This document shows, piece by piece, positions 1 to 64,000 of a DNA stretch of 64,000 nucleotides. The stretch spans positions 465,377-529,376 of the forward strand of contig DASXUQ010000005.1 in NCBI GenBank assembly GCA_036504735.1. The letters run 5' to 3'. A program made the position numbers and the translations under genes. Position 1 is the first letter of the stretch. Each line of letters begins with the position of its first letter. Below the pieces are notes generated by a model. It was not told the DNA's origin. It made no database searches and saw nothing but the letters and a program-made list of their open reading frames with translations. The DNA comes from a bacterium (GTDB lineage Bacteria; Electryoneota; RPQS01).

Positions 1-1013
1 CCCAGCACTTCGGATTGGTTTCCGAAAGCGAGGCTGCGCGAGCCGTTGAGCGGAGCACTGGACTTTACGGGACCGAAGGAGTAGTTGCTGAAGCTCTGCG
101 CCGCTTGCCGCTCCTTTGCGGTGTTGCCCAGCCAGCCGCCATGGATCACATAACCGGGGATAGAGCGTGTGCCGTCATCCATCGCCAGCCAGTCTTTGTT
201 GCCGCCGGCATAGGTGTTGAAACTCTTGAGGGAAGATTGCGTGTTGTAGCTGCTGGTGGCGCTCACGGAGAGAGTCAGTTTCTCCGGAAATTCACGGGTG
301 TTCAATTGAACCGAACCGCCGGCGAAGTCGCCCGGTTGATCCGGCGTTGCCGTCTTCGAGACCACCACGTTGTCCAACAGATTCGCCGGAATGATGTCAA
401 AGGGTACAGTGCGCTTTAACGGCTCGGGGCTGGCGATGGCCGTTCCGTTAAGACGGGTATTGTTGTAGCGCTCCCCCATGCCACGCACGTAAACATATTT
501 GTCACCGACGATGGTGACGCCGGTCACGCGCTTGACGGCGGCAGACGCGTCCGAGTCCGCGGACTTCTTGATCTGCTCCGCGCTGATGCCATCGGATACG
601 GCCACCGCTTTCTTCTGGATGCCGAGGAGAGCGGCTTCGGTGTTGTTTACCTGTGTGGCTTCGATCACGACCTCGTTCATCTGTACCGCTTCCGGCCGGA
701 GCTTCAGATTCAACGTTTCGGTTTTTCCCCCTTGGATGAGCACGGCAGCGACGGTGAGCTTTGCGTACCCCACGGCTGTCGCCGCCACGTCGTATTTGCC
801 CCCGGGAACGTTTACGACGCGGAAGTGGCCGTCGAGATCCGTCGCGGCTCCCATGGCGGTGCCCTTCAGCATGACACTCACGCCGATCATCGCTTCCCCC
901 GTTTCGCCGTCGACCACCAGACCATCCAGCGTTCCGGTGGAATCAGCGGCTGCGAGCGAATGGCACAGCAGAAGCAGGCTCAGCATCAAGAAGACAGTCG
1001 TCAAAAGTCGCAT
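1..1013 (-). CDS. TonB-dependent receptor, N-terminal part (runs off the window)
   Basis: The minus frame is open from the window edge to an ATG at 1013; about 337 residues are visible. It starts with a signal peptide (MRLLTTVFLMLSLLLLC, then AAAD). A carboxypeptidase-regulatory-like beta-sandwich follows (about residues 28-105, 'GLVVDGETGEAMIGVSVML'). A TonB plug domain comes next (about 110-230), containing the VRGMGERYNN and PANLLDNVVVSKT segments typical of this receptor class. The family forms outer-membrane barrels that import siderophores, glycans or other ligands using TonB energy; the substrate cannot be told. No strong Shine-Dalgarno precedes the ATG. The gene lies 116 bp downstream of the clostripain-like lipoprotein on the same strand and may be co-transcribed with it. 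The opposite-strand open frames here are shadows. Confidence 0.9.
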   Translation of the reverse strand, partial: MRLLTTVFLMLSLLLLCHSLAAADSTGTLDGLVVDGETGEAMIGVSVMLKGTAMGAATDLDGHFRVVNVPGGKYDVAATAVGYAKLTVAAVLIQGGKTETLNLKLRPEAVQMNEVVIEATQVNNTEAALLGIQKKAVAVSDGISAEQIKKSADSDASAAVKRVTGVTIVGDKYVYVRGMGERYNNTRLNGTAIASPEPLKRTVPFDIIPANLLDNVVVSKTATPDQPGDFAGGSVQLNTREFPEKLTLSVSATSSYNTQSSLKSFNTYAGGNKDWLAMDDGTRSIPGYVIHGGWLGNTAKERQAAQSFSNYSFGPVKSSAPLNGSRSLAFGNQSEVL

Positions 1014-1129
1014 AGTAAGGGATCCGTTAGTTTCTGGTTAGGCATGCGTAAAGCACAGACGGCCATGAAAGGAAAGCGCCCGCAGAATGATCCGGCGGGG
1101 CGCTTCATGTGAGCGAATCAACACCAAAC

Positions 1130-2737
1130 TTAGTACGTGCGGGTGAGGTCAATCTGAATGCTGTCCAACTCATCGCCGCTGCGAATGGTCATCCAATCGC
1201 GCAGAGGAGCTGAGTTACGGTGGTAATAGCCGTAGCGGTCACCGGTGGAGAGTTGCCGGTTGTTATCCAGATCCTGAAAGACTCCAATGTACGCCGCGGT
1301 GGAATCGCCCTCCAGCGCAAAGGACGTCTGGAACCCGGCGTTATCCGGCGTGATGATGGTGGTCAGGGGCGCTGAAGCCGTCAGCGAAATGGCGGGTGTT
1401 CCCACCTGTGCCGTGTTCAGAAACACATACAGGTTTTGCAGCGTGTGCCCCGCCCAAGTCACAGATCCGTGGACCTGCACCAGCGCCGAACCGGACTCCT
1501 GCATAGCCACTAACAGCCCTACCCAGCCGGGCTCTTCCTGGGACATGCGCAGCGTGTGGTAGATTTCCAGATCGGCGGGAGACGGAGTCATGGGCGAGTA
1601 GATGGTCATCCCCTTCCGCATGCTGCCTGGCCGGGTGCCTCGCGTTTCAATTACCATGTGATCCAGAGCAGACTGAACACGATCTGCCGTCTGGCGGATG
1701 CCCTCGACGGCATAGAAAGTGGAATCGGCCCGAATTGAACCGACAAAGGCGGGAAGATCAACCGTTGCGGAGTCACTGACCTGCAGGTCCCACAGCGATT
1801 GCCAGATCTGGAGGATTTGCGAGGAATGATTGTGCAGGACAACGCGGATCGAATCGGCCATATTGTTCACGTCACGTGCCAGCGACTCTACGGAACGGAG
1901 GTCCAGCAGGTCAAAGATGGCAAGGGTATCCCCGGAAGTCTGCGCCCGTGTGGCCATACGAGCCACCATGAACCGGCCCAACCGTTCGGCGTCCATCCCC
2001 GGATTTGTGGCCAAATCCAGCAGCCATTGCTCCGAGGCCAGGAAACCCGGTTGCGGCAGAACAGACGAGGTCGCTACCATGTAGTCTACTTTGCCGCTCA
2101 TCTCATAGGCGACTTCCATGGTGCTCATACCGGGAGTCAGCCAGAGCAGCAGATCGAAGTGCACCGGCAGCCCATTGTGGCCCGTGGATGCGTCGAGCGT
2201 TTGAGACATGGCAGGGATCGGCATGATACGCCCGCCGCTCACATCGTCCCGGCATGCGCCACGCCACGCTTCCCCTTCACCGCCGATGATCAGCGCGTAG
2301 TGCCGCGCTGGATACAAAGCGACGGCAGAGTCCACGAATTGCTTAAGAAGCTGGGGCGAGGACATATCCTGCTGTCCCCAGGCTTTCCCGATGGAGCTGA
2401 TGCGGTTTCCCGCCTCGCCCGGTTGAAAGCGGATGTCATAAAAGCGGCAGACGCCATTGTCGGCGGCGGTTCCTACCAAGGCCACCGCATGCACCTTGTC
2501 GGTCGTATACACATCTTGAAGCCCATGTACGGTGGCAATGGCCTGCGACTGACCATTAGACAGCATGTCTCCGGCGTAGTTGCCCGCACCGTAATACAGG
2601 ATGGTCCACTCGGCACTGGTCTCCTCCGGCGGATTCGTGATGGCGGCATGATCCGTGCCTCGATGGTCCATCGAGCACGAAGACAAGATTGCCGCCGCGA
2701 CGATCACGGTAAAGAACCGTAAGTGACTGTAATTCAT
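1130..2737 (-). CDS. Clostripain-fold (C11-like) lipoprotein, predicted catalytically dead
   Basis: This is a 535-residue protein. The signal peptide ends in a lipobox (LSSC, Cys21), so an outer-membrane or periplasmic lipoprotein is expected. The fold matches the clostripain family C11: WTILYYGAGNYAGD (44-57) corresponds to the family's first strand, YALII (147-151) to the strand before the catalytic His, and MEVAYEM (207-213) to the helix after the catalytic Cys. In active members these strands lead to an HGSGW-like motif and a DACLMG motif. Here the equivalent segments are GGEGEAW and LTPGMST, so His is replaced by Glu154 and Cys by about Pro202. The frame is otherwise intact. I infer a pseudoprotease with a binding or scaffold role. 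A GGAG lies 10 nt before the ATG. It is followed on the strand by the TonB receptor. Confidence 0.75.
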   Translation of the reverse strand: MNYSHLRFFTVIVAAAILSSCSMDHRGTDHAAITNPPEETSAEWTILYYGAGNYAGDMLSNGQSQAIATVHGLQDVYTTDKVHAVALVGTAADNGVCRFYDIRFQPGEAGNRISSIGKAWGQQDMSSPQLLKQFVDSAVALYPARHYALIIGGEGEAWRGACRDDVSGGRIMPIPAMSQTLDASTGHNGLPVHFDLLLWLTPGMSTMEVAYEMSGKVDYMVATSSVLPQPGFLASEQWLLDLATNPGMDAERLGRFMVARMATRAQTSGDTLAIFDLLDLRSVESLARDVNNMADSIRVVLHNHSSQILQIWQSLWDLQVSDSATVDLPAFVGSIRADSTFYAVEGIRQTADRVQSALDHMVIETRGTRPGSMRKGMTIYSPMTPSPADLEIYHTLRMSQEEPGWVGLLVAMQESGSALVQVHGSVTWAGHTLQNLYVFLNTAQVGTPAISLTASAPLTTIITPDNAGFQTSFALEGDSTAAYIGVFQDLDNNRQLSTGDRYGYYHRNSAPLRDWMTIRSGDELDSIQIDLTRTY

Positions 2738-3203
2738 CTACCACTTGCTCCGCGAATTTTGTAGTTGCTGGTGCAATTTCTTAGCACCCTATACTACGAA
2801 GCCGATGTTTCTGTGCCGTCAACAGAATGTTACGGGATTGTTTCGGCGAGACTCTGACAGCCAACTCACTCAACGCAGAAAGCCCCGGTGGGACACCGGG
2901 GCTTTCTACGCTTCTTGGCTACTCTACCCTTCTCGGGCATCCTACACACTCACTTTGACGATCTGGAAGGGCCCTTGTTCATGCACGCCGGACACGCAAG
3001 ATTTGGTAGAAAGGGTGGAGAGGGCCGCCAGAGATCGGGACCGTTGGGTTCGGGATGTATTACAGCGGGCTTGCAATTTTCTTATTATCGAGCCGATTCC
3101 TGCGACATTCAGCGGCAAAACATTCGGCTTACGAATGCCGAAGGATGGGCTAAAAAAGCAAAGTCCTCACGGCAAAGCGCCGCGAGGACTGAACTTATCG
3201 TTG
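2738..3203. other. Intergenic region with a perfect hairpin; no gene seen
   Basis: This is 466 bp between the clostripain-like gene and tRNA-fMet. It holds a perfect 14-bp inverted repeat with a GGA loop (2877-2907, arms AGAAAGCCCCGGTG) that lacks a U-run on either strand. It also holds the tRNA terminator at 3152-3190. The two short plus-strand frames here have no recognisable content. Confidence 0.6.
3152..3190 (-). terminator. Rho-independent terminator after tRNA-fMet
   Basis: On the minus strand an imperfect 12-bp stem (arms AGTCCTCGCGGC and GCCGTGAGGACT, 5-nt loop) is followed by a T-rich run (TTTGCTTTTTTA). It sits 14 bp beyond the 3' end of the tRNA and would also end transcription coming from the corC operon. 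Confidence 0.8.
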
Positions 3204-3277
<74 letters not shown>

Positions 3278-3324
3278 ATAATAGAAACCCAATATACGGA
3301 TGTTGACAGGATTTGTCAAGCCGT

Positions 3325-4566
3325 TCAATCTTCATCTTCTGGCGCAGAAAGAGGTAGCTTGAGCAGGCAGCCTTCTACCCGACGCGGAGTGCGCTGCAAT
3401 ACCCTCACGGCAACTCCATCAATATCAACGTCTTCACCGGCATTCGGGATTCTGCCCAAGCGATCTGCCAACAGTCCGGACAACGTGTTATATTCCCCCT
3501 CGGGAGGAGGCCAACCGGTAACCTGCTCGATGTCCTCAAGGAAAGCCGAGCCGCTGACCAGAAACTTGCCGGGAGCGACCCGCTTAATCACAGCCTGATC
3601 CGGATCGAAACGCTCGCCTACAGGGCCAACCAACTCCGCGAAGATATCGGCGAGTGTCACCAGGCCGTCTGTACCGCCGTACTCATCGACCACCAGCGCC
3701 ACCCGCCTCCGTTGAACTTTGAATTCCTGCAAGAGATCCACAATCCGCTTGGACTCGGGAACCGCATGCAGCGGACGAAGCACATCCCGCAAGGAGCCAA
3801 GGTCCGCGAGGAAATCACGGGCACTGATGAAGCCGACGATATGATCCAAGTCACCGTCGTAGACGGGAAGGATATTGTAACGGCTGCGGCGAAAGACATC
3901 GCGCACTTCCGCAGGAGTCATATGCAGCGAGACCGCGACCATCTGCGTGCGGGGAGTCATGATCTGCCGGACCTTGAGTTCCCGCGCATCCAGAAAGCGC
4001 TCCAGAAGTTCTCCTTCCTCCGGCGAGACGGCTCCCTCCGCCTCCGCTCCAACCAAGACCATATCCAGTTCACGGCGCATCGCCAGAGGTTCCCCGCTGA
4101 CGAGCTGATCCACAGGCTGTGCGCTGCTCGTGAGAAGACGGGTCATCGGCCAGAGCAGCCAGCGAATTGGGGTAAACAGGTAGTAGCAGGCGAGCATGGG
4201 AAAAGACCAGCGGCGCACAATGCGGTTGGCCAAGGCATAGCCGACCGTCTTGGGAAGCAATTCAGAGAAGACCAGCACGGCCAGCGGCGAAAGAGTCAGC
4301 AGCCAGAAGTCGCCGATTCCCGCCGCTTTGGCCAGCACCACCAGCAGCGACGAATAGGCGACATTGGTAACATTATTGCCGATGAGCGTGGTACCCAAAA
4401 ACCGTTGGGGATGAGCCGAAAGAAAATGCACCGTGCGAGCGCCGAAGCGCCGCGCCCGCATCCAGCCAAAGGTCAGAATGCGGTCGAAGGCCGTGTAGGC
4501 GGTTTCCATCGCCGAGAAGTAGGCGCCGCTGATGAAGATCAGCAGAAGCAGCAGAAGCAGCTTCAC
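3325..4566 (-). CDS. CNNM/CBS-domain CorC-HlyC family membrane protein
   Basis: The protein has 413 residues in the order expected for the family. An N-terminal CNNM (DUF21) transmembrane domain covers about 1-190 and begins MKLLLLLLLIFISGAYFSAM with the family's SGxxFSAMETA core. Two CBS domains follow (about 195-320, 'IMTPRTQMVAV' and 'RVALVVDEYGGTDGLVTL'). A C-terminal CorC/HlyC transporter-associated domain ends the protein (about 335-405, 'EYNTLSGLLADRLGRIP'). Relatives are linked to Mg2+/Co2+ efflux or homeostasis, with the CBS pair binding nucleotide. The ATG overlaps the end of yigZ by 4 bp, so the two are translationally coupled. It is the last protein gene of the M1-ppdK-yigZ-corC operon, just before tRNA-fMet. 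Confidence 0.93.
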   Translation of the reverse strand: MKLLLLLLLIFISGAYFSAMETAYTAFDRILTFGWMRARRFGARTVHFLSAHPQRFLGTTLIGNNVTNVAYSSLLVVLAKAAGIGDFWLLTLSPLAVLVFSELLPKTVGYALANRIVRRWSFPMLACYYLFTPIRWLLWPMTRLLTSSAQPVDQLVSGEPLAMRRELDMVLVGAEAEGAVSPEEGELLERFLDARELKVRQIMTPRTQMVAVSLHMTPAEVRDVFRRSRYNILPVYDGDLDHIVGFISARDFLADLGSLRDVLRPLHAVPESKRIVDLLQEFKVQRRRVALVVDEYGGTDGLVTLADIFAELVGPVGERFDPDQAVIKRVAPGKFLVSGSAFLEDIEQVTGWPPPEGEYNTLSGLLADRLGRIPNAGEDVDIDGVAVRVLQRTPRRVEGCLLKLPLSAPEDED

Positions 4567-5180
4567 TCGGAGATCTCCTGCACCAGCATGCGGCCGCTGC
4601 CGGCATCGATCAGCGCGGCGATCAGCGCGGGCATGGCATCCGGCGAAATCGACAGCAGAAAGCAGGCACCTGCGGACGAAGGCTGCAGTTCTACGGCGGC
4701 GTTATGACGGCGGGCTATGGTGTACACGGCATTTTGAAGATCATAGGAGCATTCGACGCGGCAGCGGGAAAGAATCGGCACGCGCAGGACAGGCGCGGCG
4801 TCCAGGCATTGTGCGGCACAGTCACCATAAGCGCGGGCAAGCCCACCGGTGCCAAGCTTGGTGCCGCCAAAGTAGCGAGTAACGATCACCAGACTCGAGG
4901 TAAGATCGCGCTTCTGAATTTCCCGCAGGATGGGCGGGCCGGCGGTGCCACGAGGCTCGCCGGCGTCGCCCGGTTTTTCGATCAGATGCCGGTCGCGACC
5001 GAGACGATAGGCGAAACACCAGTGCGTGGCATCGTAGTACCGCTTGCGCTCGGCGTCCAGCAGCGCGGCCACCTCCTGCTCAGATTGAACAGGAGTGGCC
5101 GTGCCCAAAAAGCGCGAGCCCAGCACGCGTGTTTGCGCGTGACCAGGCCCGGCTAATGTCAGATAGTCTTCCGCGGACAT
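4563..5180 (-). CDS. yigZ: YigZ / IMPACT family protein
   Basis: The protein has 205 residues, the usual length. The N-terminal UPF0029 domain carries the family signature: ATHWCFAYRLG (about 51-61), DAGEPRGTAGPPIL (about 71-84) and the invariant VTRYFGGTKLGTGGLARAY (about 99-117). A smaller C-terminal ferredoxin-like domain follows. The E. coli and eukaryotic relatives are linked to translation or stress, but the biochemical role is unsettled. It starts 16 bp after ppdK ends and overlaps corC by 4 bp, placing it mid-operon. Confidence 0.93.
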   Translation of the reverse strand: MSAEDYLTLAGPGHAQTRVLGSRFLGTATPVQSEQEVAALLDAERKRYYDATHWCFAYRLGRDRHLIEKPGDAGEPRGTAGPPILREIQKRDLTSSLVIVTRYFGGTKLGTGGLARAYGDCAAQCLDAAPVLRVPILSRCRVECSYDLQNAVYTIARRHNAAVELQPSSAGACFLLSISPDAMPALIAALIDAGSGRMLVQEISE

Positions 5181-5196
5181 GCGCGGTTACGCATCC

Positions 5197-7974
5197 CTAA
5201 TTTTGCTTCTTCTTTGCGCGAAGCGCTGCCTGCGCCGCCGCCAGACGGGCCACGGGAACGCGGAACGGGCTGCACGAAACGTAATCGAGACCGACGTCAT
5301 TGAAGAAGTACACGGAAGACGGATCGCCACCGTGCTCGCCGCAAATACCGACCTTGAGTGTCGGGCGGGTGGCGCGGCCACGCTCGGTGCCCATGCGGAC
5401 GAGCTGTCCCACACCGGCGGTATCCAGCGACTCGAACGGATCGTCCGGCAGGATCTTGTGGCCCACGTAGAACGGGAGGAACTTGCCGGCATCGTCGCGG
5501 GACAGGCCCATCGTCGTCTGCGTGAGGTCATTGGTGCCGAAGCTGAAGAACTCGGCCTCCTTGGCGATCTCGTTTGCCATGAGGGCGGCGCGCGGCAACT
5601 CGATCATTGTACCGACAAGGTAGTCGAACTTGACGCCGGATTCCTTCATGACCTCCGTGGCCACGCGGCGGATAATTTCCGCCTGCATATGGAACTCTTC
5701 GAGAGTCATGATCAGCGGAATCATGACTTCGGGATTGACCTCGATGCCAGCCTTCTTCACGGCCACGGCGGCTTCGAAGATGGCGCGAGCCTGCATTTCG
5801 GTGATTTCCGGGAAGACAATGCCCAAACGGCAGCCGCGATGACCGAGCATAGGGTTGGCTTCGGCAAGGAAGGCGACCTTGGCGTTGATCTTCTCGGCGG
5901 GAACGTTCAGCTTCTTGGAAAGATCGGCAACGGCCTTCTCCCCGTGAGGCAGGAACTCATGGAGCGGCGGATCGAGCAGACGAACCGTAACGGGACGTCC
6001 GGCCATCTCGGTAAAGATGCCTTCAAAGTCCTTGCGCTGCATGGGCAGCAGCTTGGCCAACGCGGACTTGCGCTCGGCCAGGGTGTCGGCGATAATCATC
6101 TGGCGAACCGAGTCAATGCGGTCGCCTTCAAAGAACATGTGCTCGGTACGGCAGAGACCGATGCCCTGCGCGCCGAAGGCGACGGCGTTCTTCGACTGAT
6201 CCGGCTGATCGGCGTTGGTGCGCACTTTCAGACGGCGATATTCGTCGGCCCACGAGAGCAGGCTGTTGTAAAGCTGATAATCAGGCGCGTCCTTGGGATC
6301 GAGAGTCTTCTCGAGGAGCACCTGCAGCACTTCCGACGGCTTGGTGGGAATGCGCTCGGCGTAGACATCGCCGGTGGAACCGTTCAGGGAGATCCAATCG
6401 CCTTCCTTGACGACCTTGCCCTTGACGGCCATCTCATGCTTGCCGTAGTCAATTTCCAGAGTATCGCACCCCGCGACGCACACCTTGCCCATCTGACGGG
6501 CAACGAGAGCGGCGTGGGAGGTCATGCCGCCACGCTGGGTGAGAATACCCTGCGCCGCGTCCATACCGCGGATATCTTCGGGCGAGGTTTCGATGCGAAC
6601 CAGGATGACCTGCTCGCCCTTCTGCGCCCATGCTTCGGCGTCGCTGGCATGGAAGACCACGCGACCGGTAGCCGCGCCGGGACCGGCATTGAGGCCCTTG
6701 GCAATGGGCTTGGCACTCTTGATAACCTTCGGATCAAAGATCGGACGCAGCAATTGATTGAGCATCAAAGGCTCGACACGTTCGATGGCGTCTTCCTTGG
6801 TGATCAGACCTTCGGCGACCATTTCCACCGCCATGCGAATGGCGGCCAGACCGGTACGCTTGCCGACGCGGCACTGGAGCATCCAGAGCTTGCCGTTCTG
6901 AATGGTGAACTCGATGTCCATCATGTCGCGGTAGTGCTGCTCGAGACGGTCGGTAATCGAGATCAGCTCCTTGCAGGCGGCAGGCATCTTCTCTTCGAGC
7001 GACGGAAACTTGGCGGCACGGTCGGCTTCGGGGACGCTGTGGTTTTGTGACCATGTCTGCGAACCCTTGAGCGTCACCTGCTGCGGCGTACGCGTTCCGG
7101 CGACGACGTCTTCGCCCTGCGCATTCACCAGGAATTCGCCGTAGAACGCCTTTTCGCCGGTGGCGGGATCGCGCGTGAAGGCGACGCCGGTGGCGCAATT
7201 GTCACCGAGGTTACCGAACACCATGGCCTGCACGTTGACGGCGGTGCCCCACGATTCCGGAATCTTGTTCAGGCGGCGATAGACAATAGCGCGCTCGTTC
7301 ATCCAGGAGCCGAACACGGCGCCGACCGCTCCCCAGAGCTGATCATAAGGATCTTCGGGGAAGTCCACGCCCTTGCGCTCTTTGATAATCTTCTTGAACT
7401 CGGCAACCAATTCCTTGAGCTGCGCAGCGGAAAGATCGGTATCAAGTTTCACGCCGGCCTGCTTCTTCTTGGCGGCGAGCATGACTTCGAACGGGTCTTC
7501 CTCCTCCTTGGTCTCGGGCTTCAGTTCGAGCACGACGTCACCGTACATGGCGACAAAGCGGCGGTAGGAATCATAGGCGAAACGCGCGTCGCCGCTGCGG
7601 GCGATCAGGCCTTCCACCGTCTTGTCATTCAGACCAAGGTTCAAAATCGTGTCCATCATGCCGGGCATCGACGCGCGAGCGCCGCTGCGGACGGAGACGA
7701 GCAGCGGATTGGAAGGATCACCGAACTTAGCGCCGGTGAGAGATTCGATGTAGTGAATCGCCTTGTCTACTTCACTCTTGAGCGTCTCGGGATATTGCCG
7801 CCCGTGCTCGTAAAAGTAGGTGCAAACCTCAGTAGAACAGGTAAAGCCGGGCGGGACAGGGATGCCGAGGAGATTCATTTCGGCGAGGTTGGCTCCCTTG
7901 CCACCCAGCAGGGCTTTCATGTCGGCTTTGCCTTCAGCGGTGCCGTTGCCGAAGGTGTAAACGTACTTAGTCAT
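5197..7974 (-). CDS. ppdK: Pyruvate, phosphate dikinase
   Basis: The protein has 925 residues and interconverts pyruvate, ATP and Pi with PEP, AMP and PPi. The N-terminal ATP-grasp domain starts TFGNGTAEG...[11 protein letters not shown]. The phosphohistidine swivelling domain carries [12 protein letters not shown], with the catalytic His near residue 486. The C-terminal PEP/pyruvate TIM barrel holds the catalytic GICGEHGG (Cys near residue 877). I chose the ATG at 7974, giving the family-typical [11 protein letters not shown]; an in-frame TTG 18 nt upstream overlaps the GGAG that probably serves as Shine-Dalgarno. It begins 21 bp after the M1 peptidase gene, so it probably shares that promoter. 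The 623-residue open frame on the opposite strand is a GC-rich shadow. Confidence 0.97.
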
Positions 7975-7995
7975 AGAACAACCGTGCTCCAAAGT

Positions 7996-9981
7996 TTATT
8001 TGAGAAGAATCGCTTTAGCGACCCTGCATTCTTGTTCGGATTCAAGACGGAAAAGATAGACGCCGGACGCGGCATTCGTGCCATCCCAAGCCACCTGATG
8101 CGTGCCGGCGGGAAGCGATCCCAGATCGCGGGTGGTTTGCTCGCGCCCCAGAAGGTCGAAGACCCGTAAACGCACCGTGGCAGACTTGGGGAGATCAAAG
8201 CGGACAACGGCCGCGCTATTGAAAGGATTAGGCGAGACGGAAGTGATCCTGAACTCTTTGGGCAATGCCGGAGACAGCGGGGTACCGGTGCCCAAATACG
8301 TGTAGGTGGCCCGCTTGAGAATCTTATTGCCGGGGTCGATCTGGACACCGCGAATGTCCGTGAGGCCGGTCAGTTCAAAGGTCTGATCCGCTGTCGCATC
8401 ATTCCAGACGGTGAAGACAGAATCCGGTCGATTGGCAAACGAGACGCGTACATCGACCGGCATGCGAAAGAGCGTGCCCGTAGTTTGTGTCTGCGCAATG
8501 TGAAAGACAGGAATGTCGATGAGATCGATCAGTACATGGTACAGCGGATAGCGCGTGCCCGTGTACACCCACTCATCGAAAAACCACTGCAAACTGCCGC
8601 CGTAATGCTCTTCAAGTTTGAGCTGCCATTCCGCGGTCACGGCGTTGCCGAAGGCGTGTTCCTGACCATACTCACGCCAGGCATCGAAAAAGGCGGTATC
8701 GCCGAGAAGCTGGCGCAGCATGTGCATTACGCAGGCGCCCTTCTCGTAGACGGTCGATCCCCAATAGTAATCCGGATTGTAGATGGGGAAGTTCTCGTTG
8801 GTGGTGAGTGCCGCAGGGAAGAGATCGGTCTCGACGTAGTCCTGATAGGCGGCATGGCCGCCGAGGGCTTCCATACCGAGAGCCTCACAGTAGGTGCCGA
8901 AGCCTTCGTTCAGCCAGAGGTCGCGCCAGTCGCCGCAAGTAACCCAGTCGCCCCACCACTGATGAGACATCTCATGGAAGAGCAGCCAGTCGTAGGTGTG
9001 ATTGGCCTGCACCGCGTTCTCGACATGGAAGACACAGGTGGCATGCTCCATGTCGCCGATGGGCGTCATCGCGTAGCCGAAGCGGTCGAACGGATAGGGA
9101 CCGAAGCGGGCGGAAAAGCTATCGAGTACGGCGGGAACATTCGCGTAGGCAATCTGCGCCGCGGCAAGGTGGTTCGGATAGACCCAGTTCATAATCAACG
9201 GGTGTTCCGTTCGCTGCACAAATGTCCGATAGTTACCGGCAGAAATCGCCAACAGGTAGGTGGAAACAGGCTGGTCGAGGCGGTAATGCCAGACCGTGCG
9301 CGATGCGGAACTGTCGACCGAGACCGGCATGCCGACCGTCATGAACTGGGTAGCCGTTTGCGAACGGCTCAGTTCCGTCTCGGCATCCCACAGAACCTTG
9401 TCCGTCGGATCGGCATAGGAAGGAAGCCAGTTGTAGTTGGCCGGAGGCAAGTCGAGATTGAGACCGTCCCCCATGCTGAAGCCCATATTGCCGCGATCCC
9501 CTTGAGCGCGCACGAAACGGAAGCCGCCCCAGGAATCGATAATCGCGGGATTCCCGTGGTAGGCGATACCGAATTCCACCGTATCATGGAGGGGCACGGC
9601 AGGGCTCAACAGAATCTGCAGGCTGTCGAGACCGTCGCGGGTGTATGTGACGGTTGTTTCGCCGAGCGACCAGACGGAGTCCATGGTGAGCGACTCCGTG
9701 AAGCGCAAGTCCACCCGGTCCAGCGGAATCTGGCTCGCGCGAACGGTGTAGATCACGGAGGAGCGGAAGATTTGACTGTCAGGGTTCATGCTCATCGTCG
9801 GGTGGATTTCCAGCATGTCATAGCGATGCAGGCTGTCATCATCCAGTGACCCGGCGCGGCTGTGGAGTCTATGGCGCAACTCGGAATTCGGCGTGGGAGT
9901 TCCCCATGGGCCGGTCTGGCGCGGCGCCGCAAACACAAGAGTACTGGCCAGAATTGCTAAAATCAGTGATTTTAGATACAT
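7996..9981 (-). CDS. Secreted M1-family metallopeptidase with T9SS sorting domain
   Basis: From the ATG at 9981 the protein has 661 residues. This start directly precedes a signal peptide (MYLKSLILAILASTLVFAA) and has GGGGTGG just upstream; the longer frame adds 57 residues with no domain. It is a gluzincin with HEMSH at 336-340 and the third zinc ligand in LNEGF (Glu359). The exopeptidase motif GxMEN reads GDMEH (309-313), so the residue gripping the peptide N-terminus is altered. The C-terminal about 80 residues form a type-A T9SS sorting domain (SPNPFNSAAVVRFDLP ... SGVYLFRL). I infer a cell-surface or released protease. It heads the ppdK-yigZ-corC operon. Confidence 0.92.
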   Translation of the reverse strand: MYLKSLILAILASTLVFAAPRQTGPWGTPTPNSELRHRLHSRAGSLDDDSLHRYDMLEIHPTMSMNPDSQIFRSSVIYTVRASQIPLDRVDLRFTESLTMDSVWSLGETTVTYTRDGLDSLQILLSPAVPLHDTVEFGIAYHGNPAIIDSWGGFRFVRAQGDRGNMGFSMGDGLNLDLPPANYNWLPSYADPTDKVLWDAETELSRSQTATQFMTVGMPVSVDSSASRTVWHYRLDQPVSTYLLAISAGNYRTFVQRTEHPLIMNWVYPNHLAAAQIAYANVPAVLDSFSARFGPYPFDRFGYAMTPIGDMEHATCVFHVENAVQANHTYDWLLFHEMSHQWWGDWVTCGDWRDLWLNEGFGTYCEALGMEALGGHAAYQDYVETDLFPAALTTNENFPIYNPDYYWGSTVYEKGACVMHMLRQLLGDTAFFDAWREYGQEHAFGNAVTAEWQLKLEEHYGGSLQWFFDEWVYTGTRYPLYHVLIDLIDIPVFHIAQTQTTGTLFRMPVDVRVSFANRPDSVFTVWNDATADQTFELTGLTDIRGVQIDPGNKILKRATYTYLGTGTPLSPALPKEFRITSVSPNPFNSAAVVRFDLPKSATVRLRVFDLLGREQTTRDLGSLPAGTHQVAWDGTNAASGVYLFRLESEQECRVAKAILLK

Positions 9982-10014
9982 AACCACCCCAGCTTGTGCA
10001 AAATTTAACTTTAT

Positions 10015-10043
10015 AGAATACGAATGTCTGGTGCCAAAGTCAA
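10015..10043 (-). promoter_or_regulatory. Sigma-70 type promoter for the M1-ppdK-yigZ-corC operon
   Basis: On the minus strand TTGACT is followed by a 17-bp spacer and TATTCT. The -10 box lies 33 bp upstream of the chosen ATG at 9981, giving a leader of roughly 25 nt. Confidence 0.7.
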
Positions 10044-10060
10044 GCCCGGACCGAGGAGAA

Positions 10061-10088
10061 GCAGCGGGCCGCATCAGCGGCCCGCTGC
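10061..10088 (-). terminator. Strong hairpin after the C25 protease gene (terminator candidate)
   Basis: A perfect 12-bp GC-rich stem (GCAGCGGGCCGC) has a 4-nt loop. It lies 27 bp beyond the stop codon at 10116 and before the next promoter. On the minus strand it is followed by TTCTCCTC, not a full U-run, so termination efficiency is uncertain. Confidence 0.5.
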
Positions 10089-10115
10089 CGAATTTCGCTA
10101 TGATTCTCCCTGCCT

Positions 10116-13100
10116 TCAACGGCGTGCCTGCGTCTGGAGCTTTCGATTCCATTTCAGGTCGGCGGGAAGCAGTTCAGCAGCGCTGCGCGAGGCGGAAATC
10201 GTGGTACTGCTTTCCGTGAGAATGGCCTGGACCTCATAGTAGCGCGTGGGCAACGTGTCATCCCACTCGGCATACGTCGTATCACGGGTGATGATCAAGT
10301 CCTTATAGCCGTCGGCAAAATGGGTGGACACCGAGCCGCGAACCACATAGCGGCCGGCGCCGGGCACCGGGCTCCATGCGAGTTGAATGCCTGTGGGTAC
10401 GACGGCGATCACCAGGTCCTTGACCGGCACAGCCTCAGAGGGTGCGGTGGATCGGACGGCGATGTCACGCAGACGCCAGTAGCCATTACCAAAGAACTCG
10501 AAACGCAACGCGACGTTCTGCCGGCCCTGCATCCAACTCAGAGCAGCCGACGGCTGCACACCCTCTTCCAGCGCGCCTCCCCCCTGCTGGGTGAAGGCCC
10601 AGACCGAATGCGGGAAGGTTTGACCGCCGTCTGTGCTGCCGCTGACGCGGGCAAGCAGCCGCTGCTGCTCGGAAGTTTCACGCAAATACTGCCAGAAAGA
10701 CATGGCCGGATTTTGCAGGCGGGATGCGTCGAACACCTGTGTCGTATAGGCAATGGACTCGCCGTCGCGGGAGTGAAGTTCGAGCACCGGAATACCCTGC
10801 GGATACTGCGTGAGCGACCACGAACAGCCCTGGCCCGCCGTGATCCGCGAGGACAGCTCCGCAGCGCACGTTCCGGAAAGATCATCGGCGAAAATGCCGC
10901 CGGAATCCGGCGGGATGTCCAGCGGGATTTCGGGAGTGGTCACGGTGTAGTGCGCGGGACTCGCGTTTGTGGCGCGGACGCTGTAATAGACCGTTGTCCC
11001 GGCGGGAATCTCCTCAAGCGTTGTCCGGTAGCGGCCCGCTACGGCGTGCATGGGTATGGTGAGAATCATGCCGTCGCCGATACGATAGCGCAGGGATGCG
11101 CTCTGTACACCGCTAAGATCCTGCACATCCGCACTGATCGACACCGGAGCATGCACCGTGTAGACCGATGCTGACGCGAAAGAACGAACCGTGGGTGCCG
11201 ACGTGTCCATGCGGGCAGGGATGCCGAACCAGTTCAGGATGTCCCGAAAAAGATGCACGCGGGTGGACGGCAGCGTGGTATCGGCCAGCGCGCCGAGTTC
11301 GATGGAGCTGCCTACCGTGCGATAGGTCGCACCCGCATAGGCGATGCACAAGGGATAGACCGCGCCGGGGCGCACATTGCGCAGAATCGTGACGGCGTTA
11401 TCGAGGGGGGCGAGCCGGTCAATAAAGCTGTTCTCACCCGCGTATCGGAATTCATAAGGCGCAAAGGCGGTTCCGGTTTCACCCTGTACCGGTCCGGCAT
11501 CGGATGAGCCGTCCTGCATGCCGCGGATGTGAAAGTACGGATGCAGCGGAGTCTCTTCATCGAAGACCCACACGTCGCCGCCTTCCCAGTAGCAGTTGCC
11601 GCCGCTATCGAGATACTGTGCGATGCGCGCGGCTTCGGCTTGCGGCAGCGATACGACATTGGGGAAAACGCCGCAGAAGATCCAGATGGACATGTAGCGG
11701 GACAGATCCGGTGGCAGATCCTGTGCGCGCTCATGCTCCACACCGAGCGCGCTCAAAGCGTCCTGCACGGCGTCAATCGGCTGCGGCATAGGATCGAGTT
11801 CGTAGAGGAACACCGGAATCTGCCCAATCCGCGCGCTGCCGATTCCGGTAACCGGTGCGGCATGGGCCGCTGACAGTTCATAGCCGTAGGTGAACTCGAA
11901 GCCGCGCGGTACGGTGCTGTCAGCCCGCAGGAAGGCGGTCGCAACCAGCGTGTCGCCGGCAGCGATGGATGGCGAATCCAACTGCACGTCCAGAATGTGC
12001 ACCGCTGGGTCTGCCGTGCGAATCGAGCACGCGGGAGACCAGGCGCGGTCGCTGCCGGAATTGGGGAATTTCAAATGCAGGGCCAGGCGTTCGCCGGCAT
12101 TGGGATTGCCGTCGCCGTCGCCGGAATCTTCCTGCAGAGATGCGCTTCCAAAAACCAAGCGCGGAGCATGAAGCACCAGCGGATAGATGGTAACACTGCT
12201 GTCGCCGTTGCCGGGCAGCGTTACCACACGCAACAGCGCGACGTCCTGATCGTTGACGGAATCCGACACCGCGACGCGGAGCGATTCCGGAGCATGGACC
12301 GTTTGCCCCGAAGCAATGGAAGGCAGCGTTAAGGCCTGGGACGATAAGATCAGGCGGATGTCTTCACAGGAGACTCGAACGAGACCTTCCGGCGAGGCGG
12401 CCCTGCCGGAATTGAAAAACGAAAATTGCAGAGCGCAGCTTTCGGAGCGGTCCGCCTGATGATCATTGTCCCCGGTCGCATCCATCACCCGCACGGCATT
12501 CAGCGTCAGATGCGCGGTAGTGTCAGACACAATCGAGATGGCACGCATGGCCGGGATGGCATTGTGTCCGGTTACGGTCAGATGCAGCGTGCCGGGAACG
12601 GTCAGTTGCAGCGGAATCGACACCTGTCCCAGCGAATCCGTGTGGTAGACTTGATAGAGCCGCGCCGAGTCATCCATCAGGCAAATAGCGGCTCCCGCAA
12701 CGAGCTGACTGCCACGCTGCACGGACACGGGCAATCCGGTCGAATGCAGCGGAAGCGTGGACGGCGCATTGACCGTCAGCGATTCAGGAATGGCGGAGAA
12801 CACGTGCATGGACGGATCACCAAGCAGCACGAATTGCTGAATGGTCTCTTCCGTGACACCGCCCGAAGGCTGCGGGAAGGATTGCGCCGTCGCCAGACGG
12901 CCAAGGTCGGCAGCGGTGCCGAGACGGTCACATCCCTGCAGGAAGACGGCGCGCAGCATGCCAAGGCCGAGAGTATCCGAGTAGTAAAACGGCGTGCGCT
13001 CCGTGGCGCCGAAATAGGCGACAGGTCCACGGCCCCCCGGCTCGGGGAGCCAGTGCTCGGCGAACGATTCACCGGGATAATCCAGGTCTGCCGTGGCACA

Positions 13101-14483
13101 GGCTACCGAAATAACAATGGGCGCAGCCTCCGACGTGACCTGTTCCTGATTGCCATTCACAAAATTCGGGTGGATCGAACTCCAGCCCTGGGCGAAGCCA
13201 TGACCGATGTAGAAGATCCATTGCCGCCCCGCATTCATCGATGTGAGGAAATTGGAGAGCGTAGTCGTCTGGGGCTCCTGCAACTGGTCGACGGTATCCA
13301 TGCCGCTGGAGCGGAGCAGGTTGCCGACGTAGATGCCATGTTGCGGATCCACGCCGGAGTTGCTGGACACGACCAGGCCTTTGAAGTTGCGTTCGGGCAC
13401 GGCGTCACGTTCATAGGAAAGCAATCGGTTGACCCAGACTTCGCAGTCATCTACCGTCTGGCAGGGAATGCGCCCAATGGAAATATCCGGCAGATAATCG
13501 TCATCGGACAGCAGGCTGTAGGGATGATCGGTCAGGCTGTTGTTCAAGCCGTAGAACGCCGGGATGACATTCACGTCGCCGACAATCAACAGATAGCCGG
13601 GAGTAGGACGCAACGTATCACACACGCCGCGAATGTAGGTGCGCAGCGCCGGACCGTTGGACGCCACGTGCGAGTAGATGGCCGTGTGAACAAGCACGCC
13701 GGTCTGCGCCTTCCAGGCGATGAACGGCTGAAGCGCGGGAAGGAACTGCGGCTCGGTAATCAGCAGCATCTGTTCCGGATTACCCGCTTCACTGGACTCC
13801 TGCCCGCGTGTCATCAGCAACCGCACGAGCAGATCCCGGGTGGAAGCGGGCAACCGCCCGTCGGAATCGAGCGCCGCACGCCCCGCATGAGTAACGCGAA
13901 CGCGCATCCGGGTGTGAATGATGCACTCTCCAGTGCCGGCGTTGGTCTGGAACGGCGAAAAGGTAACGAGTGCCACCTGGGCGCGGCCAATGCCGCCGCG
14001 CAATGTGACCGTTACCGAGTGAACAGGATACGTCTGATGTCCGGTATAGAACTGCGGTGCGGGATCACGGCGCAGTTCCAAACTCTGGTCACGATCGAGA
14101 GGATCGGCGGCGGGGCGGATGGCTCCGTACGCACGATGCAGCGTATCGTCCTCCACAATGGCGACGTCGGCGGACGCAGAACTGATCTGCACGAAGGCGG
14201 ACAGTTGCGGAACTTCCGGCCAGCCACTCTGCGCAGCATTCACCATACCGGGAACGGCGAGCGTGGTCCACGCCTGACCGACGGCACTGTCACGGCCAGC
14301 GTACACCGCGCTCAGGCGAAATTCGAGCACGGTTTCGCCGCGGTTTTCGGAAACGACAGAAACCGTCGCGACGGCAGGGCCGGACGGGTCAAGCAACTCG
14401 GCGACCGGCCCGGTCTGGGCGGCCGCGAGAGTTATCAACAAAATGATGTGGATAAGTACGAGAAGCAGCCGATGTTGATACAT
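10116..14483 (-). CDS. Gingipain-like cysteine protease (C25), multidomain, secreted
   Basis: This is a 1,455-residue protein with a Sec signal peptide ending near AAAQ (residue 23). Residues about 30-220 form a C25-type propeptide. The catalytic caspase-like domain (about 235-570) has both active residues: His428 in YIGHGFAQGW and Cys462 in ISVACATADLD, followed by the FGATERT strand. The rest consists of Ig-like and fibronectin-like beta domains, one long GATase-like insert ('IWIFCGVFPN') and a lectin-like sandwich near the C-terminus. Unlike true gingipains no T9SS C-terminal domain is seen; the chain ends in a fibronectin-like repeat and a basic tail. It could be released to the periplasm or use an unrecognised signal. 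It is transcribed alone, with csp upstream and a hairpin downstream. Confidence 0.88.
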   Translation of the reverse strand: MYQHRLLLVLIHIILLITLAAAQTGPVAELLDPSGPAVATVSVVSENRGETVLEFRLSAVYAGRDSAVGQAWTTLAVPGMVNAAQSGWPEVPQLSAFVQISSASADVAIVEDDTLHRAYGAIRPAADPLDRDQSLELRRDPAPQFYTGHQTYPVHSVTVTLRGGIGRAQVALVTFSPFQTNAGTGECIIHTRMRVRVTHAGRAALDSDGRLPASTRDLLVRLLMTRGQESSEAGNPEQMLLITEPQFLPALQPFIAWKAQTGVLVHTAIYSHVASNGPALRTYIRGVCDTLRPTPGYLLIVGDVNVIPAFYGLNNSLTDHPYSLLSDDDYLPDISIGRIPCQTVDDCEVWVNRLLSYERDAVPERNFKGLVVSSNSGVDPQHGIYVGNLLRSSGMDTVDQLQEPQTTTLSNFLTSMNAGRQWIFYIGHGFAQGWSSIHPNFVNGNQEQVTSEAAPIVISVACATADLDYPGESFAEHWLPEPGGRGPVAYFGATERTPFYYSDTLGLGMLRAVFLQGCDRLGTAADLGRLATAQSFPQPSGGVTEETIQQFVLLGDPSMHVFSAIPESLTVNAPSTLPLHSTGLPVSVQRGSQLVAGAAICLMDDSARLYQVYHTDSLGQVSIPLQLTVPGTLHLTVTGHNAIPAMRAISIVSDTTAHLTLNAVRVMDATGDNDHQADRSESCALQFSFFNSGRAASPEGLVRVSCEDIRLILSSQALTLPSIASGQTVHAPESLRVAVSDSVNDQDVALLRVVTLPGNGDSSVTIYPLVLHAPRLVFGSASLQEDSGDGDGNPNAGERLALHLKFPNSGSDRAWSPACSIRTADPAVHILDVQLDSPSIAAGDTLVATAFLRADSTVPRGFEFTYGYELSAAHAAPVTGIGSARIGQIPVFLYELDPMPQPIDAVQDALSALGVEHERAQDLPPDLSRYMSIWIFCGVFPNVVSLPQAEAARIAQYLDSGGNCYWEGGDVWVFDEETPLHPYFHIRGMQDGSSDAGPVQGETGTAFAPYEFRYAGENSFIDRLAPLDNAVTILRNVRPGAVYPLCIAYAGATYRTVGSSIELGALADTTLPSTRVHLFRDILNWFGIPARMDTSAPTVRSFASASVYTVHAPVSISADVQDLSGVQSASLRYRIGDGMILTIPMHAVAGRYRTTLEEIPAGTTVYYSVRATNASPAHYTVTTPEIPLDIPPDSGGIFADDLSGTCAAELSSRITAGQGCSWSLTQYPQGIPVLELHSRDGESIAYTTQVFDASRLQNPAMSFWQYLRETSEQQRLLARVSGSTDGGQTFPHSVWAFTQQGGGALEEGVQPSAALSWMQGRQNVALRFEFFGNGYWRLRDIAVRSTAPSEAVPVKDLVIAVVPTGIQLAWSPVPGAGRYVVRGSVSTHFADGYKDLIITRDTTYAEWDDTLPTRYYEVQAILTESSTTISASRSAAELLPADLKWNRKLQTQARR

Positions 14484-14549
14484 GTCTACGTTGGTCTTCT
14501 GGTGCGTTCAGACCGTCAAGACTTGCAAAATGTCTGCCCCATAATATAC

Positions 14550-14584
14550 AAAATAAAAGGGTCATCAGCTATCGCCGATGACCC
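14550..14584 (-). terminator. Intrinsic terminator after the cold-shock gene
   Basis: On the minus strand an 8-bp stem (GGGTCATC with GATGACCC), extended by further pairs inside, is followed by TTTTATTTTG. It lies 24 bp beyond the cold-shock stop codon. Confidence 0.8.
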
Positions 14585-14607
14585 GTGTCAACTGGTTTCG
14601 AACGTCT

Positions 14608-14847
14608 CTATTGCGGTTTCAAGACCACAACATGGAAGGCTTGATGCCCCTTGGGGCCCGGTACTTTTTCGAAACTTACGCGGTCGCCGGGCTCAAGAAC
14701 CCGATAACCTTTTCCGGTAATGGACGAGAAGTGGACAAAGATCTCCTCTCCCCCATTCGTCTCAATAAATCCGAAGCCCTTCTTGGTCGAAAACCATTTT
14801 ACAGTCCCCTGATCGGTGGACTGACTGGCGTTTCTGACTGCTTGCAT
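14608..14847 (-). CDS. Cold-shock domain protein
   Basis: The protein has 79 residues. A single cold-shock OB-fold holds both RNA-binding motifs, RNP1 (KGFGFIE, 23-29) and RNP2 (EEIFVHFSSI, 34-43), preceded by GTVKWFSTKK. It has an N-terminal extension of about 13 residues compared with CspA. The family binds single-stranded RNA/DNA and melts mRNA secondary structure. It is monocistronic in appearance: 64 bp after the gamma-carbonic-anhydrase gene and followed by its own terminator. Confidence 0.95.
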   Translation of the reverse strand: MQAVRNASQSTDQGTVKWFSTKKGFGFIETNGGEEIFVHFSSITGKGYRVLEPGDRVSFEKVPGPKGHQAFHVVVLKPQ

Positions 14848-14911
14848 TCCCCACTCACAAGTGAATTGTTAGAATAAACAACGTATTGGTGCCCGAGCGG
14901 CACGTGCAGGA

Positions 14912-15448
14912 TCAGACTGGAATCTCCGCATTCATATAATGCAGGCGGTACAGCACATAGTGTTCCGCCGTGTTTAGCAATTCCAGCTTTTCCTCCGGCT
15001 TTAGATCACGTTTCTTCACCGCCGGTATGCCTGCCCAAAGTTCTCCCGATGGGACATGAGTGCCTTCCCGGACCACAGAACCGGCGGCAATCAGGCTCTG
15101 GCTGCCGACGACGACGTGGTCAAGCACCCGGGCACCGATTCCTACCAGACAGCCCATCTGCAGCGTACAGCCGTGCAGCATGGCTCCATGACCGACAGAC
15201 ACCTTGTCCTCAATCGTGAGCGCGGCATCGGCCACGTTCACATGACAGATCACCCCATCCTGAAGATTCACCTTGCTGCCAATGCGAATGCGATTGACAT
15301 CCCCGCGGATCACGGCCGCGAACCAGACAGAAGATTCGGGTCCGATAACGGTATCGCCAATGACCACTGCGCCCGGTGCGATCCAAGCGGTCGGATGAAT
15401 CGTCGGAAACTGCCCTTCAAAGGGTAGAATAATGGGCTCTTTCACCAT
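14912..15448 (-). CDS. Gamma-class carbonic anhydrase-like left-handed beta-helix protein
   Basis: The protein has 178 residues from the ATG at 15448, the family's usual length; the longer frame adds 43 unrelated residues. It shows hexapeptide repeats of the trimeric beta-helix fold (AWIAPGAVVIGDTVIGPESSV). The three zinc-ligand histidines appear in the family layout: one in VICHVNV and two in VGHGAMLHGC. The Arg/Asp/Gln positions of the active site are represented by RGDVNRI and NLQDG. Family members include CamH-type carbonic anhydrases and the YrdA/PaaY group; real activity is uncertain. It has weak ribosome-binding sequence. Confidence 0.9.
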   Translation of the reverse strand: MVKEPIILPFEGQFPTIHPTAWIAPGAVVIGDTVIGPESSVWFAAVIRGDVNRIRIGSKVNLQDGVICHVNVADAALTIEDKVSVGHGAMLHGCTLQMGCLVGIGARVLDHVVVGSQSLIAAGSVVREGTHVPSGELWAGIPAVKKRDLKPEEKLELLNTAEHYVLYRLHYMNAEIPV

Positions 15449-15652
15449 AGTTATACGATCTGACTGCCCCAAAGTTGCGCCTCTTGCGAAAACTGTGACA
15501 TTAATGTATGCTGAACAGAATGGCAGATTGCCATAAAGGGGAAAGGGGTTGCAGAGTATCAGCACTTTACCCGACAACTCATCAAAGATCAGATATCTGA
15601 GGCTTTGTCCGTCACGTCGCGACGCACAAAGACCATCTGCACCCCGGTAGAA

Positions 15653-18600
15653 TTACTCGCTGTGAGTAGACCCTGCGGGAGGAAGCAGATTGGCAACCGC
15701 CCATTCCTTCCGGTAGGTAATTACCGCCGAGGCCGTTCCGAGAGGGGCACGGACCTGAATGTAGCGGATATTGCTGGGGAAAGGCATCGGCGTGGTTCCG
15801 CTGTGCCAGTTTTCCCACTGCACCAGCTTAAGGTCATCGAAGTTGGCGTAACCGGTCCCGGTGGCCGGGGAGAGCAGACGGAGCTTAATGTCGTAGCAGT
15901 AGCCATACTGCGGATCCACCAGATCCCGCCAGTATTGCGTCCAGCCAAAGGTCCCATCCTGCGGGCCGGCGACAAGAACGGAATCAATAAGATGACCGCC
16001 GGAGCGCGCATCCCAGAACTCGAACTGCAACGCAATGTCATTGCCATTCTGCCCGCGAACCCAACCGGACATGGTGCAATTGGCGCCGTAAGGGAATACC
16101 TGGCGATACACCAGATTGGTGGATACGCTGTTGGAGCCGCCGCCGGAGCGGTTCAGCCCGATGCTGCGGCGTCCGGCATGGAAGGTGACGGTGTCATACT
16201 TTTCGTAGGCGCTGTTCAGATTCCACGGCGTCGCGCCTTCCGCTTCAATGTTGCCCCACATCAGCAACTCGCGGCCCACGCGGTACTGGCCGCCTGCAGT
16301 TCCCTGAAGAGTAACGCTCACCGGATAACCGTCATCCCGCAGGTAAAACGGCGCGGAATAGGCAAAGCTGTCACGGTTGGTCAGGGCAAGAGTATCGGTG
16401 TAATTTACGCCACTGCGGCTCCATGCCGTAGTGTCCATGACAATGAACGACGAATCCGCGAGGGGCTGGCGGATGGTCCACGTGCGCATCGGACGGGACA
16501 ATTCCGCAATGTAATCGAGAATCGCACCGCCGAGGTAGCCCGTGGCGACGCTGGGGATGTAGCGGTCAATGAAGACGGGATGCACGACGAAACTGCTGAC
16601 GCTGTGGTTGTCCGCCAGTTGCGCCTGAATCGCCATGGAGACGAAGGTCTCAGGCAATTGCTGGTCAAAGGCGAAATTGCCCATGCTGTGAGCGATCACA
16701 TGGCCGTCATACACCTGGCACCCCTGAATAACGTGGGGGTGATGGTTGATGACCAGATCGGCGCCCATGTCGATGGCGTACTTGCGCAGAGCCACGTCAC
16801 CGGTGTCGGGCAGCAAACTTGTGATCAGGGGCGGCTGATCCTCATCGTCAACATCCTGCTGCATGCGTTGCTGGAGGGTCGGCGGCTCGGTGGCATATTC
16901 GATGCCCGAATGCACCTGAACGATCACCACATCCGCAACCTGCCGCGCCGCAGGAATGGTCTGCTCGATGCTCACCCGGTCCCACATGGCAAAACCGGGC
17001 TTGGCGGGTCCTGCTCCCATGAAGGGCTGCTCATTGTCCGCCGAGCCATCGCGGTTGCAATAGGATAGAATGGCGACACACAGGCCATTCTGCGAGAAGA
17101 AGACGGGCTGCCGGGCCACTTCATCATTGCCGCCGGTTCCGGTGGAGAGGATTTGCAGGGAGTCCAGAAGATGCTTGGTGTCGATCATCCCCTGCTCCAT
17201 GTAATCCATACTGTGGTTGTTGGCGAGGGCCAGGAATTCAAAGCCGGCAAACTTCAACGCTTCGGTGTACTGGGGGCGTCCCTTGAAGTAAATAGATTTG
17301 GTGGGGTGATGGCGATTGCTGTTGGTGAACGGACATTCGAGGTTGGCCATAGCCAGATCCACCGACTGCAGCAGCGGTTGAATGCGTCCGAAGATGGAAT
17401 CCGGCCCATAGGTATCAATGACGCCGCCGTTGTCTTCATAGCGCCGCGCGATCATGACGTCGCCGCCCCAGAGCGTGCTGATATGGCGCGAGGCGGTATA
17501 GGACGTGTCGGACACCTGCTGAGTAATGTAATCGGCACGGTCGGACGTGTCGATCACACTCAGCGTTACGACATAGGAACCGTGCGAGCGGTAGCGGTGA
17601 ACGGGATTGGTCGTATAGGCGGATGTGCCGTCGCCGAAGCTCCAGAACTCGCGATAAAGCGGGCCTTCCGGGTCGCAGCCCATCGAGCAGAAGGTGACCT
17701 CCATGGTATCCACGGACGGTCGGTTGGTGATCTGCCAGTGGAAGCGGGCCACAGGCGGCAAACTGATGGACCCGGTGACATCGCGGATTTCGTCGATGCG
17801 CAGAACTCCAGCGGCCCCGGAATCGTCATTGTCATTAGCAAACAGTAACTGGCGGACAAGCGGATAGTAGCCAAAACGGCCCATCCAGTCATCACCGACG
17901 GGAAGGTCGAGCAGCACCCACTGGCTGTCGGGATACCAGCCCTGATAGGTGTTGTTCCACGCTTCGGATTGCTGCATGCGGGTGCCCCAGAGGGGATACC
18001 ACATCTCGTTGGCGCTGTCTGCCATGCCGAAAGCCTGCATGGTGCCCACACGCATGGACTTTGCCGCAACGCGCCAGATGGAGCCGGCGTGCAGGCGAGC
18101 GGTGTCGGTAATCTGCTCGCGCTTCCATGTGTTGCCGTAGAGTTCGATGCAGCGTCCGGAGGTGTTGTAGGCGCCATCCTGTAAGGGCCGCCAGGCATCC
18201 GGATCGCTGTCCTGCGCGGCCGAATAGGTTTGCAGGAGGAACATGCCGTCAAAATTCTCGATGACCTGATAGTTGGTGGAAGTCCCCTGGTCCCAGTGGG
18301 CGGCAATTCGGTAATAGGCCCGAGGATGGGTGGCCAGAAAATCCGCCGATTCGAGCCATGTGGAGCTGTCATGCACCGTGGCGACCTGCTGCAAATCCGA
18401 CAGGTTGGCATTGGTGGCGCGGAAGATCATCCAGTCGGTGACACCGGACAGCGGTTCCCATCGGAGCCGGAGCGTGTTGCCTTGCGGATAAAGTGTCACC
18501 CGGAAGAGCGTATCACACTCGTCGAGGCGGAGCGGCGGACGAGTCTTCTGTTGCGGCTTGAGGGGCATGCTGGAATAGCTGACCAGGCAGGCGGCAAGCG

Positions 18601-18673
18601 ACAGGGCAAAAACAAGGAGTATCTTGATTCGAGCCACGGTTGTCTCGCAGGTCGGTGAATGAGTTCTATGCAT
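15653..18673 (-). CDS. CapA-family (PgsA-like) lipoprotein with PKD domain
   Basis: The protein has 1,006 residues from the ATG at 18673; the upstream in-frame ATG at 18787 adds 38 residues without signal character. The hydrophobic start ends in LAAC, a plausible lipobox, so a lipoprotein is likely. A fibronectin-like domain and a lectin-like sandwich are followed by a PKD domain (FWSFGDGTSAYTTNPVHRY). The CapA/PGA-synthesis metallophosphatase-like domain comes next: GGDVMIAR, AMANLECPFT, LALANNHSMDY, VQVHSGIEY, NHHPHVIQG and HSMGNFAFDQ. The C-terminus holds another carbohydrate-binding-like sandwich. CapA relatives take part in poly-gamma-glutamate or capsule production, but here the catalytic domain sits inside a large surface protein. 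TTGACA at 38 nt upstream could be its -35 box. Confidence 0.85.
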   Translation of the reverse strand: MHRTHSPTCETTVARIKILLVFALSLAACLVSYSSMPLKPQQKTRPPLRLDECDTLFRVTLYPQGNTLRLRWEPLSGVTDWMIFRATNANLSDLQQVATVHDSSTWLESADFLATHPRAYYRIAAHWDQGTSTNYQVIENFDGMFLLQTYSAAQDSDPDAWRPLQDGAYNTSGRCIELYGNTWKREQITDTARLHAGSIWRVAAKSMRVGTMQAFGMADSANEMWYPLWGTRMQQSEAWNNTYQGWYPDSQWVLLDLPVGDDWMGRFGYYPLVRQLLFANDNDDSGAAGVLRIDEIRDVTGSISLPPVARFHWQITNRPSVDTMEVTFCSMGCDPEGPLYREFWSFGDGTSAYTTNPVHRYRSHGSYVVTLSVIDTSDRADYITQQVSDTSYTASRHISTLWGGDVMIARRYEDNGGVIDTYGPDSIFGRIQPLLQSVDLAMANLECPFTNSNRHHPTKSIYFKGRPQYTEALKFAGFEFLALANNHSMDYMEQGMIDTKHLLDSLQILSTGTGGNDEVARQPVFFSQNGLCVAILSYCNRDGSADNEQPFMGAGPAKPGFAMWDRVSIEQTIPAARQVADVVIVQVHSGIEYATEPPTLQQRMQQDVDDEDQPPLITSLLPDTGDVALRKYAIDMGADLVINHHPHVIQGCQVYDGHVIAHSMGNFAFDQQLPETFVSMAIQAQLADNHSVSSFVVHPVFIDRYIPSVATGYLGGAILDYIAELSRPMRTWTIRQPLADSSFIVMDTTAWSRSGVNYTDTLALTNRDSFAYSAPFYLRDDGYPVSVTLQGTAGGQYRVGRELLMWGNIEAEGATPWNLNSAYEKYDTVTFHAGRRSIGLNRSGGGSNSVSTNLVYRQVFPYGANCTMSGWVRGQNGNDIALQFEFWDARSGGHLIDSVLVAGPQDGTFGWTQYWRDLVDPQYGYCYDIKLRLLSPATGTGYANFDDLKLVQWENWHSGTTPMPFPSNIRYIQVRAPLGTASAVITYRKEWAVANLLPPAGSTHSE

Positions 18674-19084
18674 CTGTAAGAAAGAGTATTGAAAGCGATA
18701 TGTCAAGCATTTGACGATTTGTCGCACCGCCCGAAGAGAGTGTTTACTTTCTGTAATATCAACACTTAATGTGACTGACCGGTTCAATGTTCATTCAGGT
18801 GGCGTGTTTGGAGGCATGAGACACTGCGGCATAGCGCAAAAATGGGTTCTCATTCGGACCTTTACCTCGAGTGTGCTCCGTGGCACGTGCGAGACAGGTG
18901 GCTCGCTTCGCATGGAGCATGAACACATGTGCATAAAGTCCTTACAAGGCGTGCGTGGGGGTTTTGCGCTTGCCTTTTCAGTTGGAAAGACTTAGATTTA
19001 GTGGAATAGCTGTGATCAGGCACGCGTTTGATAATCGATAGACGAATCCGGTTTGCGTGCGACCAGATTCCCTTCCCGGCAGTT
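18674..19084. other. Divergent intergenic region between capA-like gene and amn
   Basis: This 411-bp region separates divergent genes. It contains the amn promoter and the upstream sequence of the CapA-like gene. Short frames on both strands have no recognisable content. No RNA gene or repeat was seen. Confidence 0.6.
18970..18998 (+). promoter_or_regulatory. Promoter for amn
   Basis: TTGCCT, a 17-bp spacer and TAGATT are seen. The expected transcript start near 19005 gives a leader of about 80 nt to the ATG at 19085. Confidence 0.6.
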
Positions 19085-19858
19085 ATGATCACCAAAGACG
19101 AAATCGTCCGCAACTGGCTTCCCCGCTACACGGGAACGCCGCTCGAAGAGTTTTCCGAGTACATTCTGCTGGTGAACTTCGAGGATTATGTCGAGAAGTT
19201 CGCGCGGGAAAACGATTGCCAGATCCGTGGCGTCGGCGGCCCGATGCAGACGGCGAGCAGCAAGGACGGGATCACGATCATCAATTTCGGCATTGGTTCG
19301 CCGAATGCGGCCACGATCATGGATCTGCTGTCAGCCATCAAGCCCAAAGCCTGCCTGTTTCTGGGCAAGTGCGGTGGGCTGAAGAAGAAGGTCAACGCGG
19401 GGGATTTCATACTGCCGATCGGCGCCCTGCGCGAAGGCTCAGCGTCATCGCTTTATTTCCCCCCTGAAGTTCCCGCTCTGCCATCGTTCAACCTGCAGAA
19501 GACCGTGGCGCAGGTCATCAACCGTCATGGCCGGGAATATTACACCGGCACCGTCTACTCGACCAACCGCCGGGTATGGGAACATGATGAGAAGTTCCAC
19601 CAGTATCTGAGTGACGTGCGCGCCATTGGTATCGACATGGAGTGCTCGACGATCTTTCTGGTGGGTTTTGCGAATCATATTCCGAAAGGCGCGCTGCTGC
19701 TGGTGACGGATACGCCGATGGTGCCGGAAGGCGTCAAGACGAGCGCCTCCGATCAACAGGTTACGGCGAAGTTTGCCGACCTGCATTTGCAGATTGGCGT
19801 TGAGGCGCTGCGCGAACTCAAAGTCAGCGGCGAAAGTGTCAAGCATCTGAAATTCTGA
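19085..19858 (+). CDS. amn: AMP nucleosidase
   Basis: The protein has 257 residues and belongs to the short, catalytic-domain-only form known from Bacteroidota, rather than the longer E. coli Amn. It hydrolyses AMP to adenine and ribose 5-phosphate. Phosphorylase-superfamily landmarks are INFGIGSPNAATIMDLL, FLGKCGGLKKKV with DFILPIGALREGSAS, and the ribose/base site IGIDMECSTIF. The ATG at 19085 gives the family's usual start (ITKDEIVRNWLPRYTGTPLEEF); a TTG at 19028 would add 19 residues. It is followed after 73 bp by the transporter gene on the same strand. Confidence 0.93.
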   Translation: MITKDEIVRNWLPRYTGTPLEEFSEYILLVNFEDYVEKFARENDCQIRGVGGPMQTASSKDGITIINFGIGSPNAATIMDLLSAIKPKACLFLGKCGGLKKKVNAGDFILPIGALREGSASSLYFPPEVPALPSFNLQKTVAQVINRHGREYYTGTVYSTNRRVWEHDEKFHQYLSDVRAIGIDMECSTIFLVGFANHIPKGALLLVTDTPMVPEGVKTSASDQQVTAKFADLHLQIGVEALRELKVSGESVKHLKF

Positions 19859-19931
19859 CGTCCTCGCGATACATCCCCACGCATCTCCACGATAAGCCCT
19901 TCCGCTTTTTTCACGCATAGGAAATTTGTTC

Positions 19932-22052
19932 ATGAGTACACCCACCGCAGTCCAATCCCCTTCGACTGCTCATCCGAAGCGCTCCAAGTTCCCCCAGAGT
20001 TTCTGGGTCGCGAACACGATGGAGATTTTCGAACGGCTGGCATGGTACGGGTTCTTTGCCGTATCGTCCCTTTACATTACGGGTTCGCGGGCTGAAGGCG
20101 CGCTCGGGTTTACCTCGGAGCAGCGCGGCATTCTGCAGGGCATTGTGCCGTTCATCCTCTATCTGCTGCCGGTGTTGTTCGGCGCGCTGGCGGATCGCTT
20201 CGGTTACAAGAAGACGTTCGTCGTCGCCTATTCGGTGATGGTGCCCGCGTACTACATGCTGGGCAAGTTCACGCACTTCGGAACGTTTTTCATGGCCTTC
20301 CTGTTCGTGGCTGTGGGCGCGGCGATTTTCAAGCCGGTGATCACGGGAACGGTGGCTCGTACCACGGACGAGACGAATTCTTCGATGGGTTTCGGCATCT
20401 TTTACATGATGGTGAACATCGGCGGCTTTATTGGCCCGATTGTCGCCGGATTTGTGCGGGTGCGGTACGGCTGGGATTTTGTGTTCATCGCGTCGGCATT
20501 CTGGATTGCCTGTAACTTCATCTGGCTGTTCGTGTTCTACAAAGAACCGACCAGCGAAGCGGAGAGCGGGAAGAAGCGCTCCATTGCGCAGGTATTGACC
20601 GGCATTGTGGAAGTGCTGGGCAACGGGCGGTTCTTTATCATGGTCTTCGGCTTACTGATCATGCTCATGCTCAGCGGCCGGGTGTTAAGCTGGGGCGTGC
20701 TGGGTGTGGTAGCCGGCGGCTGGGTGCTGCTGAATTTCCTGGTGGATATTCCGCTGCGCGCACGCGAAAAGCGCGGCACGGTCTCCTCGGGTCTGAAGGC
20801 TCCGATGAAACTTGGTAACTGGAAGTTCGCACTGTACCTGCTGATTCTCTCCGGTTTCTGGACGTCCTTCAACCAGATTTTCCTGACCCATCCCGAGTTC
20901 ATCCGCGACTTCGTGGACACCAGCGATATGGTGAAGACGGCGCGGAGCTGGTTCGGCGATGATTTTGCGCGGAATGTGGCGGTAGTGAACGAGGATCTGG
21001 TGCAAGCGGAGGTTGGTCCGATGATCAACACGCAGGCCAGCCGGATCGACGAGCGGATCAAGGCCATTCAGGACGGCGCATACCTTGCGGCGTTCGATAC
21101 CATTCCGGGCAATGAGCGCGCGGTGACGATTCCGCCGAAGACTCTGAAGGTGGACACCGTGGGCGCGAAGCCGGTGCTGAGGGAACTGTGGGGATTCAAC
21201 CTGAGAATTCCGCCGGATACGTTTGCGGCGGGAATCGGCGCCTTGCAGATCCACACGTTGAAGCTCGACCCGGCGGCGGGCAGCGCGGTCCTGCAGGTAT
21301 TGCACAACAGCAGTGCGGGCACCGCCAAGGACACACTGCTGCGGGATCAGCTTTTCCAGCAGACGGGCATGGTGCTGAACCAACCCGCCGGAGCGGAACC
21401 TTCGAGGACGAACCCTGCCGAGAAGGTGATTTCGCTGGCCGTAGCGGCGAAAATCGATTCCTTTGACAAGGTGAAGCCGCTGAACGAACGGCAGATGACC
21501 TATCTGCTGGCGGGCGTGGCCTATGCCGATCCGAACGAGACTTCGGCAAAGCTTCACGCCTTCGCAGAGGAGTACCGGCAGGTAAATCCGGAGTATATTA
21601 TCAATGTGGACGCCGGCGCGATTGTGATTTTCCAGGTGCTGGTGTCATGGCTGATCGGCTTCATCGCGCCGCTGACGGCGATGGTGATCGGTATCATCAT
21701 TGCAGCGGTGGGTATCGGCATGGCGGCGTGGACCTACACGGGCTGGCTGGTCACTCTGGCGATTACGGTCTTTGCCTTCGGCGAAATGGCCGCATCCCCC
21801 AAGAGCCAGGAATATGTGGGCCGCATTGCCCCGAAGCAGAAAGTGGCCATGTATATGGGCTTCTACTTCTGGACCGTGGCGCTGGGCAACATTTTCGGCG
21901 GTCTGCTTTCGGGGCAGCTCTATGGATCGCTGGCGCGCGACATGGGCCGGCCCGACATCATGTGGATGATCTTCGGCGGACTCGGTTTGCTGACGGCGTT
22001 CATTCTGGTGCTGTATGACCGCCTGGTCATCGGCAAGGGAAAGATGGAATAA
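19932..22052 (+). CDS. POT/PTR-like MFS transporter with large periplasmic insert
   Basis: The protein has 706 residues from the ATG at 19932, with AGGAAA 9 nt upstream. It carries a POT-like opening motif, MEIFERLAWYGFFAV, comparable to the ExxERxxYYG motif of proton-dependent oligopeptide transporters, then six helices. After the presumed TM7 (ALYLLILSGFWTSFNQ) comes a soluble stretch of about 220 residues (about 330-553). Helices resume at IVIFQVLVSWLIGFIAPL. By the usual MFS topology this insert faces the periplasm. Ordinary POT proteins have about 450-500 residues, so the insert accounts for the extra length. Substrate is inferred as peptides from the motif and from the neighbouring Xaa-Pro aminopeptidase. 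Confidence 0.82.
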   Translation: MSTPTAVQSPSTAHPKRSKFPQSFWVANTMEIFERLAWYGFFAVSSLYITGSRAEGALGFTSEQRGILQGIVPFILYLLPVLFGALADRFGYKKTFVVAYSVMVPAYYMLGKFTHFGTFFMAFLFVAVGAAIFKPVITGTVARTTDETNSSMGFGIFYMMVNIGGFIGPIVAGFVRVRYGWDFVFIASAFWIACNFIWLFVFYKEPTSEAESGKKRSIAQVLTGIVEVLGNGRFFIMVFGLLIMLMLSGRVLSWGVLGVVAGGWVLLNFLVDIPLRAREKRGTVSSGLKAPMKLGNWKFALYLLILSGFWTSFNQIFLTHPEFIRDFVDTSDMVKTARSWFGDDFARNVAVVNEDLVQAEVGPMINTQASRIDERIKAIQDGAYLAAFDTIPGNERAVTIPPKTLKVDTVGAKPVLRELWGFNLRIPPDTFAAGIGALQIHTLKLDPAAGSAVLQVLHNSSAGTAKDTLLRDQLFQQTGMVLNQPAGAEPSRTNPAEKVISLAVAAKIDSFDKVKPLNERQMTYLLAGVAYADPNETSAKLHAFAEEYRQVNPEYIINVDAGAIVIFQVLVSWLIGFIAPLTAMVIGIIIAAVGIGMAAWTYTGWLVTLAITVFAFGEMAASPKSQEYVGRIAPKQKVAMYMGFYFWTVALGNIFGGLLSGQLYGSLARDMGRPDIMWMIFGGLGLLTAFILVLYDRLVIGKGKME

Positions 22053-22160
22053 CCGTTTTAAAGGCGCGGGCGGGTCTTAGACCCACCCCTCCAATAGATG
22101 TGGTTGCGAGTGATTCATGCCTCGCGAGCCTTCGCGAGGAGACACATACAAGGACATGTC

Positions 22161-23954
22161 ATGAACATCAAGAGCAGACTTTCGGCGCTGCGCAAACTGT
22201 TGGCCGCATACCGGATTCAGGCGTATGTCGTGCCCAGCACAGACGCTCACCAGAGCGAATACGTGCCGACATTCTGGCATCGCCGGGAATGGATCAGCGG
22301 CTTCACCGGTTCGGCGGGCGATGTGGCGATTACGCCGCTCAAGGCCGCGCTGTGGACCGATGGCCGTTACTTCCTGCAGGCTGAGGCTCAGCTTTCAGGC
22401 AGCGGAATTTCGCTGATGAAACTGGGTATGCCGGGAACGCCGACGATTGCGGCCTGGCTGGGAAAGCAACTGAAGAAGGGTAACCGCGTTGGTGTGGACC
22501 CACGTCTGTTTTCCGTGGCGCAGTTTCAGAAGATGAAAGCAGACCTCGATGCCGCCGGGATTGAACTGGTCAGCATCGAGTCTAATCTCATTGATGACCT
22601 GTGGGCCGATCAGCCCGCGGCTCCCGATGGGATTATCGAAACCCACCCGGTGGCATATTCGGGCGAGCGCTTTCAGGACAAGCTGAAGAAGGTGCGTAAA
22701 GCCATGCACGCGGCGGGCGCGACGGGTCACGTCATTGCGGCGCTGGATTGCATCGCGTGGCTGTTCAATATCCGTGGCTCCGACGTGCTGCATAATCCGG
22801 TGGTGATCGCTTACGCGATTGTGACGGACAAGGAAGCCCTGCTTTTCACCGATCCGGCAAAGCTGACACCCGAGGTACTGCGCGCCTTCGGGCAGTCGGT
22901 GACCGTGAAGCCCTATGACGATTTCCGCGCGGCCCTCATCAAGCTCTCGAAGAGCGGCGGCCCGGTGTGGCTGGATCCGAACACCACCAACCAGTGGATT
23001 GCGGATCTGATCAAGCCGCGTGCGAGCCTGATGCTGAAGGATTCGCCGATTGTGATGATGAAGTCGCTGAAGAATGCCGTGGAGATCCGTGGCGCGCGCA
23101 AAGCCCACGTGCGGGACGGCGCGGCGATGGTGAAGTTCCTTTACTGGCTGGACCAGACGGCGGGACGGGAAAAGCTGACGGAGATTTCGGTCGCGGAGAA
23201 GCTGGAAGGATTCCGCGCGAAAAGCAAGCTGTTCCGCGGTGTGAGCTTCGATTCGATCATCGGCTACGCCGGACACGGCGCGATTATCCACTACTCGGCG
23301 ACTCCGGAAACCGACGTACCGATCCGGCGCAAGGGTATTCTGCTGGTGGATTCGGGCGGACAATATCTGGACGGCACGACGGACATCACGCGGACGATTT
23401 CCCTCAGCCCGCCTTCGGTGCTGCAAAAGGATCAGTTCACGCGGGTGCTGAAGGGCCACATTCAGGTGGTGATGGCGCGTTTCCCGCACGGAACCGCAGG
23501 CCGGCAAATTGACACGCTGGCCCGCAAGGCTCTGTGGGATGCCGGCTATGACTACAATCACGGCACCGGGCATGGCGTCGGCTCGTACCTGAGCGTGCAT
23601 GAAGGTCCGCAGTCGATATCCTACGCGCGAGACACAGGAATTGCCCTGCAACCGGGCATGGTGATCTCGAATGAGCCCGGCTATTATGCGGCGGGCGAGT
23701 ATGGTATCCGCACGGAGAATCTGATCTACGTAGTGCAGGACAAGGAGAACTCGCGGGATGGCAAGGTCTTTTTGACCTTCGAAAATCTGACGCTGTGTCC
23801 GATTGACACGCGGCTGATCAATCCCAAGCTGCTCTCCCCCGAGGAATTGCGGTACCTCAACGCTTACCACGCGCAGGTCAAGAAGGTGCTGACGCCACTG
23901 CTGGACAAAAAAGAAGCCGCATGGCTTTCGAAAGCCACGCGGCCAATTCGGTAA
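22161..23954 (+). CDS. Xaa-Pro aminopeptidase (M24, aminopeptidase P family)
   Basis: The protein has 597 residues from the ATG at 22161, with AAGGA 8 nt upstream. It has the three-domain layout of the long, eukaryote-like aminopeptidase P: two creatinase-N-like domains (about 1-150 and 160-310) and a pita-bread M24 domain. The metal ligands are visible: DSGGQYLDGTTDITRT (two Asp), HGTGHGVG (His), ISNEPGYY (Glu) and IRTENL (Glu). It removes the N-terminal residue before proline in peptides, probably in the cytoplasm, since no signal peptide is seen. An 8-bp perfect hairpin (22120-22139) lies just before the ribosome-binding site. A strong terminator follows. Confidence 0.95.
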   Translation: MNIKSRLSALRKLLAAYRIQAYVVPSTDAHQSEYVPTFWHRREWISGFTGSAGDVAITPLKAALWTDGRYFLQAEAQLSGSGISLMKLGMPGTPTIAAWLGKQLKKGNRVGVDPRLFSVAQFQKMKADLDAAGIELVSIESNLIDDLWADQPAAPDGIIETHPVAYSGERFQDKLKKVRKAMHAAGATGHVIAALDCIAWLFNIRGSDVLHNPVVIAYAIVTDKEALLFTDPAKLTPEVLRAFGQSVTVKPYDDFRAALIKLSKSGGPVWLDPNTTNQWIADLIKPRASLMLKDSPIVMMKSLKNAVEIRGARKAHVRDGAAMVKFLYWLDQTAGREKLTEISVAEKLEGFRAKSKLFRGVSFDSIIGYAGHGAIIHYSATPETDVPIRRKGILLVDSGGQYLDGTTDITRTISLSPPSVLQKDQFTRVLKGHIQVVMARFPHGTAGRQIDTLARKALWDAGYDYNHGTGHGVGSYLSVHEGPQSISYARDTGIALQPGMVISNEPGYYAAGEYGIRTENLIYVVQDKENSRDGKVFLTFENLTLCPIDTRLINPKLLSPEELRYLNAYHAQVKKVLTPLLDKKEAAWLSKATRPIR

Positions 23955-23970
23955 ATTACTTGCGGAATTC

Positions 23971-23990
23971 GGACCCGACATGTCGGGTCC
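23971..23990. repeat. Perfect 20-bp palindrome
   Basis: GGACCCGACA is followed immediately by its exact reverse complement. It sits between the aminopeptidase P stop codon and its terminator. It could be an uninterrupted dyad binding site or part of a dispersed extragenic repeat family; the window holds no second copy. Confidence 0.6.
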
Positions 23991-24020
23991 CTACCACGGA
24001 ATCGCCTTCGCGAGATTCAG

Positions 24021-24056
24021 GGAACACGGACATTACAATGTCCGTGTTCCTTTTTT
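24021..24056 (+). terminator. Intrinsic terminator after the aminopeptidase P gene
   Basis: A 13-bp perfect stem (GGAACACGGACAT) with a TACA loop is followed by TTTTTT. On the minus strand its complement is A-rich, so it acts on the plus strand only. The U-run abuts the stop codon of the convergent M1 gene at 24055. Confidence 0.92.
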
Positions 24057-25818
24057 ATGCCGCGAGGATGCGTTGGACGGCGCCGCGGGCGACGGAATGG
24101 TAACGGTCTTTGAAGTCTTCGAAGATGCTGCGGGCGAGAGAGCGTGTGGCCGGATTCTCATGCAGCGCGCGGTAGAGGGGCTTCAGGTACTTGCCTCGTC
24201 CGACTGAACCGAGGAAGTCGCGGATCATGGGGTAGGCCTTGGCGTAACTGCACATGGCCGCGATGCACAACCACGGGAGCAGGATCTCGCTGTTCTTTGT
24301 GGTGCCGATGTCGAAGATCTGCTCCAGGGCGGCGCAATCGCTTTCGGTGACGGGCTGCTCGAATCCGGCAAGGAAGAGCGTCTTCTGGTCGACGTTCCAC
24401 TTGGAGATGACGCCCTTCAGATCGCGCGCACCGGCATCCCACTGTTTACGGACCTGCTGCACGTCATCGATGAGCGTGGATTCGAAAGTCGGAGTAGAGT
24501 CGGGCAGGTTCGGCTGATAGATCCAGCGGCGCAGATCCACCTTGGTGTCCACTCCCGGCAGTTTCTTCTGCAGATAGTCGATGAACTCCTCGGTGGTGGC
24601 CGACTGGAAGCGGAAGTCATTGATGTAGGAGAGAATGAACGGATCGAAGACCTCGCGGCCCACCGCGCGCTCGATGGCGACCAGCAGCAGGAAGCCCTTC
24701 TCATAAGGAACCGACGAGAAGACTTCATCGGGATCTATGCCGGCCAGATCGGTCTTGAGCTTGGTATACGGCGAATTGAGGCCGAAGTTCTTGAAGGCAA
24801 CCATCAGGTCATACCGGCCATTGACGGCCTGCAGATTGGCCAGTTCCTTGCCGTAGAGCCGCTCGACGATGCGTCGCTCGGCGTAGACCGTCCACCCTTC
24901 ATTCAGCCAGAAATCCTCCCACGTGGCATTGGTGACAAGATTGCCCGTCCACGAATGCGCCAGTTCGTGCGCGACCACCGAGACCAAGGAGCGGTCTCCG
25001 GCGATGAGAGTTGGCGTGAGGAACGTGAGGGTAGGGTTTTCCATGCCGCCATATGGGAAGGACGGTGGCATCACCAGCAGATTGAACTGATCCCAGATGT
25101 AAGTTCCGTAGAGTTGCTCCGCGCCTTCGATCATGCGGTCGACCTCGCCGAATTCCCACGCGGCTCCTTTGACCGTTTCCGGTTCGGCATACACCCGGGA
25201 ACGCGCACCGATCTTCTCGGGCACGATGTTGCCCGCGGCCAGTGCGAACAGATAGGACGGAATCGGATGGCGCATGGCAAACCGGTAGATGGCGCTGCCG
25301 TTGTTGTTGGCGGATCCGAGCATGTCGGCGGCCATCACGGCCGACAAACCGTGGGGAACGCGCATGGTCGCTTCGTAAGTGAATCGCACCGAAGGAGTAT
25401 CCTGGCACGGGAACACGGTACGCGCAAGAATGGCCTGGCACTGGCTGAACATGAAGGGGTGCTTGCCGCCCGCGGTCTGCGAGGGCTTGAGCCACTGCAA
25501 TGCGGCAGCATCGGGAGACGTGGCGTATGTGATGCGAAGACGTTCCAGCCCTTCTGTGCCATCAATGGTGAGGGCGCTGCCGAGCACATCTTCTTTGCCG
25601 ATCTTGAAGGCAAGCGCGCGGCCGTCAGGGGCCGTCACGCTTTGAATCTGCAGATTGCGAGTGTCCAGTTCGAGCGACCGGCCCAGAGGCGCAGTGAACT
25701 GGTAATCAGCGGTGCCGGCCAGCGTGTGCTTTTCGAAGTCAACCGTCAGATCAAAGGCAATGTGCTTGATCGCGGCGGAAGCGGGGTCCCAAACGGAATG
25801 CGGGTCTTTGCGGGGCAT
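24055..25818 (-). CDS. M1 aminopeptidase, leukotriene-A4-hydrolase-like
   Basis: The protein has 587 residues, the length of the LTA4H/aminopeptidase B branch of M1. It has no signal peptide, so it is probably cytoplasmic. GGMEN (257-261), HELAH (284-288) and NEGW (Glu307) are all intact, and the LTA4H-like C-terminal helical domain is present. This contrasts with the altered exopeptidase motif in the secreted M1 protein at 7996-9981. AAAGGA lies 6 nt before the ATG. It is convergent with the Xaa-Pro aminopeptidase and probably completes peptide breakdown in the cytoplasm. Confidence 0.94.
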   Translation of the reverse strand: MPRKDPHSVWDPASAAIKHIAFDLTVDFEKHTLAGTADYQFTAPLGRSLELDTRNLQIQSVTAPDGRALAFKIGKEDVLGSALTIDGTEGLERLRITYATSPDAAALQWLKPSQTAGGKHPFMFSQCQAILARTVFPCQDTPSVRFTYEATMRVPHGLSAVMAADMLGSANNNGSAIYRFAMRHPIPSYLFALAAGNIVPEKIGARSRVYAEPETVKGAAWEFGEVDRMIEGAEQLYGTYIWDQFNLLVMPPSFPYGGMENPTLTFLTPTLIAGDRSLVSVVAHELAHSWTGNLVTNATWEDFWLNEGWTVYAERRIVERLYGKELANLQAVNGRYDLMVAFKNFGLNSPYTKLKTDLAGIDPDEVFSSVPYEKGFLLLVAIERAVGREVFDPFILSYINDFRFQSATTEEFIDYLQKKLPGVDTKVDLRRWIYQPNLPDSTPTFESTLIDDVQQVRKQWDAGARDLKGVISKWNVDQKTLFLAGFEQPVTESDCAALEQIFDIGTTKNSEILLPWLCIAAMCSYAKAYPMIRDFLGSVGRGKYLKPLYRALHENPATRSLARSIFEDFKDRYHSVARGAVQRILAA

Positions 25819-26506
25819 GATCGTCCTTTACAAATCTGATGACGGATATGCGGGGGGAAATTGGGCGTGCACACTTGCCAGGAAGCGACAGACAAGCGCA
25901 ACTGGCTAAGGCCACCCAATATGGCTGGGCTTATTCACTACGGTTTATGAGCTTGCGAAGAACGCAGCCCTATCCGTGGGGAGCGGCGCCTGTGATTTGC
26001 ACGCACTGACAATGATACGTCTTTTTCGCCCAGAAATCAATTCCCTCGCCCGCTGCTTGAAAGTAAACTCCAGCGATTGTCATTCCGGCATGACCATGCG
26101 GGCACTGCGCTGAACAAGCATCCTACCGTTTCCCATATTGTCTAATTGAATCTTAAGTATTCAGGTGTCTACATTTTATGTCCATGCATACAGCATTGGA
26201 AGATCATCAATGAATTTAATGAATATTTACTTTACGATTTAGTCGAAGAGTAATCACGCAGCAGTTATTGCGAGGATATCCAGCAATATAATGCATTGTG
26301 CGGTTCGTTCTGTATCCTAATTATCCGGCAAATTTACAACCAACTTTACACTATGTATGAATTTACATACTTACCTCGGTATTTATCAGTTAATCTTTAC
26401 CGTACTTGACAATACTGAATCATATTACTACTTTCATGCTACATGAGCTAATTGCATCCATTGGGCTACATCCTTACAACAATCATTTTTGTAAAGGAGT
26501 TTAGCT
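25819..26506. other. AT-rich intergenic region; promoter only
   Basis: This 688-bp gap separates two divergent genes. From about 26030 to 26500 it is clearly more AT-rich than anything else in the window. No open frame of note, repeat array or RNA fold was recognised. A possible promoter for the metalloprotease (TTGACA at 26406-26411, 17-bp spacer, TACTTT) lies near its right end. Confidence 0.6.
26406..26434 (+). promoter_or_regulatory. Possible promoter of the metalloprotease gene
   Basis: A perfect -35 hexamer TTGACA is followed by a 17-bp spacer and a poor -10 (TACTTT). The start codon is 72 bp further on. The AT-rich surroundings make chance matches more likely. Confidence 0.4.
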
Positions 26507-29500
26507 ATGAGGTACCTGTGCAAAGTTGTTTTGCTGATCTGTGTGATCGGTCTGATGGTCTCGGCGACGTTTGCTTTAGTCCCCGCGCCGCGCAGTGCGC
26601 TGGCTACGGCACCAACGTATTGGGACCAATTCGGGGTTTGGAAACCGGATCAGAACCGAGTCATAGACACGCGGGATGGCCGGTTACAAGCGGTCAGTTC
26701 TCTGGCGGAAGGACCCTTTACGGGCTCGCCGGAGGCAGCTGCGAGGCAATTCCTGGTTGAACATGCGGATTGGGTGGGGATTGTGCCGACGGAACCGAAT
26801 CTCAAGGCCACCCGGGTTGCCGAGAGTCCGATGGGCTATCATGTGACGTTCGAACAGATGGTAAACGGCGTGCCGGTTTACCCCGGCAATCTGGTAGTGA
26901 CACTGGATCGGCGAAACATGGTGCGATTCTATTTTTCGAGCCTGATCATGGTTAAGGGCACACCTTCCAATCAGGCGTCACTTGCCGCGGCGGACGCCGT
27001 AAACATTGCTCACGCATACCTGAAGCCGGTGACGACGCCGCGAAATGCACCGCAGACCGATCTGGTGATCTGGGCGGGCGACAACCGTGATTTCGCGGCG
27101 TGCTGGCGTGTGAGGCAGTACATGGAGCAGCCGAGGGGTGACTGGGAGGTGCTGGTGGACGCAAACACCGGGGCCATCCGGCGCGTGGAAGACCGCGCCT
27201 GCTACTGGGTGAACGGCACAGGCAACGTCTACATACCGGATCCTCTGACCTCCGCAGGGGCAACCTACGGCGATCCGGGATACAGCGACAACAACAATGC
27301 GGATTCGCCGCAACTTCACGCGCAGCTTCAATCCCGCACCCTGACGGATATTACATTTTCGGGCGGGGTCTATTCGCTCGTCGGTCCGTGGGCGGCGGCG
27401 GCGGATGTCGAGGCGCCCTTTGGGCCTCCCCCTACCTCGAGTTCTCCCTCCGGTTTCGGCTTCAACCGCAGTGAGAGTGGTTTCGAATGGGTTAACGTGT
27501 ACTTCAATATTGACCTGAGTCAGCGATGGTTGCAGAGCCTTGACTTCAACAACATCCAACATGGACCGTTACCTTTCGATGCTCACGGTCTGAATGGCGA
27601 CGACGAGTCCCACTACGTCCCGTCTGAAAATCGGATTGCATTTGGAGACGGAGGCGTGGATGACGCGGAAGACGCTGATGTGGTGTGGCACGAATACGGG
27701 CACGCGATTCAGAACAGCATTGTCCCCGGCTGGGGTGGCAATGACGAGCGCAGCATCGGCGAAGGCTTCGGTGATTACTGGGCCGCCTCATATTCTCACA
27801 GCTTGTCAACATTTCATGACCGATGGGTAGACAATTGGGACGGCCACAATGAGTTCTGGCCCGGTCGGACCGTCAATGCGAACCTGCATTTCCCAGAACA
27901 CAGAGCTGGAGATGAGCATATCGCTGGGATGATTTACAGTCAACCCTGCTTTGAATTCATGCTCGACGTGGGACGCACTATTGCGGACCAGGTTGTGGTG
28001 CAATCGTATTACCTGCTGGGCACCGGGGCCTCCATGCCGGACGCCGCCCTGGCGATGATCACGGCAGATGAGAACCTGTATGATGGCCAGCACACCTGGT
28101 CCATCTCCAATCACATGGTGCCGCGCGGACTGATGCTCCGTCCATCAAATGACACCTGTCCGGGTGTGGAATTCACCTCCTTGCCCTTCTCTTTCACCGA
28201 CATAACATCCGTTGCGGCGGTGGACTACGCGAAGTGCGTGGGAACGCAATCCCCGGACGTGATGTTCACGATGACGCTGCCCACGTGTCAGGCCGTCACC
28301 GCGTCGCTATGCGGTTCGACGTATGATACCGGATTGGAAATTCGTTCCGGCGGCGCCTGTCCGGGTTCTGTGCAGGTCGCCTGCAATGACAATTTCTGCG
28401 ATGAGCAGAGTCAGATCACGTTCGTGGCACAGGCCGGTGTGAGCTATTTCATGATCGTGCATGGACTCGGCACGCACGCGGGCAAATATACTTTGACCGT
28501 GACCGGCACGACCTTCACTATCCCCAACGACCATTGTCCGGGCACTACGATCGGCAGCCTTCCGTATACGGATACCGGCAACACGACGTGTGCGGCGCAC
28601 GATTACAATCATGCGCACGGGGGTCTCAGTCCCGACGTGGTATACAGCTACACGGCGGATGTGTGCCGGAATATCGTCGCCTCCCTGTGCGGCTCAACGT
28701 ATGACACCGAAATCGAAGTCCGCTGGAGTGGGAACTGCCCCGGCGACAGCCTGGTGGCCTTCAATGACGACGACTACTGCAATGGACACTCATCTTATCA
28801 GAGCAGTGTGTCGTTTGCGGCGATGCGAGGGGTCACATATTACATTCTGGTGTATGGACACAACAATTCATCGGGCGCGTACACGTTAAATGTATTGGGC
28901 GATCCGATCATCGTGCCGGGAGATGTCTGTCCGGGCATTCCAATTCCTTCTCTGCCTTACTCCACCACAGGGGACACGCGCTGCGCGGCATACAACTACT
29001 CCCACCGCGTGTTAGGCACCAGCCCGGATGTGATGTACACCTATACGCCGTTAACCTGTCAGAGAGTCACGGCCTCGCTGTGCGGCTCCGGTTTTGACAC
29101 GGGTATCGAAGTTCGCGCCCAGGGCGTGTGCCCGGGCAACGTGCTGGTGGCGTGGGACGACGATTTCTGCGATCCGCTGTCGAGCCAGACAACCTTCATC
29201 GCTCAGGCGGGAGTCACCTACTACATCATGGTGGACGGCTACGATACGGAAGCAGGCCCGTATGTCCTGAACGTGACCGGCGTTCCTTTCGTGCCGTCAA
29301 ACGACGCCTGTCCGGGCACGTATATACCAAGCCTGCCGTACACCGATAGCGGCAATACGAGGTGCGCGACGCATAATTATGCGCATGCCATCATCGGCGA
29401 GAGCCCGGATGTGGTCTACTTCTACAGGGCTCCCCGCTGCGAGACGGTGACGGTAACGCTGTGCGGGTCGAGCTTTGACACCGGTCTGGAAGTGCGCAGC

Positions 29501-31195
29501 GTCGGAGTTTGTCCCGGCAGCCGGTTGGATGCGTTTAATGACGATGGGGATTGCAGCGGAGGCGACGGTTACCAGAGTAAGCTGACGTTCCTGGCGGCGG
29601 AAGGCGCTATCTATTACATACTCGTTTACGGGTATCTAATGGAAGCCGGCCCCTATGTGCTGAACGTGAGTTCGACGCCGTACGTCACGCCGAATGACCA
29701 GTGCCCGGGAACACCGATTACTACACTTCCGTACCGGGACACCGGCGATACCCGGTGCGCGCAAAACGACTACCATTGGTCGTGCCCCCCCGATTCGGAC
29801 GCGGCGGACGTGATGTACAATCTTCTGCTGCATGAATGCAATACCGTGACGGTGACTCTATGTGGCAGCGGATACGATACAGGGCTTGAAATCCGCAAGG
29901 ATGGAGGTTGCCCGGGGTCCACGATGGTGGGGTGCAACGATGACAGCGAATGTTCGGGCATACTCAGGGGACAAAGCACGATCACATTCACGGCGATTGG
30001 CGGAGTGATGTATTACATTCTGGTGGATGGGGCGAACGGCGCCAAGGGCCCGTATGTGCTGACTGTGACCGGCGTGCCGTTCAGGCCGTCGAATGATCAC
30101 TGTCCGGGGACAACAATACCCAGCCTTCCCTACTCGGATGCGGGCGACACTCGATGCGCCGATAACGATTACACATGGAAATGCCCGCTCGACAGCATTC
30201 CGGATGCGCGGGATGTCTGGTACAACTACACGGCTCCCTACTGCGAGATCATTACGGCCACCCTGTGCGGGTCCGGTTATGACACAGGTCTGGAAGTGCG
30301 GACGCGCGACGGGTGTCCGGGTTCCGAGATGGTAGCATGCAGCGACGACAACCCCTGCGGCCTGACGCCGACCGTGTTCAGCACCGTGACGTTCACAGCC
30401 ATCCCCGGCTTCACTTACTACTTCATTGTGGACGGTTATTGGGGTGATGCAGGCCCGTACCTGCTGCAGGTGACGGCCAAGTCGTGTGATCCGACCCATG
30501 TTGATTCGTTGGTCATACATGTGGATGGGCCGGATATCGGTTTGAGCTGGAGTCCGCTCCCGCATGCCACGGGCTACACGATCTACCGTTGCACGGCGCC
30601 CGAGGAGATGTCGCCGATCTCTTCCAATCTCGTGGCGACATCAACAACCGCGAGTTTCGTGGATCACAGCGCTCTGAGTTCGTCACTGTCCCATTGCTTC
30701 TACACGGTGACCGCGACGCTCCCGAATGACAGCACGGTTGCGGATGTATCAGGCCCGATGCCGGACAAGGCCCATCTGCCTGCTCCTCGCTACACTGGCG
30801 GCCCGGTGTATCCGACTCCGGAGATTCCGGTAGTGGACAAGGCCCTGGTGCTGGCAGCCTCGACGATGCCGGAACCACAGGGGACAATGCCATTGCCCAA
30901 TCCGGCAAAAATCGGCGCTCGACGTGACGCATCACGCTTCGCATCATATCTGCCTGTCTACATAGATGAGGTCAGCGCGCCGGTTCAGGCTCCGGACAAA
31001 TTGCAAAGCTCGCGCCGGAGCCATCAGAAGCAACCATTGGGGATTTCTGACTTCATGCGGCTGCACTCCCCTTCAGCACAAGATGAAGTGAGATTGCCAA
31101 AGCCCGCTCCGAACATGCCGGGGAATATCTATCTTCCGGCCTATACGGGAGGCGCGGTTCCCCCGCAAGCTGATCCGAAAAAGCCGGCACGGTAG
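26507..31195 (+). CDS. Secreted FTP-propeptide zinc metalloprotease with six tandem PPC-like domains
   Basis: The protein has 1,562 residues; a perfect AAAGGAG lies 7 nt before the ATG. It begins with a signal peptide (MRYLCKVVLLICVIGLMVSA). An FTP-type propeptide covers about 40-180 and carries a FEQMVNGVPVYPGNLVVTLD core. The gluzincin catalytic domain has HEYGH (395-399) and the third ligand in GEGFGDYW (about 420), closest in layout to M36/M4. Six tandem repeats of about 125 residues follow, then one fibronectin-like domain and a Pro-rich tail. No T9SS sorting domain is seen. The repeats resemble prepeptidase C-terminal (PPC) domains, which act in substrate binding or secretion. A terminator follows. 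Confidence 0.88.
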   Translation: MRYLCKVVLLICVIGLMVSATFALVPAPRSALATAPTYWDQFGVWKPDQNRVIDTRDGRLQAVSSLAEGPFTGSPEAAARQFLVEHADWVGIVPTEPNLKATRVAESPMGYHVTFEQMVNGVPVYPGNLVVTLDRRNMVRFYFSSLIMVKGTPSNQASLAAADAVNIAHAYLKPVTTPRNAPQTDLVIWAGDNRDFAACWRVRQYMEQPRGDWEVLVDANTGAIRRVEDRACYWVNGTGNVYIPDPLTSAGATYGDPGYSDNNNADSPQLHAQLQSRTLTDITFSGGVYSLVGPWAAAADVEAPFGPPPTSSSPSGFGFNRSESGFEWVNVYFNIDLSQRWLQSLDFNNIQHGPLPFDAHGLNGDDESHYVPSENRIAFGDGGVDDAEDADVVWHEYGHAIQNSIVPGWGGNDERSIGEGFGDYWAASYSHSLSTFHDRWVDNWDGHNEFWPGRTVNANLHFPEHRAGDEHIAGMIYSQPCFEFMLDVGRTIADQVVVQSYYLLGTGASMPDAALAMITADENLYDGQHTWSISNHMVPRGLMLRPSNDTCPGVEFTSLPFSFTDITSVAAVDYAKCVGTQSPDVMFTMTLPTCQAVTASLCGSTYDTGLEIRSGGACPGSVQVACNDNFCDEQSQITFVAQAGVSYFMIVHGLGTHAGKYTLTVTGTTFTIPNDHCPGTTIGSLPYTDTGNTTCAAHDYNHAHGGLSPDVVYSYTADVCRNIVASLCGSTYDTEIEVRWSGNCPGDSLVAFNDDDYCNGHSSYQSSVSFAAMRGVTYYILVYGHNNSSGAYTLNVLGDPIIVPGDVCPGIPIPSLPYSTTGDTRCAAYNYSHRVLGTSPDVMYTYTPLTCQRVTASLCGSGFDTGIEVRAQGVCPGNVLVAWDDDFCDPLSSQTTFIAQAGVTYYIMVDGYDTEAGPYVLNVTGVPFVPSNDACPGTYIPSLPYTDSGNTRCATHNYAHAIIGESPDVVYFYRAPRCETVTVTLCGSSFDTGLEVRSVGVCPGSRLDAFNDDGDCSGGDGYQSKLTFLAAEGAIYYILVYGYLMEAGPYVLNVSSTPYVTPNDQCPGTPITTLPYRDTGDTRCAQNDYHWSCPPDSDAADVMYNLLLHECNTVTVTLCGSGYDTGLEIRKDGGCPGSTMVGCNDDSECSGILRGQSTITFTAIGGVMYYILVDGANGAKGPYVLTVTGVPFRPSNDHCPGTTIPSLPYSDAGDTRCADNDYTWKCPLDSIPDARDVWYNYTAPYCEIITATLCGSGYDTGLEVRTRDGCPGSEMVACSDDNPCGLTPTVFSTVTFTAIPGFTYYFIVDGYWGDAGPYLLQVTAKSCDPTHVDSLVIHVDGPDIGLSWSPLPHATGYTIYRCTAPEEMSPISSNLVATSTTASFVDHSALSSSLSHCFYTVTATLPNDSTVADVSGPMPDKAHLPAPRYTGGPVYPTPEIPVVDKALVLAASTMPEPQGTMPLPNPAKIGARRDASRFASYLPVYIDEVSAPVQAPDKLQSSRRSHQKQPLGISDFMRLHSPSAQDEVRLPKPAPNMPGNIYLPAYTGGAVPPQADPKKPAR
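28148..30480 (+). repeat. Six tandem coding repeats (PPC-like domains)
   Basis: Copies start near 28148, 28526, 28919, 29299, 29693 and 30092, a period of about 375-400 bp. Each begins [NG]D.CPG....[ST]LP[YF], carries SLCGS.[YF]DT.[IL]E[IV]R (or TLCGS) in the middle and ends YY[IF].V.G...[AS]GPY.L.V. Conserved Cys pairs suggest disulfides. The copies differ at many positions, so the expansion is not recent. Confidence 0.9.
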
Positions 31196-31217
31196 TGCCC
31201 TGATGGCCTTGAATGCG

Positions 31218-31255
31218 ACACAGGCTCCCCGGCAAAGGGGAGCCTGTGTCTTTCT
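31218..31255 (+). terminator. Intrinsic terminator after the metalloprotease gene
   Basis: A 13-bp stem (ACACAGGCTCCCC, 6-nt loop) is followed by CTTTCTT. It lies 22 bp after the stop codon. Confidence 0.8.
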
Positions 31256-31270
31256 TGCGACGATCTCAAG

Positions 31271-31300
31271 CAAAACAGCCTCACGTAAGAGGCTGTTTTT
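31271..31300 (-). terminator. Hairpin next to the left attachment site (original tRNA-Gly terminator)
   Basis: A 12-bp perfect stem (arms CAAAACAGCCTC and GAGGCTGTTTTG-like, loop ACGTAA) has U-runs in both directions. It follows the tRNA fragment on the minus strand by 3 bp. A similar hairpin follows the complete tRNA-Gly at 49.5 kb, so each junction has its own terminator. Confidence 0.7.
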
Positions 31301-31303
31301 ATA

Positions 31304-31350
31304 GGAGCGGATGACGGGACTCGAACCAGCAACCTCCAGCTTGGGAAGCT
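31304..31350. repeat. Left attachment site: tRNA-Gly 3' fragment
   Basis: This is a 47-bp copy of the tRNA-Gly 3' half from the anticodon stem to the acceptor end, differing from the complete gene at one base (A at 31328 in place of C), which breaks a T-stem pair. It is inferred to be the original chromosomal 3' end cut off by integration, now free to drift. Confidence 0.9.
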
Positions 31351-31385
31351 AATCCCAACCTCGGCAAAATAGGTACTTACAGGAA

Positions 31386-31405
31386 ATGGTAGAATTATGG
31401 TAGAA
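31386..31405 (+). promoter_or_regulatory. Candidate integrase arm-type sites (two direct repeats)
   Basis: ATGGTAGAA occurs at 31386-31394 and again at 31397-31405, an 11-bp period, between the left attachment core and the integrase stop codon. A third copy, inverted, lies at 49411-49419 near the right core. Spacing and mirrored orientation fit arm-type sites of a tyrosine recombinase. Confidence 0.45.
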
Positions 31406-31408
31406 AGA

Positions 31409-32554
31409 TCATCCGGCGGGGAGCACCGTGAACCGTACACGGCCAATCAGGGCCGCATGGTTCTCCTTCGCAAAGCTCGTATAGTACTCGAGCGTGGTCT
31501 TGTCCGACTCGTGGCCGACCCACTGCATGACGAGTTCGAGGGGGATGCCCGCCGCGAGGCATTGAATGATGAACGTGCGCCGGAGGTCGTGCAGAGTGAG
31601 CGGTTCCAGCTTCGCCTCGGCCTGAACTTTCTTGTAAAGGTCGTCCAGGTGGCCGCTGCCTCGGTGCAGGTTCGAAATGTTGTCGAACAGGCGGGCTCGG
31701 GTCCGTGGCATGCGGTCCAGAATCTCCCGCAGCGGTTCGGCAATCGGGACCGCGCGGCTCTGCGCCGATTTCATGGCGGGGATGAGAATGTGATTGGCGG
31801 CGTAGTCTACCCATGACCATTCACAGGACAGAGCCTCGCCCTTTCGCATCCCGGTATAGAGCACAAAGGCCAGAAACCACGAAAGCGGTTCCCCGTTGTA
31901 CGTCACCTTCGCCGCCGAGGCCAGTAGCCGGCCGCATTCCTCGCCCGAATAGTACCGGATCGGCTTGGTGCGCTTGGCCTTCAGCCGTTTGATGGTGGGC
32001 GGCTTCCATCCGATAATCGTCCCGCAGAAGTTCAGGAACGCCCCGAGCCGTGTCATATGCCCGTTAATCGTGACCTGTGACAGGTCTCCAATCCGAACGC
32101 CGCGCCGGACCTTTCCCCGGTCCATGAGCCATGTCCGGAACTTCAACAGATCCGCCGCTGTCACGCTTTTGGCTGCCCGGTGAGCGTAGTTCACGAGAAA
32201 GAACTGAACGGTGCTCTGGTGAAGGTACAGCACCCGGGCGTCCGTCCCCTCACTGCGGCGGGTGTCCAAGTACCCCTTGGCCAGCCCTTCCACGCTCTCC
32301 GCGTTTAATTCCTCTTGGCGAAAGGGATCCTTTCCGCTGTCAACTATCTTCTGAGCAACCTTGACGGCCTCCATGGCCTTCTTGTAATTCGGCCATTTGG
32401 CGGGACTGGCGAACTCGCGGCCGTCTCCACCCTTCAAGTAGCGCGGCTCGGTTTCAATCCCGGTGTTGTACTTCTTGGGCGGGCCGTCCTTCAGACTGAC
32501 ACATCCGTACCAAAACCACCCCTTACTGAGCTTGCGGGCATACACCGAGGCCAT
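31409..32554 (-). CDS. int: Tyrosine recombinase / integrase
   Basis: The protein has 381 residues. An N-terminal arm-binding region (about 1-90) is followed by a SAM-like core-binding domain (about 90-190) and a catalytic domain. The full active-site set is visible: Arg237 (TGMRKGEAL), Lys262 (MKSAQ), His322 and Arg325 (LHDLRRTF), His348 (VGHES) and the Tyr nucleophile at 357/358 (EYYTSF). It is placed at the left end with its C-terminus facing the attachment core, the usual arrangement for tRNA-targeting integrases. It lies 73 bp downstream of the excisionase-like gene and is probably co-transcribed with it from the promoter at 33144. Confidence 0.97.
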   Translation of the reverse strand: MASVYARKLSKGWFWYGCVSLKDGPPKKYNTGIETEPRYLKGGDGREFASPAKWPNYKKAMEAVKVAQKIVDSGKDPFRQEELNAESVEGLAKGYLDTRRSEGTDARVLYLHQSTVQFFLVNYAHRAAKSVTAADLLKFRTWLMDRGKVRRGVRIGDLSQVTINGHMTRLGAFLNFCGTIIGWKPPTIKRLKAKRTKPIRYYSGEECGRLLASAAKVTYNGEPLSWFLAFVLYTGMRKGEALSCEWSWVDYAANHILIPAMKSAQSRAVPIAEPLREILDRMPRTRARLFDNISNLHRGSGHLDDLYKKVQAEAKLEPLTLHDLRRTFIIQCLAAGIPLELVMQWVGHESDKTTLEYYTSFAKENHAALIGRVRFTVLPAG

Positions 32555-32627
32555 TTGTCAACCTGTCCAGAAGGTTAAAATCTTCGCCCTTTAGAGGGAT
32601 ATCCCACAACGCCCGCGCCGCGCACCC

Positions 32628-32876
32628 CTACTCCGAGGGGCGGGAGGGTGAGCGCCGCTTGATGACTGCCGCTATTTCTGCCGAAGTCGTGCAGTCGTAG
32701 AAAGGATTCTGGCCCCTGAAATGCTCATCGAGCGAGGCTTGCGTGATACCCACGCGTCGCGCCGTGAGCTTAACCTTCGTCAGGTTCCCGGCCTTGACCA
32801 TGCGCTTGACAGTCGGGATACTGCACTTGAGTTGTCTGGCAGCTTCGGCTATGGTGACGGTAGGGGGGATGATCAT
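32628..32876 (-). CDS. Excisionase-like MerR-type helix-turn-helix protein
   Basis: The protein has 82 residues from the ATG at 32876 (MIIPPTVTIAEAARQLKCS). The helix-turn-helix TIAEAARQLKCSIPTVKRMV followed by a short wing (LTKVKLTARRVGI) is of the HTH_17/excisionase type. The position between a small regulator and the integrase supports a directionality-factor role. The longer frame adds 30 residues overlapping the upstream gene. It starts 4 bp after the stop of the RHH-like gene, so the two are likely coupled. Confidence 0.75.
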   Translation of the reverse strand: MIIPPTVTIAEAARQLKCSIPTVKRMVKAGNLTKVKLTARRVGITQASLDEHFRGQNPFYDCTTSAEIAAVIKRRSPSRPSE

Positions 32877-32880
32877 GGCG

Positions 32881-33111
32881 TCACTTGCTGGCACTGATGG
32901 GTCTGCCGGTGCGGAGGCGCGTGATTGGGCCGAACGACTTCCCTGCCTTTTTCTCCAGTTTGGCAACGTGGCCAGTTACCGCGCCTTCGATTATTTCCCC
33001 TGTGGTCAAGCCTGTGTGGAACGCTGCCCGCCGAATCTTCTCGATGGTTTCCGGTTGCAAGTACGTGGCGAACTTTTCCCGCGCGCCCGCAACCTTCTTC
33101 TTTTCAGTCAT
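32881..33111 (-). CDS. Small ribbon-helix-helix-like DNA-binding protein
   Basis: The protein has 76 residues from the ATG at 33111 (MTEKKKVAGAREKF), with GGAG 10 nt upstream. A basic N-terminus is followed by a strand-helix-helix pattern (FATYLQPETIEKIRRAAFHTG, then LTTGEIIEGAVTGHVAKLE) typical of CopG/ParG-like repressors. It is the first gene of the regulator-xis-int operon. Its own promoter contains an 18-bp motif found again over a second promoter in the element, so autorepression is a reasonable inference. The exact family was not confirmed. Confidence 0.6.
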   Translation of the reverse strand: MTEKKKVAGAREKFATYLQPETIEKIRRAAFHTGLTTGEIIEGAVTGHVAKLEKKAGKSFGPITRLRTGRPISASK

Positions 33112-33134
33112 TTCTGCTTGCTCCAATGCGTATA

Positions 33135-33152
33135 ACAGTGGATAATATACGA
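33135..33152 (-). promoter_or_regulatory. Candidate operator over the regulator-xis-int promoter (copy 1)
   Basis: The motif TCGTATATTATCCACTGT spans the -10 box and start point on the minus strand. The second copy at 42573-42590 differs at one base. Confidence 0.5.
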
Positions 33153-33172
33153 CAATTACCCCGCAAAAACAA
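33144..33172 (-). promoter_or_regulatory. Promoter of the regulator-xis-int operon
   Basis: TTGTTT, a 17-bp spacer and TATATT are seen on the minus strand. The expected start near 33137 leaves a leader of about 26 nt to the ATG at 33111. Confidence 0.6.
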
Positions 33173-33300
33173 GCCCGGTCAGTGGGCTACCATCATTTCG
33201 GAGACCGTCATCTCCCAATGCATAACTATTCATCATGATATCAAACAGTTGTGTGGAGCGGTAGAATGGTGGGCGAAAGCAGCCGCGAATAGGCGCAAGA

Positions 33301-33321
33301 AACCCGACCTAAGGCCGGGTT
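33301..33321 (-). terminator. Terminator candidate after the giant cargo gene
   Basis: A 9-bp stem (AACCCGGCC with GGTCGGGTT, loop TTA) is followed by TTTCTTGCG on the minus strand. It sits 26 bp after the stop codon and separates the cargo operon from the integrase operon. Confidence 0.55.
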
Positions 33322-33346
33322 CTCGCTCCGTCTATGCCTGCGTTTC

Positions 33347-36300
33347 TTATCGAATCAGCATCATCTTCTTGGCATCCACAAAGTTTCCGGCCTTGATACG
33401 ATAGACATACAGACCGGAGGCAACAGATGCTCCGGATGTGGTCCTGCTGTCCCACGTCAGACGGTAGACACCTGCAGGCCTCACTTCATCGATCAGCTTG
33501 GCCACTTCCTGTCCGAGGATGTTGAACACCTTCAATTCCACCCGTACCGCGTCCGGCACATCGAACCGGATTTCAGTATTGGGGTTAAAGGGATTCGGGT
33601 AGTTCTGGTAGAGGCGGTACTCTTTGGGGATCGCCGCACTCTTACCCTTGGCTGCCAGGGCCGGATTGTCCAGGATGCGGGCCAGTTCACTGACGCGCTG
33701 CACAAGCTCGTGGACATTTGCGCTGCGCACACGGGCATTGCGCGGGCGGACGGCTTGATCGTGGCGGTTGAAGAAATACACACCCATCGCGTCGGCCAAG
33801 GCCTGGATCGAATCGCGTGGCGTGCGTGCTGTTTCCATCAACTCCTCCAAACCTGCCAAAGCCTCAGCCGGTCGTCCTTCCTTAGCCTTTGCCACGAACG
33901 ACAGCCGCTGGGCAAGCTTTTTCTGCTCAGGGTCGACCAGTGAACGCGCCTGCTGGGAAAGGAAGGTGCTGACTGTCTGCTCGGCATCACCCTTGCGTGC
34001 CAACTTGGACAGATTCACCAAGGCTGCCGGTGCCAGTTTGGAGTCGGGATGATCGGCCAGAAATTTCATCGTCTCCCGTGCGGAAGCCTGCGTGTCACTC
34101 CGCTTACCCACGGCCTTAGCTTCACGCCATTGGGCAAGTTCCTCGTGATGCACCCGCAACAACTCCGCACGGTTCACCGACCGCTTTTTCAGGGAGGAAA
34201 GCGACTTGGTAACCGGCCCGGCGGGGGAGGCGGCTTTGGTTGTCTCCCCGCTGACTTTGCTGACCACAGGTGATGGAGACAGGACTACGCTGCTCGCACT
34301 CAGGCGCTTACTGTCCTCGGGGCGTGAGTCCGTTCCTGCCTGTTGTTCCTCACCGGGAATAATGAAGTTGTTGCCTTGCCCAAAGGAGGCGGTTCCGGCC
34401 TGATCACAACCGATGTAGGTAGCCAAGGACGTGTCCACCAGCCAGCGAGCGGGCGTCGTGGGCCAAAGGTAAGAGTAGAATGTGCTATCCGCCGGAGTAA
34501 TCGGGCTCCACGTATTCATTCCGATGTCCCAAGTATCCGTCGTATCGCCGGATTTCAGATAGCGGCCCGTGCCCGTGATCAAAGTAAATTCATTCTCACC
34601 GTCTCCAAGGTCCACTAAAGACGGATCGGCACTGTACAACAGCGTACCGCTGCTATCGGAGACTTGGCTGTGCGCACCGACCAAGTCCACTGTGCCGTCC
34701 TCGACCCAGACATCCGCCAGGCTGTCGCCGTTATCCGTGATCTCGGTGCATTCCAACGACAGGTTGCCGCCTTCCCAGTTCAGCAGGCCATAATTCTTGC
34801 TGCCGCGAATAATGGAATTGGAAATGCACAGATCCGTGTCGTTGTAATAACTGAACACGCCGACATCGCCGCTGTTGCGGATGTCGCAGTTCTCGATTTT
34901 CAGATAGCCTCCGTCCACCAGCGCCAGACCGGTCCCGAAGCCAAGGCCATTGGGGTCATTGACCCCACACCCGCCCATGTTTTCCAGCACTGAGTTTTTG
35001 ATGTAGCTGGAACTGTCCGTGCCCCAGCACCAGAGGCCTTCATCGAACGTGCGGAAGGTGCAGGAGTCGGCTTTGAAGATGGGACGGCGCGTGCTCCATT
35101 CATTAGGATTATCGTTGCTGTTGGACCAGCCTTGTCCTTGCAGGATGGCGTGCTTCAGATCCACGTAGCCGCAGATGGATTCCAGATTGACCCAATTGCC
35201 GGAACTGTCCCAGTTGAGGATCACCGGGTTATCGGCTTCGCCCTGTACGTACAGTTTGCCGCGTGGCTGCTGCCAGTCGAACCCTTCCACCATGAGATAG
35301 GCATCCGGAGCAAAACTCACCGTGGCGTTCTTGATGCCCGGATATGGCTTGATCACCAGCGTGCCGCCTTGGGCAATGTCAATCGTGCTATCCACACGGC
35401 AGGGTGCATACATCACCGTGCTGTCCGTGATCGCGTAGCGTGTCCACTTGCTTAAGGATGCGATCAAGTAGCTGATGCTATCCTGCACGGCCTCAAGCTC
35501 GCCGGCGCTGACAAAGTCGGCAGTATCCTGATTTTGCCGGAGCAGTTCCAGCGTCAAAAGGTCAATGTGCGCATCCACACGCTCCGTGTCCGTCACCGAG
35601 CTATCCCGCATCGCTTCCAGCACCGTTTGTGCGCCGTTTATGTCTCCCGCATAAGCCAGCGACCAGGCTTGTGCGCTGCGCGCTTCCCGCTTCGTGGGGC
35701 GGAAGGTGGCTGTGTCGGCCAACTGCTTGAAGTAGAGCGTGGACACAGAGGGAGTACTGGCGGACAAATCGGCAGTCAAAACTCCCTGAATACCCGACTG
35801 GCCAAATGTGGTGCGGCTGGCCGAGGAAATGGTGCTTTTGAAGCCGATCCGTGCGCTGTCATAGTCTGCTTTTGCCAGTTGATGGAGACCGTATCCAAAT
35901 GACGCGTCAGCCGGGGTAATGGCGGTGTCCACGTTTGCTGTAAAGCTGCAAAGACTCCAAGACGGGATAATGCCGTCGATCCATGCATCCGCAGGGACGT
36001 GATGATGCACGGTATCCGCGACCGAAGTTCCCCACGCGTTGTAGCGCCAGTCGCGCGTGACGGTGGTTTGGGCATCTGTTCGCGGGGCATAGATCCAAGG
36101 TTGGTTGGCAACACCGGTGATCAGGTTCCGCCCGTTGATCATAACGAGGGTGCTGAGGATTGCGCTGATTTGCACACTGCCCGAGTAATTGTCTATGATC
36201 CGATTGCCGCCCCAGAGCGGATCGAGGTAGCTCGCGTCGCCCATCACCACGGTCGAAGATAGGGCGCTGATCCCGCATCCTTTATTGCCGGAAATATTGC

Positions 36301-39300
36301 AGCACTTCAGTCTGGCGGTACTTCCGTATAGGGACAGTGCACCGGGAGCCTTGTGCAGGGGATCGATTTCTGTAGTAGCTCCGTTATCGGTGAAGGCGTC
36401 ATGGGTGAACTGCCCATCAGCGTTGGGCAGCAGACAGGCACCGTTGACACGGTTACGTGTTACCGTCGATCCGTCCATCGTCAGACTACTGCCGGAGCAC
36501 CAGATGCCGGTTGCGTTTTCCGAAAAGGCCGAACTGTCTATGTCCGCCCGAACCCCCGGCGTCATCGAGAGTCCGGTGCCGCAGCGGCTGAACGCACAAT
36601 GGTCTATGGTCGCCCAAGGATTGTCGAACGGGCTAAAGTCGTTATTCTCCAGCGAGAGCCCTACCTTCGCGCCCTGGATGTCCGCGTGGTGAAGCGAAAT
36701 CTGGCAACTGCTCGCCTGCTCAACCGTGATCCCGTCCCACAATTTGTCCGCGTTGGCAGGCTGCAAGCGTATCTTGATGCTGTCATTGCCCACAATATTC
36801 AAATGCCTGCCGGGAGAGGTTCCCTCAAAGCGAATCCCTTTGCCTTCCCAAAAGGTCACTGTTGCCACGCTATCATAGCGATACCGCCAAGTGGTTCCGA
36901 CCAGAAAGCTGTCGCGCAACGCGGCGATGTTCGGCTGGATGGTCAGGCTGCCGTTTCCCCGGATCACGATGTTGCGATGAAAATACTGCGGAGCAAAGAT
37001 CACGGCGCTCTCATTGTCAATAATCCAGTCCGTCGTGTCCGCAGGATAGAAGTGCACTAACTCCGCCTCGCCGGGCTGAAGAATCACTTTGATGATTCGC
37101 CGGTTTTGAGGAGCATGGTCAGCCAAGGTACTGCTGTCCGCCAAGACTCGATCAACACGATATTCCAGCTCCGGGTGGAGGACATCTTTGACCGTTAATT
37201 CCACCTGACGACTCTCGTCGTCCTGAGCGCGGCGATTTACAATCAGAAACCAGTAATCATCAGGTCCAACGTTGGGAGTCATGAAGCGGGAGACCTGGAC
37301 GTACGACGCGGCCCAGTTTTCCCACTCCGTGTATTGTTGAGTGTAGGAGTTCTTCTTCCGTGTTTCGATCAGCGCAACGTAGCTTGGCGGACTGGCATTG
37401 TTAAGATAGTCGCGCCCAACCCATGTACTGTCGCTGGAAAAGTCGTTGTAATTATAGCCAAACGCCCGGCTGGCATAGGTACGCACAAACCTCAGCGGCT
37501 CGAGCACCGGGGCGATGCGGTGGATGTCGTTGCAGACTTTTTTGGCCGCATAATAGCGAGGCGTCCGGAAAGCAAAGCGCGAATTGGCATTACAAAACGT
37601 GCCCACGGCGGTCGGAGAGTCATCAGATGCGCTCAAGCCCCACTCCATCAATCCTTGTGCGTAGTTGCCAAGCAAAGTGTCCGATGCGTTCCACAAGGGC
37701 TCCGACATTCCTTGATACCACATGATGCCGTCCACATCGCAGGCCACGGCCAGCCAGGCGCTGAGCTTCACTTCATTGCCGGATGGCTTTCGCAATTGCT
37801 CAACATAGTCCGGGGTCGTGGCATGATCTGCACCGCCCGCGATCAGCGCCCAGGACTTCGACCCGTGATCATGAACGAATTTCGTTTGCCGCAGCAGATC
37901 CATATCATAACGGTTGTCCCATGAAGCCGGAATCGGTGTGCCGTCATTCCGCGCCCTGTCAAGCACCCCCTTCTCTCCCCAAATATGTGCGTCAAACGTG
38001 GCTTGCAGCGACATCCAGCCTGCAAATTGATTTGGAACACCCTCATAGGTTCCACAAGGATTGGGGTCTATTGTCAAATGAACATATGGCGTGTCGGTTG
38101 CGGATGTCGTGTGCAGGAATTGGGTAATGGAACCCCAATTCTGGAGCGGATTACAGTGATCCCAGTTTCCGTAAATGTCGAACTCCTCCATTTTCACGGG
38201 TATCTTCACGCCGAGGCTGTCGGCATAGTAGTACAGCGAATCGGTTCCGCCAGTATTGCCATTGCGGTGCTCGTGCCCATTGATGAAGAAGGGCGGGGCA
38301 TCGTTATGCTGCAAGATCTGGTTCACCTTGGCATAGGACTCAAGCATTCGCGGATTAGGCTCATCAATGTACCAACTCTTCAGCGCACCTCCACTGGCTT
38401 GTGCCTCGTTACGGAAAGAACTCGCGATGAGTGTTTGGTAGGTTGTTGTGTCCGCCCCCGAGCGGAACAGGCGGTAATAGCCTTCGTCGCACGCTTCCAC
38501 GCTGTAAAGGTAGTACGTGTGGTGGCCAGTGTAGTCAATCTGGAACGCCACCGGGTTCGATCCCGGCCCCTTGGCCGCACGACCAAACATGTGCGGGCCA
38601 TCACGTAACCACCACTCATCGGCGGGAAGTGTGAGAATATTGAAACTGTCACCAAGCGCCACAAATTGACCCGAACCGGCAGAAGGTGTAATTGAATATG
38701 ACCAAGAAAAGAAGTATCTCGGGTCGGGTCCGACATCCCCGAGCCGGATTGGAATCCCCGGATAGCGGACATACTTGACGTCGGTATGTGCAAGGGCACT
38801 GCCGCCATAGAGCTTGCGGTCATAGTCTGTAATGCCCACAATCCAGTAAAAAATAGCTACGGTATCCGTTGGCAGGCTGTTCGGGCCGTCGGCTTCAATC
38901 TTCTGGGTGAGTTTGAAGTGCATCGGCATCACGCAATCGTTCACCTGCCAGTTATCGCGCCACCGTGCCTCCCGCGCTCCCCAACCGCCCCACGAGCTGA
39001 AGCCACCGCCGGGTTTCCAAAATGGACCGGGTCCAGCAGACGGATCAACCGCGAGGACGCGCTGATTGATCTCTGTAGCCGATATGTCCGCTCGCACGCG
39101 AGATGTGATCGTTCCCCAGTTTTTCAGCGAGTCACAGTACTCGTACCAATCCGTATAGGCAGTATGTGTGAACAAGGCCTTACTCTCGACGTACTTAAAC
39201 ATCTGATCGGGCCAGTGGTCGGTCATAACGTGCATTGACATGCCGTTGACGCGGCCATAATCAGACGGCTCGTACCAAACGTAGAGATTGGTCATGCCCA

Positions 39301-39565
39301 TCTCCTGCCACCACTGCAATGCCTGATCATTGTTGGCAATCGCGTTTTGCCAGGCTGTCCAATCCGCCGGAGTGGGCAGAGAATCCTGTCCGTTGTTATC
39401 GCAGTCTCCCAGTCGGGGTGAGTGTTGTCCGCTATACCGGAAATAGCGCACGATGGAAATGGGATCATTGTAGCCACTGATGTCAAAGCCGTACACAATC
39501 GTGTAACTGCATCCTCCCAGCAATACACACCAAAGCGCCATCCAGCACAGTCTGCGCGAAATCAT
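33347..39565 (-). CDS. Giant surface protein: glycosidase-like N-terminus, beta-helices, T9SS sorting domain
   Basis: The protein has 2,072 residues with a strong GGAGG 8 nt before the ATG. The start MISRRLCWMALWCVLLGGC ends in a lipobox (LGGC). Residues about 25-850 look like a TIM-barrel glycosidase with a trailing beta-domain, rich in Trp and Tyr ('DVDGIMWYQGMSEPLWN'), but I cannot name the family. Two right-handed parallel beta-helix regions follow (about 880-1200 and 1400-1650), then a helical TPR-like linker (about 1760-1960). The last about 90 residues are a type-A T9SS sorting domain (NYPNPFNPNTEIRFDVP ... ASGLYVYRI). A lipobox together with a T9SS domain is unusual. It is second gene of the cargo operon, 27 bp after the beta-propeller gene, inside the integrative element. 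Confidence 0.85.
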   Translation of the reverse strand: MISRRLCWMALWCVLLGGCSYTIVYGFDISGYNDPISIVRYFRYSGQHSPRLGDCDNNGQDSLPTPADWTAWQNAIANNDQALQWWQEMGMTNLYVWYEPSDYGRVNGMSMHVMTDHWPDQMFKYVESKALFTHTAYTDWYEYCDSLKNWGTITSRVRADISATEINQRVLAVDPSAGPGPFWKPGGGFSSWGGWGAREARWRDNWQVNDCVMPMHFKLTQKIEADGPNSLPTDTVAIFYWIVGITDYDRKLYGGSALAHTDVKYVRYPGIPIRLGDVGPDPRYFFSWSYSITPSAGSGQFVALGDSFNILTLPADEWWLRDGPHMFGRAAKGPGSNPVAFQIDYTGHHTYYLYSVEACDEGYYRLFRSGADTTTYQTLIASSFRNEAQASGGALKSWYIDEPNPRMLESYAKVNQILQHNDAPPFFINGHEHRNGNTGGTDSLYYYADSLGVKIPVKMEEFDIYGNWDHCNPLQNWGSITQFLHTTSATDTPYVHLTIDPNPCGTYEGVPNQFAGWMSLQATFDAHIWGEKGVLDRARNDGTPIPASWDNRYDMDLLRQTKFVHDHGSKSWALIAGGADHATTPDYVEQLRKPSGNEVKLSAWLAVACDVDGIMWYQGMSEPLWNASDTLLGNYAQGLMEWGLSASDDSPTAVGTFCNANSRFAFRTPRYYAAKKVCNDIHRIAPVLEPLRFVRTYASRAFGYNYNDFSSDSTWVGRDYLNNASPPSYVALIETRKKNSYTQQYTEWENWAASYVQVSRFMTPNVGPDDYWFLIVNRRAQDDESRQVELTVKDVLHPELEYRVDRVLADSSTLADHAPQNRRIIKVILQPGEAELVHFYPADTTDWIIDNESAVIFAPQYFHRNIVIRGNGSLTIQPNIAALRDSFLVGTTWRYRYDSVATVTFWEGKGIRFEGTSPGRHLNIVGNDSIKIRLQPANADKLWDGITVEQASSCQISLHHADIQGAKVGLSLENNDFSPFDNPWATIDHCAFSRCGTGLSMTPGVRADIDSSAFSENATGIWCSGSSLTMDGSTVTRNRVNGACLLPNADGQFTHDAFTDNGATTEIDPLHKAPGALSLYGSTARLKCCNISGNKGCGISALSSTVVMGDASYLDPLWGGNRIIDNYSGSVQISAILSTLVMINGRNLITGVANQPWIYAPRTDAQTTVTRDWRYNAWGTSVADTVHHHVPADAWIDGIIPSWSLCSFTANVDTAITPADASFGYGLHQLAKADYDSARIGFKSTISSASRTTFGQSGIQGVLTADLSASTPSVSTLYFKQLADTATFRPTKREARSAQAWSLAYAGDINGAQTVLEAMRDSSVTDTERVDAHIDLLTLELLRQNQDTADFVSAGELEAVQDSISYLIASLSKWTRYAITDSTVMYAPCRVDSTIDIAQGGTLVIKPYPGIKNATVSFAPDAYLMVEGFDWQQPRGKLYVQGEADNPVILNWDSSGNWVNLESICGYVDLKHAILQGQGWSNSNDNPNEWSTRRPIFKADSCTFRTFDEGLWCWGTDSSSYIKNSVLENMGGCGVNDPNGLGFGTGLALVDGGYLKIENCDIRNSGDVGVFSYYNDTDLCISNSIIRGSKNYGLLNWEGGNLSLECTEITDNGDSLADVWVEDGTVDLVGAHSQVSDSSGTLLYSADPSLVDLGDGENEFTLITGTGRYLKSGDTTDTWDIGMNTWSPITPADSTFYSYLWPTTPARWLVDTSLATYIGCDQAGTASFGQGNNFIIPGEEQQAGTDSRPEDSKRLSASSVVLSPSPVVSKVSGETTKAASPAGPVTKSLSSLKKRSVNRAELLRVHHEELAQWREAKAVGKRSDTQASARETMKFLADHPDSKLAPAALVNLSKLARKGDAEQTVSTFLSQQARSLVDPEQKKLAQRLSFVAKAKEGRPAEALAGLEELMETARTPRDSIQALADAMGVYFFNRHDQAVRPRNARVRSANVHELVQRVSELARILDNPALAAKGKSAAIPKEYRLYQNYPNPFNPNTEIRFDVPDAVRVELKVFNILGQEVAKLIDEVRPAGVYRLTWDSRTTSGASVASGLYVYRIKAGNFVDAKKMMLIR

Positions 39566-39592
39566 AGACCGCCTCCAAGTTAAGCCTGTTGA

Positions 39593-41116
39593 TCACTTCA
39601 ACAAGAGAAGTTTCGTGGTCGCCGATTGCTTGCGGGCAGTAGCCCGCAGAAAGTAGACGCCGGTGCTCAGATCGGTTGCGTTCAGCCGGAGGTGCATCTG
39701 CAAAGATGTCACCTTCACAACCTGATGGTAAACCGATTGCCCGGCTATATTGTACAGGTTAAGATCCACCAGTTCCGTAAAGTCCGGCAGGGTCAGGTTG
39801 ATGGTGGCTGTGCCGTTGAAGGGGTTGGGAAAGACCGAAAGGCGGAAGGACGAAGGCGGAAGGATGACCGGATCGTCGGCAGCGGCATGCCAGTCCCGGT
39901 TGCCCGCCACGATGACGGCCTTGCCCCGTTGACCGTCGTTATTGCCGCTGATTCCGCCCACGCCGAAATCATCCACACCGTCACCGTTCACATCTCCTAA
40001 GCCAGTAACCATGCTCACACCCGGCAGATTCAACGGAGTCTGATGGCCGGTGACGGACAGCAAGGGGTAGCGATAGAGGTCCGGATGACCTAAGTACAAC
40101 GAAGCATAACCGCCCCAACCTGCCAAGTCGTCTCGCGCAAAGAAGTCGTTGAAGCCGTCTCCATTGATGTCTCCTGCACTATGTATATCAAGCGCGAACG
40201 CAGCAAACACGAGCGTGGCGTTGGCCGCATGCGGCAAGCTATCCCCGCCGAAATACACATCTATCAAGCTGTCGTGCGGCATACAAACCTCTGCCCGTCC
40301 ATCGCCGTTCAGGTCGTTGATCACGGCTGGTTGAATCGCATCGAAGTTTGGCCAGATTTGATCTGGAAACGTATCTGGCTGCGAGCTGCCCCGGAAGATG
40401 CGAAAGGAGGGTTGCGGACTGAGGGGATTGGTAATAAAATCGGCAAAATGGTCGCCGTCTATGTCACCGAACCCCAAGGCCAGCACTTCTTGAGGTATAC
40501 CGGCAGGACTATGGCGAATCCAGTCCGGCAGACTGTCCATCGGGCTTCCGCCATAGAAAATCTCCGCATAATCGTTGTTCGGCTCGTAATTATTGTAGAA
40601 GTAAAGATCCTCAAACCCGTCGCCGTTGAAATCCCCCATGAAGCGAGGATACAGGTGCCAGCCGGTATGGAACACCAGATCCGGCAACGTGTCCCCCTGC
40701 GGCCCGCCGTAGTAGATCTCGTTGCGCACAATGTGATAGTCTTCCGCCTGCTCAAAACAGAGCATGAAGTCTTTGTAGCCGTCACCGTTCAGATCGGCGT
40801 TGGTGTGGGCGTCAGTCAGGATGTAGTCGGTCTGAGGATTGGCCCGTTTGGTCCAGTAGGGCACCGTATCGGGCGGATTGCCGCCATGGAAGAACTCAAT
40901 ATAGCCCTCCTGAGTCCCGCCCGGGCGCGTCACACCGTAAGCCCACACCAGAAAATCGGCGTAGCCGTCATCATTCTGGTCGCCCAACGGCATGATCCCC
41001 GCATAGTGGCTGCTGTCCGTCACGCCTTCCCGCTGCCAGATCACGTTCATCGGCTGGGCATAGACAGACGTTACCACCACACAGCAGAATACCAGCGTTT
41101 GCAAAAAGGCGTTCAT
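39593..41116 (-). CDS. FG-GAP beta-propeller protein with T9SS sorting domain
   Basis: The protein has 507 residues from the ATG at 41116; the longer TTG frame adds 6. Its signal peptide is MNAFLQTLVFCCVVVTSVYA. Seven Ca2+-loop motifs of the DxNGDGxxD type (DQNDDGYAD, DLNGDGYKD, DFNGDGFED, DIDGDHFAD, DLNGDGRAE, DINGDGFND, DVNGDGVDD) predict a seven-bladed integrin-alpha-like propeller. The C-terminus is a T9SS sorting domain (FPNPFNGTATINLTLP ... STGVYFLRA). The family serves in adhesion or ligand binding; the partner is unknown. It is first gene of the element's cargo operon, directly preceded by a terminator-like leader. Confidence 0.9.
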   Translation of the reverse strand: MNAFLQTLVFCCVVVTSVYAQPMNVIWQREGVTDSSHYAGIMPLGDQNDDGYADFLVWAYGVTRPGGTQEGYIEFFHGGNPPDTVPYWTKRANPQTDYILTDAHTNADLNGDGYKDFMLCFEQAEDYHIVRNEIYYGGPQGDTLPDLVFHTGWHLYPRFMGDFNGDGFEDLYFYNNYEPNNDYAEIFYGGSPMDSLPDWIRHSPAGIPQEVLALGFGDIDGDHFADFITNPLSPQPSFRIFRGSSQPDTFPDQIWPNFDAIQPAVINDLNGDGRAEVCMPHDSLIDVYFGGDSLPHAANATLVFAAFALDIHSAGDINGDGFNDFFARDDLAGWGGYASLYLGHPDLYRYPLLSVTGHQTPLNLPGVSMVTGLGDVNGDGVDDFGVGGISGNNDGQRGKAVIVAGNRDWHAAADDPVILPPSSFRLSVFPNPFNGTATINLTLPDFTELVDLNLYNIAGQSVYHQVVKVTSLQMHLRLNATDLSTGVYFLRATARKQSATTKLLLLK

Positions 41117-41140
41117 GTTCGATCCCCGTGTCAAGCAATT

Positions 41141-41197
41141 TAAAACAAAAAACGGCGAACCCCTTACCTACCGCCCACAGGTTTCAAAAGGATTCGC
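41141..41197 (-). promoter_or_regulatory. Terminator/attenuator-like leader before the cargo operon
   Basis: On the minus strand a bulged rod-like hairpin (GGCGAA, CCTT and ACCT pairing with AGGT, AAGG and TTCGCC) is followed by GTTTTTTGTTTT. Only 24 nt separate the U-run from the ATG at 41116, too little for a separate promoter. Expression of the two cargo genes therefore probably needs read-through of this terminator. Confidence 0.6.
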
Positions 41198-41207
41198 CAT
41201 CTGGATC

Positions 41208-41236
41208 TTGTATATCATATTCAGAGCACGATCAAA
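41208..41236 (-). promoter_or_regulatory. Possible promoter of the cargo operon
   Basis: On the minus strand TATACA is preceded at 16 bp by TTTGAT. The match is weak. If used, it gives an about 85-nt leader containing the attenuator-like hairpin. Confidence 0.35.
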
Positions 41237-41700
41237 ACGTCTTGTGCTATCAATCTACAGCACATAAGGTTAGAAATCAATAGGCTGGCAGTCGTGTTCG
41301 CTGTCTCTGTTATCACAATCTATTTGTTCCTCTTGAACTTGCCATAGCAGCTTGCCTTGATCGAGGCATATTGCTGTGCCAGCGCTCAGGATCCGGGGCA
41401 ACGGGTGGAGGTACGTTCTGCGCCTCTCCGCTTCGGGACATCGCCTCTGAACGTATAGGTTCATCAGCGCACAGGCGCTTCGCCGCCTTTACCTGCCGCC
41501 CTCTTGGCGGTCCGAGCCCTCGACTTTCTCACCGTAATCCGCCTGCGCCGTGATGAAAAACCCGATCTGTCGAGTGAATGCGCGGCGCCTGGGCCTTCTA
41601 TCGTCCTCTGTGCGCCTGTCTGTCTATGCAGGCGGGGAGATCGCAGGTTAGAGGTGCGTTTCTGCAAATCGTCCAAGCGGTGTCGGGTTCAGGTAAAGAG

Positions 41701-41728
41701 ACGGGCCAGAGCGTGTGCCCTGACCCGT
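41701..41728 (-). terminator. Terminator candidate after the 251-residue gene
   Basis: A 12-bp stem with one mismatch-type pair (ACGGGTCAGGGC with GCTCTGGCCCGT, loop ACAC) is followed by CTCTTTA on the minus strand, 25 bp after the stop codon. Confidence 0.5.
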
Positions 41729-41753
41729 TAAGGTCAATCCGTCGCGGTGGGTA

Positions 41754-42509
41754 CTACTTACGCTTCTTCGGCGATCCGCTTTCTGTAGCGTAGGCATACG
41801 CTCCCGATCCGAGGTCGTGAAAATGCGTGATGCGTTCGCCGGGCAGCAATCGAGCGCGCACCTCGGCGGGAATCTTGGCCTGCTCTTCGGCCTCACGTTC
41901 GGCCTTTTCCCGCTCCTTTGCCGTGAACCGTTCAATGAATTCCTGCACCTTGGGCGGGTACGGCCGGCCCTTGCGGGCTACTTCGGGGAAGTGGTACTCC
42001 AGCGCGAACTCCAGCCCGTAACGCCGCGCCAGATCCGCAAGCGTCTCTATGTTATCGTCCACTTCAACAACTACGGCTCCCTCGGCGCTTTCTGCCCATA
42101 TGAACGCAGCGCCTTCCATGTCTCCCGCAAATGCGAACGCGGTCGGGGTCTCCCCGTACCGGTTGTTTCCGGGGTAACTGAGCGCGTGGATCGTGCCTTT
42201 GGCAATCGTGGTAAGCAATCCGTCCACGTCGTCGCCTGTCACCCGGAGGCTCTGCGCCGCACGCGTCTGCTCAGTACATTCCACGCGCCACGGCTTGCCG
42301 TCCGCCCGAACCACTTCCGCTGTCCACTGCACGCCGATTCTGAGCTTGAACCCAAGTTGACGCAACTGGTCAAAATCGTCCGGTTGATTGTAGCCAGTTT
42401 CGCCATTCACCTGAACATCAAGCGTCGCGCCGAACAAAGCGGCAAGCAACGCCTTGGGGGTCTGCTCCACGGTGAAATCGCCGGGAGTCCCTACGGTTAC
42501 CTTCGACAT
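41754..42509 (-). CDS. Element-encoded protein of unknown function (251 residues)
   Basis: No family is recognised. The ATG has a strong ribosome-binding site (AAGGAGAGGATT). The protein is soluble and mixed alpha/beta in character; a Lys/Glu-rich helix (about 192-215, 'ERFTAKEREKAEREAEEQAK') probably forms a coiled coil, and the tail is basic (SPKKRK). It is the last gene of the block before the cargo operon and has its own well-formed promoter 190 bp upstream, so its expression may be controlled separately from the replication genes. Confidence 0.7.
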   Translation of the reverse strand: MSKVTVGTPGDFTVEQTPKALLAALFGATLDVQVNGETGYNQPDDFDQLRQLGFKLRIGVQWTAEVVRADGKPWRVECTEQTRAAQSLRVTGDDVDGLLTTIAKGTIHALSYPGNNRYGETPTAFAFAGDMEGAAFIWAESAEGAVVVEVDDNIETLADLARRYGLEFALEYHFPEVARKGRPYPPKVQEFIERFTAKEREKAEREAEEQAKIPAEVRARLLPGERITHFHDLGSGAYAYATESGSPKKRK

Positions 42510-42551
42510 AATCCTCTCCTTGGGTTGGAGAGGGTTAGCGCAACTGACCGG

Positions 42552-42581
42552 TTGACAACGGAGGTGCCGATTTCGTATATT
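42552..42581 (+). promoter_or_regulatory. Plus-strand promoter inside the leader of the 251-residue gene
   Basis: A perfect TTGACA is followed by an 18-bp spacer and TATATT. It is the only good plus-strand promoter in the element. Its transcript would run antisense to the leader and then to the genes at 42875 and 43375. Confidence 0.55.
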
Positions 42582-42590
42582 ATCCGCTGT
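42573..42590 (+). promoter_or_regulatory. Candidate operator over the plus-strand promoter (copy 2)
   Basis: TCGTATATTATCCGCTGT covers the -10 box and the start point, exactly as copy 1 (33135-33152, minus) does at the regulator promoter; 17 of 18 bases agree. Confidence 0.5.
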
Positions 42591-42705
42591 CTGTCGGGGG
42601 TTGATACCTAACCCTCGGTTGGCCTCGGCCTGGTCGGTGCTCGTAACACTGGCCGGGCGTCTTTATGGACAAAACTCAAACACAATAACACTTGTCTTAT
42701 ACACC

Positions 42706-42734
42706 AATATACGGCAGTAATTGGCAAAAGTCAA
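42706..42734 (-). promoter_or_regulatory. Promoter of the 251-residue gene
   Basis: TTGACT, a 17-bp spacer and TATATT are seen on the minus strand. The expected start near 42699 gives a long leader of about 190 nt, which passes over the opposing plus-strand promoter. Confidence 0.65.
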
Positions 42735-42874
42735 GCGTCTCCCATCTACAGAGTTATGTACCTCTTAGCAGTCATCTGCTATGCTGTTTGGAGATTCACC
42801 TGTGTCTGACAACCGTAGGCAGAGCGCTCCGCTCGTCGCCTGTCTCCCTCTATTCAGGCTGCTCGGCAATTGTT

Positions 42875-43348
42875 TCACGCGCGCGAAGAGTGCCGCGAAT
42901 GGTATCGCTTGAATGCTTTTACGAGGTACGTGCCATTCGCCGCGTCAACCCAGTCCACTCCATGTTTCTGCAAATACTTATCAATTACCCACGCTCTCGG
43001 ATCTCTGGCGTCGCCCCTGCGCCCTGCCAATTGGCGCTCAATCTCGATTTTCACGCGCAATAGGCCTAAGATAATCATCTGTTGATGCTTGGCAAAGTAC
43101 CACGACGCTGCAAAGGCAGAGTCTTGCGAGATCCATCTCCGCAGCGTGCGCGTGCCGGCTTTCACCATGGCGGCGATTTCGATGTCCGTGTGGAGTGGGC
43201 AGTTGGTTCGCGCGTGAATCGCGACCTCCTTCATGAAAGCGATCCTCTGCCGCGACCTCGTGGCGTTCCCGCGCGACGGTGGTGCTGCTTCAATGTAGAT
43301 ATGCAGGAAGGGCGTTAGCGGGAAAACCGGGTTTTGAACAATTGGCAT
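42875..43348 (-). CDS. Element-encoded protein of unknown function, HTH-like centre
   Basis: The protein has 157 residues; the true start may be an internal ATG near residue 39 (MKEVAIHARTN), since the first 38 residues look unstructured and no clear ribosome-binding site precedes 43348. The centre (DIEIAAMVKAGTRTLRRWIS) reads like a helix-turn-helix, followed by basic helices. This layout is loosely reminiscent of small phage terminase or phage DNA-binding proteins, but the match is too weak to call. It begins 26 bp after the 270-residue gene. Confidence 0.5.
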   Translation of the reverse strand: MPIVQNPVFPLTPFLHIYIEAAPPSRGNATRSRQRIAFMKEVAIHARTNCPLHTDIEIAAMVKAGTRTLRRWISQDSAFAASWYFAKHQQMIILGLLRVKIEIERQLAGRRGDARDPRAWVIDKYLQKHGVDWVDAANGTYLVKAFKRYHSRHSSRA

Positions 43349-43374
43349 GGTCGGCTCGGAGTGTAGGGTGTAAC

Positions 43375-44187
43375 CTATACGAGTGGGGGACGTCGTTGCC
43401 GTTCTACTCGGTCAGGCACGACCTCCGTCACCACTGACCGGCCAGATCGGACCGTGACAGAAGTGCCACTGTCTTTGACACCTCCTTGGACAGTGATCAT
43501 GTATCTTCCGCCCGGAAGGTGCTCGGGCGTGGTTAGGAGTACATCGTAGAAGTGCGGCCCTCCCTGGACGCTGAACTCCTGCTCTTCACCCACCCAATGA
43601 TAACTGGCGTCGGTGATCGATGTTATGCCCGCACGCAGAAACACACTCACTTTGTCCGCCGCACTGCTTTCAATCTCTAACGTAGCCTGCACACGCAATG
43701 CTTTTCCGCCGCTCGTGGTTACGGTGGTCGTCAGGTCGGAAAGGGTCGTGTAACTCGTGCTGCTGATGATAACCGGTTCATCGAGTGGACTTCCGTCGTA
43801 ACTGTGCTGCACCAGATTCCCGATGCCCGTGCTGCCTGAGATTAGCTTGGGTTGCCCTTCTTCCCATGGTGTGACGGTAACGGCGAAAGCCTGATTGCCG
43901 ACAACCATAACCATCTCGTGGGAGGTGTCTGCTTGCCCCGCACGGTTGCGCGCTACGAAGAGCTTGCTTCCTCCGCGCTGTATGACATTGGGGGGACCAC
44001 TCAATACCTCCTGATGAAGTCCGCGCCGAGCCCCTGGCTGCGGATTGCGCCTCACCACTTGCTGCACCGCAAGGTGGAAGTCAGGATCACTCCTCAACAG
44101 TCCGAGTACCGCTGCCCTGAATTCGCTTTGCGTGGTGAACGTGATGGTTCCGGTTTCTTTCTTTCCGGATTCGCTGCCTTGTCCCAT
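43375..44187 (-). CDS. Element-encoded protein of unknown function (270 residues)
   Basis: A good AAGGAG lies 6 nt before the ATG. The N-terminus is short and charged; from about residue 85 the sequence turns beta-rich and low in Cys, with Thr/Ser/Val repeats (SSTSYTTLSDLTTTVTTSGG) and a sandwich-like end (GGRYMITVQGGVKDSGTSV). There is no signal peptide or membrane segment. The beta-rich half could belong to a fibre-, tail- or shell-like protein, but no family is recognised. It lies between the replication block and the 157-residue gene. Confidence 0.65.
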   Translation of the reverse strand: MGQGSESGKKETGTITFTTQSEFRAAVLGLLRSDPDFHLAVQQVVRRNPQPGARRGLHQEVLSGPPNVIQRGGSKLFVARNRAGQADTSHEMVMVVGNQAFAVTVTPWEEGQPKLISGSTGIGNLVQHSYDGSPLDEPVIISSTSYTTLSDLTTTVTTSGGKALRVQATLEIESSAADKVSVFLRAGITSITDASYHWVGEEQEFSVQGGPHFYDVLLTTPEHLPGGRYMITVQGGVKDSGTSVTVRSGRSVVTEVVPDRVERQRRPPLV

Positions 44188-44317
44188 GTTAACTCCTTAT
44201 CTTCTCGGTTATTGCGCCGCACCGCGCGATCCGGTAGGGCGGTTGCCCTGCGATGTTGTTGCCTGGTATCCCTCATTTCGAATGATCACCGGGAACTTAG
44301 GGCGTTGACGCGCTGCG

Positions 44318-44689
44318 TCAAGCCTCCGCGCTCTCCTGCCCAATCCGCCGCCGCCTTCCTCGCCGGCGCGTGGGCGGATCGTCCTCGTCAGTGTCGATCT
44401 CGACGGGGTCCGCGCTTCTGACAAAGGGCTTGGCGTCGGCCATGACCGCCGCTGTGATTTCGGAAATCGACTCCGCGAGGCTGGGGTCCGCTTTGGCGGC
44501 GCGCGCGCGGTCTATCCGCTGCTGCATAAACCCGTCCACGGACCAACGCTCAAATCTATACTCTTCGCCGTGCACGCCTCGCCCTGGAATCGTCAACCAT
44601 ACAAACAGGTGACGGTGCGCCAACACCCACGCGGGTTTGACACCAAGCTTTTGAGCTACTTCCGCTGCTGTATACGGTGACAGGTTCAA
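44318..44689 (-). CDS. Small MerR/excisionase-like DNA-binding protein
   Basis: The protein has 123 residues and needs a TTG start; no ATG is available near the N-terminus. A helix-turn-helix at the front (YTAAEVAQKLGVKPAWVLAH) and a wing-like EEYRFERWSVDGFM fit the HTH_17/excisionase group. The C-terminus is acidic (EIDTDEDD) and then very basic (RRRGRRRR). It begins 15 bp after the DnaB-N-like gene ends and is probably in the same operon. It may be a second directionality or replication-control factor. Confidence 0.6.
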   Translation of the reverse strand: MNLSPYTAAEVAQKLGVKPAWVLAHRHLFVWLTIPGRGVHGEEYRFERWSVDGFMQQRIDRARAAKADPSLAESISEITAAVMADAKPFVRSADPVEIDTDEDDPPTRRRGRRRRIGQESAEA

Positions 44690-44704
44690 GGGTTCCGATA
44701 GGGG

Positions 44705-45016
44705 TTAGAACGGCAATTCTTCGAAGTCCAGAGGCGGGAGGTCTGTCGGTTCCGGTTCGCCGGTGATGATGCTTTGGACATATGCGCGGCTCGGCATGCC
44801 ATCGCGGGCACTGGCCTTTGAAAGCTGCTGCATGATGTTGTCCAGTGTGGGTGCAACCCGTTGGGCGGATAAGTCGCTCAGTGCGCGCCAGAGGTGACGG
44901 TGGCGATTATCCAGCCAGCGCGCGCCGGAGATGAGCGCGGCTGGAATGGACCGTCCGGAGATGACAGCGTGAAGGGCGTCGCGCTCGATCTGGTCTTGTG
45001 GTTTTCGTTTTGCCAT
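44705..45016 (-). CDS. Free-standing DnaB-N-terminal-domain-like protein with SSB-like tail
   Basis: The protein has 103 residues. Residues about 10-85 follow the pattern of the DnaB helicase N-terminal domain (short helix 'RDALHAVISG', then HRHLWRALSDL aligned with DnaB's HxxIFxAI, then VAPTLDNIMQQLSK aligned with VDLxTVAEQLK). There is no ATPase part. The last residues DFEELPF copy the acidic C-terminal tip of single-stranded-DNA-binding proteins ([DE][DE]LPF or IPF). The gene starts 22 bp after the element's dnaB, which ends in a similar tip. I infer a helicase- or primase-interacting modulator. Confidence 0.6.
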   Translation of the reverse strand: MAKRKPQDQIERDALHAVISGRSIPAALISGARWLDNRHRHLWRALSDLSAQRVAPTLDNIMQQLSKASARDGMPSRAYVQSIITGEPEPTDLPPLDFEELPF

Positions 45017-45038
45017 GGGATCTTGAGGTTCTCCGCGC

Positions 45039-46478
45039 TTAGAACGGGAGGTCTTCCGTGTCTTCTTCCGATTCCGGTGGGTAGGAATGCGCCGCCGGTG
45101 CGGGAATTGAATCCGCGCCGATAGAGGTAAAGCGGGTAAACTGCCGCTCGAAGTTCAGCCAGAATGAGCCGGTATCACCCTGGCGATTTTTTGCCACGAT
45201 CACCTCGGCCATTCCCGCTATGCTTCGCGGTTGTCCGTAAATGGTGACAGTCTTATCGCTCTCCTTCAAGCGCTTTGTGTATAGCTCTGGGCGGTAGATG
45301 AGCATTACGACGTCTGCATCCTGCTCTATTGCTTCCGAGTCGCGCAAATCGCTCAGTTGCGGCCGGGGGTGGGTATCGCGGCCTTCAGATGATCGGTTAA
45401 GCTGCGCGAGGCAGAGGAGCGGACAGTTCAATTCCTTAGCCAGAGCCTTCAGGTGGTTGGAGCACAGGGTAATATGCTCGTATCCCTTGACGTAGCCCTT
45501 AGATCGCTGAATGAGCGCCAGATGGTCAAGAATCAACAGTTGTGCGCCACCGTCACGGACTGCTCGCTCGGATGCCGCGCACACTTTCTCGATGCTTCCG
45601 GGCCGATCATCGTAAAGAATGGGTAAGTCTTGCAACTCGTCGAATGCCCGGAGAATCTTCTCCTGCTCCGACTTCCACAGAGCCTCGTTTCGCTGGCGGA
45701 GGCGGTTGAGTGGGATGTTGGTTTCATCGGCCACGAGCCGCTGTGTGATCTGTTCGACCGGCATTTCCAAGGATTGCACAAAGATGCGCTTGCCGCGCTG
45801 CGCCTGCCGCTTGGCTATGTTCATCGCGAGGGCGGTCTTGCCGTTCGATGGCCGCGCGCCGAGCACATACAACTGCCCCGGTTCAAACTCGCCGATGAAG
45901 CTGTCCATTTGAGGGAACCCAGAATAAATAGCGTCCGCCGGGCTTCCGAGGTGCCGGCGCATCAGATCCTCATAGGTCCGGTGACTGGCCTCCTTTTGGG
46001 AAATCAGATTCCCTTGGATCGAGACGGTTTGTATCTCGCGGATCCGCGTGAGCACGTCCGCTGCTATGGCTTCGGGCTTGGCACCTGGCGTATACGCTGC
46101 CCTCGCCACGTCGCTCCCGATTGCAATCACATTGCGTAACAGCGATTTCTCACGCACCGCTCTGGCATAGTGCAACACATTGGCGGCGCTGGGTAGGCCT
46201 TCGCACAATTCAGCGAGGTAGAGCGGTCCGCCCACTTCTTCCAGTTGCGCCGATGCCTTGAGTTGCTCAGCAACCGTTCGCATTTCAACGGGGTCTTGGC
46301 GGTGGTGCAGCGCCAGTATGGCGTCGAAAATCATGCCGTGCGCCAGCTTATAGAACGCGGCGGAGTCTTCGATGATGTCTAACACAGCGCGAAACTGACT
46401 CTCATCCAGCATCAGAGCGCCCAATAGGTCACGTTCCAGTTCGAGGGAGTGAGGCGGGGTTTTGAGGGGAGGCGTCAT
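45039..46478 (-). CDS. dnaB: Replicative DNA helicase DnaB
   Basis: The protein has 479 residues. The N-terminal all-helical domain (about 1-110, 'LERDLLGALMLDESQF', 'HGMIFDAILAL') is followed by a RecA-type motor with Walker A GARPSNGKTALAMN, Walker B LLILDHLALI and the DSEAIEQDADVVMLIYR segment near the arginine finger. It unwinds DNA at the fork as a hexamer. The ATG overlaps the stop of the replisome-organiser-like gene as ATGA. The extreme C-terminus reads EDTEDLPF, resembling the SSB acidic tip, which is not a usual feature of DnaB. It belongs to the element's replication module and is distinct from any host copy. Confidence 0.96.
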   Translation of the reverse strand: MTPPLKTPPHSLELERDLLGALMLDESQFRAVLDIIEDSAAFYKLAHGMIFDAILALHHRQDPVEMRTVAEQLKASAQLEEVGGPLYLAELCEGLPSAANVLHYARAVREKSLLRNVIAIGSDVARAAYTPGAKPEAIAADVLTRIREIQTVSIQGNLISQKEASHRTYEDLMRRHLGSPADAIYSGFPQMDSFIGEFEPGQLYVLGARPSNGKTALAMNIAKRQAQRGKRIFVQSLEMPVEQITQRLVADETNIPLNRLRQRNEALWKSEQEKILRAFDELQDLPILYDDRPGSIEKVCAASERAVRDGGAQLLILDHLALIQRSKGYVKGYEHITLCSNHLKALAKELNCPLLCLAQLNRSSEGRDTHPRPQLSDLRDSEAIEQDADVVMLIYRPELYTKRLKESDKTVTIYGQPRSIAGMAEVIVAKNRQGDTGSFWLNFERQFTRFTSIGADSIPAPAAHSYPPESEEDTEDLPF

Positions 46479-47356
46479 ACATCATCTCCGATGGCAAGGC
46501 GCACGTCGCCCTGATAGATCCGCTCAGGTTGTTCCAGGCTTGGTGCAGGTGTGCCTTCCGGCCCGTCGCCGGTGGTCCAGTGCTCCGGTTTCGTGTTGCC
46601 GAGCCAGTTGTTCAGGAATCGAGTGCGGGGAACATGGTTCTTGTCGGGATTGATCTTCTTGGCTTCTACTCTACCTATAAACCACTGCTCAAACCGCTCG
46701 GCTTGCCGGAGCATGCACTGAAACCCGATCCGCTGGCCTTCGCGCATGATGTCGGTACTCCAATCGTCTAAGGTGACCTCTTGGTAAGCTTTGATCCCGG
46801 TGCGGTGTCCGATTCGGCTCAGGATCTCGACTACTTGGGCAGGGATGTCAGCGGTGTTTCCACCAGGTTTTTGGTTATAGGTTATAGGTTCATAGTTAGA
46901 GGAATTCTGTCCGTTGAGGGCCATTTCTTCCGCCCCTAATGCGCCGGAAGTCGCCCATTTACCTTCACCACCCCGACTCTCGGCCCGCTTCCGTTTGATT
47001 TCGGCAGCCAAAGGTTGATGGACGTCCTGCTCGTGAACCGTTCCGTCCTCATGCAGGAACCCACTGGCCTTGAGCAATCGGTAGAATTCCTCCGGTTCCC
47101 GTTCCCACCAACAGAACCTCGCGAGGGGAGCGATGTCCCGCTCATCAAGCTGGGCGTTCATGGCACAATTGGCGTTCACGAAATTGAAGTACCGGACTAT
47201 GTGGGTCCATGCTGCGCGATCGTCGCAACCCGACAAACACGAGAAAGTAAGGAACTTGCGGTTGCAACAGAGGAATGTATCTACGTTGAACCGTGGAATA
47301 GACTCAACTCGCGGCCTGCCCTTCTTCTTCTGGGTTTCTCCCCCGCCGCTGCTCAT
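46475..47356 (-). CDS. Replisome-organiser-like protein (DnaD/phage O-type)
   Basis: The protein has 293 residues. Residues about 25-130 look like the winged-helix start of phage replication initiators: a run on cell size and cell state ('AQLDERDIAPLARFCWWEREPEEFYRLLKASGFL' is the middle of it) followed by a charged linker. The C-terminal half (about 170-250) carries a helical block (EVTLDDWSTDI ... FLNNWL) like the DnaD/phage replisome-organiser tail. Such proteins open the origin and load DnaB. Context is the best support: its stop overlaps dnaB's start and its start overlaps the 82-residue gene, both as ATGA. Confidence 0.65.
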   Translation of the reverse strand: MSSGGGETQKKKGRPRVESIPRFNVDTFLCCNRKFLTFSCLSGCDDRAAWTHIVRYFNFVNANCAMNAQLDERDIAPLARFCWWEREPEEFYRLLKASGFLHEDGTVHEQDVHQPLAAEIKRKRAESRGGEGKWATSGALGAEEMALNGQNSSNYEPITYNQKPGGNTADIPAQVVEILSRIGHRTGIKAYQEVTLDDWSTDIMREGQRIGFQCMLRQAERFEQWFIGRVEAKKINPDKNHVPRTRFLNNWLGNTKPEHWTTGDGPEGTPAPSLEQPERIYQGDVRLAIGDDV

Positions 47357-47601
47357 GCGGCCTCCTGCTTTGGCTGCGCCGGCCGATCGTCGCTTGTTTC
47401 AATTCCCGCGTTCCTAAGCGACACCATCAGCTCACCTCGGCACTTGGTTAGCGCCAGAGCCGCGCCTTGCCAGTAGTCGCGCCGGTCCGGTTCTGATTCA
47501 GCCTTGCGGAGATAGTGCCTCCGTTCCGCGCTCCACTTCAACCTGAGCCTCTGGCCTTCCACCACTAACTTCTCAACATCTGGAACCGTCTGCCCTTCCA
47601 T
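47353..47601 (-). CDS. Small protein of unknown function heading the replication operon
   Basis: The protein has 82 residues with AAAGGA 6 nt before the ATG. It is charged and mostly helical (EKLVVEGQRLRLKWSAERRHYLRKAE), without recognised family. It is the first gene of the block 82-residue protein / replisome organiser / dnaB / DnaB-N-like / HTH, which overlap or nearly touch. Confidence 0.65.
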   Translation of the reverse strand: MEGQTVPDVEKLVVEGQRLRLKWSAERRHYLRKAESEPDRRDYWQGAALALTKCRGELMVSLRNAGIETSDDRPAQPKQEAA

Positions 47602-47620
47602 GGTCGTCCTTTCGGTACAT

Positions 47621-47661
47621 AAAAATGCCCCGTGAAGGCCTGGACATGCACTTCACGGGGC
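47621..47661 (-). terminator. Intrinsic terminator after the 494-residue gene, before the replication operon
   Basis: An 11-bp perfect stem (GCCCCGTGAAG, 13-nt loop) is followed by CATTTTTATG on the minus strand. It ends only 20 bp before the start codon of the 82-residue gene, so it may act as a leader attenuator for the replication operon rather than only as an end for the upstream gene. Confidence 0.75.
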
Positions 47662-47664
47662 GGA

Positions 47665-47682
47665 CCAGTTCGGGCGAACTGG
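47665..47682. promoter_or_regulatory. Operator-like inverted repeat upstream of the replication operon
   Basis: CCAGTTCG and CGAACTGG are separated by 2 bp, a compact perfect dyad next to the terminator/attenuator at 47621-47661. It suits binding by a dimeric repressor; which one is unknown. Confidence 0.4.
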
Positions 47683-47814
47683 AGAAACCTGTATGATTAT
47701 GGCTGTCCCGGCCACCTACCTTCTGTGTCTGTTCGGTTCCCCGACCGACTTACAACAATGTAGTAGATGGCGCAGGACGCAAAGGGGTATGCAGGGGGGT
47801 AATTTGCGGGAAAA

Positions 47815-49299
47815 TCAGGGATCGAGGTAATACTGCCCCTTTTTGTTCCGTCCTTCAATCGCTTCGCCCCCTTTTAGGAGCGTTTTCCATGCTGGGTGGC
47901 CCCGAAACAGTTCTTTCATGCCTTTCTTTTTCGTCCCCGTCTGTTCAATGATGTAGTCCCCACTCACGAAAAGGGATCCATTATCAAGAGCTGCGCGCAG
48001 AATCCTCATCGCCGCCGCCTGCTCATTTGAGAACGGTTCCCAAATATCCGGTTGGGTGCCGTCCTGTCGAATCCAGTTCACCGCCGAGCAGTTACCAGAC
48101 CAATACAGCCCCGGGCTTCGTGGTCCAAGGGGAGTGTTTTCTGAGGAGGTTTCCTGTGACACGCTGACCGTAATCTCCCGCCCCTTAGCACACGTCGCCA
48201 GATCTGCAAGTGAACCGGCGGATCTCTCAAATGCCCGCATCAGATCTGACAGGTTGCCGGGGTCAGTATACACATTGACCTGTATCCGCGAAGAAAAATT
48301 CGTGGATTCAACTCCGTCGGCAAATGTACGCAGGGACTTCAACCGAACGGACTCACATACCGCACCGAACAAGGTCGCCGCTTCGAAGCCCGCCGAGGCG
48401 ACAAACCTGTCAAAAGGCCATTCAAGTGACACTTCGAAGGTCCCATCACCGCCTACAAATCTCCACACACGCGCCAGTTTCTCCCAAATGTCACCGATCT
48501 CGACATTGTTCAGCACCGTGTCCATAATGGATACGAAATCAAGAAGCGAACACAGCCCGCCAGGGCGTAGATCAACACCAGCGCTCGCCTTCGGGTTGTT
48601 GCGTACTGCGCGGTCGTAAAGCAATTCGACCTGCATGTAGAAATCAATGTCCTCCTTCTGCATCTCGTGATCCCGCAGAATCGCCATGCAGCGGCCGAAC
48701 AGGGGGAACGCGTCCTTCCGCAACAGTGCCTGATACACCTCCTCCAAAATTGACCTTTTGACTTCAAATAGTTTTTCACGGGAGGATTCAATCCGATCTG
48801 CGTCGCCACCGCGAACAAAACTGACCCTTGAAGCATCCTTGTCAGTGCCCGTGACCGCAAGGCTTTCAAGTAGGCCTTCGCAGAACGGCCACGTTGAGAC
48901 TGCGCCCATGTCAGGTTCGCGGGTATAGCTTAGCCTTCGCGAGTCGTGCCTGATATTCGAAAGCACTGTGCCGCTTGCGACAACTTCTCTCCACTGGTAC
49001 CGGATGCTTGTTTGTCCGCCCATGTCCACCTCAACCGAACATGGAAGGCGCGTCGGGTATAGGTTGGCAAGGTGATTGTCCAGATAATCGCATGGGTAGA
49101 AGATGGAGCCGCGCAATCCTTTCTCTTGTAAGATGTCTCGGTTGCGTAGTTGGAAGATCAGGAATCCTGAGAGCAATTTCGCCATGTCATCGAGACGTAT
49201 CAATGGGAAACCGCCATCCAGCAGATCCCTCAGTGCCGCCTCGTAACCTGGCTCCAAGTGCACCGTCTGCGCGTATCGAAGCTGCGGATGATTCTTCAT
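47815..49299 (-). CDS. Large unknown protein beside the right attachment site
   Basis: The protein has 494 residues from the ATG at 49299 (MKNHPQLRYAQTVHLEPGYE); a TTG at 49347 would add 16. There is no signal peptide or membrane segment. The C-terminal about 65 residues (from about 'AAAMRILRAALDNGSLFVSGDYI' to the end) have a winged-helix-like shape ending RNKKGQYYLDP. The rest, about 420 residues of alpha/beta character, has no recognised motif. It is the first gene inward from the tRNA, transcribed apart from the replication operon because a terminator follows it. That is a position often taken by immunity, regulatory or defence genes, but the sequence itself does not reveal the job. Confidence 0.7.
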   Translation of the reverse strand: MKNHPQLRYAQTVHLEPGYEAALRDLLDGGFPLIRLDDMAKLLSGFLIFQLRNRDILQEKGLRGSIFYPCDYLDNHLANLYPTRLPCSVEVDMGGQTSIRYQWREVVASGTVLSNIRHDSRRLSYTREPDMGAVSTWPFCEGLLESLAVTGTDKDASRVSFVRGGDADRIESSREKLFEVKRSILEEVYQALLRKDAFPLFGRCMAILRDHEMQKEDIDFYMQVELLYDRAVRNNPKASAGVDLRPGGLCSLLDFVSIMDTVLNNVEIGDIWEKLARVWRFVGGDGTFEVSLEWPFDRFVASAGFEAATLFGAVCESVRLKSLRTFADGVESTNFSSRIQVNVYTDPGNLSDLMRAFERSAGSLADLATCAKGREITVSVSQETSSENTPLGPRSPGLYWSGNCSAVNWIRQDGTQPDIWEPFSNEQAAAMRILRAALDNGSLFVSGDYIIEQTGTKKKGMKELFRGHPAWKTLLKGGEAIEGRNKKGQYYLDP

Positions 49300-49410
49300 A
49301 CATTCGCCCGAATTGGTTTGGTATCTTCGTCCCGGGTAGGTGTCCAATCTGCCCGGAGCCGCAGTCCTCAGCGGTACGGCTGCCGCACGTCAAATCGTTA
49401 GACGTCTAAG

Positions 49411-49419
49411 TTCTACCAT
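49411..49419 (-). promoter_or_regulatory. Candidate integrase arm-type site (right)
   Basis: ATGGTAGAA on the minus strand, 116 bp inside the right attachment core and inverted relative to the two left copies at 31386 and 31397. Confidence 0.4.
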
Positions 49420-49486
49420 TTTTTCTACGGGCCGAGAATCAGGGAGAATTAGCCCGATTCATTAGACTTGCACAATCGACCCATAT

Positions 49487-49518
49487 GCAGAAAAACAGCC
49501 CAGTAAGAGGCTGTTTTT
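49487..49518 (-). terminator. Terminator after tRNA-Gly, element-derived
   Basis: On the minus strand AAAAACAGCC and GGCTGTTTTT form a 10-bp stem that ends in a U-run, 16 bp after the repeat. It resembles the hairpin beside the left attachment site. Confidence 0.8.
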
Positions 49519-49534
49519 GCTTGAGGCTTACGTC

Positions 49535-49581
49535 GGAGCGGATGACGGGACTCGAACCCGCAACCTCCAGCTTGGGAAGCT
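49535..49581. repeat. Right attachment site inside tRNA-Gly
   Basis: This is the 47-bp copy that completes a functional tRNA. It is inferred to have come with the element (attP-derived 3' half) and to have restored the gene on integration. The right boundary falls in the anticodon stem. Confidence 0.9.
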
Positions 49582-49608
49582 GACACTCTACCATTGAGTT
49601 ACATCCGC
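49537..49608 (-). tRNA. tRNA-Gly (CCC)
   Basis: This 72-nt cloverleaf has acceptor stem GCGGATG/CATCCGC, discriminator T73 as usual for glycine tRNAs, D-arm ACTCAATGGTAGAGT, anticodon loop TTCCCAA (anticodon CCC), and T-arm GCGGG TTCGAGT CCCGT. CC but not the full CCA follows in the DNA. It is the integration target of the element. Confidence 0.95.
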
Positions 49609-49716
49609 AGGGCACCTTAGCCAAAGGTAATAAGGGTGCCTCAGAAAGTCAAGAGGGGATACAAAAAGCGAAAGAGCGAAAAACGAAGATCGGAAGAGCA
49701 TCCCCGCTGCCGTAGA

Positions 49717-51591
49717 TCACTTCTTGGTGACGTACTTGTCGAGGAAATCGGCGACCTGGGAATAGGCGATGATCCGGTTGCGGGTCTTGGTCAAACCGTG
49801 GCCTTCATCCTCGAAGAGCAGGTACTGGACCACCCCGCCTCTGGCCTTGATAGCGGCGGCCATCTGGTCGGCCTCTCCTTTGGGCACGCGGGGATCATTG
49901 GCGCCCTGGATCAGAAACAGGGGAGCCTTGATCTTGTCCACGTGAGTAATGGGCGAAATGTCGACCAGAAAACTGCTGTCCCTGGCAAGACTGCCGTATT
50001 CCACTTCACGCAACGCACGGCGGTAGGCGCCGGTGTTCTGCAGGAAGGTGACAAAATTAGCGATACCCACGATACTGACACCGGCGGACCAGGTATCGGG
50101 ATAGGTAGTCAGCGAAGACAGCACCATGAAGCCACCATAGCTGCCGCCAAAGATAACAAGCTTTTTGCCATCCACGTCCTTGCGGGCCTTTAACCAGCGC
50201 GCGGCATATTCAACATCCTGAACCGCCTCCATGCGGTGGGAGATATTGTCGGCTGCCAGATAGCTCTTGCCGTACCCGGTGGACCCGCGCACATTGGGCT
50301 CGAGAATGGCATAACCACGGCTAAGGTAATACTGGAACAGACCGGAGAGCATGGGCCGGGCCTGCCCTTCGGGACCGCCATGAATCGAGACAATAACGGG
50401 CATCTTGCCCTTCGCGCCTTCGGGAGTGTACCAGAGCGCGGGGATCTTCTTGCCGTCGAAGCTCTCAAACTGCACCAGTTCAGGAGCGCGGAAGGCGGAT
50501 TGGGGAATGCCGCCGGAGGCGCTGAAGGTTAGCTGATGCAAACGGTTCTCGAGGGATTCGTAAACCCACAGATCGGAGTTGCGATTACCCGAGCCGAAGG
50601 TGAAAATCATCATCCTGCTGTCGTTGGAAAACCGCATGCCGGAAATCACGCCTTCCGGGGTGCGATTGGGTCCAACGTCAACACTCTTCTCTTTAGTCAG
50701 GTTGCGGAAATGGAAACGCGAGTAGCCGTTATCATTGACGGTCCAAGCAAGGTATGCGCCGTTGCGGGAGACATCGAATTGCTCAATGTCCGCGTCAGGA
50801 GTCTCCACCCAGCGGAAACCGGCACTGTCCAGCGGCCAGTAAGCCAGTCCGGTGAAGTCGCGACCCTTGTCACATAGCAGATAGAAGCCTTTGCCGTCAG
50901 AGTCCCATTGCGGATTGGCGTAGAGTTCATCGCCATCATGTTTAGTCAATTGCCGCGTCTTGTGGCTCTCGCGGTCGAAAAGCAACAGGTCGGTATTGGC
51001 TGCTGAGGTCTCGCACACGATGAGCAGATAGCGATGATCGGGAGAATACTCCACCGCGGAGTTCTGGCCCGTGCCCTGATACAAGAGGAAGGACTGCGCG
51101 ACCGCCGGTGTGTATTCGTAGACGTCAAAGTCCGTCTTATTGCGAGAGTTGGTGGAATAGGCGAAACGCGAGCCGTCCGTGGACCATGCGCCGAAGGAAT
51201 AGATCGCTTTATCATCGGCAGAAACACGGTTCCAAGCCCCGCCGTACGGGTTGGTGAGGTAAAGCTGCGTGCGTTCGTTGCCCCCCACGGCTGCCGAAAC
51301 CACCATCAGATTAACGTCGCTGGGCGACCACCAGCCGCCGCTCACGCCGTTGGTGTCGAAGGTTACCTGCACCTGATAGCCGCCGAAAGCCGACTGCCGC
51401 CAGATCTGCGGCACGCCGGTGATATTGCTCACGTAAATAACTTCAGTGCCTTCCGGATTGAAGCTGCCCGAACGGGCATACTGAATGTTCAGATACTGCA
51501 TCAGAGAATAGTCTTCAGCAGCAGCACGTCCGCAAAAGACGGCCAGCACCATCAGAGCGGCCATGGCCAACGACTTAACGCTACGAACCAT
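49717..51591 (-). CDS. S9-family prolyl-oligopeptidase-like serine peptidase
   Basis: The protein has 624 residues with a signal peptide (MVRSVKSLAMAALMVLAVFCGRAAA). A beta-propeller (about 35-350) precedes an alpha/beta-hydrolase domain. The catalytic triad is visible: Ser in FGGSYGGFMV (about 483), Asp in QGANDPRVP (about 565) and His in EDEGHGLTK (about 599). It has the S9C (acylaminoacyl-peptidase-like) pattern and probably trims peptides in the periplasm. Its start overlaps the end of coaE by 11 bp; it is the last gene of the hsp20-lon-comF-S8-coaE-S9 operon. Confidence 0.93.
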   Translation of the reverse strand: MVRSVKSLAMAALMVLAVFCGRAAAEDYSLMQYLNIQYARSGSFNPEGTEVIYVSNITGVPQIWRQSAFGGYQVQVTFDTNGVSGGWWSPSDVNLMVVSAAVGGNERTQLYLTNPYGGAWNRVSADDKAIYSFGAWSTDGSRFAYSTNSRNKTDFDVYEYTPAVAQSFLLYQGTGQNSAVEYSPDHRYLLIVCETSAANTDLLLFDRESHKTRQLTKHDGDELYANPQWDSDGKGFYLLCDKGRDFTGLAYWPLDSAGFRWVETPDADIEQFDVSRNGAYLAWTVNDNGYSRFHFRNLTKEKSVDVGPNRTPEGVISGMRFSNDSRMMIFTFGSGNRNSDLWVYESLENRLHQLTFSASGGIPQSAFRAPELVQFESFDGKKIPALWYTPEGAKGKMPVIVSIHGGPEGQARPMLSGLFQYYLSRGYAILEPNVRGSTGYGKSYLAADNISHRMEAVQDVEYAARWLKARKDVDGKKLVIFGGSYGGFMVLSSLTTYPDTWSAGVSIVGIANFVTFLQNTGAYRRALREVEYGSLARDSSFLVDISPITHVDKIKAPLFLIQGANDPRVPKGEADQMAAAIKARGGVVQYLLFEDEGHGLTKTRNRIIAYSQVADFLDKYVTKK

Positions 51592-52213
51592 TTACCCGTT
51601 CTCTCCGTTGTTCAAGTTCCGGCAACACACGCTTGGTCCAAAACTCACGCACCTTTTCGAGAAACTCATCTAAGGAACCGTCATTCACCAGCACAACATC
51701 GGCACGGCGCGCCTTGTCCTGCGGGGGAATCTGTAAGGCAAGACGCGCCTCGATTTCCGGTGCAGACAGGCGGCCACCAGCTTGCATCCGGTGCGCCACG
51801 AGATTTCTGTCGGCCAGCACAATCAGCAGCAGGTCAAATTCCTCGGCAATATCCCATTCGAAGATCAGCGCGGCATCCAGCACCACGACATCGGCGGCGG
51901 AACGCGCCACGGCCTCGCGCCATAGCCGATGGATGATGGGAAAGGTCCTGTGAGTCAGCCAGTGGGCATGCTCCGGATTGGCGAACACCTTATCACCCAA
52001 CATCCTGCGGCGAAGCGTGCCGTCCTGATCGAACACGTCATCGCCGAAACGCACACGAATCTCGGCCAGCAGCGCCGGCGTGGTCTCCAGCGCCTGTCGT
52101 CCAAGTTCATCGCCCGAAACCACCTCGGCGCCAAGGGACTGCAACTGGGAAGCGACGGTGGATTTTCCGGAACCGATGCCCCCGGTCAGACCAATGAGAA
52201 AGGGAGCCTTCAC
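51581..52213 (-). CDS. coaE: Dephospho-CoA kinase
   Basis: The protein has 210 residues, the usual size. Walker A is GLTGGIGSGKSTVA (8-21), followed by the family's SGDELGRQAL in place of the common DAD motif, and the lid region with LTHRTFPII. It phosphorylates dephospho-CoA in the last step of CoA synthesis. The ATG overlaps the stop of the S8 protease gene by 4 bp; sharing an operon with secreted proteases is unusual. Confidence 0.96.
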   Translation of the reverse strand: MKAPFLIGLTGGIGSGKSTVASQLQSLGAEVVSGDELGRQALETTPALLAEIRVRFGDDVFDQDGTLRRRMLGDKVFANPEHAHWLTHRTFPIIHRLWREAVARSAADVVVLDAALIFEWDIAEEFDLLLIVLADRNLVAHRMQAGGRLSAPEIEARLALQIPPQDKARRADVVLVNDGSLDEFLEKVREFWTKRVLPELEQRRERVNGS

Positions 52214-55200
52214 CTGAGAACCGCAAGTTTGCCGCGCACGGTCTTGCCATCACTTTCGATGGTGTACAGGTAGACGCCGCCGGCGACGGGATCGCCGTGG
52301 TCATTCGCCAAATCCCAGCGGGAAGCGCCTGTGGAATTGCTGTGCTCGATCTTGCGGACCAGAGTGCCATGCAAGGTGAACACGCGAATGGTCGCCTGTA
52401 CGGGCAGGGCCGCAAACAGAACCCCTTGCGCACCGCCCGCACCCGCGCCCTTATAAGGATTGGGGAAGACGTAGGCATTGTCCAGTGAACCCGCAGGACC
52501 TTGCAGTACGAGGTCGGCCTGGCCGCCACTGGTGTCGAGGGCTGTTCCGGAATCATTGGTAACGCCCCGTATCAGCAGGCGGGCGGAAACTCCCAGCGCG
52601 CCCACCGGGTACCGGGGATCGAGATGCACGATCACGCTGTCGCGGCTGAACGCCAAGGCCTCTACGCTCAACACATTGTGCAGCGCAGTGATGTCGTTTT
52701 CGTAGGCGAGATGATAATGCGATGCATCCGTGGCGGACGCCGACATGGGTTCGGAGAAGGCGATCAGTACCGTGCTGGAAGGCGACGTGCCCAGCACGCG
52801 ATGGGTGAGCACATGGGGAACGTCCAGCGTGATCTGGCGGACCTCGAAAACAACGATGGAATCCGCCGCCGGTAATGCGGCGCCAAGAGCGTCATAGAGC
52901 CCGTTCAGCCTCATTACGTGCCAGCCATTGGAGAAGTTTCCATCAAAGGTGAGGTGGACGGTGCGGCCATTTTCCCCCGGCGAAACCACGGCGGGCATGC
53001 GGCCGTCTTCCGCCAGATGGTAGGCCCACTGATGCTGGGCAGACGGGCCGAGCGGAGACGAGAACCGCAACTCGACAAAATGCGGAGCGATAAAGCGCGC
53101 CGTATCGTTGGCGCTGGCCGGGCGGTGGGCTGTAACCTGAACGTAGGGCGACAAGACGCTGAGTGGATTGGCAAAGCTCGCGTTGACGCCGGCCACCGCA
53201 TAGGTATAGGTAACATTCGAATCCGCGGTCAGCGTAATGGCCGTATCCTGCGTGGTAACAATAGGCGCAAAATCGGGCGCGGCCAGTGCGCGGTAAACGC
53301 GGTAGCTGTCGGCATCAGCAGAGTGGCTCCACGCCAGGCGGATGGATTGAACGCCGAGCGGTTCGCCCGTGAAACTGAGCGGAGGATGCGGGCGCTGGGT
53401 CGTTCCGGCGGCATACTGGATGCGCTCCAGATGCGTGCCGTTGGATCCGAAAATCTCGTTGATCCCGTCACCGTCCCAATCTACCACCAGAGAAGTGTTG
53501 GCCTCGGAGGGGGATTCATACCACACCGGGAGATAGCGGCCGGAGACGGCGTCGCGCTTGATGATGTAGTAATCGGGGAAAGCAGAAATCAGAATCTCGG
53601 CACGGCCATCGCCGTCCACATCCGCCACAGTGACCGATGCCGGATGCTCGCTGACGGGAGCATTGCCCTGAATCAGCACCGAATCCACGACGGCAAAACT
53701 GTCGTCCGCGACGCGATGGAAAATGAAATATTCCCAGTGCAGGCTGCGGGTCTGGCTCTCGGATCCGCCGATATCCGCCGAGCGGCAGCCAGACACGAAC
53801 TCCGGCCGCCCGTCGCCGTCAAGATCGCCGGACGCATACCAGGACACGGCATCTTCAAGCGGCAGCCGTTTGCTCCATTTCTGCTCGATACCTGTGGCGG
53901 TCTTCTCGCAGAAAATGATGTCGCCGTCATAATCGCCATAGAGGAAATCAAGTTGGCCGTCGCTGTCCAGATCGCCGATCAGGACTTTGGGCGAGCCCAA
54001 AGCGTTGGAGCCCGTGGTGCGATTGGGAAGTGTATCCACCGGTGTCAAGGCATAACCGGCTCCCACAGAGTAGATCACATAGCCGTCTCTATTCCCTACA
54101 AACTGCCGGCCGATGATCTCGCCGTGGCCGTCGGTGGAATCGAGATCGAGAAAGCCCGCGCCGACAAATCCGGTCGAATCCTCAAAGACGGTAGTGTTGA
54201 AGGGACCGCAGGAATCGGATTGCTCCCAGATACGGGTCGTGGTGGACGAATAGCGTCCCATGATTTCCTTGAGTCCATCCTGATCGGCGTCGCCGACAGC
54301 CTGCGGAATATAGGCGCCGTAAATCGCCAGCGTGTCGGCAAAGGCCTGGCCATTCCATTCGAAGGCGTACATGAAGCGAACGGTATTGTTTTCTCTGATG
54401 GGCAGATCCCAGATTTCGGGGCGACCGTTGCAATTGAAATCGGTCGTGAACGGCGCCATATAGCCGTGGCCTTTGTCGGTGTCGGTGCGCGTCCAGAGAT
54501 TGGAACTGAACGGAGGCTCATGGACCTCGAAGGTGTACAGATCGGAATCGGCGGCAATTCCCGCCGTGTTGGTGACGCGCACACGCACGCGCCATACGCC
54601 GGGATGTTCGCGCTGCGAGAGTACGACCGCGTGGTCCTTGCTGACGTAGCCGAAATCTTCACGCACCGAATCGCCCTGCGTATTGGTCAGCAGCAAACTG
54701 GCGCCGGTCATCTCGTTGACCCAGACTTGAACCAGGTCGCCATAAGTATCGTAATCCAGCATGCGGCGGATCCGAACCGAGTCGATGCGCGGCCCATTGT
54801 GCTGAATGAACAGATGGGCGCAGTCTACCGACACGGCACCATCGGTGCCAAAGGTGGACAGCCGCAGTGTCATGACGGTGTCCACAGCCGGGAGTTGGAC
54901 GCGTCCAAGCGAGTCGCCATGCACACGGACGGCGCCTGTGGAAATCTGCGTCCAGTCCGCCGGATCTTCCCCGAGCCCGGCATACAGATCCCAATAGGAG
55001 AAAGCCGATCCCCAGGCCTCGCCACGTACCACAAAGTCCGCCCGCAGACCGTCGTCGGTGCGCGGGGACGTAATACGGGCGACGACTTCCGAGCTGAAGG
55101 CCGCCTGCTCCACGGCGCGGCGGGCATTGACGCGGCCGCTGGCCGTCTCGGGGTCCCAGCCCGCTGGGCGCAGATCATCCGCCGTAGACCGCAAAATCTG

Positions 55201-56496
55201 TTTGATGTCGTTGGGCGTGAGCTGGGGATTGACCGAGAGCATCAACGCGGCGACACCGCACACCTGCGGGGCGGCATAGCTGGTACCCGCAGAGGATAGC
55301 CAGGGTCCGCATTCTCCGCCCAGAAGGGTCGAGACCATGTTGACGCCGGGGGCCATGATGGTCAGCCAAGGTCCGTAGTTCGAGAAGCTGGCGCGGTGAT
55401 CGATCTGGTCCGATGCACCAACGGCAATCACCTCCGGATAACCTGCCGGGTAATGGATCTCATCCACGTGCAGGTTGCCCGCCGACGCCACCAGCGTCAC
55501 ACCCGCCTGAGACACGATCTGGACGGTTTCGCGCAGCAGCGGTGACGCCACCACGTCGCCGAAACTCATATTGACAACCCGCGCGCCCATTTGAGCGGCA
55601 TAGAGCAGCGCGGCGGCAATATCATCTTCTTCGAGGAAACCATCGTGATTGCCGGCGCGCAAAATCATGAAGCGGCAGTTGTAGCCGACGGAGGCGATGC
55701 AGGAACCGTTATCGGTGGCAGCAGCGGCAATGCCCGCCACGAACGTGCCGTGGCCCATATCATCCATCGGGTCGGGATCACGAACCAGATGGTCGCCCGA
55801 CGAGGGCAGCGCAGGCGAATCGACAAAATCATAACCGATGGAATCGTCCACGAAGCCGTTGCCGTCGTCATCCACGCCGGGAAGGCCATTCAGCTCCGCC
55901 CAATTCCGCCACATGTTGGGTCGAAGATCGGGATGCAAATAGTCGACGCCCGTGTCGATGATACCGATGACGATATTCGTATCGCCGCGCGTGAGTTCCC
56001 ACGCCGTGGTCGCCGAGATTCGGCTAAGCCACCACTCCTGTGAGAACAGGCTGTCATTGGGAGTCAGACCGTCATCGAGGTGAGCGTCTTCCGTCCGAAA
56101 CAGATGATTGGGAGAGGTCCATTCGACCTCGGGATCGGCGCTGATCAGAGCCTGAAGGGAGTCGAGATTCAGCATGGGATCCGTGCGCAGCAGTACCAGC
56201 GGAGCCGTCGAGGCAAAGCGGCGGGCAAACGGAGCCAGCGGCTGCGTCAGCGTGGCGCTCTGAGTCTCGAGCAGATGATCCACCGCAGAAACGCCGGAGC
56301 GAGTCACCTGATCCAGGCCGGTCCGCGCCGGAACATGCCGCAGCTTGATCATCAGTTCGCCGGGGACAGATTCGGCGAACGCTGCGCCACAGAACAGGCA
56401 CAACGCGAGCAGGATCAACAAGAGGGGAATAGAACGCGCGGGAGAGGGATTGGAGAAGACGGAGCGGTGATGGAAGTCCGGGGGATTGGTCTGCAT
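52210..56496 (-). CDS. Subtilisin-like S8 protease with FG-GAP, Fn3 and T9SS sorting domain
   Basis: The protein has 1,428 residues from the ATG at 56496; a GTG two codons earlier is possible. After the signal peptide (PLLLILLALCLFCGAAFAE) comes an inhibitor-like propeptide. The S8 domain has Asp in GIIDTGVDYLHPD (about 178), His in GHGTFVAGI (about 248) and Ser in GTSYAAPQV (about 406). Next are beta domains, FG-GAP-type loops (DLDSDGQLD, DLDGDGRPE, DVDGDGRAE), a fibronectin-like domain and SbsA-like Ig modules. The T9SS sorting domain closes it (VFPNPYKGAGAGG ... AGGVYLYTI), with FPNPY replacing the common PNPFN. It lies mid-operon, 33 bp after comF and overlapping coaE. Confidence 0.93.
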   Translation of the reverse strand: MQTNPPDFHHRSVFSNPSPARSIPLLLILLALCLFCGAAFAESVPGELMIKLRHVPARTGLDQVTRSGVSAVDHLLETQSATLTQPLAPFARRFASTAPLVLLRTDPMLNLDSLQALISADPEVEWTSPNHLFRTEDAHLDDGLTPNDSLFSQEWWLSRISATTAWELTRGDTNIVIGIIDTGVDYLHPDLRPNMWRNWAELNGLPGVDDDGNGFVDDSIGYDFVDSPALPSSGDHLVRDPDPMDDMGHGTFVAGIAAAATDNGSCIASVGYNCRFMILRAGNHDGFLEEDDIAAALLYAAQMGARVVNMSFGDVVASPLLRETVQIVSQAGVTLVASAGNLHVDEIHYPAGYPEVIAVGASDQIDHRASFSNYGPWLTIMAPGVNMVSTLLGGECGPWLSSAGTSYAAPQVCGVAALMLSVNPQLTPNDIKQILRSTADDLRPAGWDPETASGRVNARRAVEQAAFSSEVVARITSPRTDDGLRADFVVRGEAWGSAFSYWDLYAGLGEDPADWTQISTGAVRVHGDSLGRVQLPAVDTVMTLRLSTFGTDGAVSVDCAHLFIQHNGPRIDSVRIRRMLDYDTYGDLVQVWVNEMTGASLLLTNTQGDSVREDFGYVSKDHAVVLSQREHPGVWRVRVRVTNTAGIAADSDLYTFEVHEPPFSSNLWTRTDTDKGHGYMAPFTTDFNCNGRPEIWDLPIRENNTVRFMYAFEWNGQAFADTLAIYGAYIPQAVGDADQDGLKEIMGRYSSTTTRIWEQSDSCGPFNTTVFEDSTGFVGAGFLDLDSTDGHGEIIGRQFVGNRDGYVIYSVGAGYALTPVDTLPNRTTGSNALGSPKVLIGDLDSDGQLDFLYGDYDGDIIFCEKTATGIEQKWSKRLPLEDAVSWYASGDLDGDGRPEFVSGCRSADIGGSESQTRSLHWEYFIFHRVADDSFAVVDSVLIQGNAPVSEHPASVTVADVDGDGRAEILISAFPDYYIIKRDAVSGRYLPVWYESPSEANTSLVVDWDGDGINEIFGSNGTHLERIQYAAGTTQRPHPPLSFTGEPLGVQSIRLAWSHSADADSYRVYRALAAPDFAPIVTTQDTAITLTADSNVTYTYAVAGVNASFANPLSVLSPYVQVTAHRPASANDTARFIAPHFVELRFSSPLGPSAQHQWAYHLAEDGRMPAVVSPGENGRTVHLTFDGNFSNGWHVMRLNGLYDALGAALPAADSIVVFEVRQITLDVPHVLTHRVLGTSPSSTVLIAFSEPMSASATDASHYHLAYENDITALHNVLSVEALAFSRDSVIVHLDPRYPVGALGVSARLLIRGVTNDSGTALDTSGGQADLVLQGPAGSLDNAYVFPNPYKGAGAGGAQGVLFAALPVQATIRVFTLHGTLVRKIEHSNSTGASRWDLANDHGDPVAGGVYLYTIESDGKTVRGKLAVLR

Positions 56497-56529
56497 AGTC
56501 ACCTTGTTTAGGGGAAAGGATCCGGCAGA

Positions 56530-57207
56530 TCACGACTGATGCGCGAGAGCGAAGGACAATGCTCCCACCCATTCGACACCCGCGTCCTTAAGTGTGCGCG
56601 CACACTCGTTCACGGTTGCGCCGGTGGTGATCACATCGTCAATCAACAGAACAGCTTTGGGAATGGGGACCCCGCGCCGGAGTTCGAACGCGCCTTTGAC
56701 ATTGGCGGAACGGTCTCGAAAGTTGCGCGCGGTTTGCGTGGGCGTGTGGCGCGAACGGCGCAGCAGCGACACAGGCATGTCGTGACCGGTCGCGCGAGCC
56801 AACTCACAGGCAAGCAGGCGGCTTTGGTTAAAACCGCGGGTCAGATGCCGCCGCCAATGCAAAGGCACCTCGACCCAGGTCAGATCCGCCTGCACAAAAC
56901 GGATGGGGAGACGTGACACCAGCTTCTGCGCCATGATGGCGGCCAGTGGCTTGACTCCCTCGTATTTCAGCGCGTGCACGGATGCCTTGACGACATCCAT
57001 CGCGGCGAAGCGGTAACCGCAGGCGGTGCGGTCTATGTGGTAGAGTTTGTGCAGGTCGCGCAGGTCAGCCACGGGCGCATTGGTCCAGCACCGCGCACAA
57101 AACAGGATCGCCGGCTGTTCCAGTGCCTCGCCGCACACCGCGCATAGAGGCGGAAACACCACATCCCAGATGGGCCAGGTGCGGGGATGCGGGAGGACGA
57201 GGTTCAC
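56530..57207 (-). CDS. comF: ComF family phosphoribosyltransferase-like protein
   Basis: The protein has 225 residues. An N-terminal zinc ribbon (CAVCGEAL ... FCARCW) is followed by the ComF phosphoribosyltransferase fold with HWRRHLTRGFNQS and the PRPP-loop VLLIDDVITTGATV. ComF relatives are needed for DNA uptake and chromosomal transformation in several bacteria; the reaction is unknown. It overlaps the stop of lon by 4 bp. Confidence 0.95.
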   Translation of the reverse strand: MNLVLPHPRTWPIWDVVFPPLCAVCGEALEQPAILFCARCWTNAPVADLRDLHKLYHIDRTACGYRFAAMDVVKASVHALKYEGVKPLAAIMAQKLVSRLPIRFVQADLTWVEVPLHWRRHLTRGFNQSRLLACELARATGHDMPVSLLRRSRHTPTQTARNFRDRSANVKGAFELRRGVPIPKAVLLIDDVITTGATVNECARTLKDAGVEWVGALSFALAHQS

Positions 57208-59621
57208 GATTTGTTGCGGCCATTGTTGGCCCGGCCATTCTTTACAGGCACCAGCGCGTACTCGAGAACTTCATCGACGTTGCTCACGAACAAAAAGGTC
57301 ATGGCCTTCTTCACATAGTCCGGAACGTTGTTCAGGTCTTTCTCGTTAGCGCGGGGTACAATCACCGTCTTGATGCCGTAGCGGTTGGCGGCCACAACCT
57401 TTTCGCGCAGTCCGCCAATCGGCAGTACGCGGCCCGAGAGCGTAATCTCCCCCGTCATCGCCAAATCATGTTTGACCGGGCGATTGGTAAAGAGCGACGC
57501 GAGCGATGTCGCCAGAGTGATGCCCGCGGAAGGTCCGTCCTTGGGAGTCGCGCCGGCAGGGACATGAATATGAATATCGTGGCGCGCAAACTCTTCGGGG
57601 GCGACGTGATACTTCTCGGCATGAGCACGCAAATAGGACAGTGCAATCTGCGCGGATTCTTTCATAACATCGCCGAGTTGTCCGGTAACCTGTAATTGCT
57701 TGGCGCCGGGCATCCATGTCGACTCGATCACCAGCACATCTCCACCGACGGGAGTCCAGCCGAGCCCCAGCGCAACGCCCACGCCGGGAAGATTATGCAC
57801 GGTATCTTCGAGAAATTGCGGAATGCCGAGATATTCCGGCACCGTCTTCTCGGTGATGGTCACCTTGACGTTTTTGCCGGCCACGACGTCGCGCGCCACC
57901 TTGCGGCAGACCGATGCGATCTGCTGCTCGAGACGGCGCACCCCAGCTTCACGGGTATATCCCTGAATAATGGCTTCGATGCCCTTGTCCGTAAAGGTAA
58001 TATTGGATTTCTTGAGCCCGGTTTCTTCAACCTGCCGGGGCACCAGATAATGCCTGGCAATCTGCACCTTTTCACTGGTAATGTAACTGGAGATCTCGAT
58101 GATCTCCATGCGGTCCCGCAGCGGCCCGGGAATCAGAGACCTGTCATTGGCCGTAGTAATGAAGAAAACCTTGGAGAGATCGAACTCCACGTCGATGTAG
58201 TGGTCGGCGAAGGTCGAATTTTGAGCGGGATCGAGCACCTCGAGCAGCGCCGAAGCGGGATCGCCGCGGAAGTCCGCGCCGAGTTTGTCGATCTCGTCGA
58301 GCATGATGACCGGATTGTTGACCGCCACGCGGCGGATAGACTGCATGATGCGGCCCGGCATGGCGCCGACGTACGTGCGGCGATGACCGCGAATTTCCGC
58401 TTCATCGCGCACGCCGCCCAGACTCAGACGCACAAATTCGCGGTTGAGCGCCACGGCAATCGATTTGCCGAGGGACGTCTTCCCTACTCCGGGAGGGCCG
58501 ACGAAACAGAGGATCGGACCCTTGCCGGTCGGACGCAGCTTGCGCACCACGAGGAATTCAAGAATGCGATTCTTGACCTCTTCGAGGCCGTAATGATCGC
58601 GGTTCAGCACCAGAGCGGCCTTTTCGACGTCCAACTCCTCGTCCGTGTGCTTGCGCCACGGCAGTGAAACCAGCCATTCGATGTAGGTCCGAGAGACCGT
58701 GTATTCGGCGGAGGCTGGAGACATGCGCCGCATGCGGTCCAGTTCCTTGGTGGCGGCATCGAGAGCCTGCACCGGCATTTCGGCGGCCTTGATGCGCTGC
58801 TCCAGATCAGCCACTTCCGCGGCGCCTTCGGTATCTTCACCGAGTTCCTTGCGGATGGCCTTCAACTGCTCGCGCAAGTAGTATTCGCGCTGGCCGTGCG
58901 CCATTTCGTTCTCGACGCGCGATTGAATCTCCGACCCCAACTGAACCAGCTTGACTTCGCGGGCAATCTGCGTTGCCACGAGGTTCAGACGGGTTTCGAG
59001 ATTATTGGCTTCGAGGATCTCCTGCTTGCGGTCGAGGGGAATATTCAGATTGGATGCGACGATGTCCGCCAGCGCGCCCGGATCGCTGATGTTGTATACC
59101 GCGATCTTCACTTCCTCGGGGATGGTCTGGCTGATCTCGGCAAGCTTCGTGAAGTCTTCGACGATCCGCTTCATCAGAGCTTCGACCTTGATCGTGCGGC
59201 CCCGGTCCATCGGCAACACGTTGACCTCGACCCGCAGGTACGGATCGGTTTCCACGATGCGAGTCTGCTCGACGCGCACCAGTCCCTGCACAAGCAGGCG
59301 CAACGAACCGTCGGGAACGCGGAACATCTTGAGGATCTGCACCGCGCTGCCGGTGCGGTAGAACTGGTCTTCCGGCTTGTCGGACTTGGGCTCGGCGATG
59401 CGCGCGAAAGCGGCCAGCATCTTGGAGCCGGTCAGAGCATCGTTAATCAGGCGGACGATGGGCTCGGCAGTGACGACAAGTGGCGCAATGGTGTTTGGGA
59501 AAATGATCACATCATTGATCACCATGGCCGGCAAAATATCCGGGATATGCAGTGTGCCTTCGCCGCCGTCGGCTTCAACCGTATCGGCCGGGCGGTCTAC
59601 TGCGTCAACGGGTAACGTCAT
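57204..59621 (-). CDS. lon: Lon ATP-dependent protease
   Basis: The protein has 805 residues, the standard LonA size. The N-terminal LON substrate-binding domain (about 30-215, '[16 protein letters not shown]') is followed by a coiled-coil region. The AAA+ module carries Walker [15 protein letters not shown] and Walker [12 protein letters not shown]. The C-terminal protease domain has the Ser-Lys dyad: Ser in KDGPSAGIT (about 697) and Lys in GLREKVVAA (about 740). It degrades misfolded and regulatory proteins in the cytoplasm. It overlaps hsp20 by 4 bp and comF by 4 bp. Confidence 0.97.
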
Positions 59622-60085
59622 TCGAGTCCCTCCATGGAGTCTGCGGAAAAGCAGCCGTGAATTTGTCCACCTTCTTTTTTCTGGACATGTACAAGAAGAA
59701 GGCCATCATGGAAGACCGCCCTGGCGGTGGTTCCGTCGACGGCTGACGGAAGTTCCAGCGTGCGAGCGAACGCGCCGCGTTCAATTTCCATGATATGATA
59801 GCAGCGAACGCCGGGCTCGCCGAGTTCGTCGCGCTGCCCGGTAATATGCAGCAAGCTGCCTTCGAAGGACAGACGCACCTGCTCGGGAGCGATCCCGGCG
59901 AGGTTGACCTCAAGCACGAATTCCGTCGGCGTTTCGTACAGATCCACCGGCGGAAACCAGCCGGTCCCGGCGGTCAGTACGGCGTGCTGGCTGCTGTAGA
60001 ATTGGAAGAAATGGTATTGGGAATGGGTGCTCCGCTTCCCGGCAAACTGAATGCCGTCGGAGGACGGGTCTTCGGACTTTATCAT
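59618..60085 (-). CDS. Small heat-shock protein (Hsp20/alpha-crystallin)
   Basis: The protein has 155 residues. The alpha-crystallin domain covers about 45-135, with the strands VDLYETPTEFVLEVNLAGI, LLHITGQR, and a family-typical ERGAFARTLELPSAVD ... VFHDGLLLVHV. The C-terminal I-x-I-type motif is not obvious. It acts as an ATP-independent holdase. It is the first gene of the operon; placing sHsp before lon suggests joint heat-stress control. Confidence 0.95.
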   Translation of the reverse strand: MIKSEDPSSDGIQFAGKRSTHSQYHFFQFYSSQHAVLTAGTGWFPPVDLYETPTEFVLEVNLAGIAPEQVRLSFEGSLLHITGQRDELGEPGVRCYHIMEIERGAFARTLELPSAVDGTTARAVFHDGLLLVHVQKKEGGQIHGCFSADSMEGLE

Positions 60086-60199
60086 ATCCGTGGCTCCCTA
60101 ATCATAAACCGGCCCATTTGGCGGCGCGTTTTCGAGGCGGGGCTTCCCGCGTAAGAGCAAGTCATTTCTGACATAATGAACCCTGTACATCACCCTGGA

Positions 60200-60228
60200 A
60201 ATATACACAGAAGCTTGATAAAGATCAA
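60200..60228 (-). promoter_or_regulatory. Promoter of the hsp20-lon operon, with inverted repeat
   Basis: TTGATC, a 17-bp spacer and TATATT are seen on the minus strand, 115 bp upstream of the hsp20 ATG. CTTGAT-AAAG-ATCAAG (60214-60229) is a perfect inverted repeat over the -35 box and is a candidate repressor site. Confidence 0.65.
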
Positions 60229-60257
60229 GTAAAATTTGGAGTTGGGTGTTCGACAGC

Positions 60258-60286
60258 TTGATTTGCGGCCGGATTCTTGCTAAATT
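60258..60286 (+). promoter_or_regulatory. Promoter of the EEP-family gene
   Basis: TTGATT, a 17-bp spacer and TAAATT. The expected start near 60293 gives a leader of about 74 nt. It diverges from the hsp20 promoter, with the -35 boxes 29 bp apart. Confidence 0.65.
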
Positions 60287-60366
60287 GGTATGGATACACC
60301 GTGACGAATCGAGTGGCGGGTCAGGACTTGTGGTGAAACAGATTGCATCAGGTGATAGGATTTACG

Positions 60367-62928
60367 ATGAAGAGTTGGTTTAGCGTTCTGGTGATGACTG
60401 TAGTGATGGGATGGAATGTGGCGGTGGCGCAGACCTACGAAACCGTCCGGATTGCCACCTACAATGCTCTGAATTATTCCAGTTCGAGTTCGGATACGGC
60501 CTCCCGCAATCCGGAATTCCGCAAAATCCTGAGGGCGATTGACCCGGACATCATTGTCGTGCAGGAAATGCTGTATGCGACTTCGGAAGCCGGCTTTCTC
60601 AGCAATGTGCTGAACGCGGGCCGTCCGAACACCTACAGTTCGGCGCCGTTCAACGATGGCCCGGACACAGACAACGCGATGTTTTTCAAGACTGCGAAGT
60701 TCAGTTTCATCGGTCCGCAGACGGTCTTGCATACAGCACTGCGAGACATTAACGGGTACAGGCTGCGTCCGGCCGGCGTTAGCGTGGACACGCTGGATAT
60801 TCAGATCTACTCCGCCCATCTCAAAGCGTCTCAGGGCTACGAGTCGGCCCGCGGCGCGGAAGCGGAGACTCTGCGGACGTATCTGAACGGTCTCGCTCCC
60901 GGCCATTTCATCGCGGCGGGAGACTTCAACCTCTATACCAGTACGGAACCCGCCTTTCAGAATTTCACCGGCTCGCGCACCAACAACATTGGCCGTCTCT
61001 ATGATCCGCTCAACGTGTCCGGTGACTGGCATGACGGATCAGGGTTCGTCAATGTTCACACTCAGTCCACGAGGCTAAGTGAAGGCGGCCTCGACGACCG
61101 GTTTGATTTCCTGCTGTTGTCCTATGCCTTTCAAGCGCTGCCGGGATGGGAGTATGTGACGGGAAGCTACACCGAATACGGCAACGACGGAAACCATTTT
61201 AACCAGAGCATCAACAGCCCACCGAACAGCGCGGTGCCGGACAGTATTGCCAACGCGCTCTACACCGCGACAGATCACCTTCCGGTTTACCTTGATGTCC
61301 GGCGGCAGGTCGCTTCTGCCGCTGTGGTCACCTTGGTCTCGCCCAACGGCGGTGAAGCTTGGCTGACAGGCAGTGCGCACAATTTGACGTGGACCAGTCA
61401 GAATCTGACGGGAACAGTCACCCTGAAGCTGAACCGCAGCTATCCGGCAGGCACTTGGGAGACACTCTTCAGCGGCGTGTCCAACTCCGGAACACAGGCA
61501 TGGACGGTGACCTCACCGGCGACAGCCACAGCCAGAATTCAAATTGTGTCCGATGCTCAGCCTGCTGTCAATGATGTATCCGACGCCAATTTTGCCATAC
61601 AGACGCCAACGATTACGGTTCAGGCACCCAATGGCGGCGAGTCATGGACCGTGGGACAGACGCATACGCTGGCTTGGAGCAGTAGCGGAATTTCGGGAAA
61701 TGTACGGATCGAACTGAACCGCAGTTATCCATCCGCCAACTGGGAAATTCTCTATGGCAGCGCGGTGAACGACGGATCGGAACCGTGGACAATTTCCTCG
61801 CCCGCTGCGACGCATGCCCGGGTCCGCATCTACAGTATCAGCCAACCTTCCATAGGCGACACATCCAACGCGGATTTTGTGATTGCGCCGACTGCTCCAC
61901 CCGTGGTGATGCATGACAGGCATGGCGATGCCGAGCCGGGATCGGTGGTCTTTACCGCGCTTGTGACAGATGATATGCCGGGACTCTCGGCGAAACTGTT
62001 CTATCGCCGGGCGGAAAGTGCGCTGTTCGATTCCCTGACAATGAATGCGACCGGTTACACCGATGAGTATTCGGCGGCCCCTTCACTCAGCACTGGACGC
62101 TGGATTTACTTCATCCGCGCGATGGACAGTGAAAATCAGGCCACGTCAACCGCAACCTTCGCCCTCTCCGTGGCTCCTGCCTGTGGTCTTGCTCTCGCTT
62201 ACGATGATGGCACTGCGGAAATGTTCAACTGGTCCGCGGCTGACAGCGTGGCCTGGGCGGTAAAATTCTCACCGGCGCGGACGCCCTTTGTCCTGTGCGA
62301 CGCGGATGTTTCCATTGCAGCCTTCCACCCCGATTCCTCCCATACGCCGCTGAAGATTCGCGTCTGGGCAGCGGATGGCCCGAACGGAACACCGGGCACG
62401 CTGCTCCGGGAGGTCGTGCGGGGCTCCATCGGAAATGTGGTTGGCGGATTCCCCTCTCCGGGCGCTCAAAATGCAAGGATCGTGCTGCAAGATGATTCTC
62501 TGCCGCCTCTCGTCTTCAACTCCGACTTCTACGTTGCGGTTCAGAACACGGCAGCCGGAGTGGAGGCATTCGGTCTGGATACCTCCTCAACCCTTGCAAA
62601 CCGGTCTTTTGTATTTGATGCGTGTGACAGCCATTGGTACGCAGAGGATGGTACCCACGCAAACAGCCGCCGGGGCAACCGAATGATCCGTATTCAGGGT
62701 TGGACGGAGAGTCCGGTGCAGTTGGTTATTTCCCGGCAAAACAATGACGTGTGCTTGAGCTGGAGTTCAGCAGGATCTGCTTATTACAAAATTTACAGGT
62801 CTTTATCGGTGGATTTCGGAACCGCCCAGCATTTGGGAACGGTTTCCGATACCACATTCGTTGTGCCTGAGGATATCGCGACTCAAGCTAAGGCCTTCTA
62901 CCTCGTCGTCTCCTCCTCAACGCCGTAG
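60367..62928 (+). CDS. Secreted endonuclease/exonuclease/phosphatase-family protein with KRE9-like repeats
   Basis: The protein has 853 residues from the ATG at 60367, with TAGGA 8 nt upstream; the longer frame adds 8. The signal peptide is MKSWFSVLVMTVVMGWNVAVAQ. The EEP domain (about 25-305) shows IATYNALNY (Asn), IIVVQEM (Glu), YSAHLKAS (His), AAGDFNLY (Asp/Asn) and TDHLPVYLD (Asp-His), so it should be an active metal-dependent nuclease or phosphodiesterase. Two KRE9/KNH-like Ig domains follow (both begin SPNGGEAW or APNGGESW), then a lectin-like and a fibronectin-like domain. No T9SS sorting domain is seen. Confidence 0.88.
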   Translation: MKSWFSVLVMTVVMGWNVAVAQTYETVRIATYNALNYSSSSSDTASRNPEFRKILRAIDPDIIVVQEMLYATSEAGFLSNVLNAGRPNTYSSAPFNDGPDTDNAMFFKTAKFSFIGPQTVLHTALRDINGYRLRPAGVSVDTLDIQIYSAHLKASQGYESARGAEAETLRTYLNGLAPGHFIAAGDFNLYTSTEPAFQNFTGSRTNNIGRLYDPLNVSGDWHDGSGFVNVHTQSTRLSEGGLDDRFDFLLLSYAFQALPGWEYVTGSYTEYGNDGNHFNQSINSPPNSAVPDSIANALYTATDHLPVYLDVRRQVASAAVVTLVSPNGGEAWLTGSAHNLTWTSQNLTGTVTLKLNRSYPAGTWETLFSGVSNSGTQAWTVTSPATATARIQIVSDAQPAVNDVSDANFAIQTPTITVQAPNGGESWTVGQTHTLAWSSSGISGNVRIELNRSYPSANWEILYGSAVNDGSEPWTISSPAATHARVRIYSISQPSIGDTSNADFVIAPTAPPVVMHDRHGDAEPGSVVFTALVTDDMPGLSAKLFYRRAESALFDSLTMNATGYTDEYSAAPSLSTGRWIYFIRAMDSENQATSTATFALSVAPACGLALAYDDGTAEMFNWSAADSVAWAVKFSPARTPFVLCDADVSIAAFHPDSSHTPLKIRVWAADGPNGTPGTLLREVVRGSIGNVVGGFPSPGAQNARIVLQDDSLPPLVFNSDFYVAVQNTAAGVEAFGLDTSSTLANRSFVFDACDSHWYAEDGTHANSRRGNRMIRIQGWTESPVQLVISRQNNDVCLSWSSAGSAYYKIYRSLSVDFGTAQHLGTVSDTTFVVPEDIATQAKAFYLVVSSSTP

Positions 62929-63021
62929 TGTTGCTTCGTGGTCACCCATGAAATGCCCGTGGGACGGTCGATTTTGCCGGATTGTGCGATTTCCGACGCG
63001 GGCGGGGCAATTATGTTTTGC

Positions 63022-63050
63022 TTGCTTCAATGAGCCGAAATTGCTAAATT
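63022..63050 (+). promoter_or_regulatory. Promoter of tatA
   Basis: TTGCTT, a 17-bp spacer and TAAATT lie 32 bp upstream of the ATG at 63083. The -10 has the same GCTAAATT context as the EEP-gene promoter. Confidence 0.6.
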
Positions 63051-63082
63051 TAGAATAAGCGTTACTTTTAGTGGGGCAGGCC

Positions 63083-63259
63083 ATGCGTCTCGGTTGGGTT
63101 GAGATAGTACTCATTGTGGCCATAATATTGCTACTTTTTGGTGGGAAGAAGATCCCTGAACTGATGCGCGGGTTAGGACAAGGCACCCGGGAGTTCAAGG
63201 AAGGACTTCGCGGCGAAGATAGCAAGAAAGACGACACAAAGGGCAATGACAAGCCGTAG
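63083..63259 (+). CDS. tatA: Twin-arginine translocation protein TatA/E
   Basis: The protein has 58 residues from the ATG at 63083; a GTG four codons upstream is possible. A single short membrane helix ([16 protein letters not shown]) is followed by [20 protein letters not shown], the amphipathic helix with the FG-hinge motif of TatA, and a charged tail. It forms the pore-like component for folded proteins. tatB/tatC are not in the window. Confidence 0.95.
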
Positions 63260-63315
63260 CTGAAGTCTGATTCGGGTCACGGGGACAAAAAAGCGACCTG
63301 AATAGGCAGAGTAAC

Positions 63316-63344
63316 TTGACTTTGGGCTGCGGACAATGTATATT
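63316..63344 (+). promoter_or_regulatory. Promoter of the HTH-receiver gene
   Basis: TTGACT, a 17-bp spacer and TATATT, close to consensus. The start point falls within an inverted repeat, ACTATA-GTTAA-TATAGT (63347-63363), a likely operator just before the ATG at 63368. Confidence 0.75.
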
Positions 63345-63367
63345 GCACTATAGTTAATATAGTCACG

Positions 63368-63955
63368 ATGTCCACAACGAAATTGGTCATGAGCGACGGA
63401 AAATTCTATTCCTCCAAGGAGGTCTGTGAGCAACTCCAGATCTCGAAATCTACTTTGTTCAAGTGGGAACGTGAAGGGCTAATCACAAAGGTCCGCAGGG
63501 ACTGGCGTGGATGGCGCTTGTACGATCTGCATAATCTTGAAGAGATCAAAGTAAACATTGAAAAGCAGAGGCTTGCTGAGACTGGCCCTCGTTCACGTAC
63601 TGTCTTGGTGGTAGATGACGATACAATGATCCTCCAGGTCATGGCAGACCTTCTGCATGCTGCCGGACACGAGGTTCTGACGGCAACTACGGGCGACGAG
63701 GCCGTCCGGCTTCATGCGGACAAGGCCCCGGCACTTACTTTCCTTGATGTCAAATTGCGCGGGAAGAGCGGAATCGATGTGTTCCGTGAGATCCGTGCGG
63801 TCGATCCGCAGGCCACCGTGGTCATTCTTACGGGCTATCCGAAGATTGAGGACACGGTGCAGGTGATCAAGGAAGGTGCCTACAACTACCTTACAAAACC
63901 CATCAAAACCGAAGAGTTGCTCGCGATGGTCGAGGAGGTACTCGGTCCATCCTGA
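63368..63955 (+). CDS. MerR-like HTH fused to a response-regulator receiver domain
   Basis: The protein has 195 residues. An N-terminal winged helix of the MerR/HTH_17 type (FYSSKEVCEQLQISKSTLFK, wing RRDWRGWRLYDL) covers about 12-62. A linker leads to a CheY-like receiver domain (about 78-194). All receiver landmarks are present: Asp pair in VVDDDT, phospho-acceptor Asp in LTFLDVKL, Thr in VILTGYP and Lys in LTKPIKT. In most response regulators the receiver comes first and the DNA-binding domain last; here the order is reversed. No kinase gene is in the window. The inverted repeat at its promoter suggests autoregulation. Confidence 0.9.
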   Translation: MSTTKLVMSDGKFYSSKEVCEQLQISKSTLFKWEREGLITKVRRDWRGWRLYDLHNLEEIKVNIEKQRLAETGPRSRTVLVVDDDTMILQVMADLLHAAGHEVLTATTGDEAVRLHADKAPALTFLDVKLRGKSGIDVFREIRAVDPQATVVILTGYPKIEDTVQVIKEGAYNYLTKPIKTEELLAMVEEVLGPS

Positions 63956-64000
63956 GCAGGTGATTTTACGGACTACCAGTCTTGAAGATGAGCCCTTTCT

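Follow-up and report, generated by a model that had tools for sequence, protein, structure and literature searches.

A virion-less integrative element at tRNA-Gly(CCC), probably satellite-like, carries cargo proteins bearing type IX sorting signals in an uncultured bacterium of the Electryoneota

The window analysed here is a stretch of 64,000 nucleotides from a bacterium of the Electryoneota, and it contains an 18.2-kb block of minus-strand genes that is integrated in a tRNA-Gly(CCC) gene and bounded by a 46/47-bp direct repeat. The locus raises the question of what kind of mobile element encodes an integrase, a replication module and two proteins with type IX secretion system (T9SS) signals, with no recognised virion genes. 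To our knowledge, the phages and satellites of these uncultured bacteria are almost undescribed. We consider that the block probably belongs to a satellite-like family of site-specific, virion-less integrative elements and carries T9SS surface cargo, rather than being a decayed prophage.

The att copy distal to the tRNA (31304..31350) is identical at 46 of 47 positions to the other copy (49535-49581). An intact tRNA-Gly(CCC) gene predicted by ARAGORN (49535..49608, minus strand) has this second copy as its 3' 47 nt. No other direct repeat in the region came close in length to this 47-bp one with its single mismatch; the runner-up measured 31 bp at 77%. All credible genes lying between the att copies are on the minus strand, as are all genes given below, and the reading frames were all open and mostly tightly packed. 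Both the 47-bp repeat at tRNA-Gly and the uniform coding direction had been described in an earlier note made from the sequence alone, and both were confirmed. The element is called intact here in the sense of open reading frames and two att copies; its excision is a prediction.

The integration genes comprise a tyrosine integrase of 381 aa (31409..32554; PF00589 E=2e-20, phrog_1 E=3e-44) and an excisionase-like HTH gene, xis (32628..32906, start tentative), which scored 29.9 bits against the NCBIfam family TIGR01764 (cut-off 28.8) and also matched HTH_17 and phrog_66. A small RHH/Arc-like regulator of 81 aa (32881..33126) showed a weak match to phrog_2639, and its homologue in G001, a genome of another genus, lies directly upstream of an integrase gene (E=2e-4). 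The HTH_17/AlpA-like regulator hth123 (44318..44689, 123 aa; HTH_17 E=1e-4, below the cut-off) has homologues in prophages of G007 and G010, as well as in the G001 element.

The replication module contains a DnaB-family replicative helicase of 479 aa (45039..46478), whose N- and C-terminal domains were matched in Pfam at E=4e-27 and 1.5e-70 (PF03796 for the latter; phrog_19 E=9e-92). Profile matches in Pfam, PHROGs and NCBIfam thus support the integrase, excisionase-like and DnaB genes as originally named. The same note had assigned DnaB a replisome-organiser-like partner. The gene in question, rep293 (46475..47356, 293 aa), is a putative replication-initiation partner whose homologues within the same bacterial family lie in two complete prophages and at two further loci linked to an integrase. 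It gave no significant match in Pfam, PHROGs or NCBIfam, and the label therefore rests on its adjacency to DnaB and on its prophage homologues. A profile match of rep293 to a cytochrome trimer in the PDB was taken as spurious. A 103-aa protein (44705..45016) resembles the DnaB N-terminal domain (PF00772 E=0.009, below the cut-off).

Four further genes could not be placed in a family and had no homologue in the genomes searched: u251 (41754..42509, 251 aa), u157 (42875..43348, 157 aa, helical) and u270 (43375..44187, 270 aa), without a significant match, and u82 (47353..47601, 82 aa), without any match. The resemblance of u157 to a small terminase was seen by eye alone and found no support from any tool; its AlphaFold2 model (pLDDT 52) was unusable and Foldseek was uninformative. 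A match of the u270 profile to a KEOPS subunit in the PDB was regarded as spurious. Searches of IMG/VR with rep293, u510 (described below), u270, u157 and the N-domain of the larger cargo protein returned no relatives, and a tblastn comparison with 50,697 phage records gave no significant match for the element proteins.

The earlier statement that the element has no recognised virion or transfer genes held in the profile scans. No virion, lysis or relaxase family was significant among the element proteins in Pfam, PHROGs and NCBIfam, the two T9SS proteins having been scanned against Pfam and DnaB against Pfam and PHROGs. Relaxase and type IV secretion families, by which ICEs and mobilisable elements are recognised, were likewise absent from the element proteins searched with Pfam and NCBIfam. 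A proposed search for helper packaging genes in the same bin came back empty: neither Terminase_6N nor relatives of the G007 terminase were found in the element's genome, and the analysis identified neither a helper phage nor a packaging gene or cos/pac site.

Comparison of the same site in related genomes provided insight into the origin of the element. A gene for an S9 peptidase adjoins the same tRNA-Gly in six genomes (G001, G003, G004, G006, G007 and G009), and in all of these except G001 the junction had no integrase and no element gene beside it. The sole other occupied tRNA-Gly site seen was that of G001, which holds a virion-less relative with an integrase 56% identical to the one described here and a homologous first gene, u510. 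The unoccupied sites and this second virion-less element bear out the view of a single element at tRNA-Gly. A search of relatives for the integrase and dnaB pair had been proposed; the G001 relative has the site and the related integrase but carries a Prim-Pol/D5/DUF5906 primase module in place of DnaB; it also has a type I restriction-modification system in the cargo slot and the RHH homologue. A second att was not found at the right end of the G001 element. A capsid-protein-like fragment beside its integrase was at first considered as a satellite capsid gene. That reading was set aside because the stretch homologous to G002 begins no more than 10 bp from the integrase end and no second att is present.

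The gene u510 (47815..49347, 510 aa) is the first gene counted from the tRNA. Its homologues were found in G001, G022, G028 and G213, with an integrase 2-16 kb away in each; G022 and G028 combine u510 with an integrase and a primase, and G213 with an integrase. Virion-less islands marked by u510 recur in other families and lineages. Judged by gene content, u510 is the hallmark of an integrase-linked island family, most members of which have a primase or helicase. From one att to the other, the backbone of this family is best read as u510, a replication module, an HTH regulator, cargo, an xis or RHH gene and an integrase, with a cargo slot that appears to be swappable. In the related elements this slot was occupied mostly by defence-type genes. 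The u510 gene could also serve as a marker in the search for satellite-like elements of this phylum.

In the reading that we favour, the element would be excised by the integrase and Xis, replicated by rep293 and DnaB, and would travel in particles made by another phage. An alternative is that the block descends from a temperate phage at tRNA-Gly whose structural half was deleted, so that genes for integration, replication and lysogenic conversion are what is left. Homologues of rep293 and hth123 do occur in complete prophages found elsewhere in the family, and a T9SS pair of this kind lies on the integrase side of the G007 prophage, as it does here. The open and mostly tightly packed reading frames speak against such decay, as does the recurrence of u510-marked virion-less islands in other families. 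Moreover, the G001 element, from another genus, occupies the same site by means of a related integrase, has no virion genes either and differs in its replication module and cargo, which favours a satellite-like family over a deletion remnant. The earlier note had held that a full phage with the same attachment pair would reveal a remnant; none using this att site was found in related genomes, and the two complete prophages that were found sit at tRNA-Glu and tRNA-Asp. We therefore regard a deletion remnant as quite unlikely. An integrative plasmid-like or mobilisable element that conjugates in trans or is transduced by chance, and is not a phage satellite, is also unlikely. It would be in keeping with an own DnaB and initiator-like gene, the lack of a packaging gene and a Terminase_6N search of the genome that showed no helper prophage, but a relaxase or transfer family was absent from every element protein searched, and the replication and regulator genes are common to phages of the family.

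Among known systems, the satellite-like element resembles PICIs (PMC6092414) in having an att-specific integrase with xis (here the 47-bp tRNA-Gly repeat, PF00589 and TIGR01764), an AlpA-like HTH, its own replication module and cargo, as well as in lacking structural and lytic genes at a size of ∼15-18 kb, close to the 18.2 kb observed. With regard to the PICI AlpA/primase block, the AlpA-like HTH match is weak, and DnaB and rep293 replace the PICI primase; no terS, stl or capsid-remodelling gene was detectable, no PICI-specific orthologue was established, and the likeness is one of gene content. PICIs are further marked by att sites that prophages never occupy; here one other occupied tRNA-Gly site, that of G001, was available for comparison. 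PICMI and P4-like satellites (PMC10803314) share with the G001 sister element the combination of integrase, AlpA-like HTH and primase-helicase, as well as a hotspot for defence cargo. The present element, however, has DnaB in place of a DUF3987/DUF5906 or alpha primase-helicase, is larger, is located at tRNA-Gly and not at fis, and showed no known P4-type genes.

The cargo consists of two genes 27 bp apart, which were read as an operon. The upstream gene encodes a FG-GAP beta-propeller protein of 513 aa (39593..41134; FG-GAP 4e-15, Por_Secre_tail 8e-11, above the Pfam cut-off). The downstream gene encodes a 2,072-aa protein (33347..39565) with a signal peptide, an N-domain (aa 22-860), a right-handed beta-helix and a FlgD/Por C-terminal signal (FlgD_ig 3e-7, above the cut-off; Por_Secre_tail 4.5e-4, below it). 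The signal peptides of both proteins were read by eye, and the T9SS translocon component SprA is present in the host genome (PF14349 E=2e-34). Given these Sec and C-terminal signals and the SprA-bearing host, both proteins should reach the cell surface through the T9SS of the host, and the type IX sorting first proposed for this cargo is upheld. The N-domain may be a GH42-like barrel: its PDB profile match to a GH42-type beta-galactosidase is weak (E=0.048 over 50 residues), and an AlphaFold2 model from four sequences (pLDDT 32.5) was unusable. Such enzymes combine a barrel fold with a pair of catalytic acids, and D401/E402 and E461 are invariant in eight homologues.

The satellite and prophage conversion-slot cargo usually described consists of intracellular defence, toxins and resistance. 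The earlier note took the T9SS pair for an undescribed type of satellite cargo, a claim that has to be revised. A divergent homologous pair occupies an integrase-side position in the complete 42-kb tRNA-Glu prophage of another genus (G007), the element's own genome has two more divergent operon copies within a 62-kb island at tRNA-Lys, and T9SS cargo on a phage has already been reported (PMC7468147). From this distribution, the operon of a FG-GAP gene and a ∼2,050-aa gene is not satellite-specific, and the lineage's phages and their relatives seem to trade host surface proteins.

Copies without an integrase in the stretch read were also found (C14, G006 and G001:C7), so the presence of the operon need not mean a phage-related role. 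The earlier note had asked whether the cargo operon is kept at this tRNA-Gly locus in strains without the integrase; operons with no integrase nearby were found at other loci and not at this one. These copies, together with tandem arrays (G010:C6, G003 and G001:C7), would fit a host locus for polysaccharide use or adhesion that is passively carried, apart from phage biology; the T9SS-sorted glycoside hydrolases of Cryophage, which were interpreted as a possible addition to the enzymatic repertoire (PMC7468147), point the same way. This account of the cargo is compatible with a satellite-like element and has a substantial chance of being correct, somewhat short of even. Against it stand the recurrence of the operon in different mobile elements (tRNA-Gly element, tRNA-Lys island and tRNA-Glu prophage), mobile-element copies that form no single clade, and the mostly defence-type slot-mates in related elements.

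More tentatively, and with considerable doubt, the operon might be a standard cargo traded among the phages, satellites and islands of the lineage, acting outside the cell to exclude phages or remodel receptors, from the slot that in relatives houses intracellular defence systems. In the reading of the element that we favour, the propeller and the ∼2,070-aa barrel/beta-helix protein, exported by the host T9SS, would probably alter the surface glycans or receptors of the carrier, which could exclude competing phages or gain an advantage in adhesion or polysaccharide use. If the operon does alter phage adsorption, it would represent a surface-level defence module in these uncultured bacteria.

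One precedent for phage-borne T9SS cargo was found, the 76-kb Bacteroidetes phage Cryophage, in which variable gene products, including glycoside hydrolases, have T9SS C-terminal signals and a hijack of the host T9SS was proposed (PMC7468147). The signals are alike in the two cases. In contrast to Cryophage, the cargo here is a conserved two-gene operon that occurs, in another lineage, on three kinds of element: a virion-less island, the large tRNA-Lys island and a tRNA-Glu prophage. In this lineage, virion-less and phage elements repeatedly carry proteins that would be displayed through the host type IX system. The tRNA-Lys island also carries NERD-UvrD, SIR2-STALD and ThiF/Ubl-like genes, the ThiF/Ubl families having been scanned on its C9 copy.

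The window comes from a 1.01-Mb contig of genome G000 (4.16 Mb, 98% complete). The element in it spans 18.2 kb, with ends at 31304 and 49581 and a direct repeat of 46/47 bp at both edges. The right repeat copy is the 3' part of a tRNA-Gly(CCC), which is intact. From the tRNA, the minus-strand gene order is u510 (510 aa), an 82-aa protein, rep293 (a putative 293-aa replication-initiation partner of DnaB), DnaB, a DnaB-N-like protein, an HTH_17 protein, unknowns of 270, 157 and 251 aa, a 513-aa FG-GAP protein, a 2,072-aa N-domain/beta-helix protein, an 81-aa RHH-like protein, an excisionase and an integrase. For the element proteins, Pfam, PHROGs and NCBIfam gave no credible match to virion, lysis or relaxase families. 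The earlier note's description of a repeat-bounded tRNA-Gly element with no recognised virion genes is upheld.

The same site was compared among the 39 genomes available for the phylum. Six further genomes from the same bacterial family have the S9 peptidase gene adjoining this tRNA-Gly(CCC). In G003, G004, G006, G007 and G009, no integrase or element gene was observed by the tRNA within the stretch read (about 1.5-9 kb), and the site is therefore unoccupied as far as the data reach. In G001:C13 the site holds an element with an integrase 56% identical to that of the window element, a u510 homologue (29% identity across its length), a homologous RHH gene and an HTH gene. This relative carries a Prim-Pol/D5 primase-helicase where the window element has rep293 and DnaB, and a type I R-M system and DUF4062/HATPase protein where that element has the T9SS operon. 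Its right att was not found, and near the contig end its integrase abuts a phage capsid-protein-like fragment. This fragment (G001:C13:129865-130407, L080) starts at the integrase end and is homologous to the N-terminus of a prophage capsid fusion protein; a fragment 87% identical to it lies at G002:C187:404-946 (L046), with T9SS genes nearby.

Two complete prophages from the same bacterial family, those of G007 and G010, have homologues of rep293 and the HTH gene, which shows that replication and control genes are common to the element and phages. Among 291 genomes, a profile of u510 found homologues in only five (G000, G001, G022, G028 and G213). The G022 island carries u510, an 803-aa primase-like protein, xis-like and int genes and tRNA-Lys, with SNF2/HKD and type IIG genes as neighbours; that of G028 has u510, a primase-helicase, xis-like and int, and that of G213 u510, two unknowns and int. 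These are read as a family of virion-less islands, and their recurring order of u510, replication, HTH-xis and int is the main argument against a prophage remnant. The satellite-like part of the earlier interpretation is the best reading, while membership of the PICIs, named as the nearest class, is not established. Such an element would excise from the tRNA-Gly site, replicate and transfer with the aid of a helper; searches of G000 for Terminase_6N and for relatives of the G007 terminase found no resident helper.

The T9SS cargo had been regarded as a novelty of one satellite. The pair is indeed present on the element, but it also occurs on a tRNA-Lys island and a tRNA-Glu prophage, so that what is new is a T9SS surface operon recurring across three att-bounded elements of different type. 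In each of these the FG-GAP gene is followed on the same strand by a gene for a protein of about 2,050 aa, the reading frames being 9-36 bp apart as called. The 62-kb island (G000:C10, 5075-67714, L037-L040) is bounded by a 49/49-bp tRNA-Lys repeat (5075-5123 and 67666-67714) and holds two T9SS pairs, its own integrase, a DUF5906 helicase, SIR2-STALD, NERD-UvrD and a ThiF/Ubl-like operon, whose families were called on a near-identical operon of C9. A third, internal att copy (43 bp, 7960-8002) suggests that the island is composite. It also contains a second tmRNA gene, 82% identical to that of C9 and with the same tag peptide. The 42.5-kb G007 prophage has a perfect 42-bp tRNA-Glu repeat at its edges and large terminase, portal-like and capsid genes, and its T9SS pair directly adjoins the integrase. 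Its large protein is homologous to the 2,072-aa protein through the beta-helix (33%) and, by profile comparison, in the N-domain (probability 99%, E=4e-18).

Members of the N-domain family are found mainly in this bacterial family; the records of relatives that carry the N-domain name Calditrichaeota, candidate division KSB1 or unclassified bacteria. The MGE-borne copies did not group in a tree of ten FG-GAP proteins; with only one well-supported inner branch and a very long G007 row, the tree gives no single MGE clade and no number of recruitments. The pair is read as a travelling operon. The copies in C14, G006, G001:C7 and G010:C6 had no integrase within the stretch read. The C14 pair (G000:C14:30484-36450, L042), whose N-domain is divided between two reading frames, sits between PDZ-protease-like and NUDIX genes that adjoin each other in G011 and G012, and is read as an insertion that no integrase adjoins; there is an integrase at C14:10867, a distance of about 20 kb.

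Both cargo proteins carry C-terminal signals of Por/FlgD type and, as judged from the sequence, signal peptides, and SprA is encoded in G000; predicted export by the host T9SS is therefore well supported, and the proteins would be displayed on the cell surface. In the N-domain, D401, E402 and E461 are invariant, and 50 residues weakly match a beta-galactosidase of GH42 type, which makes a glycan-binding or glycan-cleaving surface protein plausible. A defence role, by which the cargo may affect phages, is suggested by the neighbourhood, because the corresponding slot in related elements has R-M or other defence-type genes; in the G010 prophage, an HSDR_N protein takes the int-side position of the G007 pair. 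A published precedent for phage-borne T9SS-sorted cargo is Cryophage (PMC7468147); its authors' interpretation was that the phage hijacks the T9SS of its host, either for secretion of variable surface proteins or for additional enzymatic capability.

In G010:C6:29334-39366, G003:C194 and G001:C7, FG-GAP genes alternate in tandem arrays with short N-terminal copies of the large protein, and these resemble partial duplicates or silent cassettes. A small operon encoding a ThiS-like protein recurs by T9SS-signal or large surface-protein genes in G000:C9 (L008), G000:C10 (L039-L040) and G010:C10 (L045). On C9 and C10 it also has ThiF and weakly JAB-like proteins, and the C9 ThiF protein matches PADLOC E1-E2 models.
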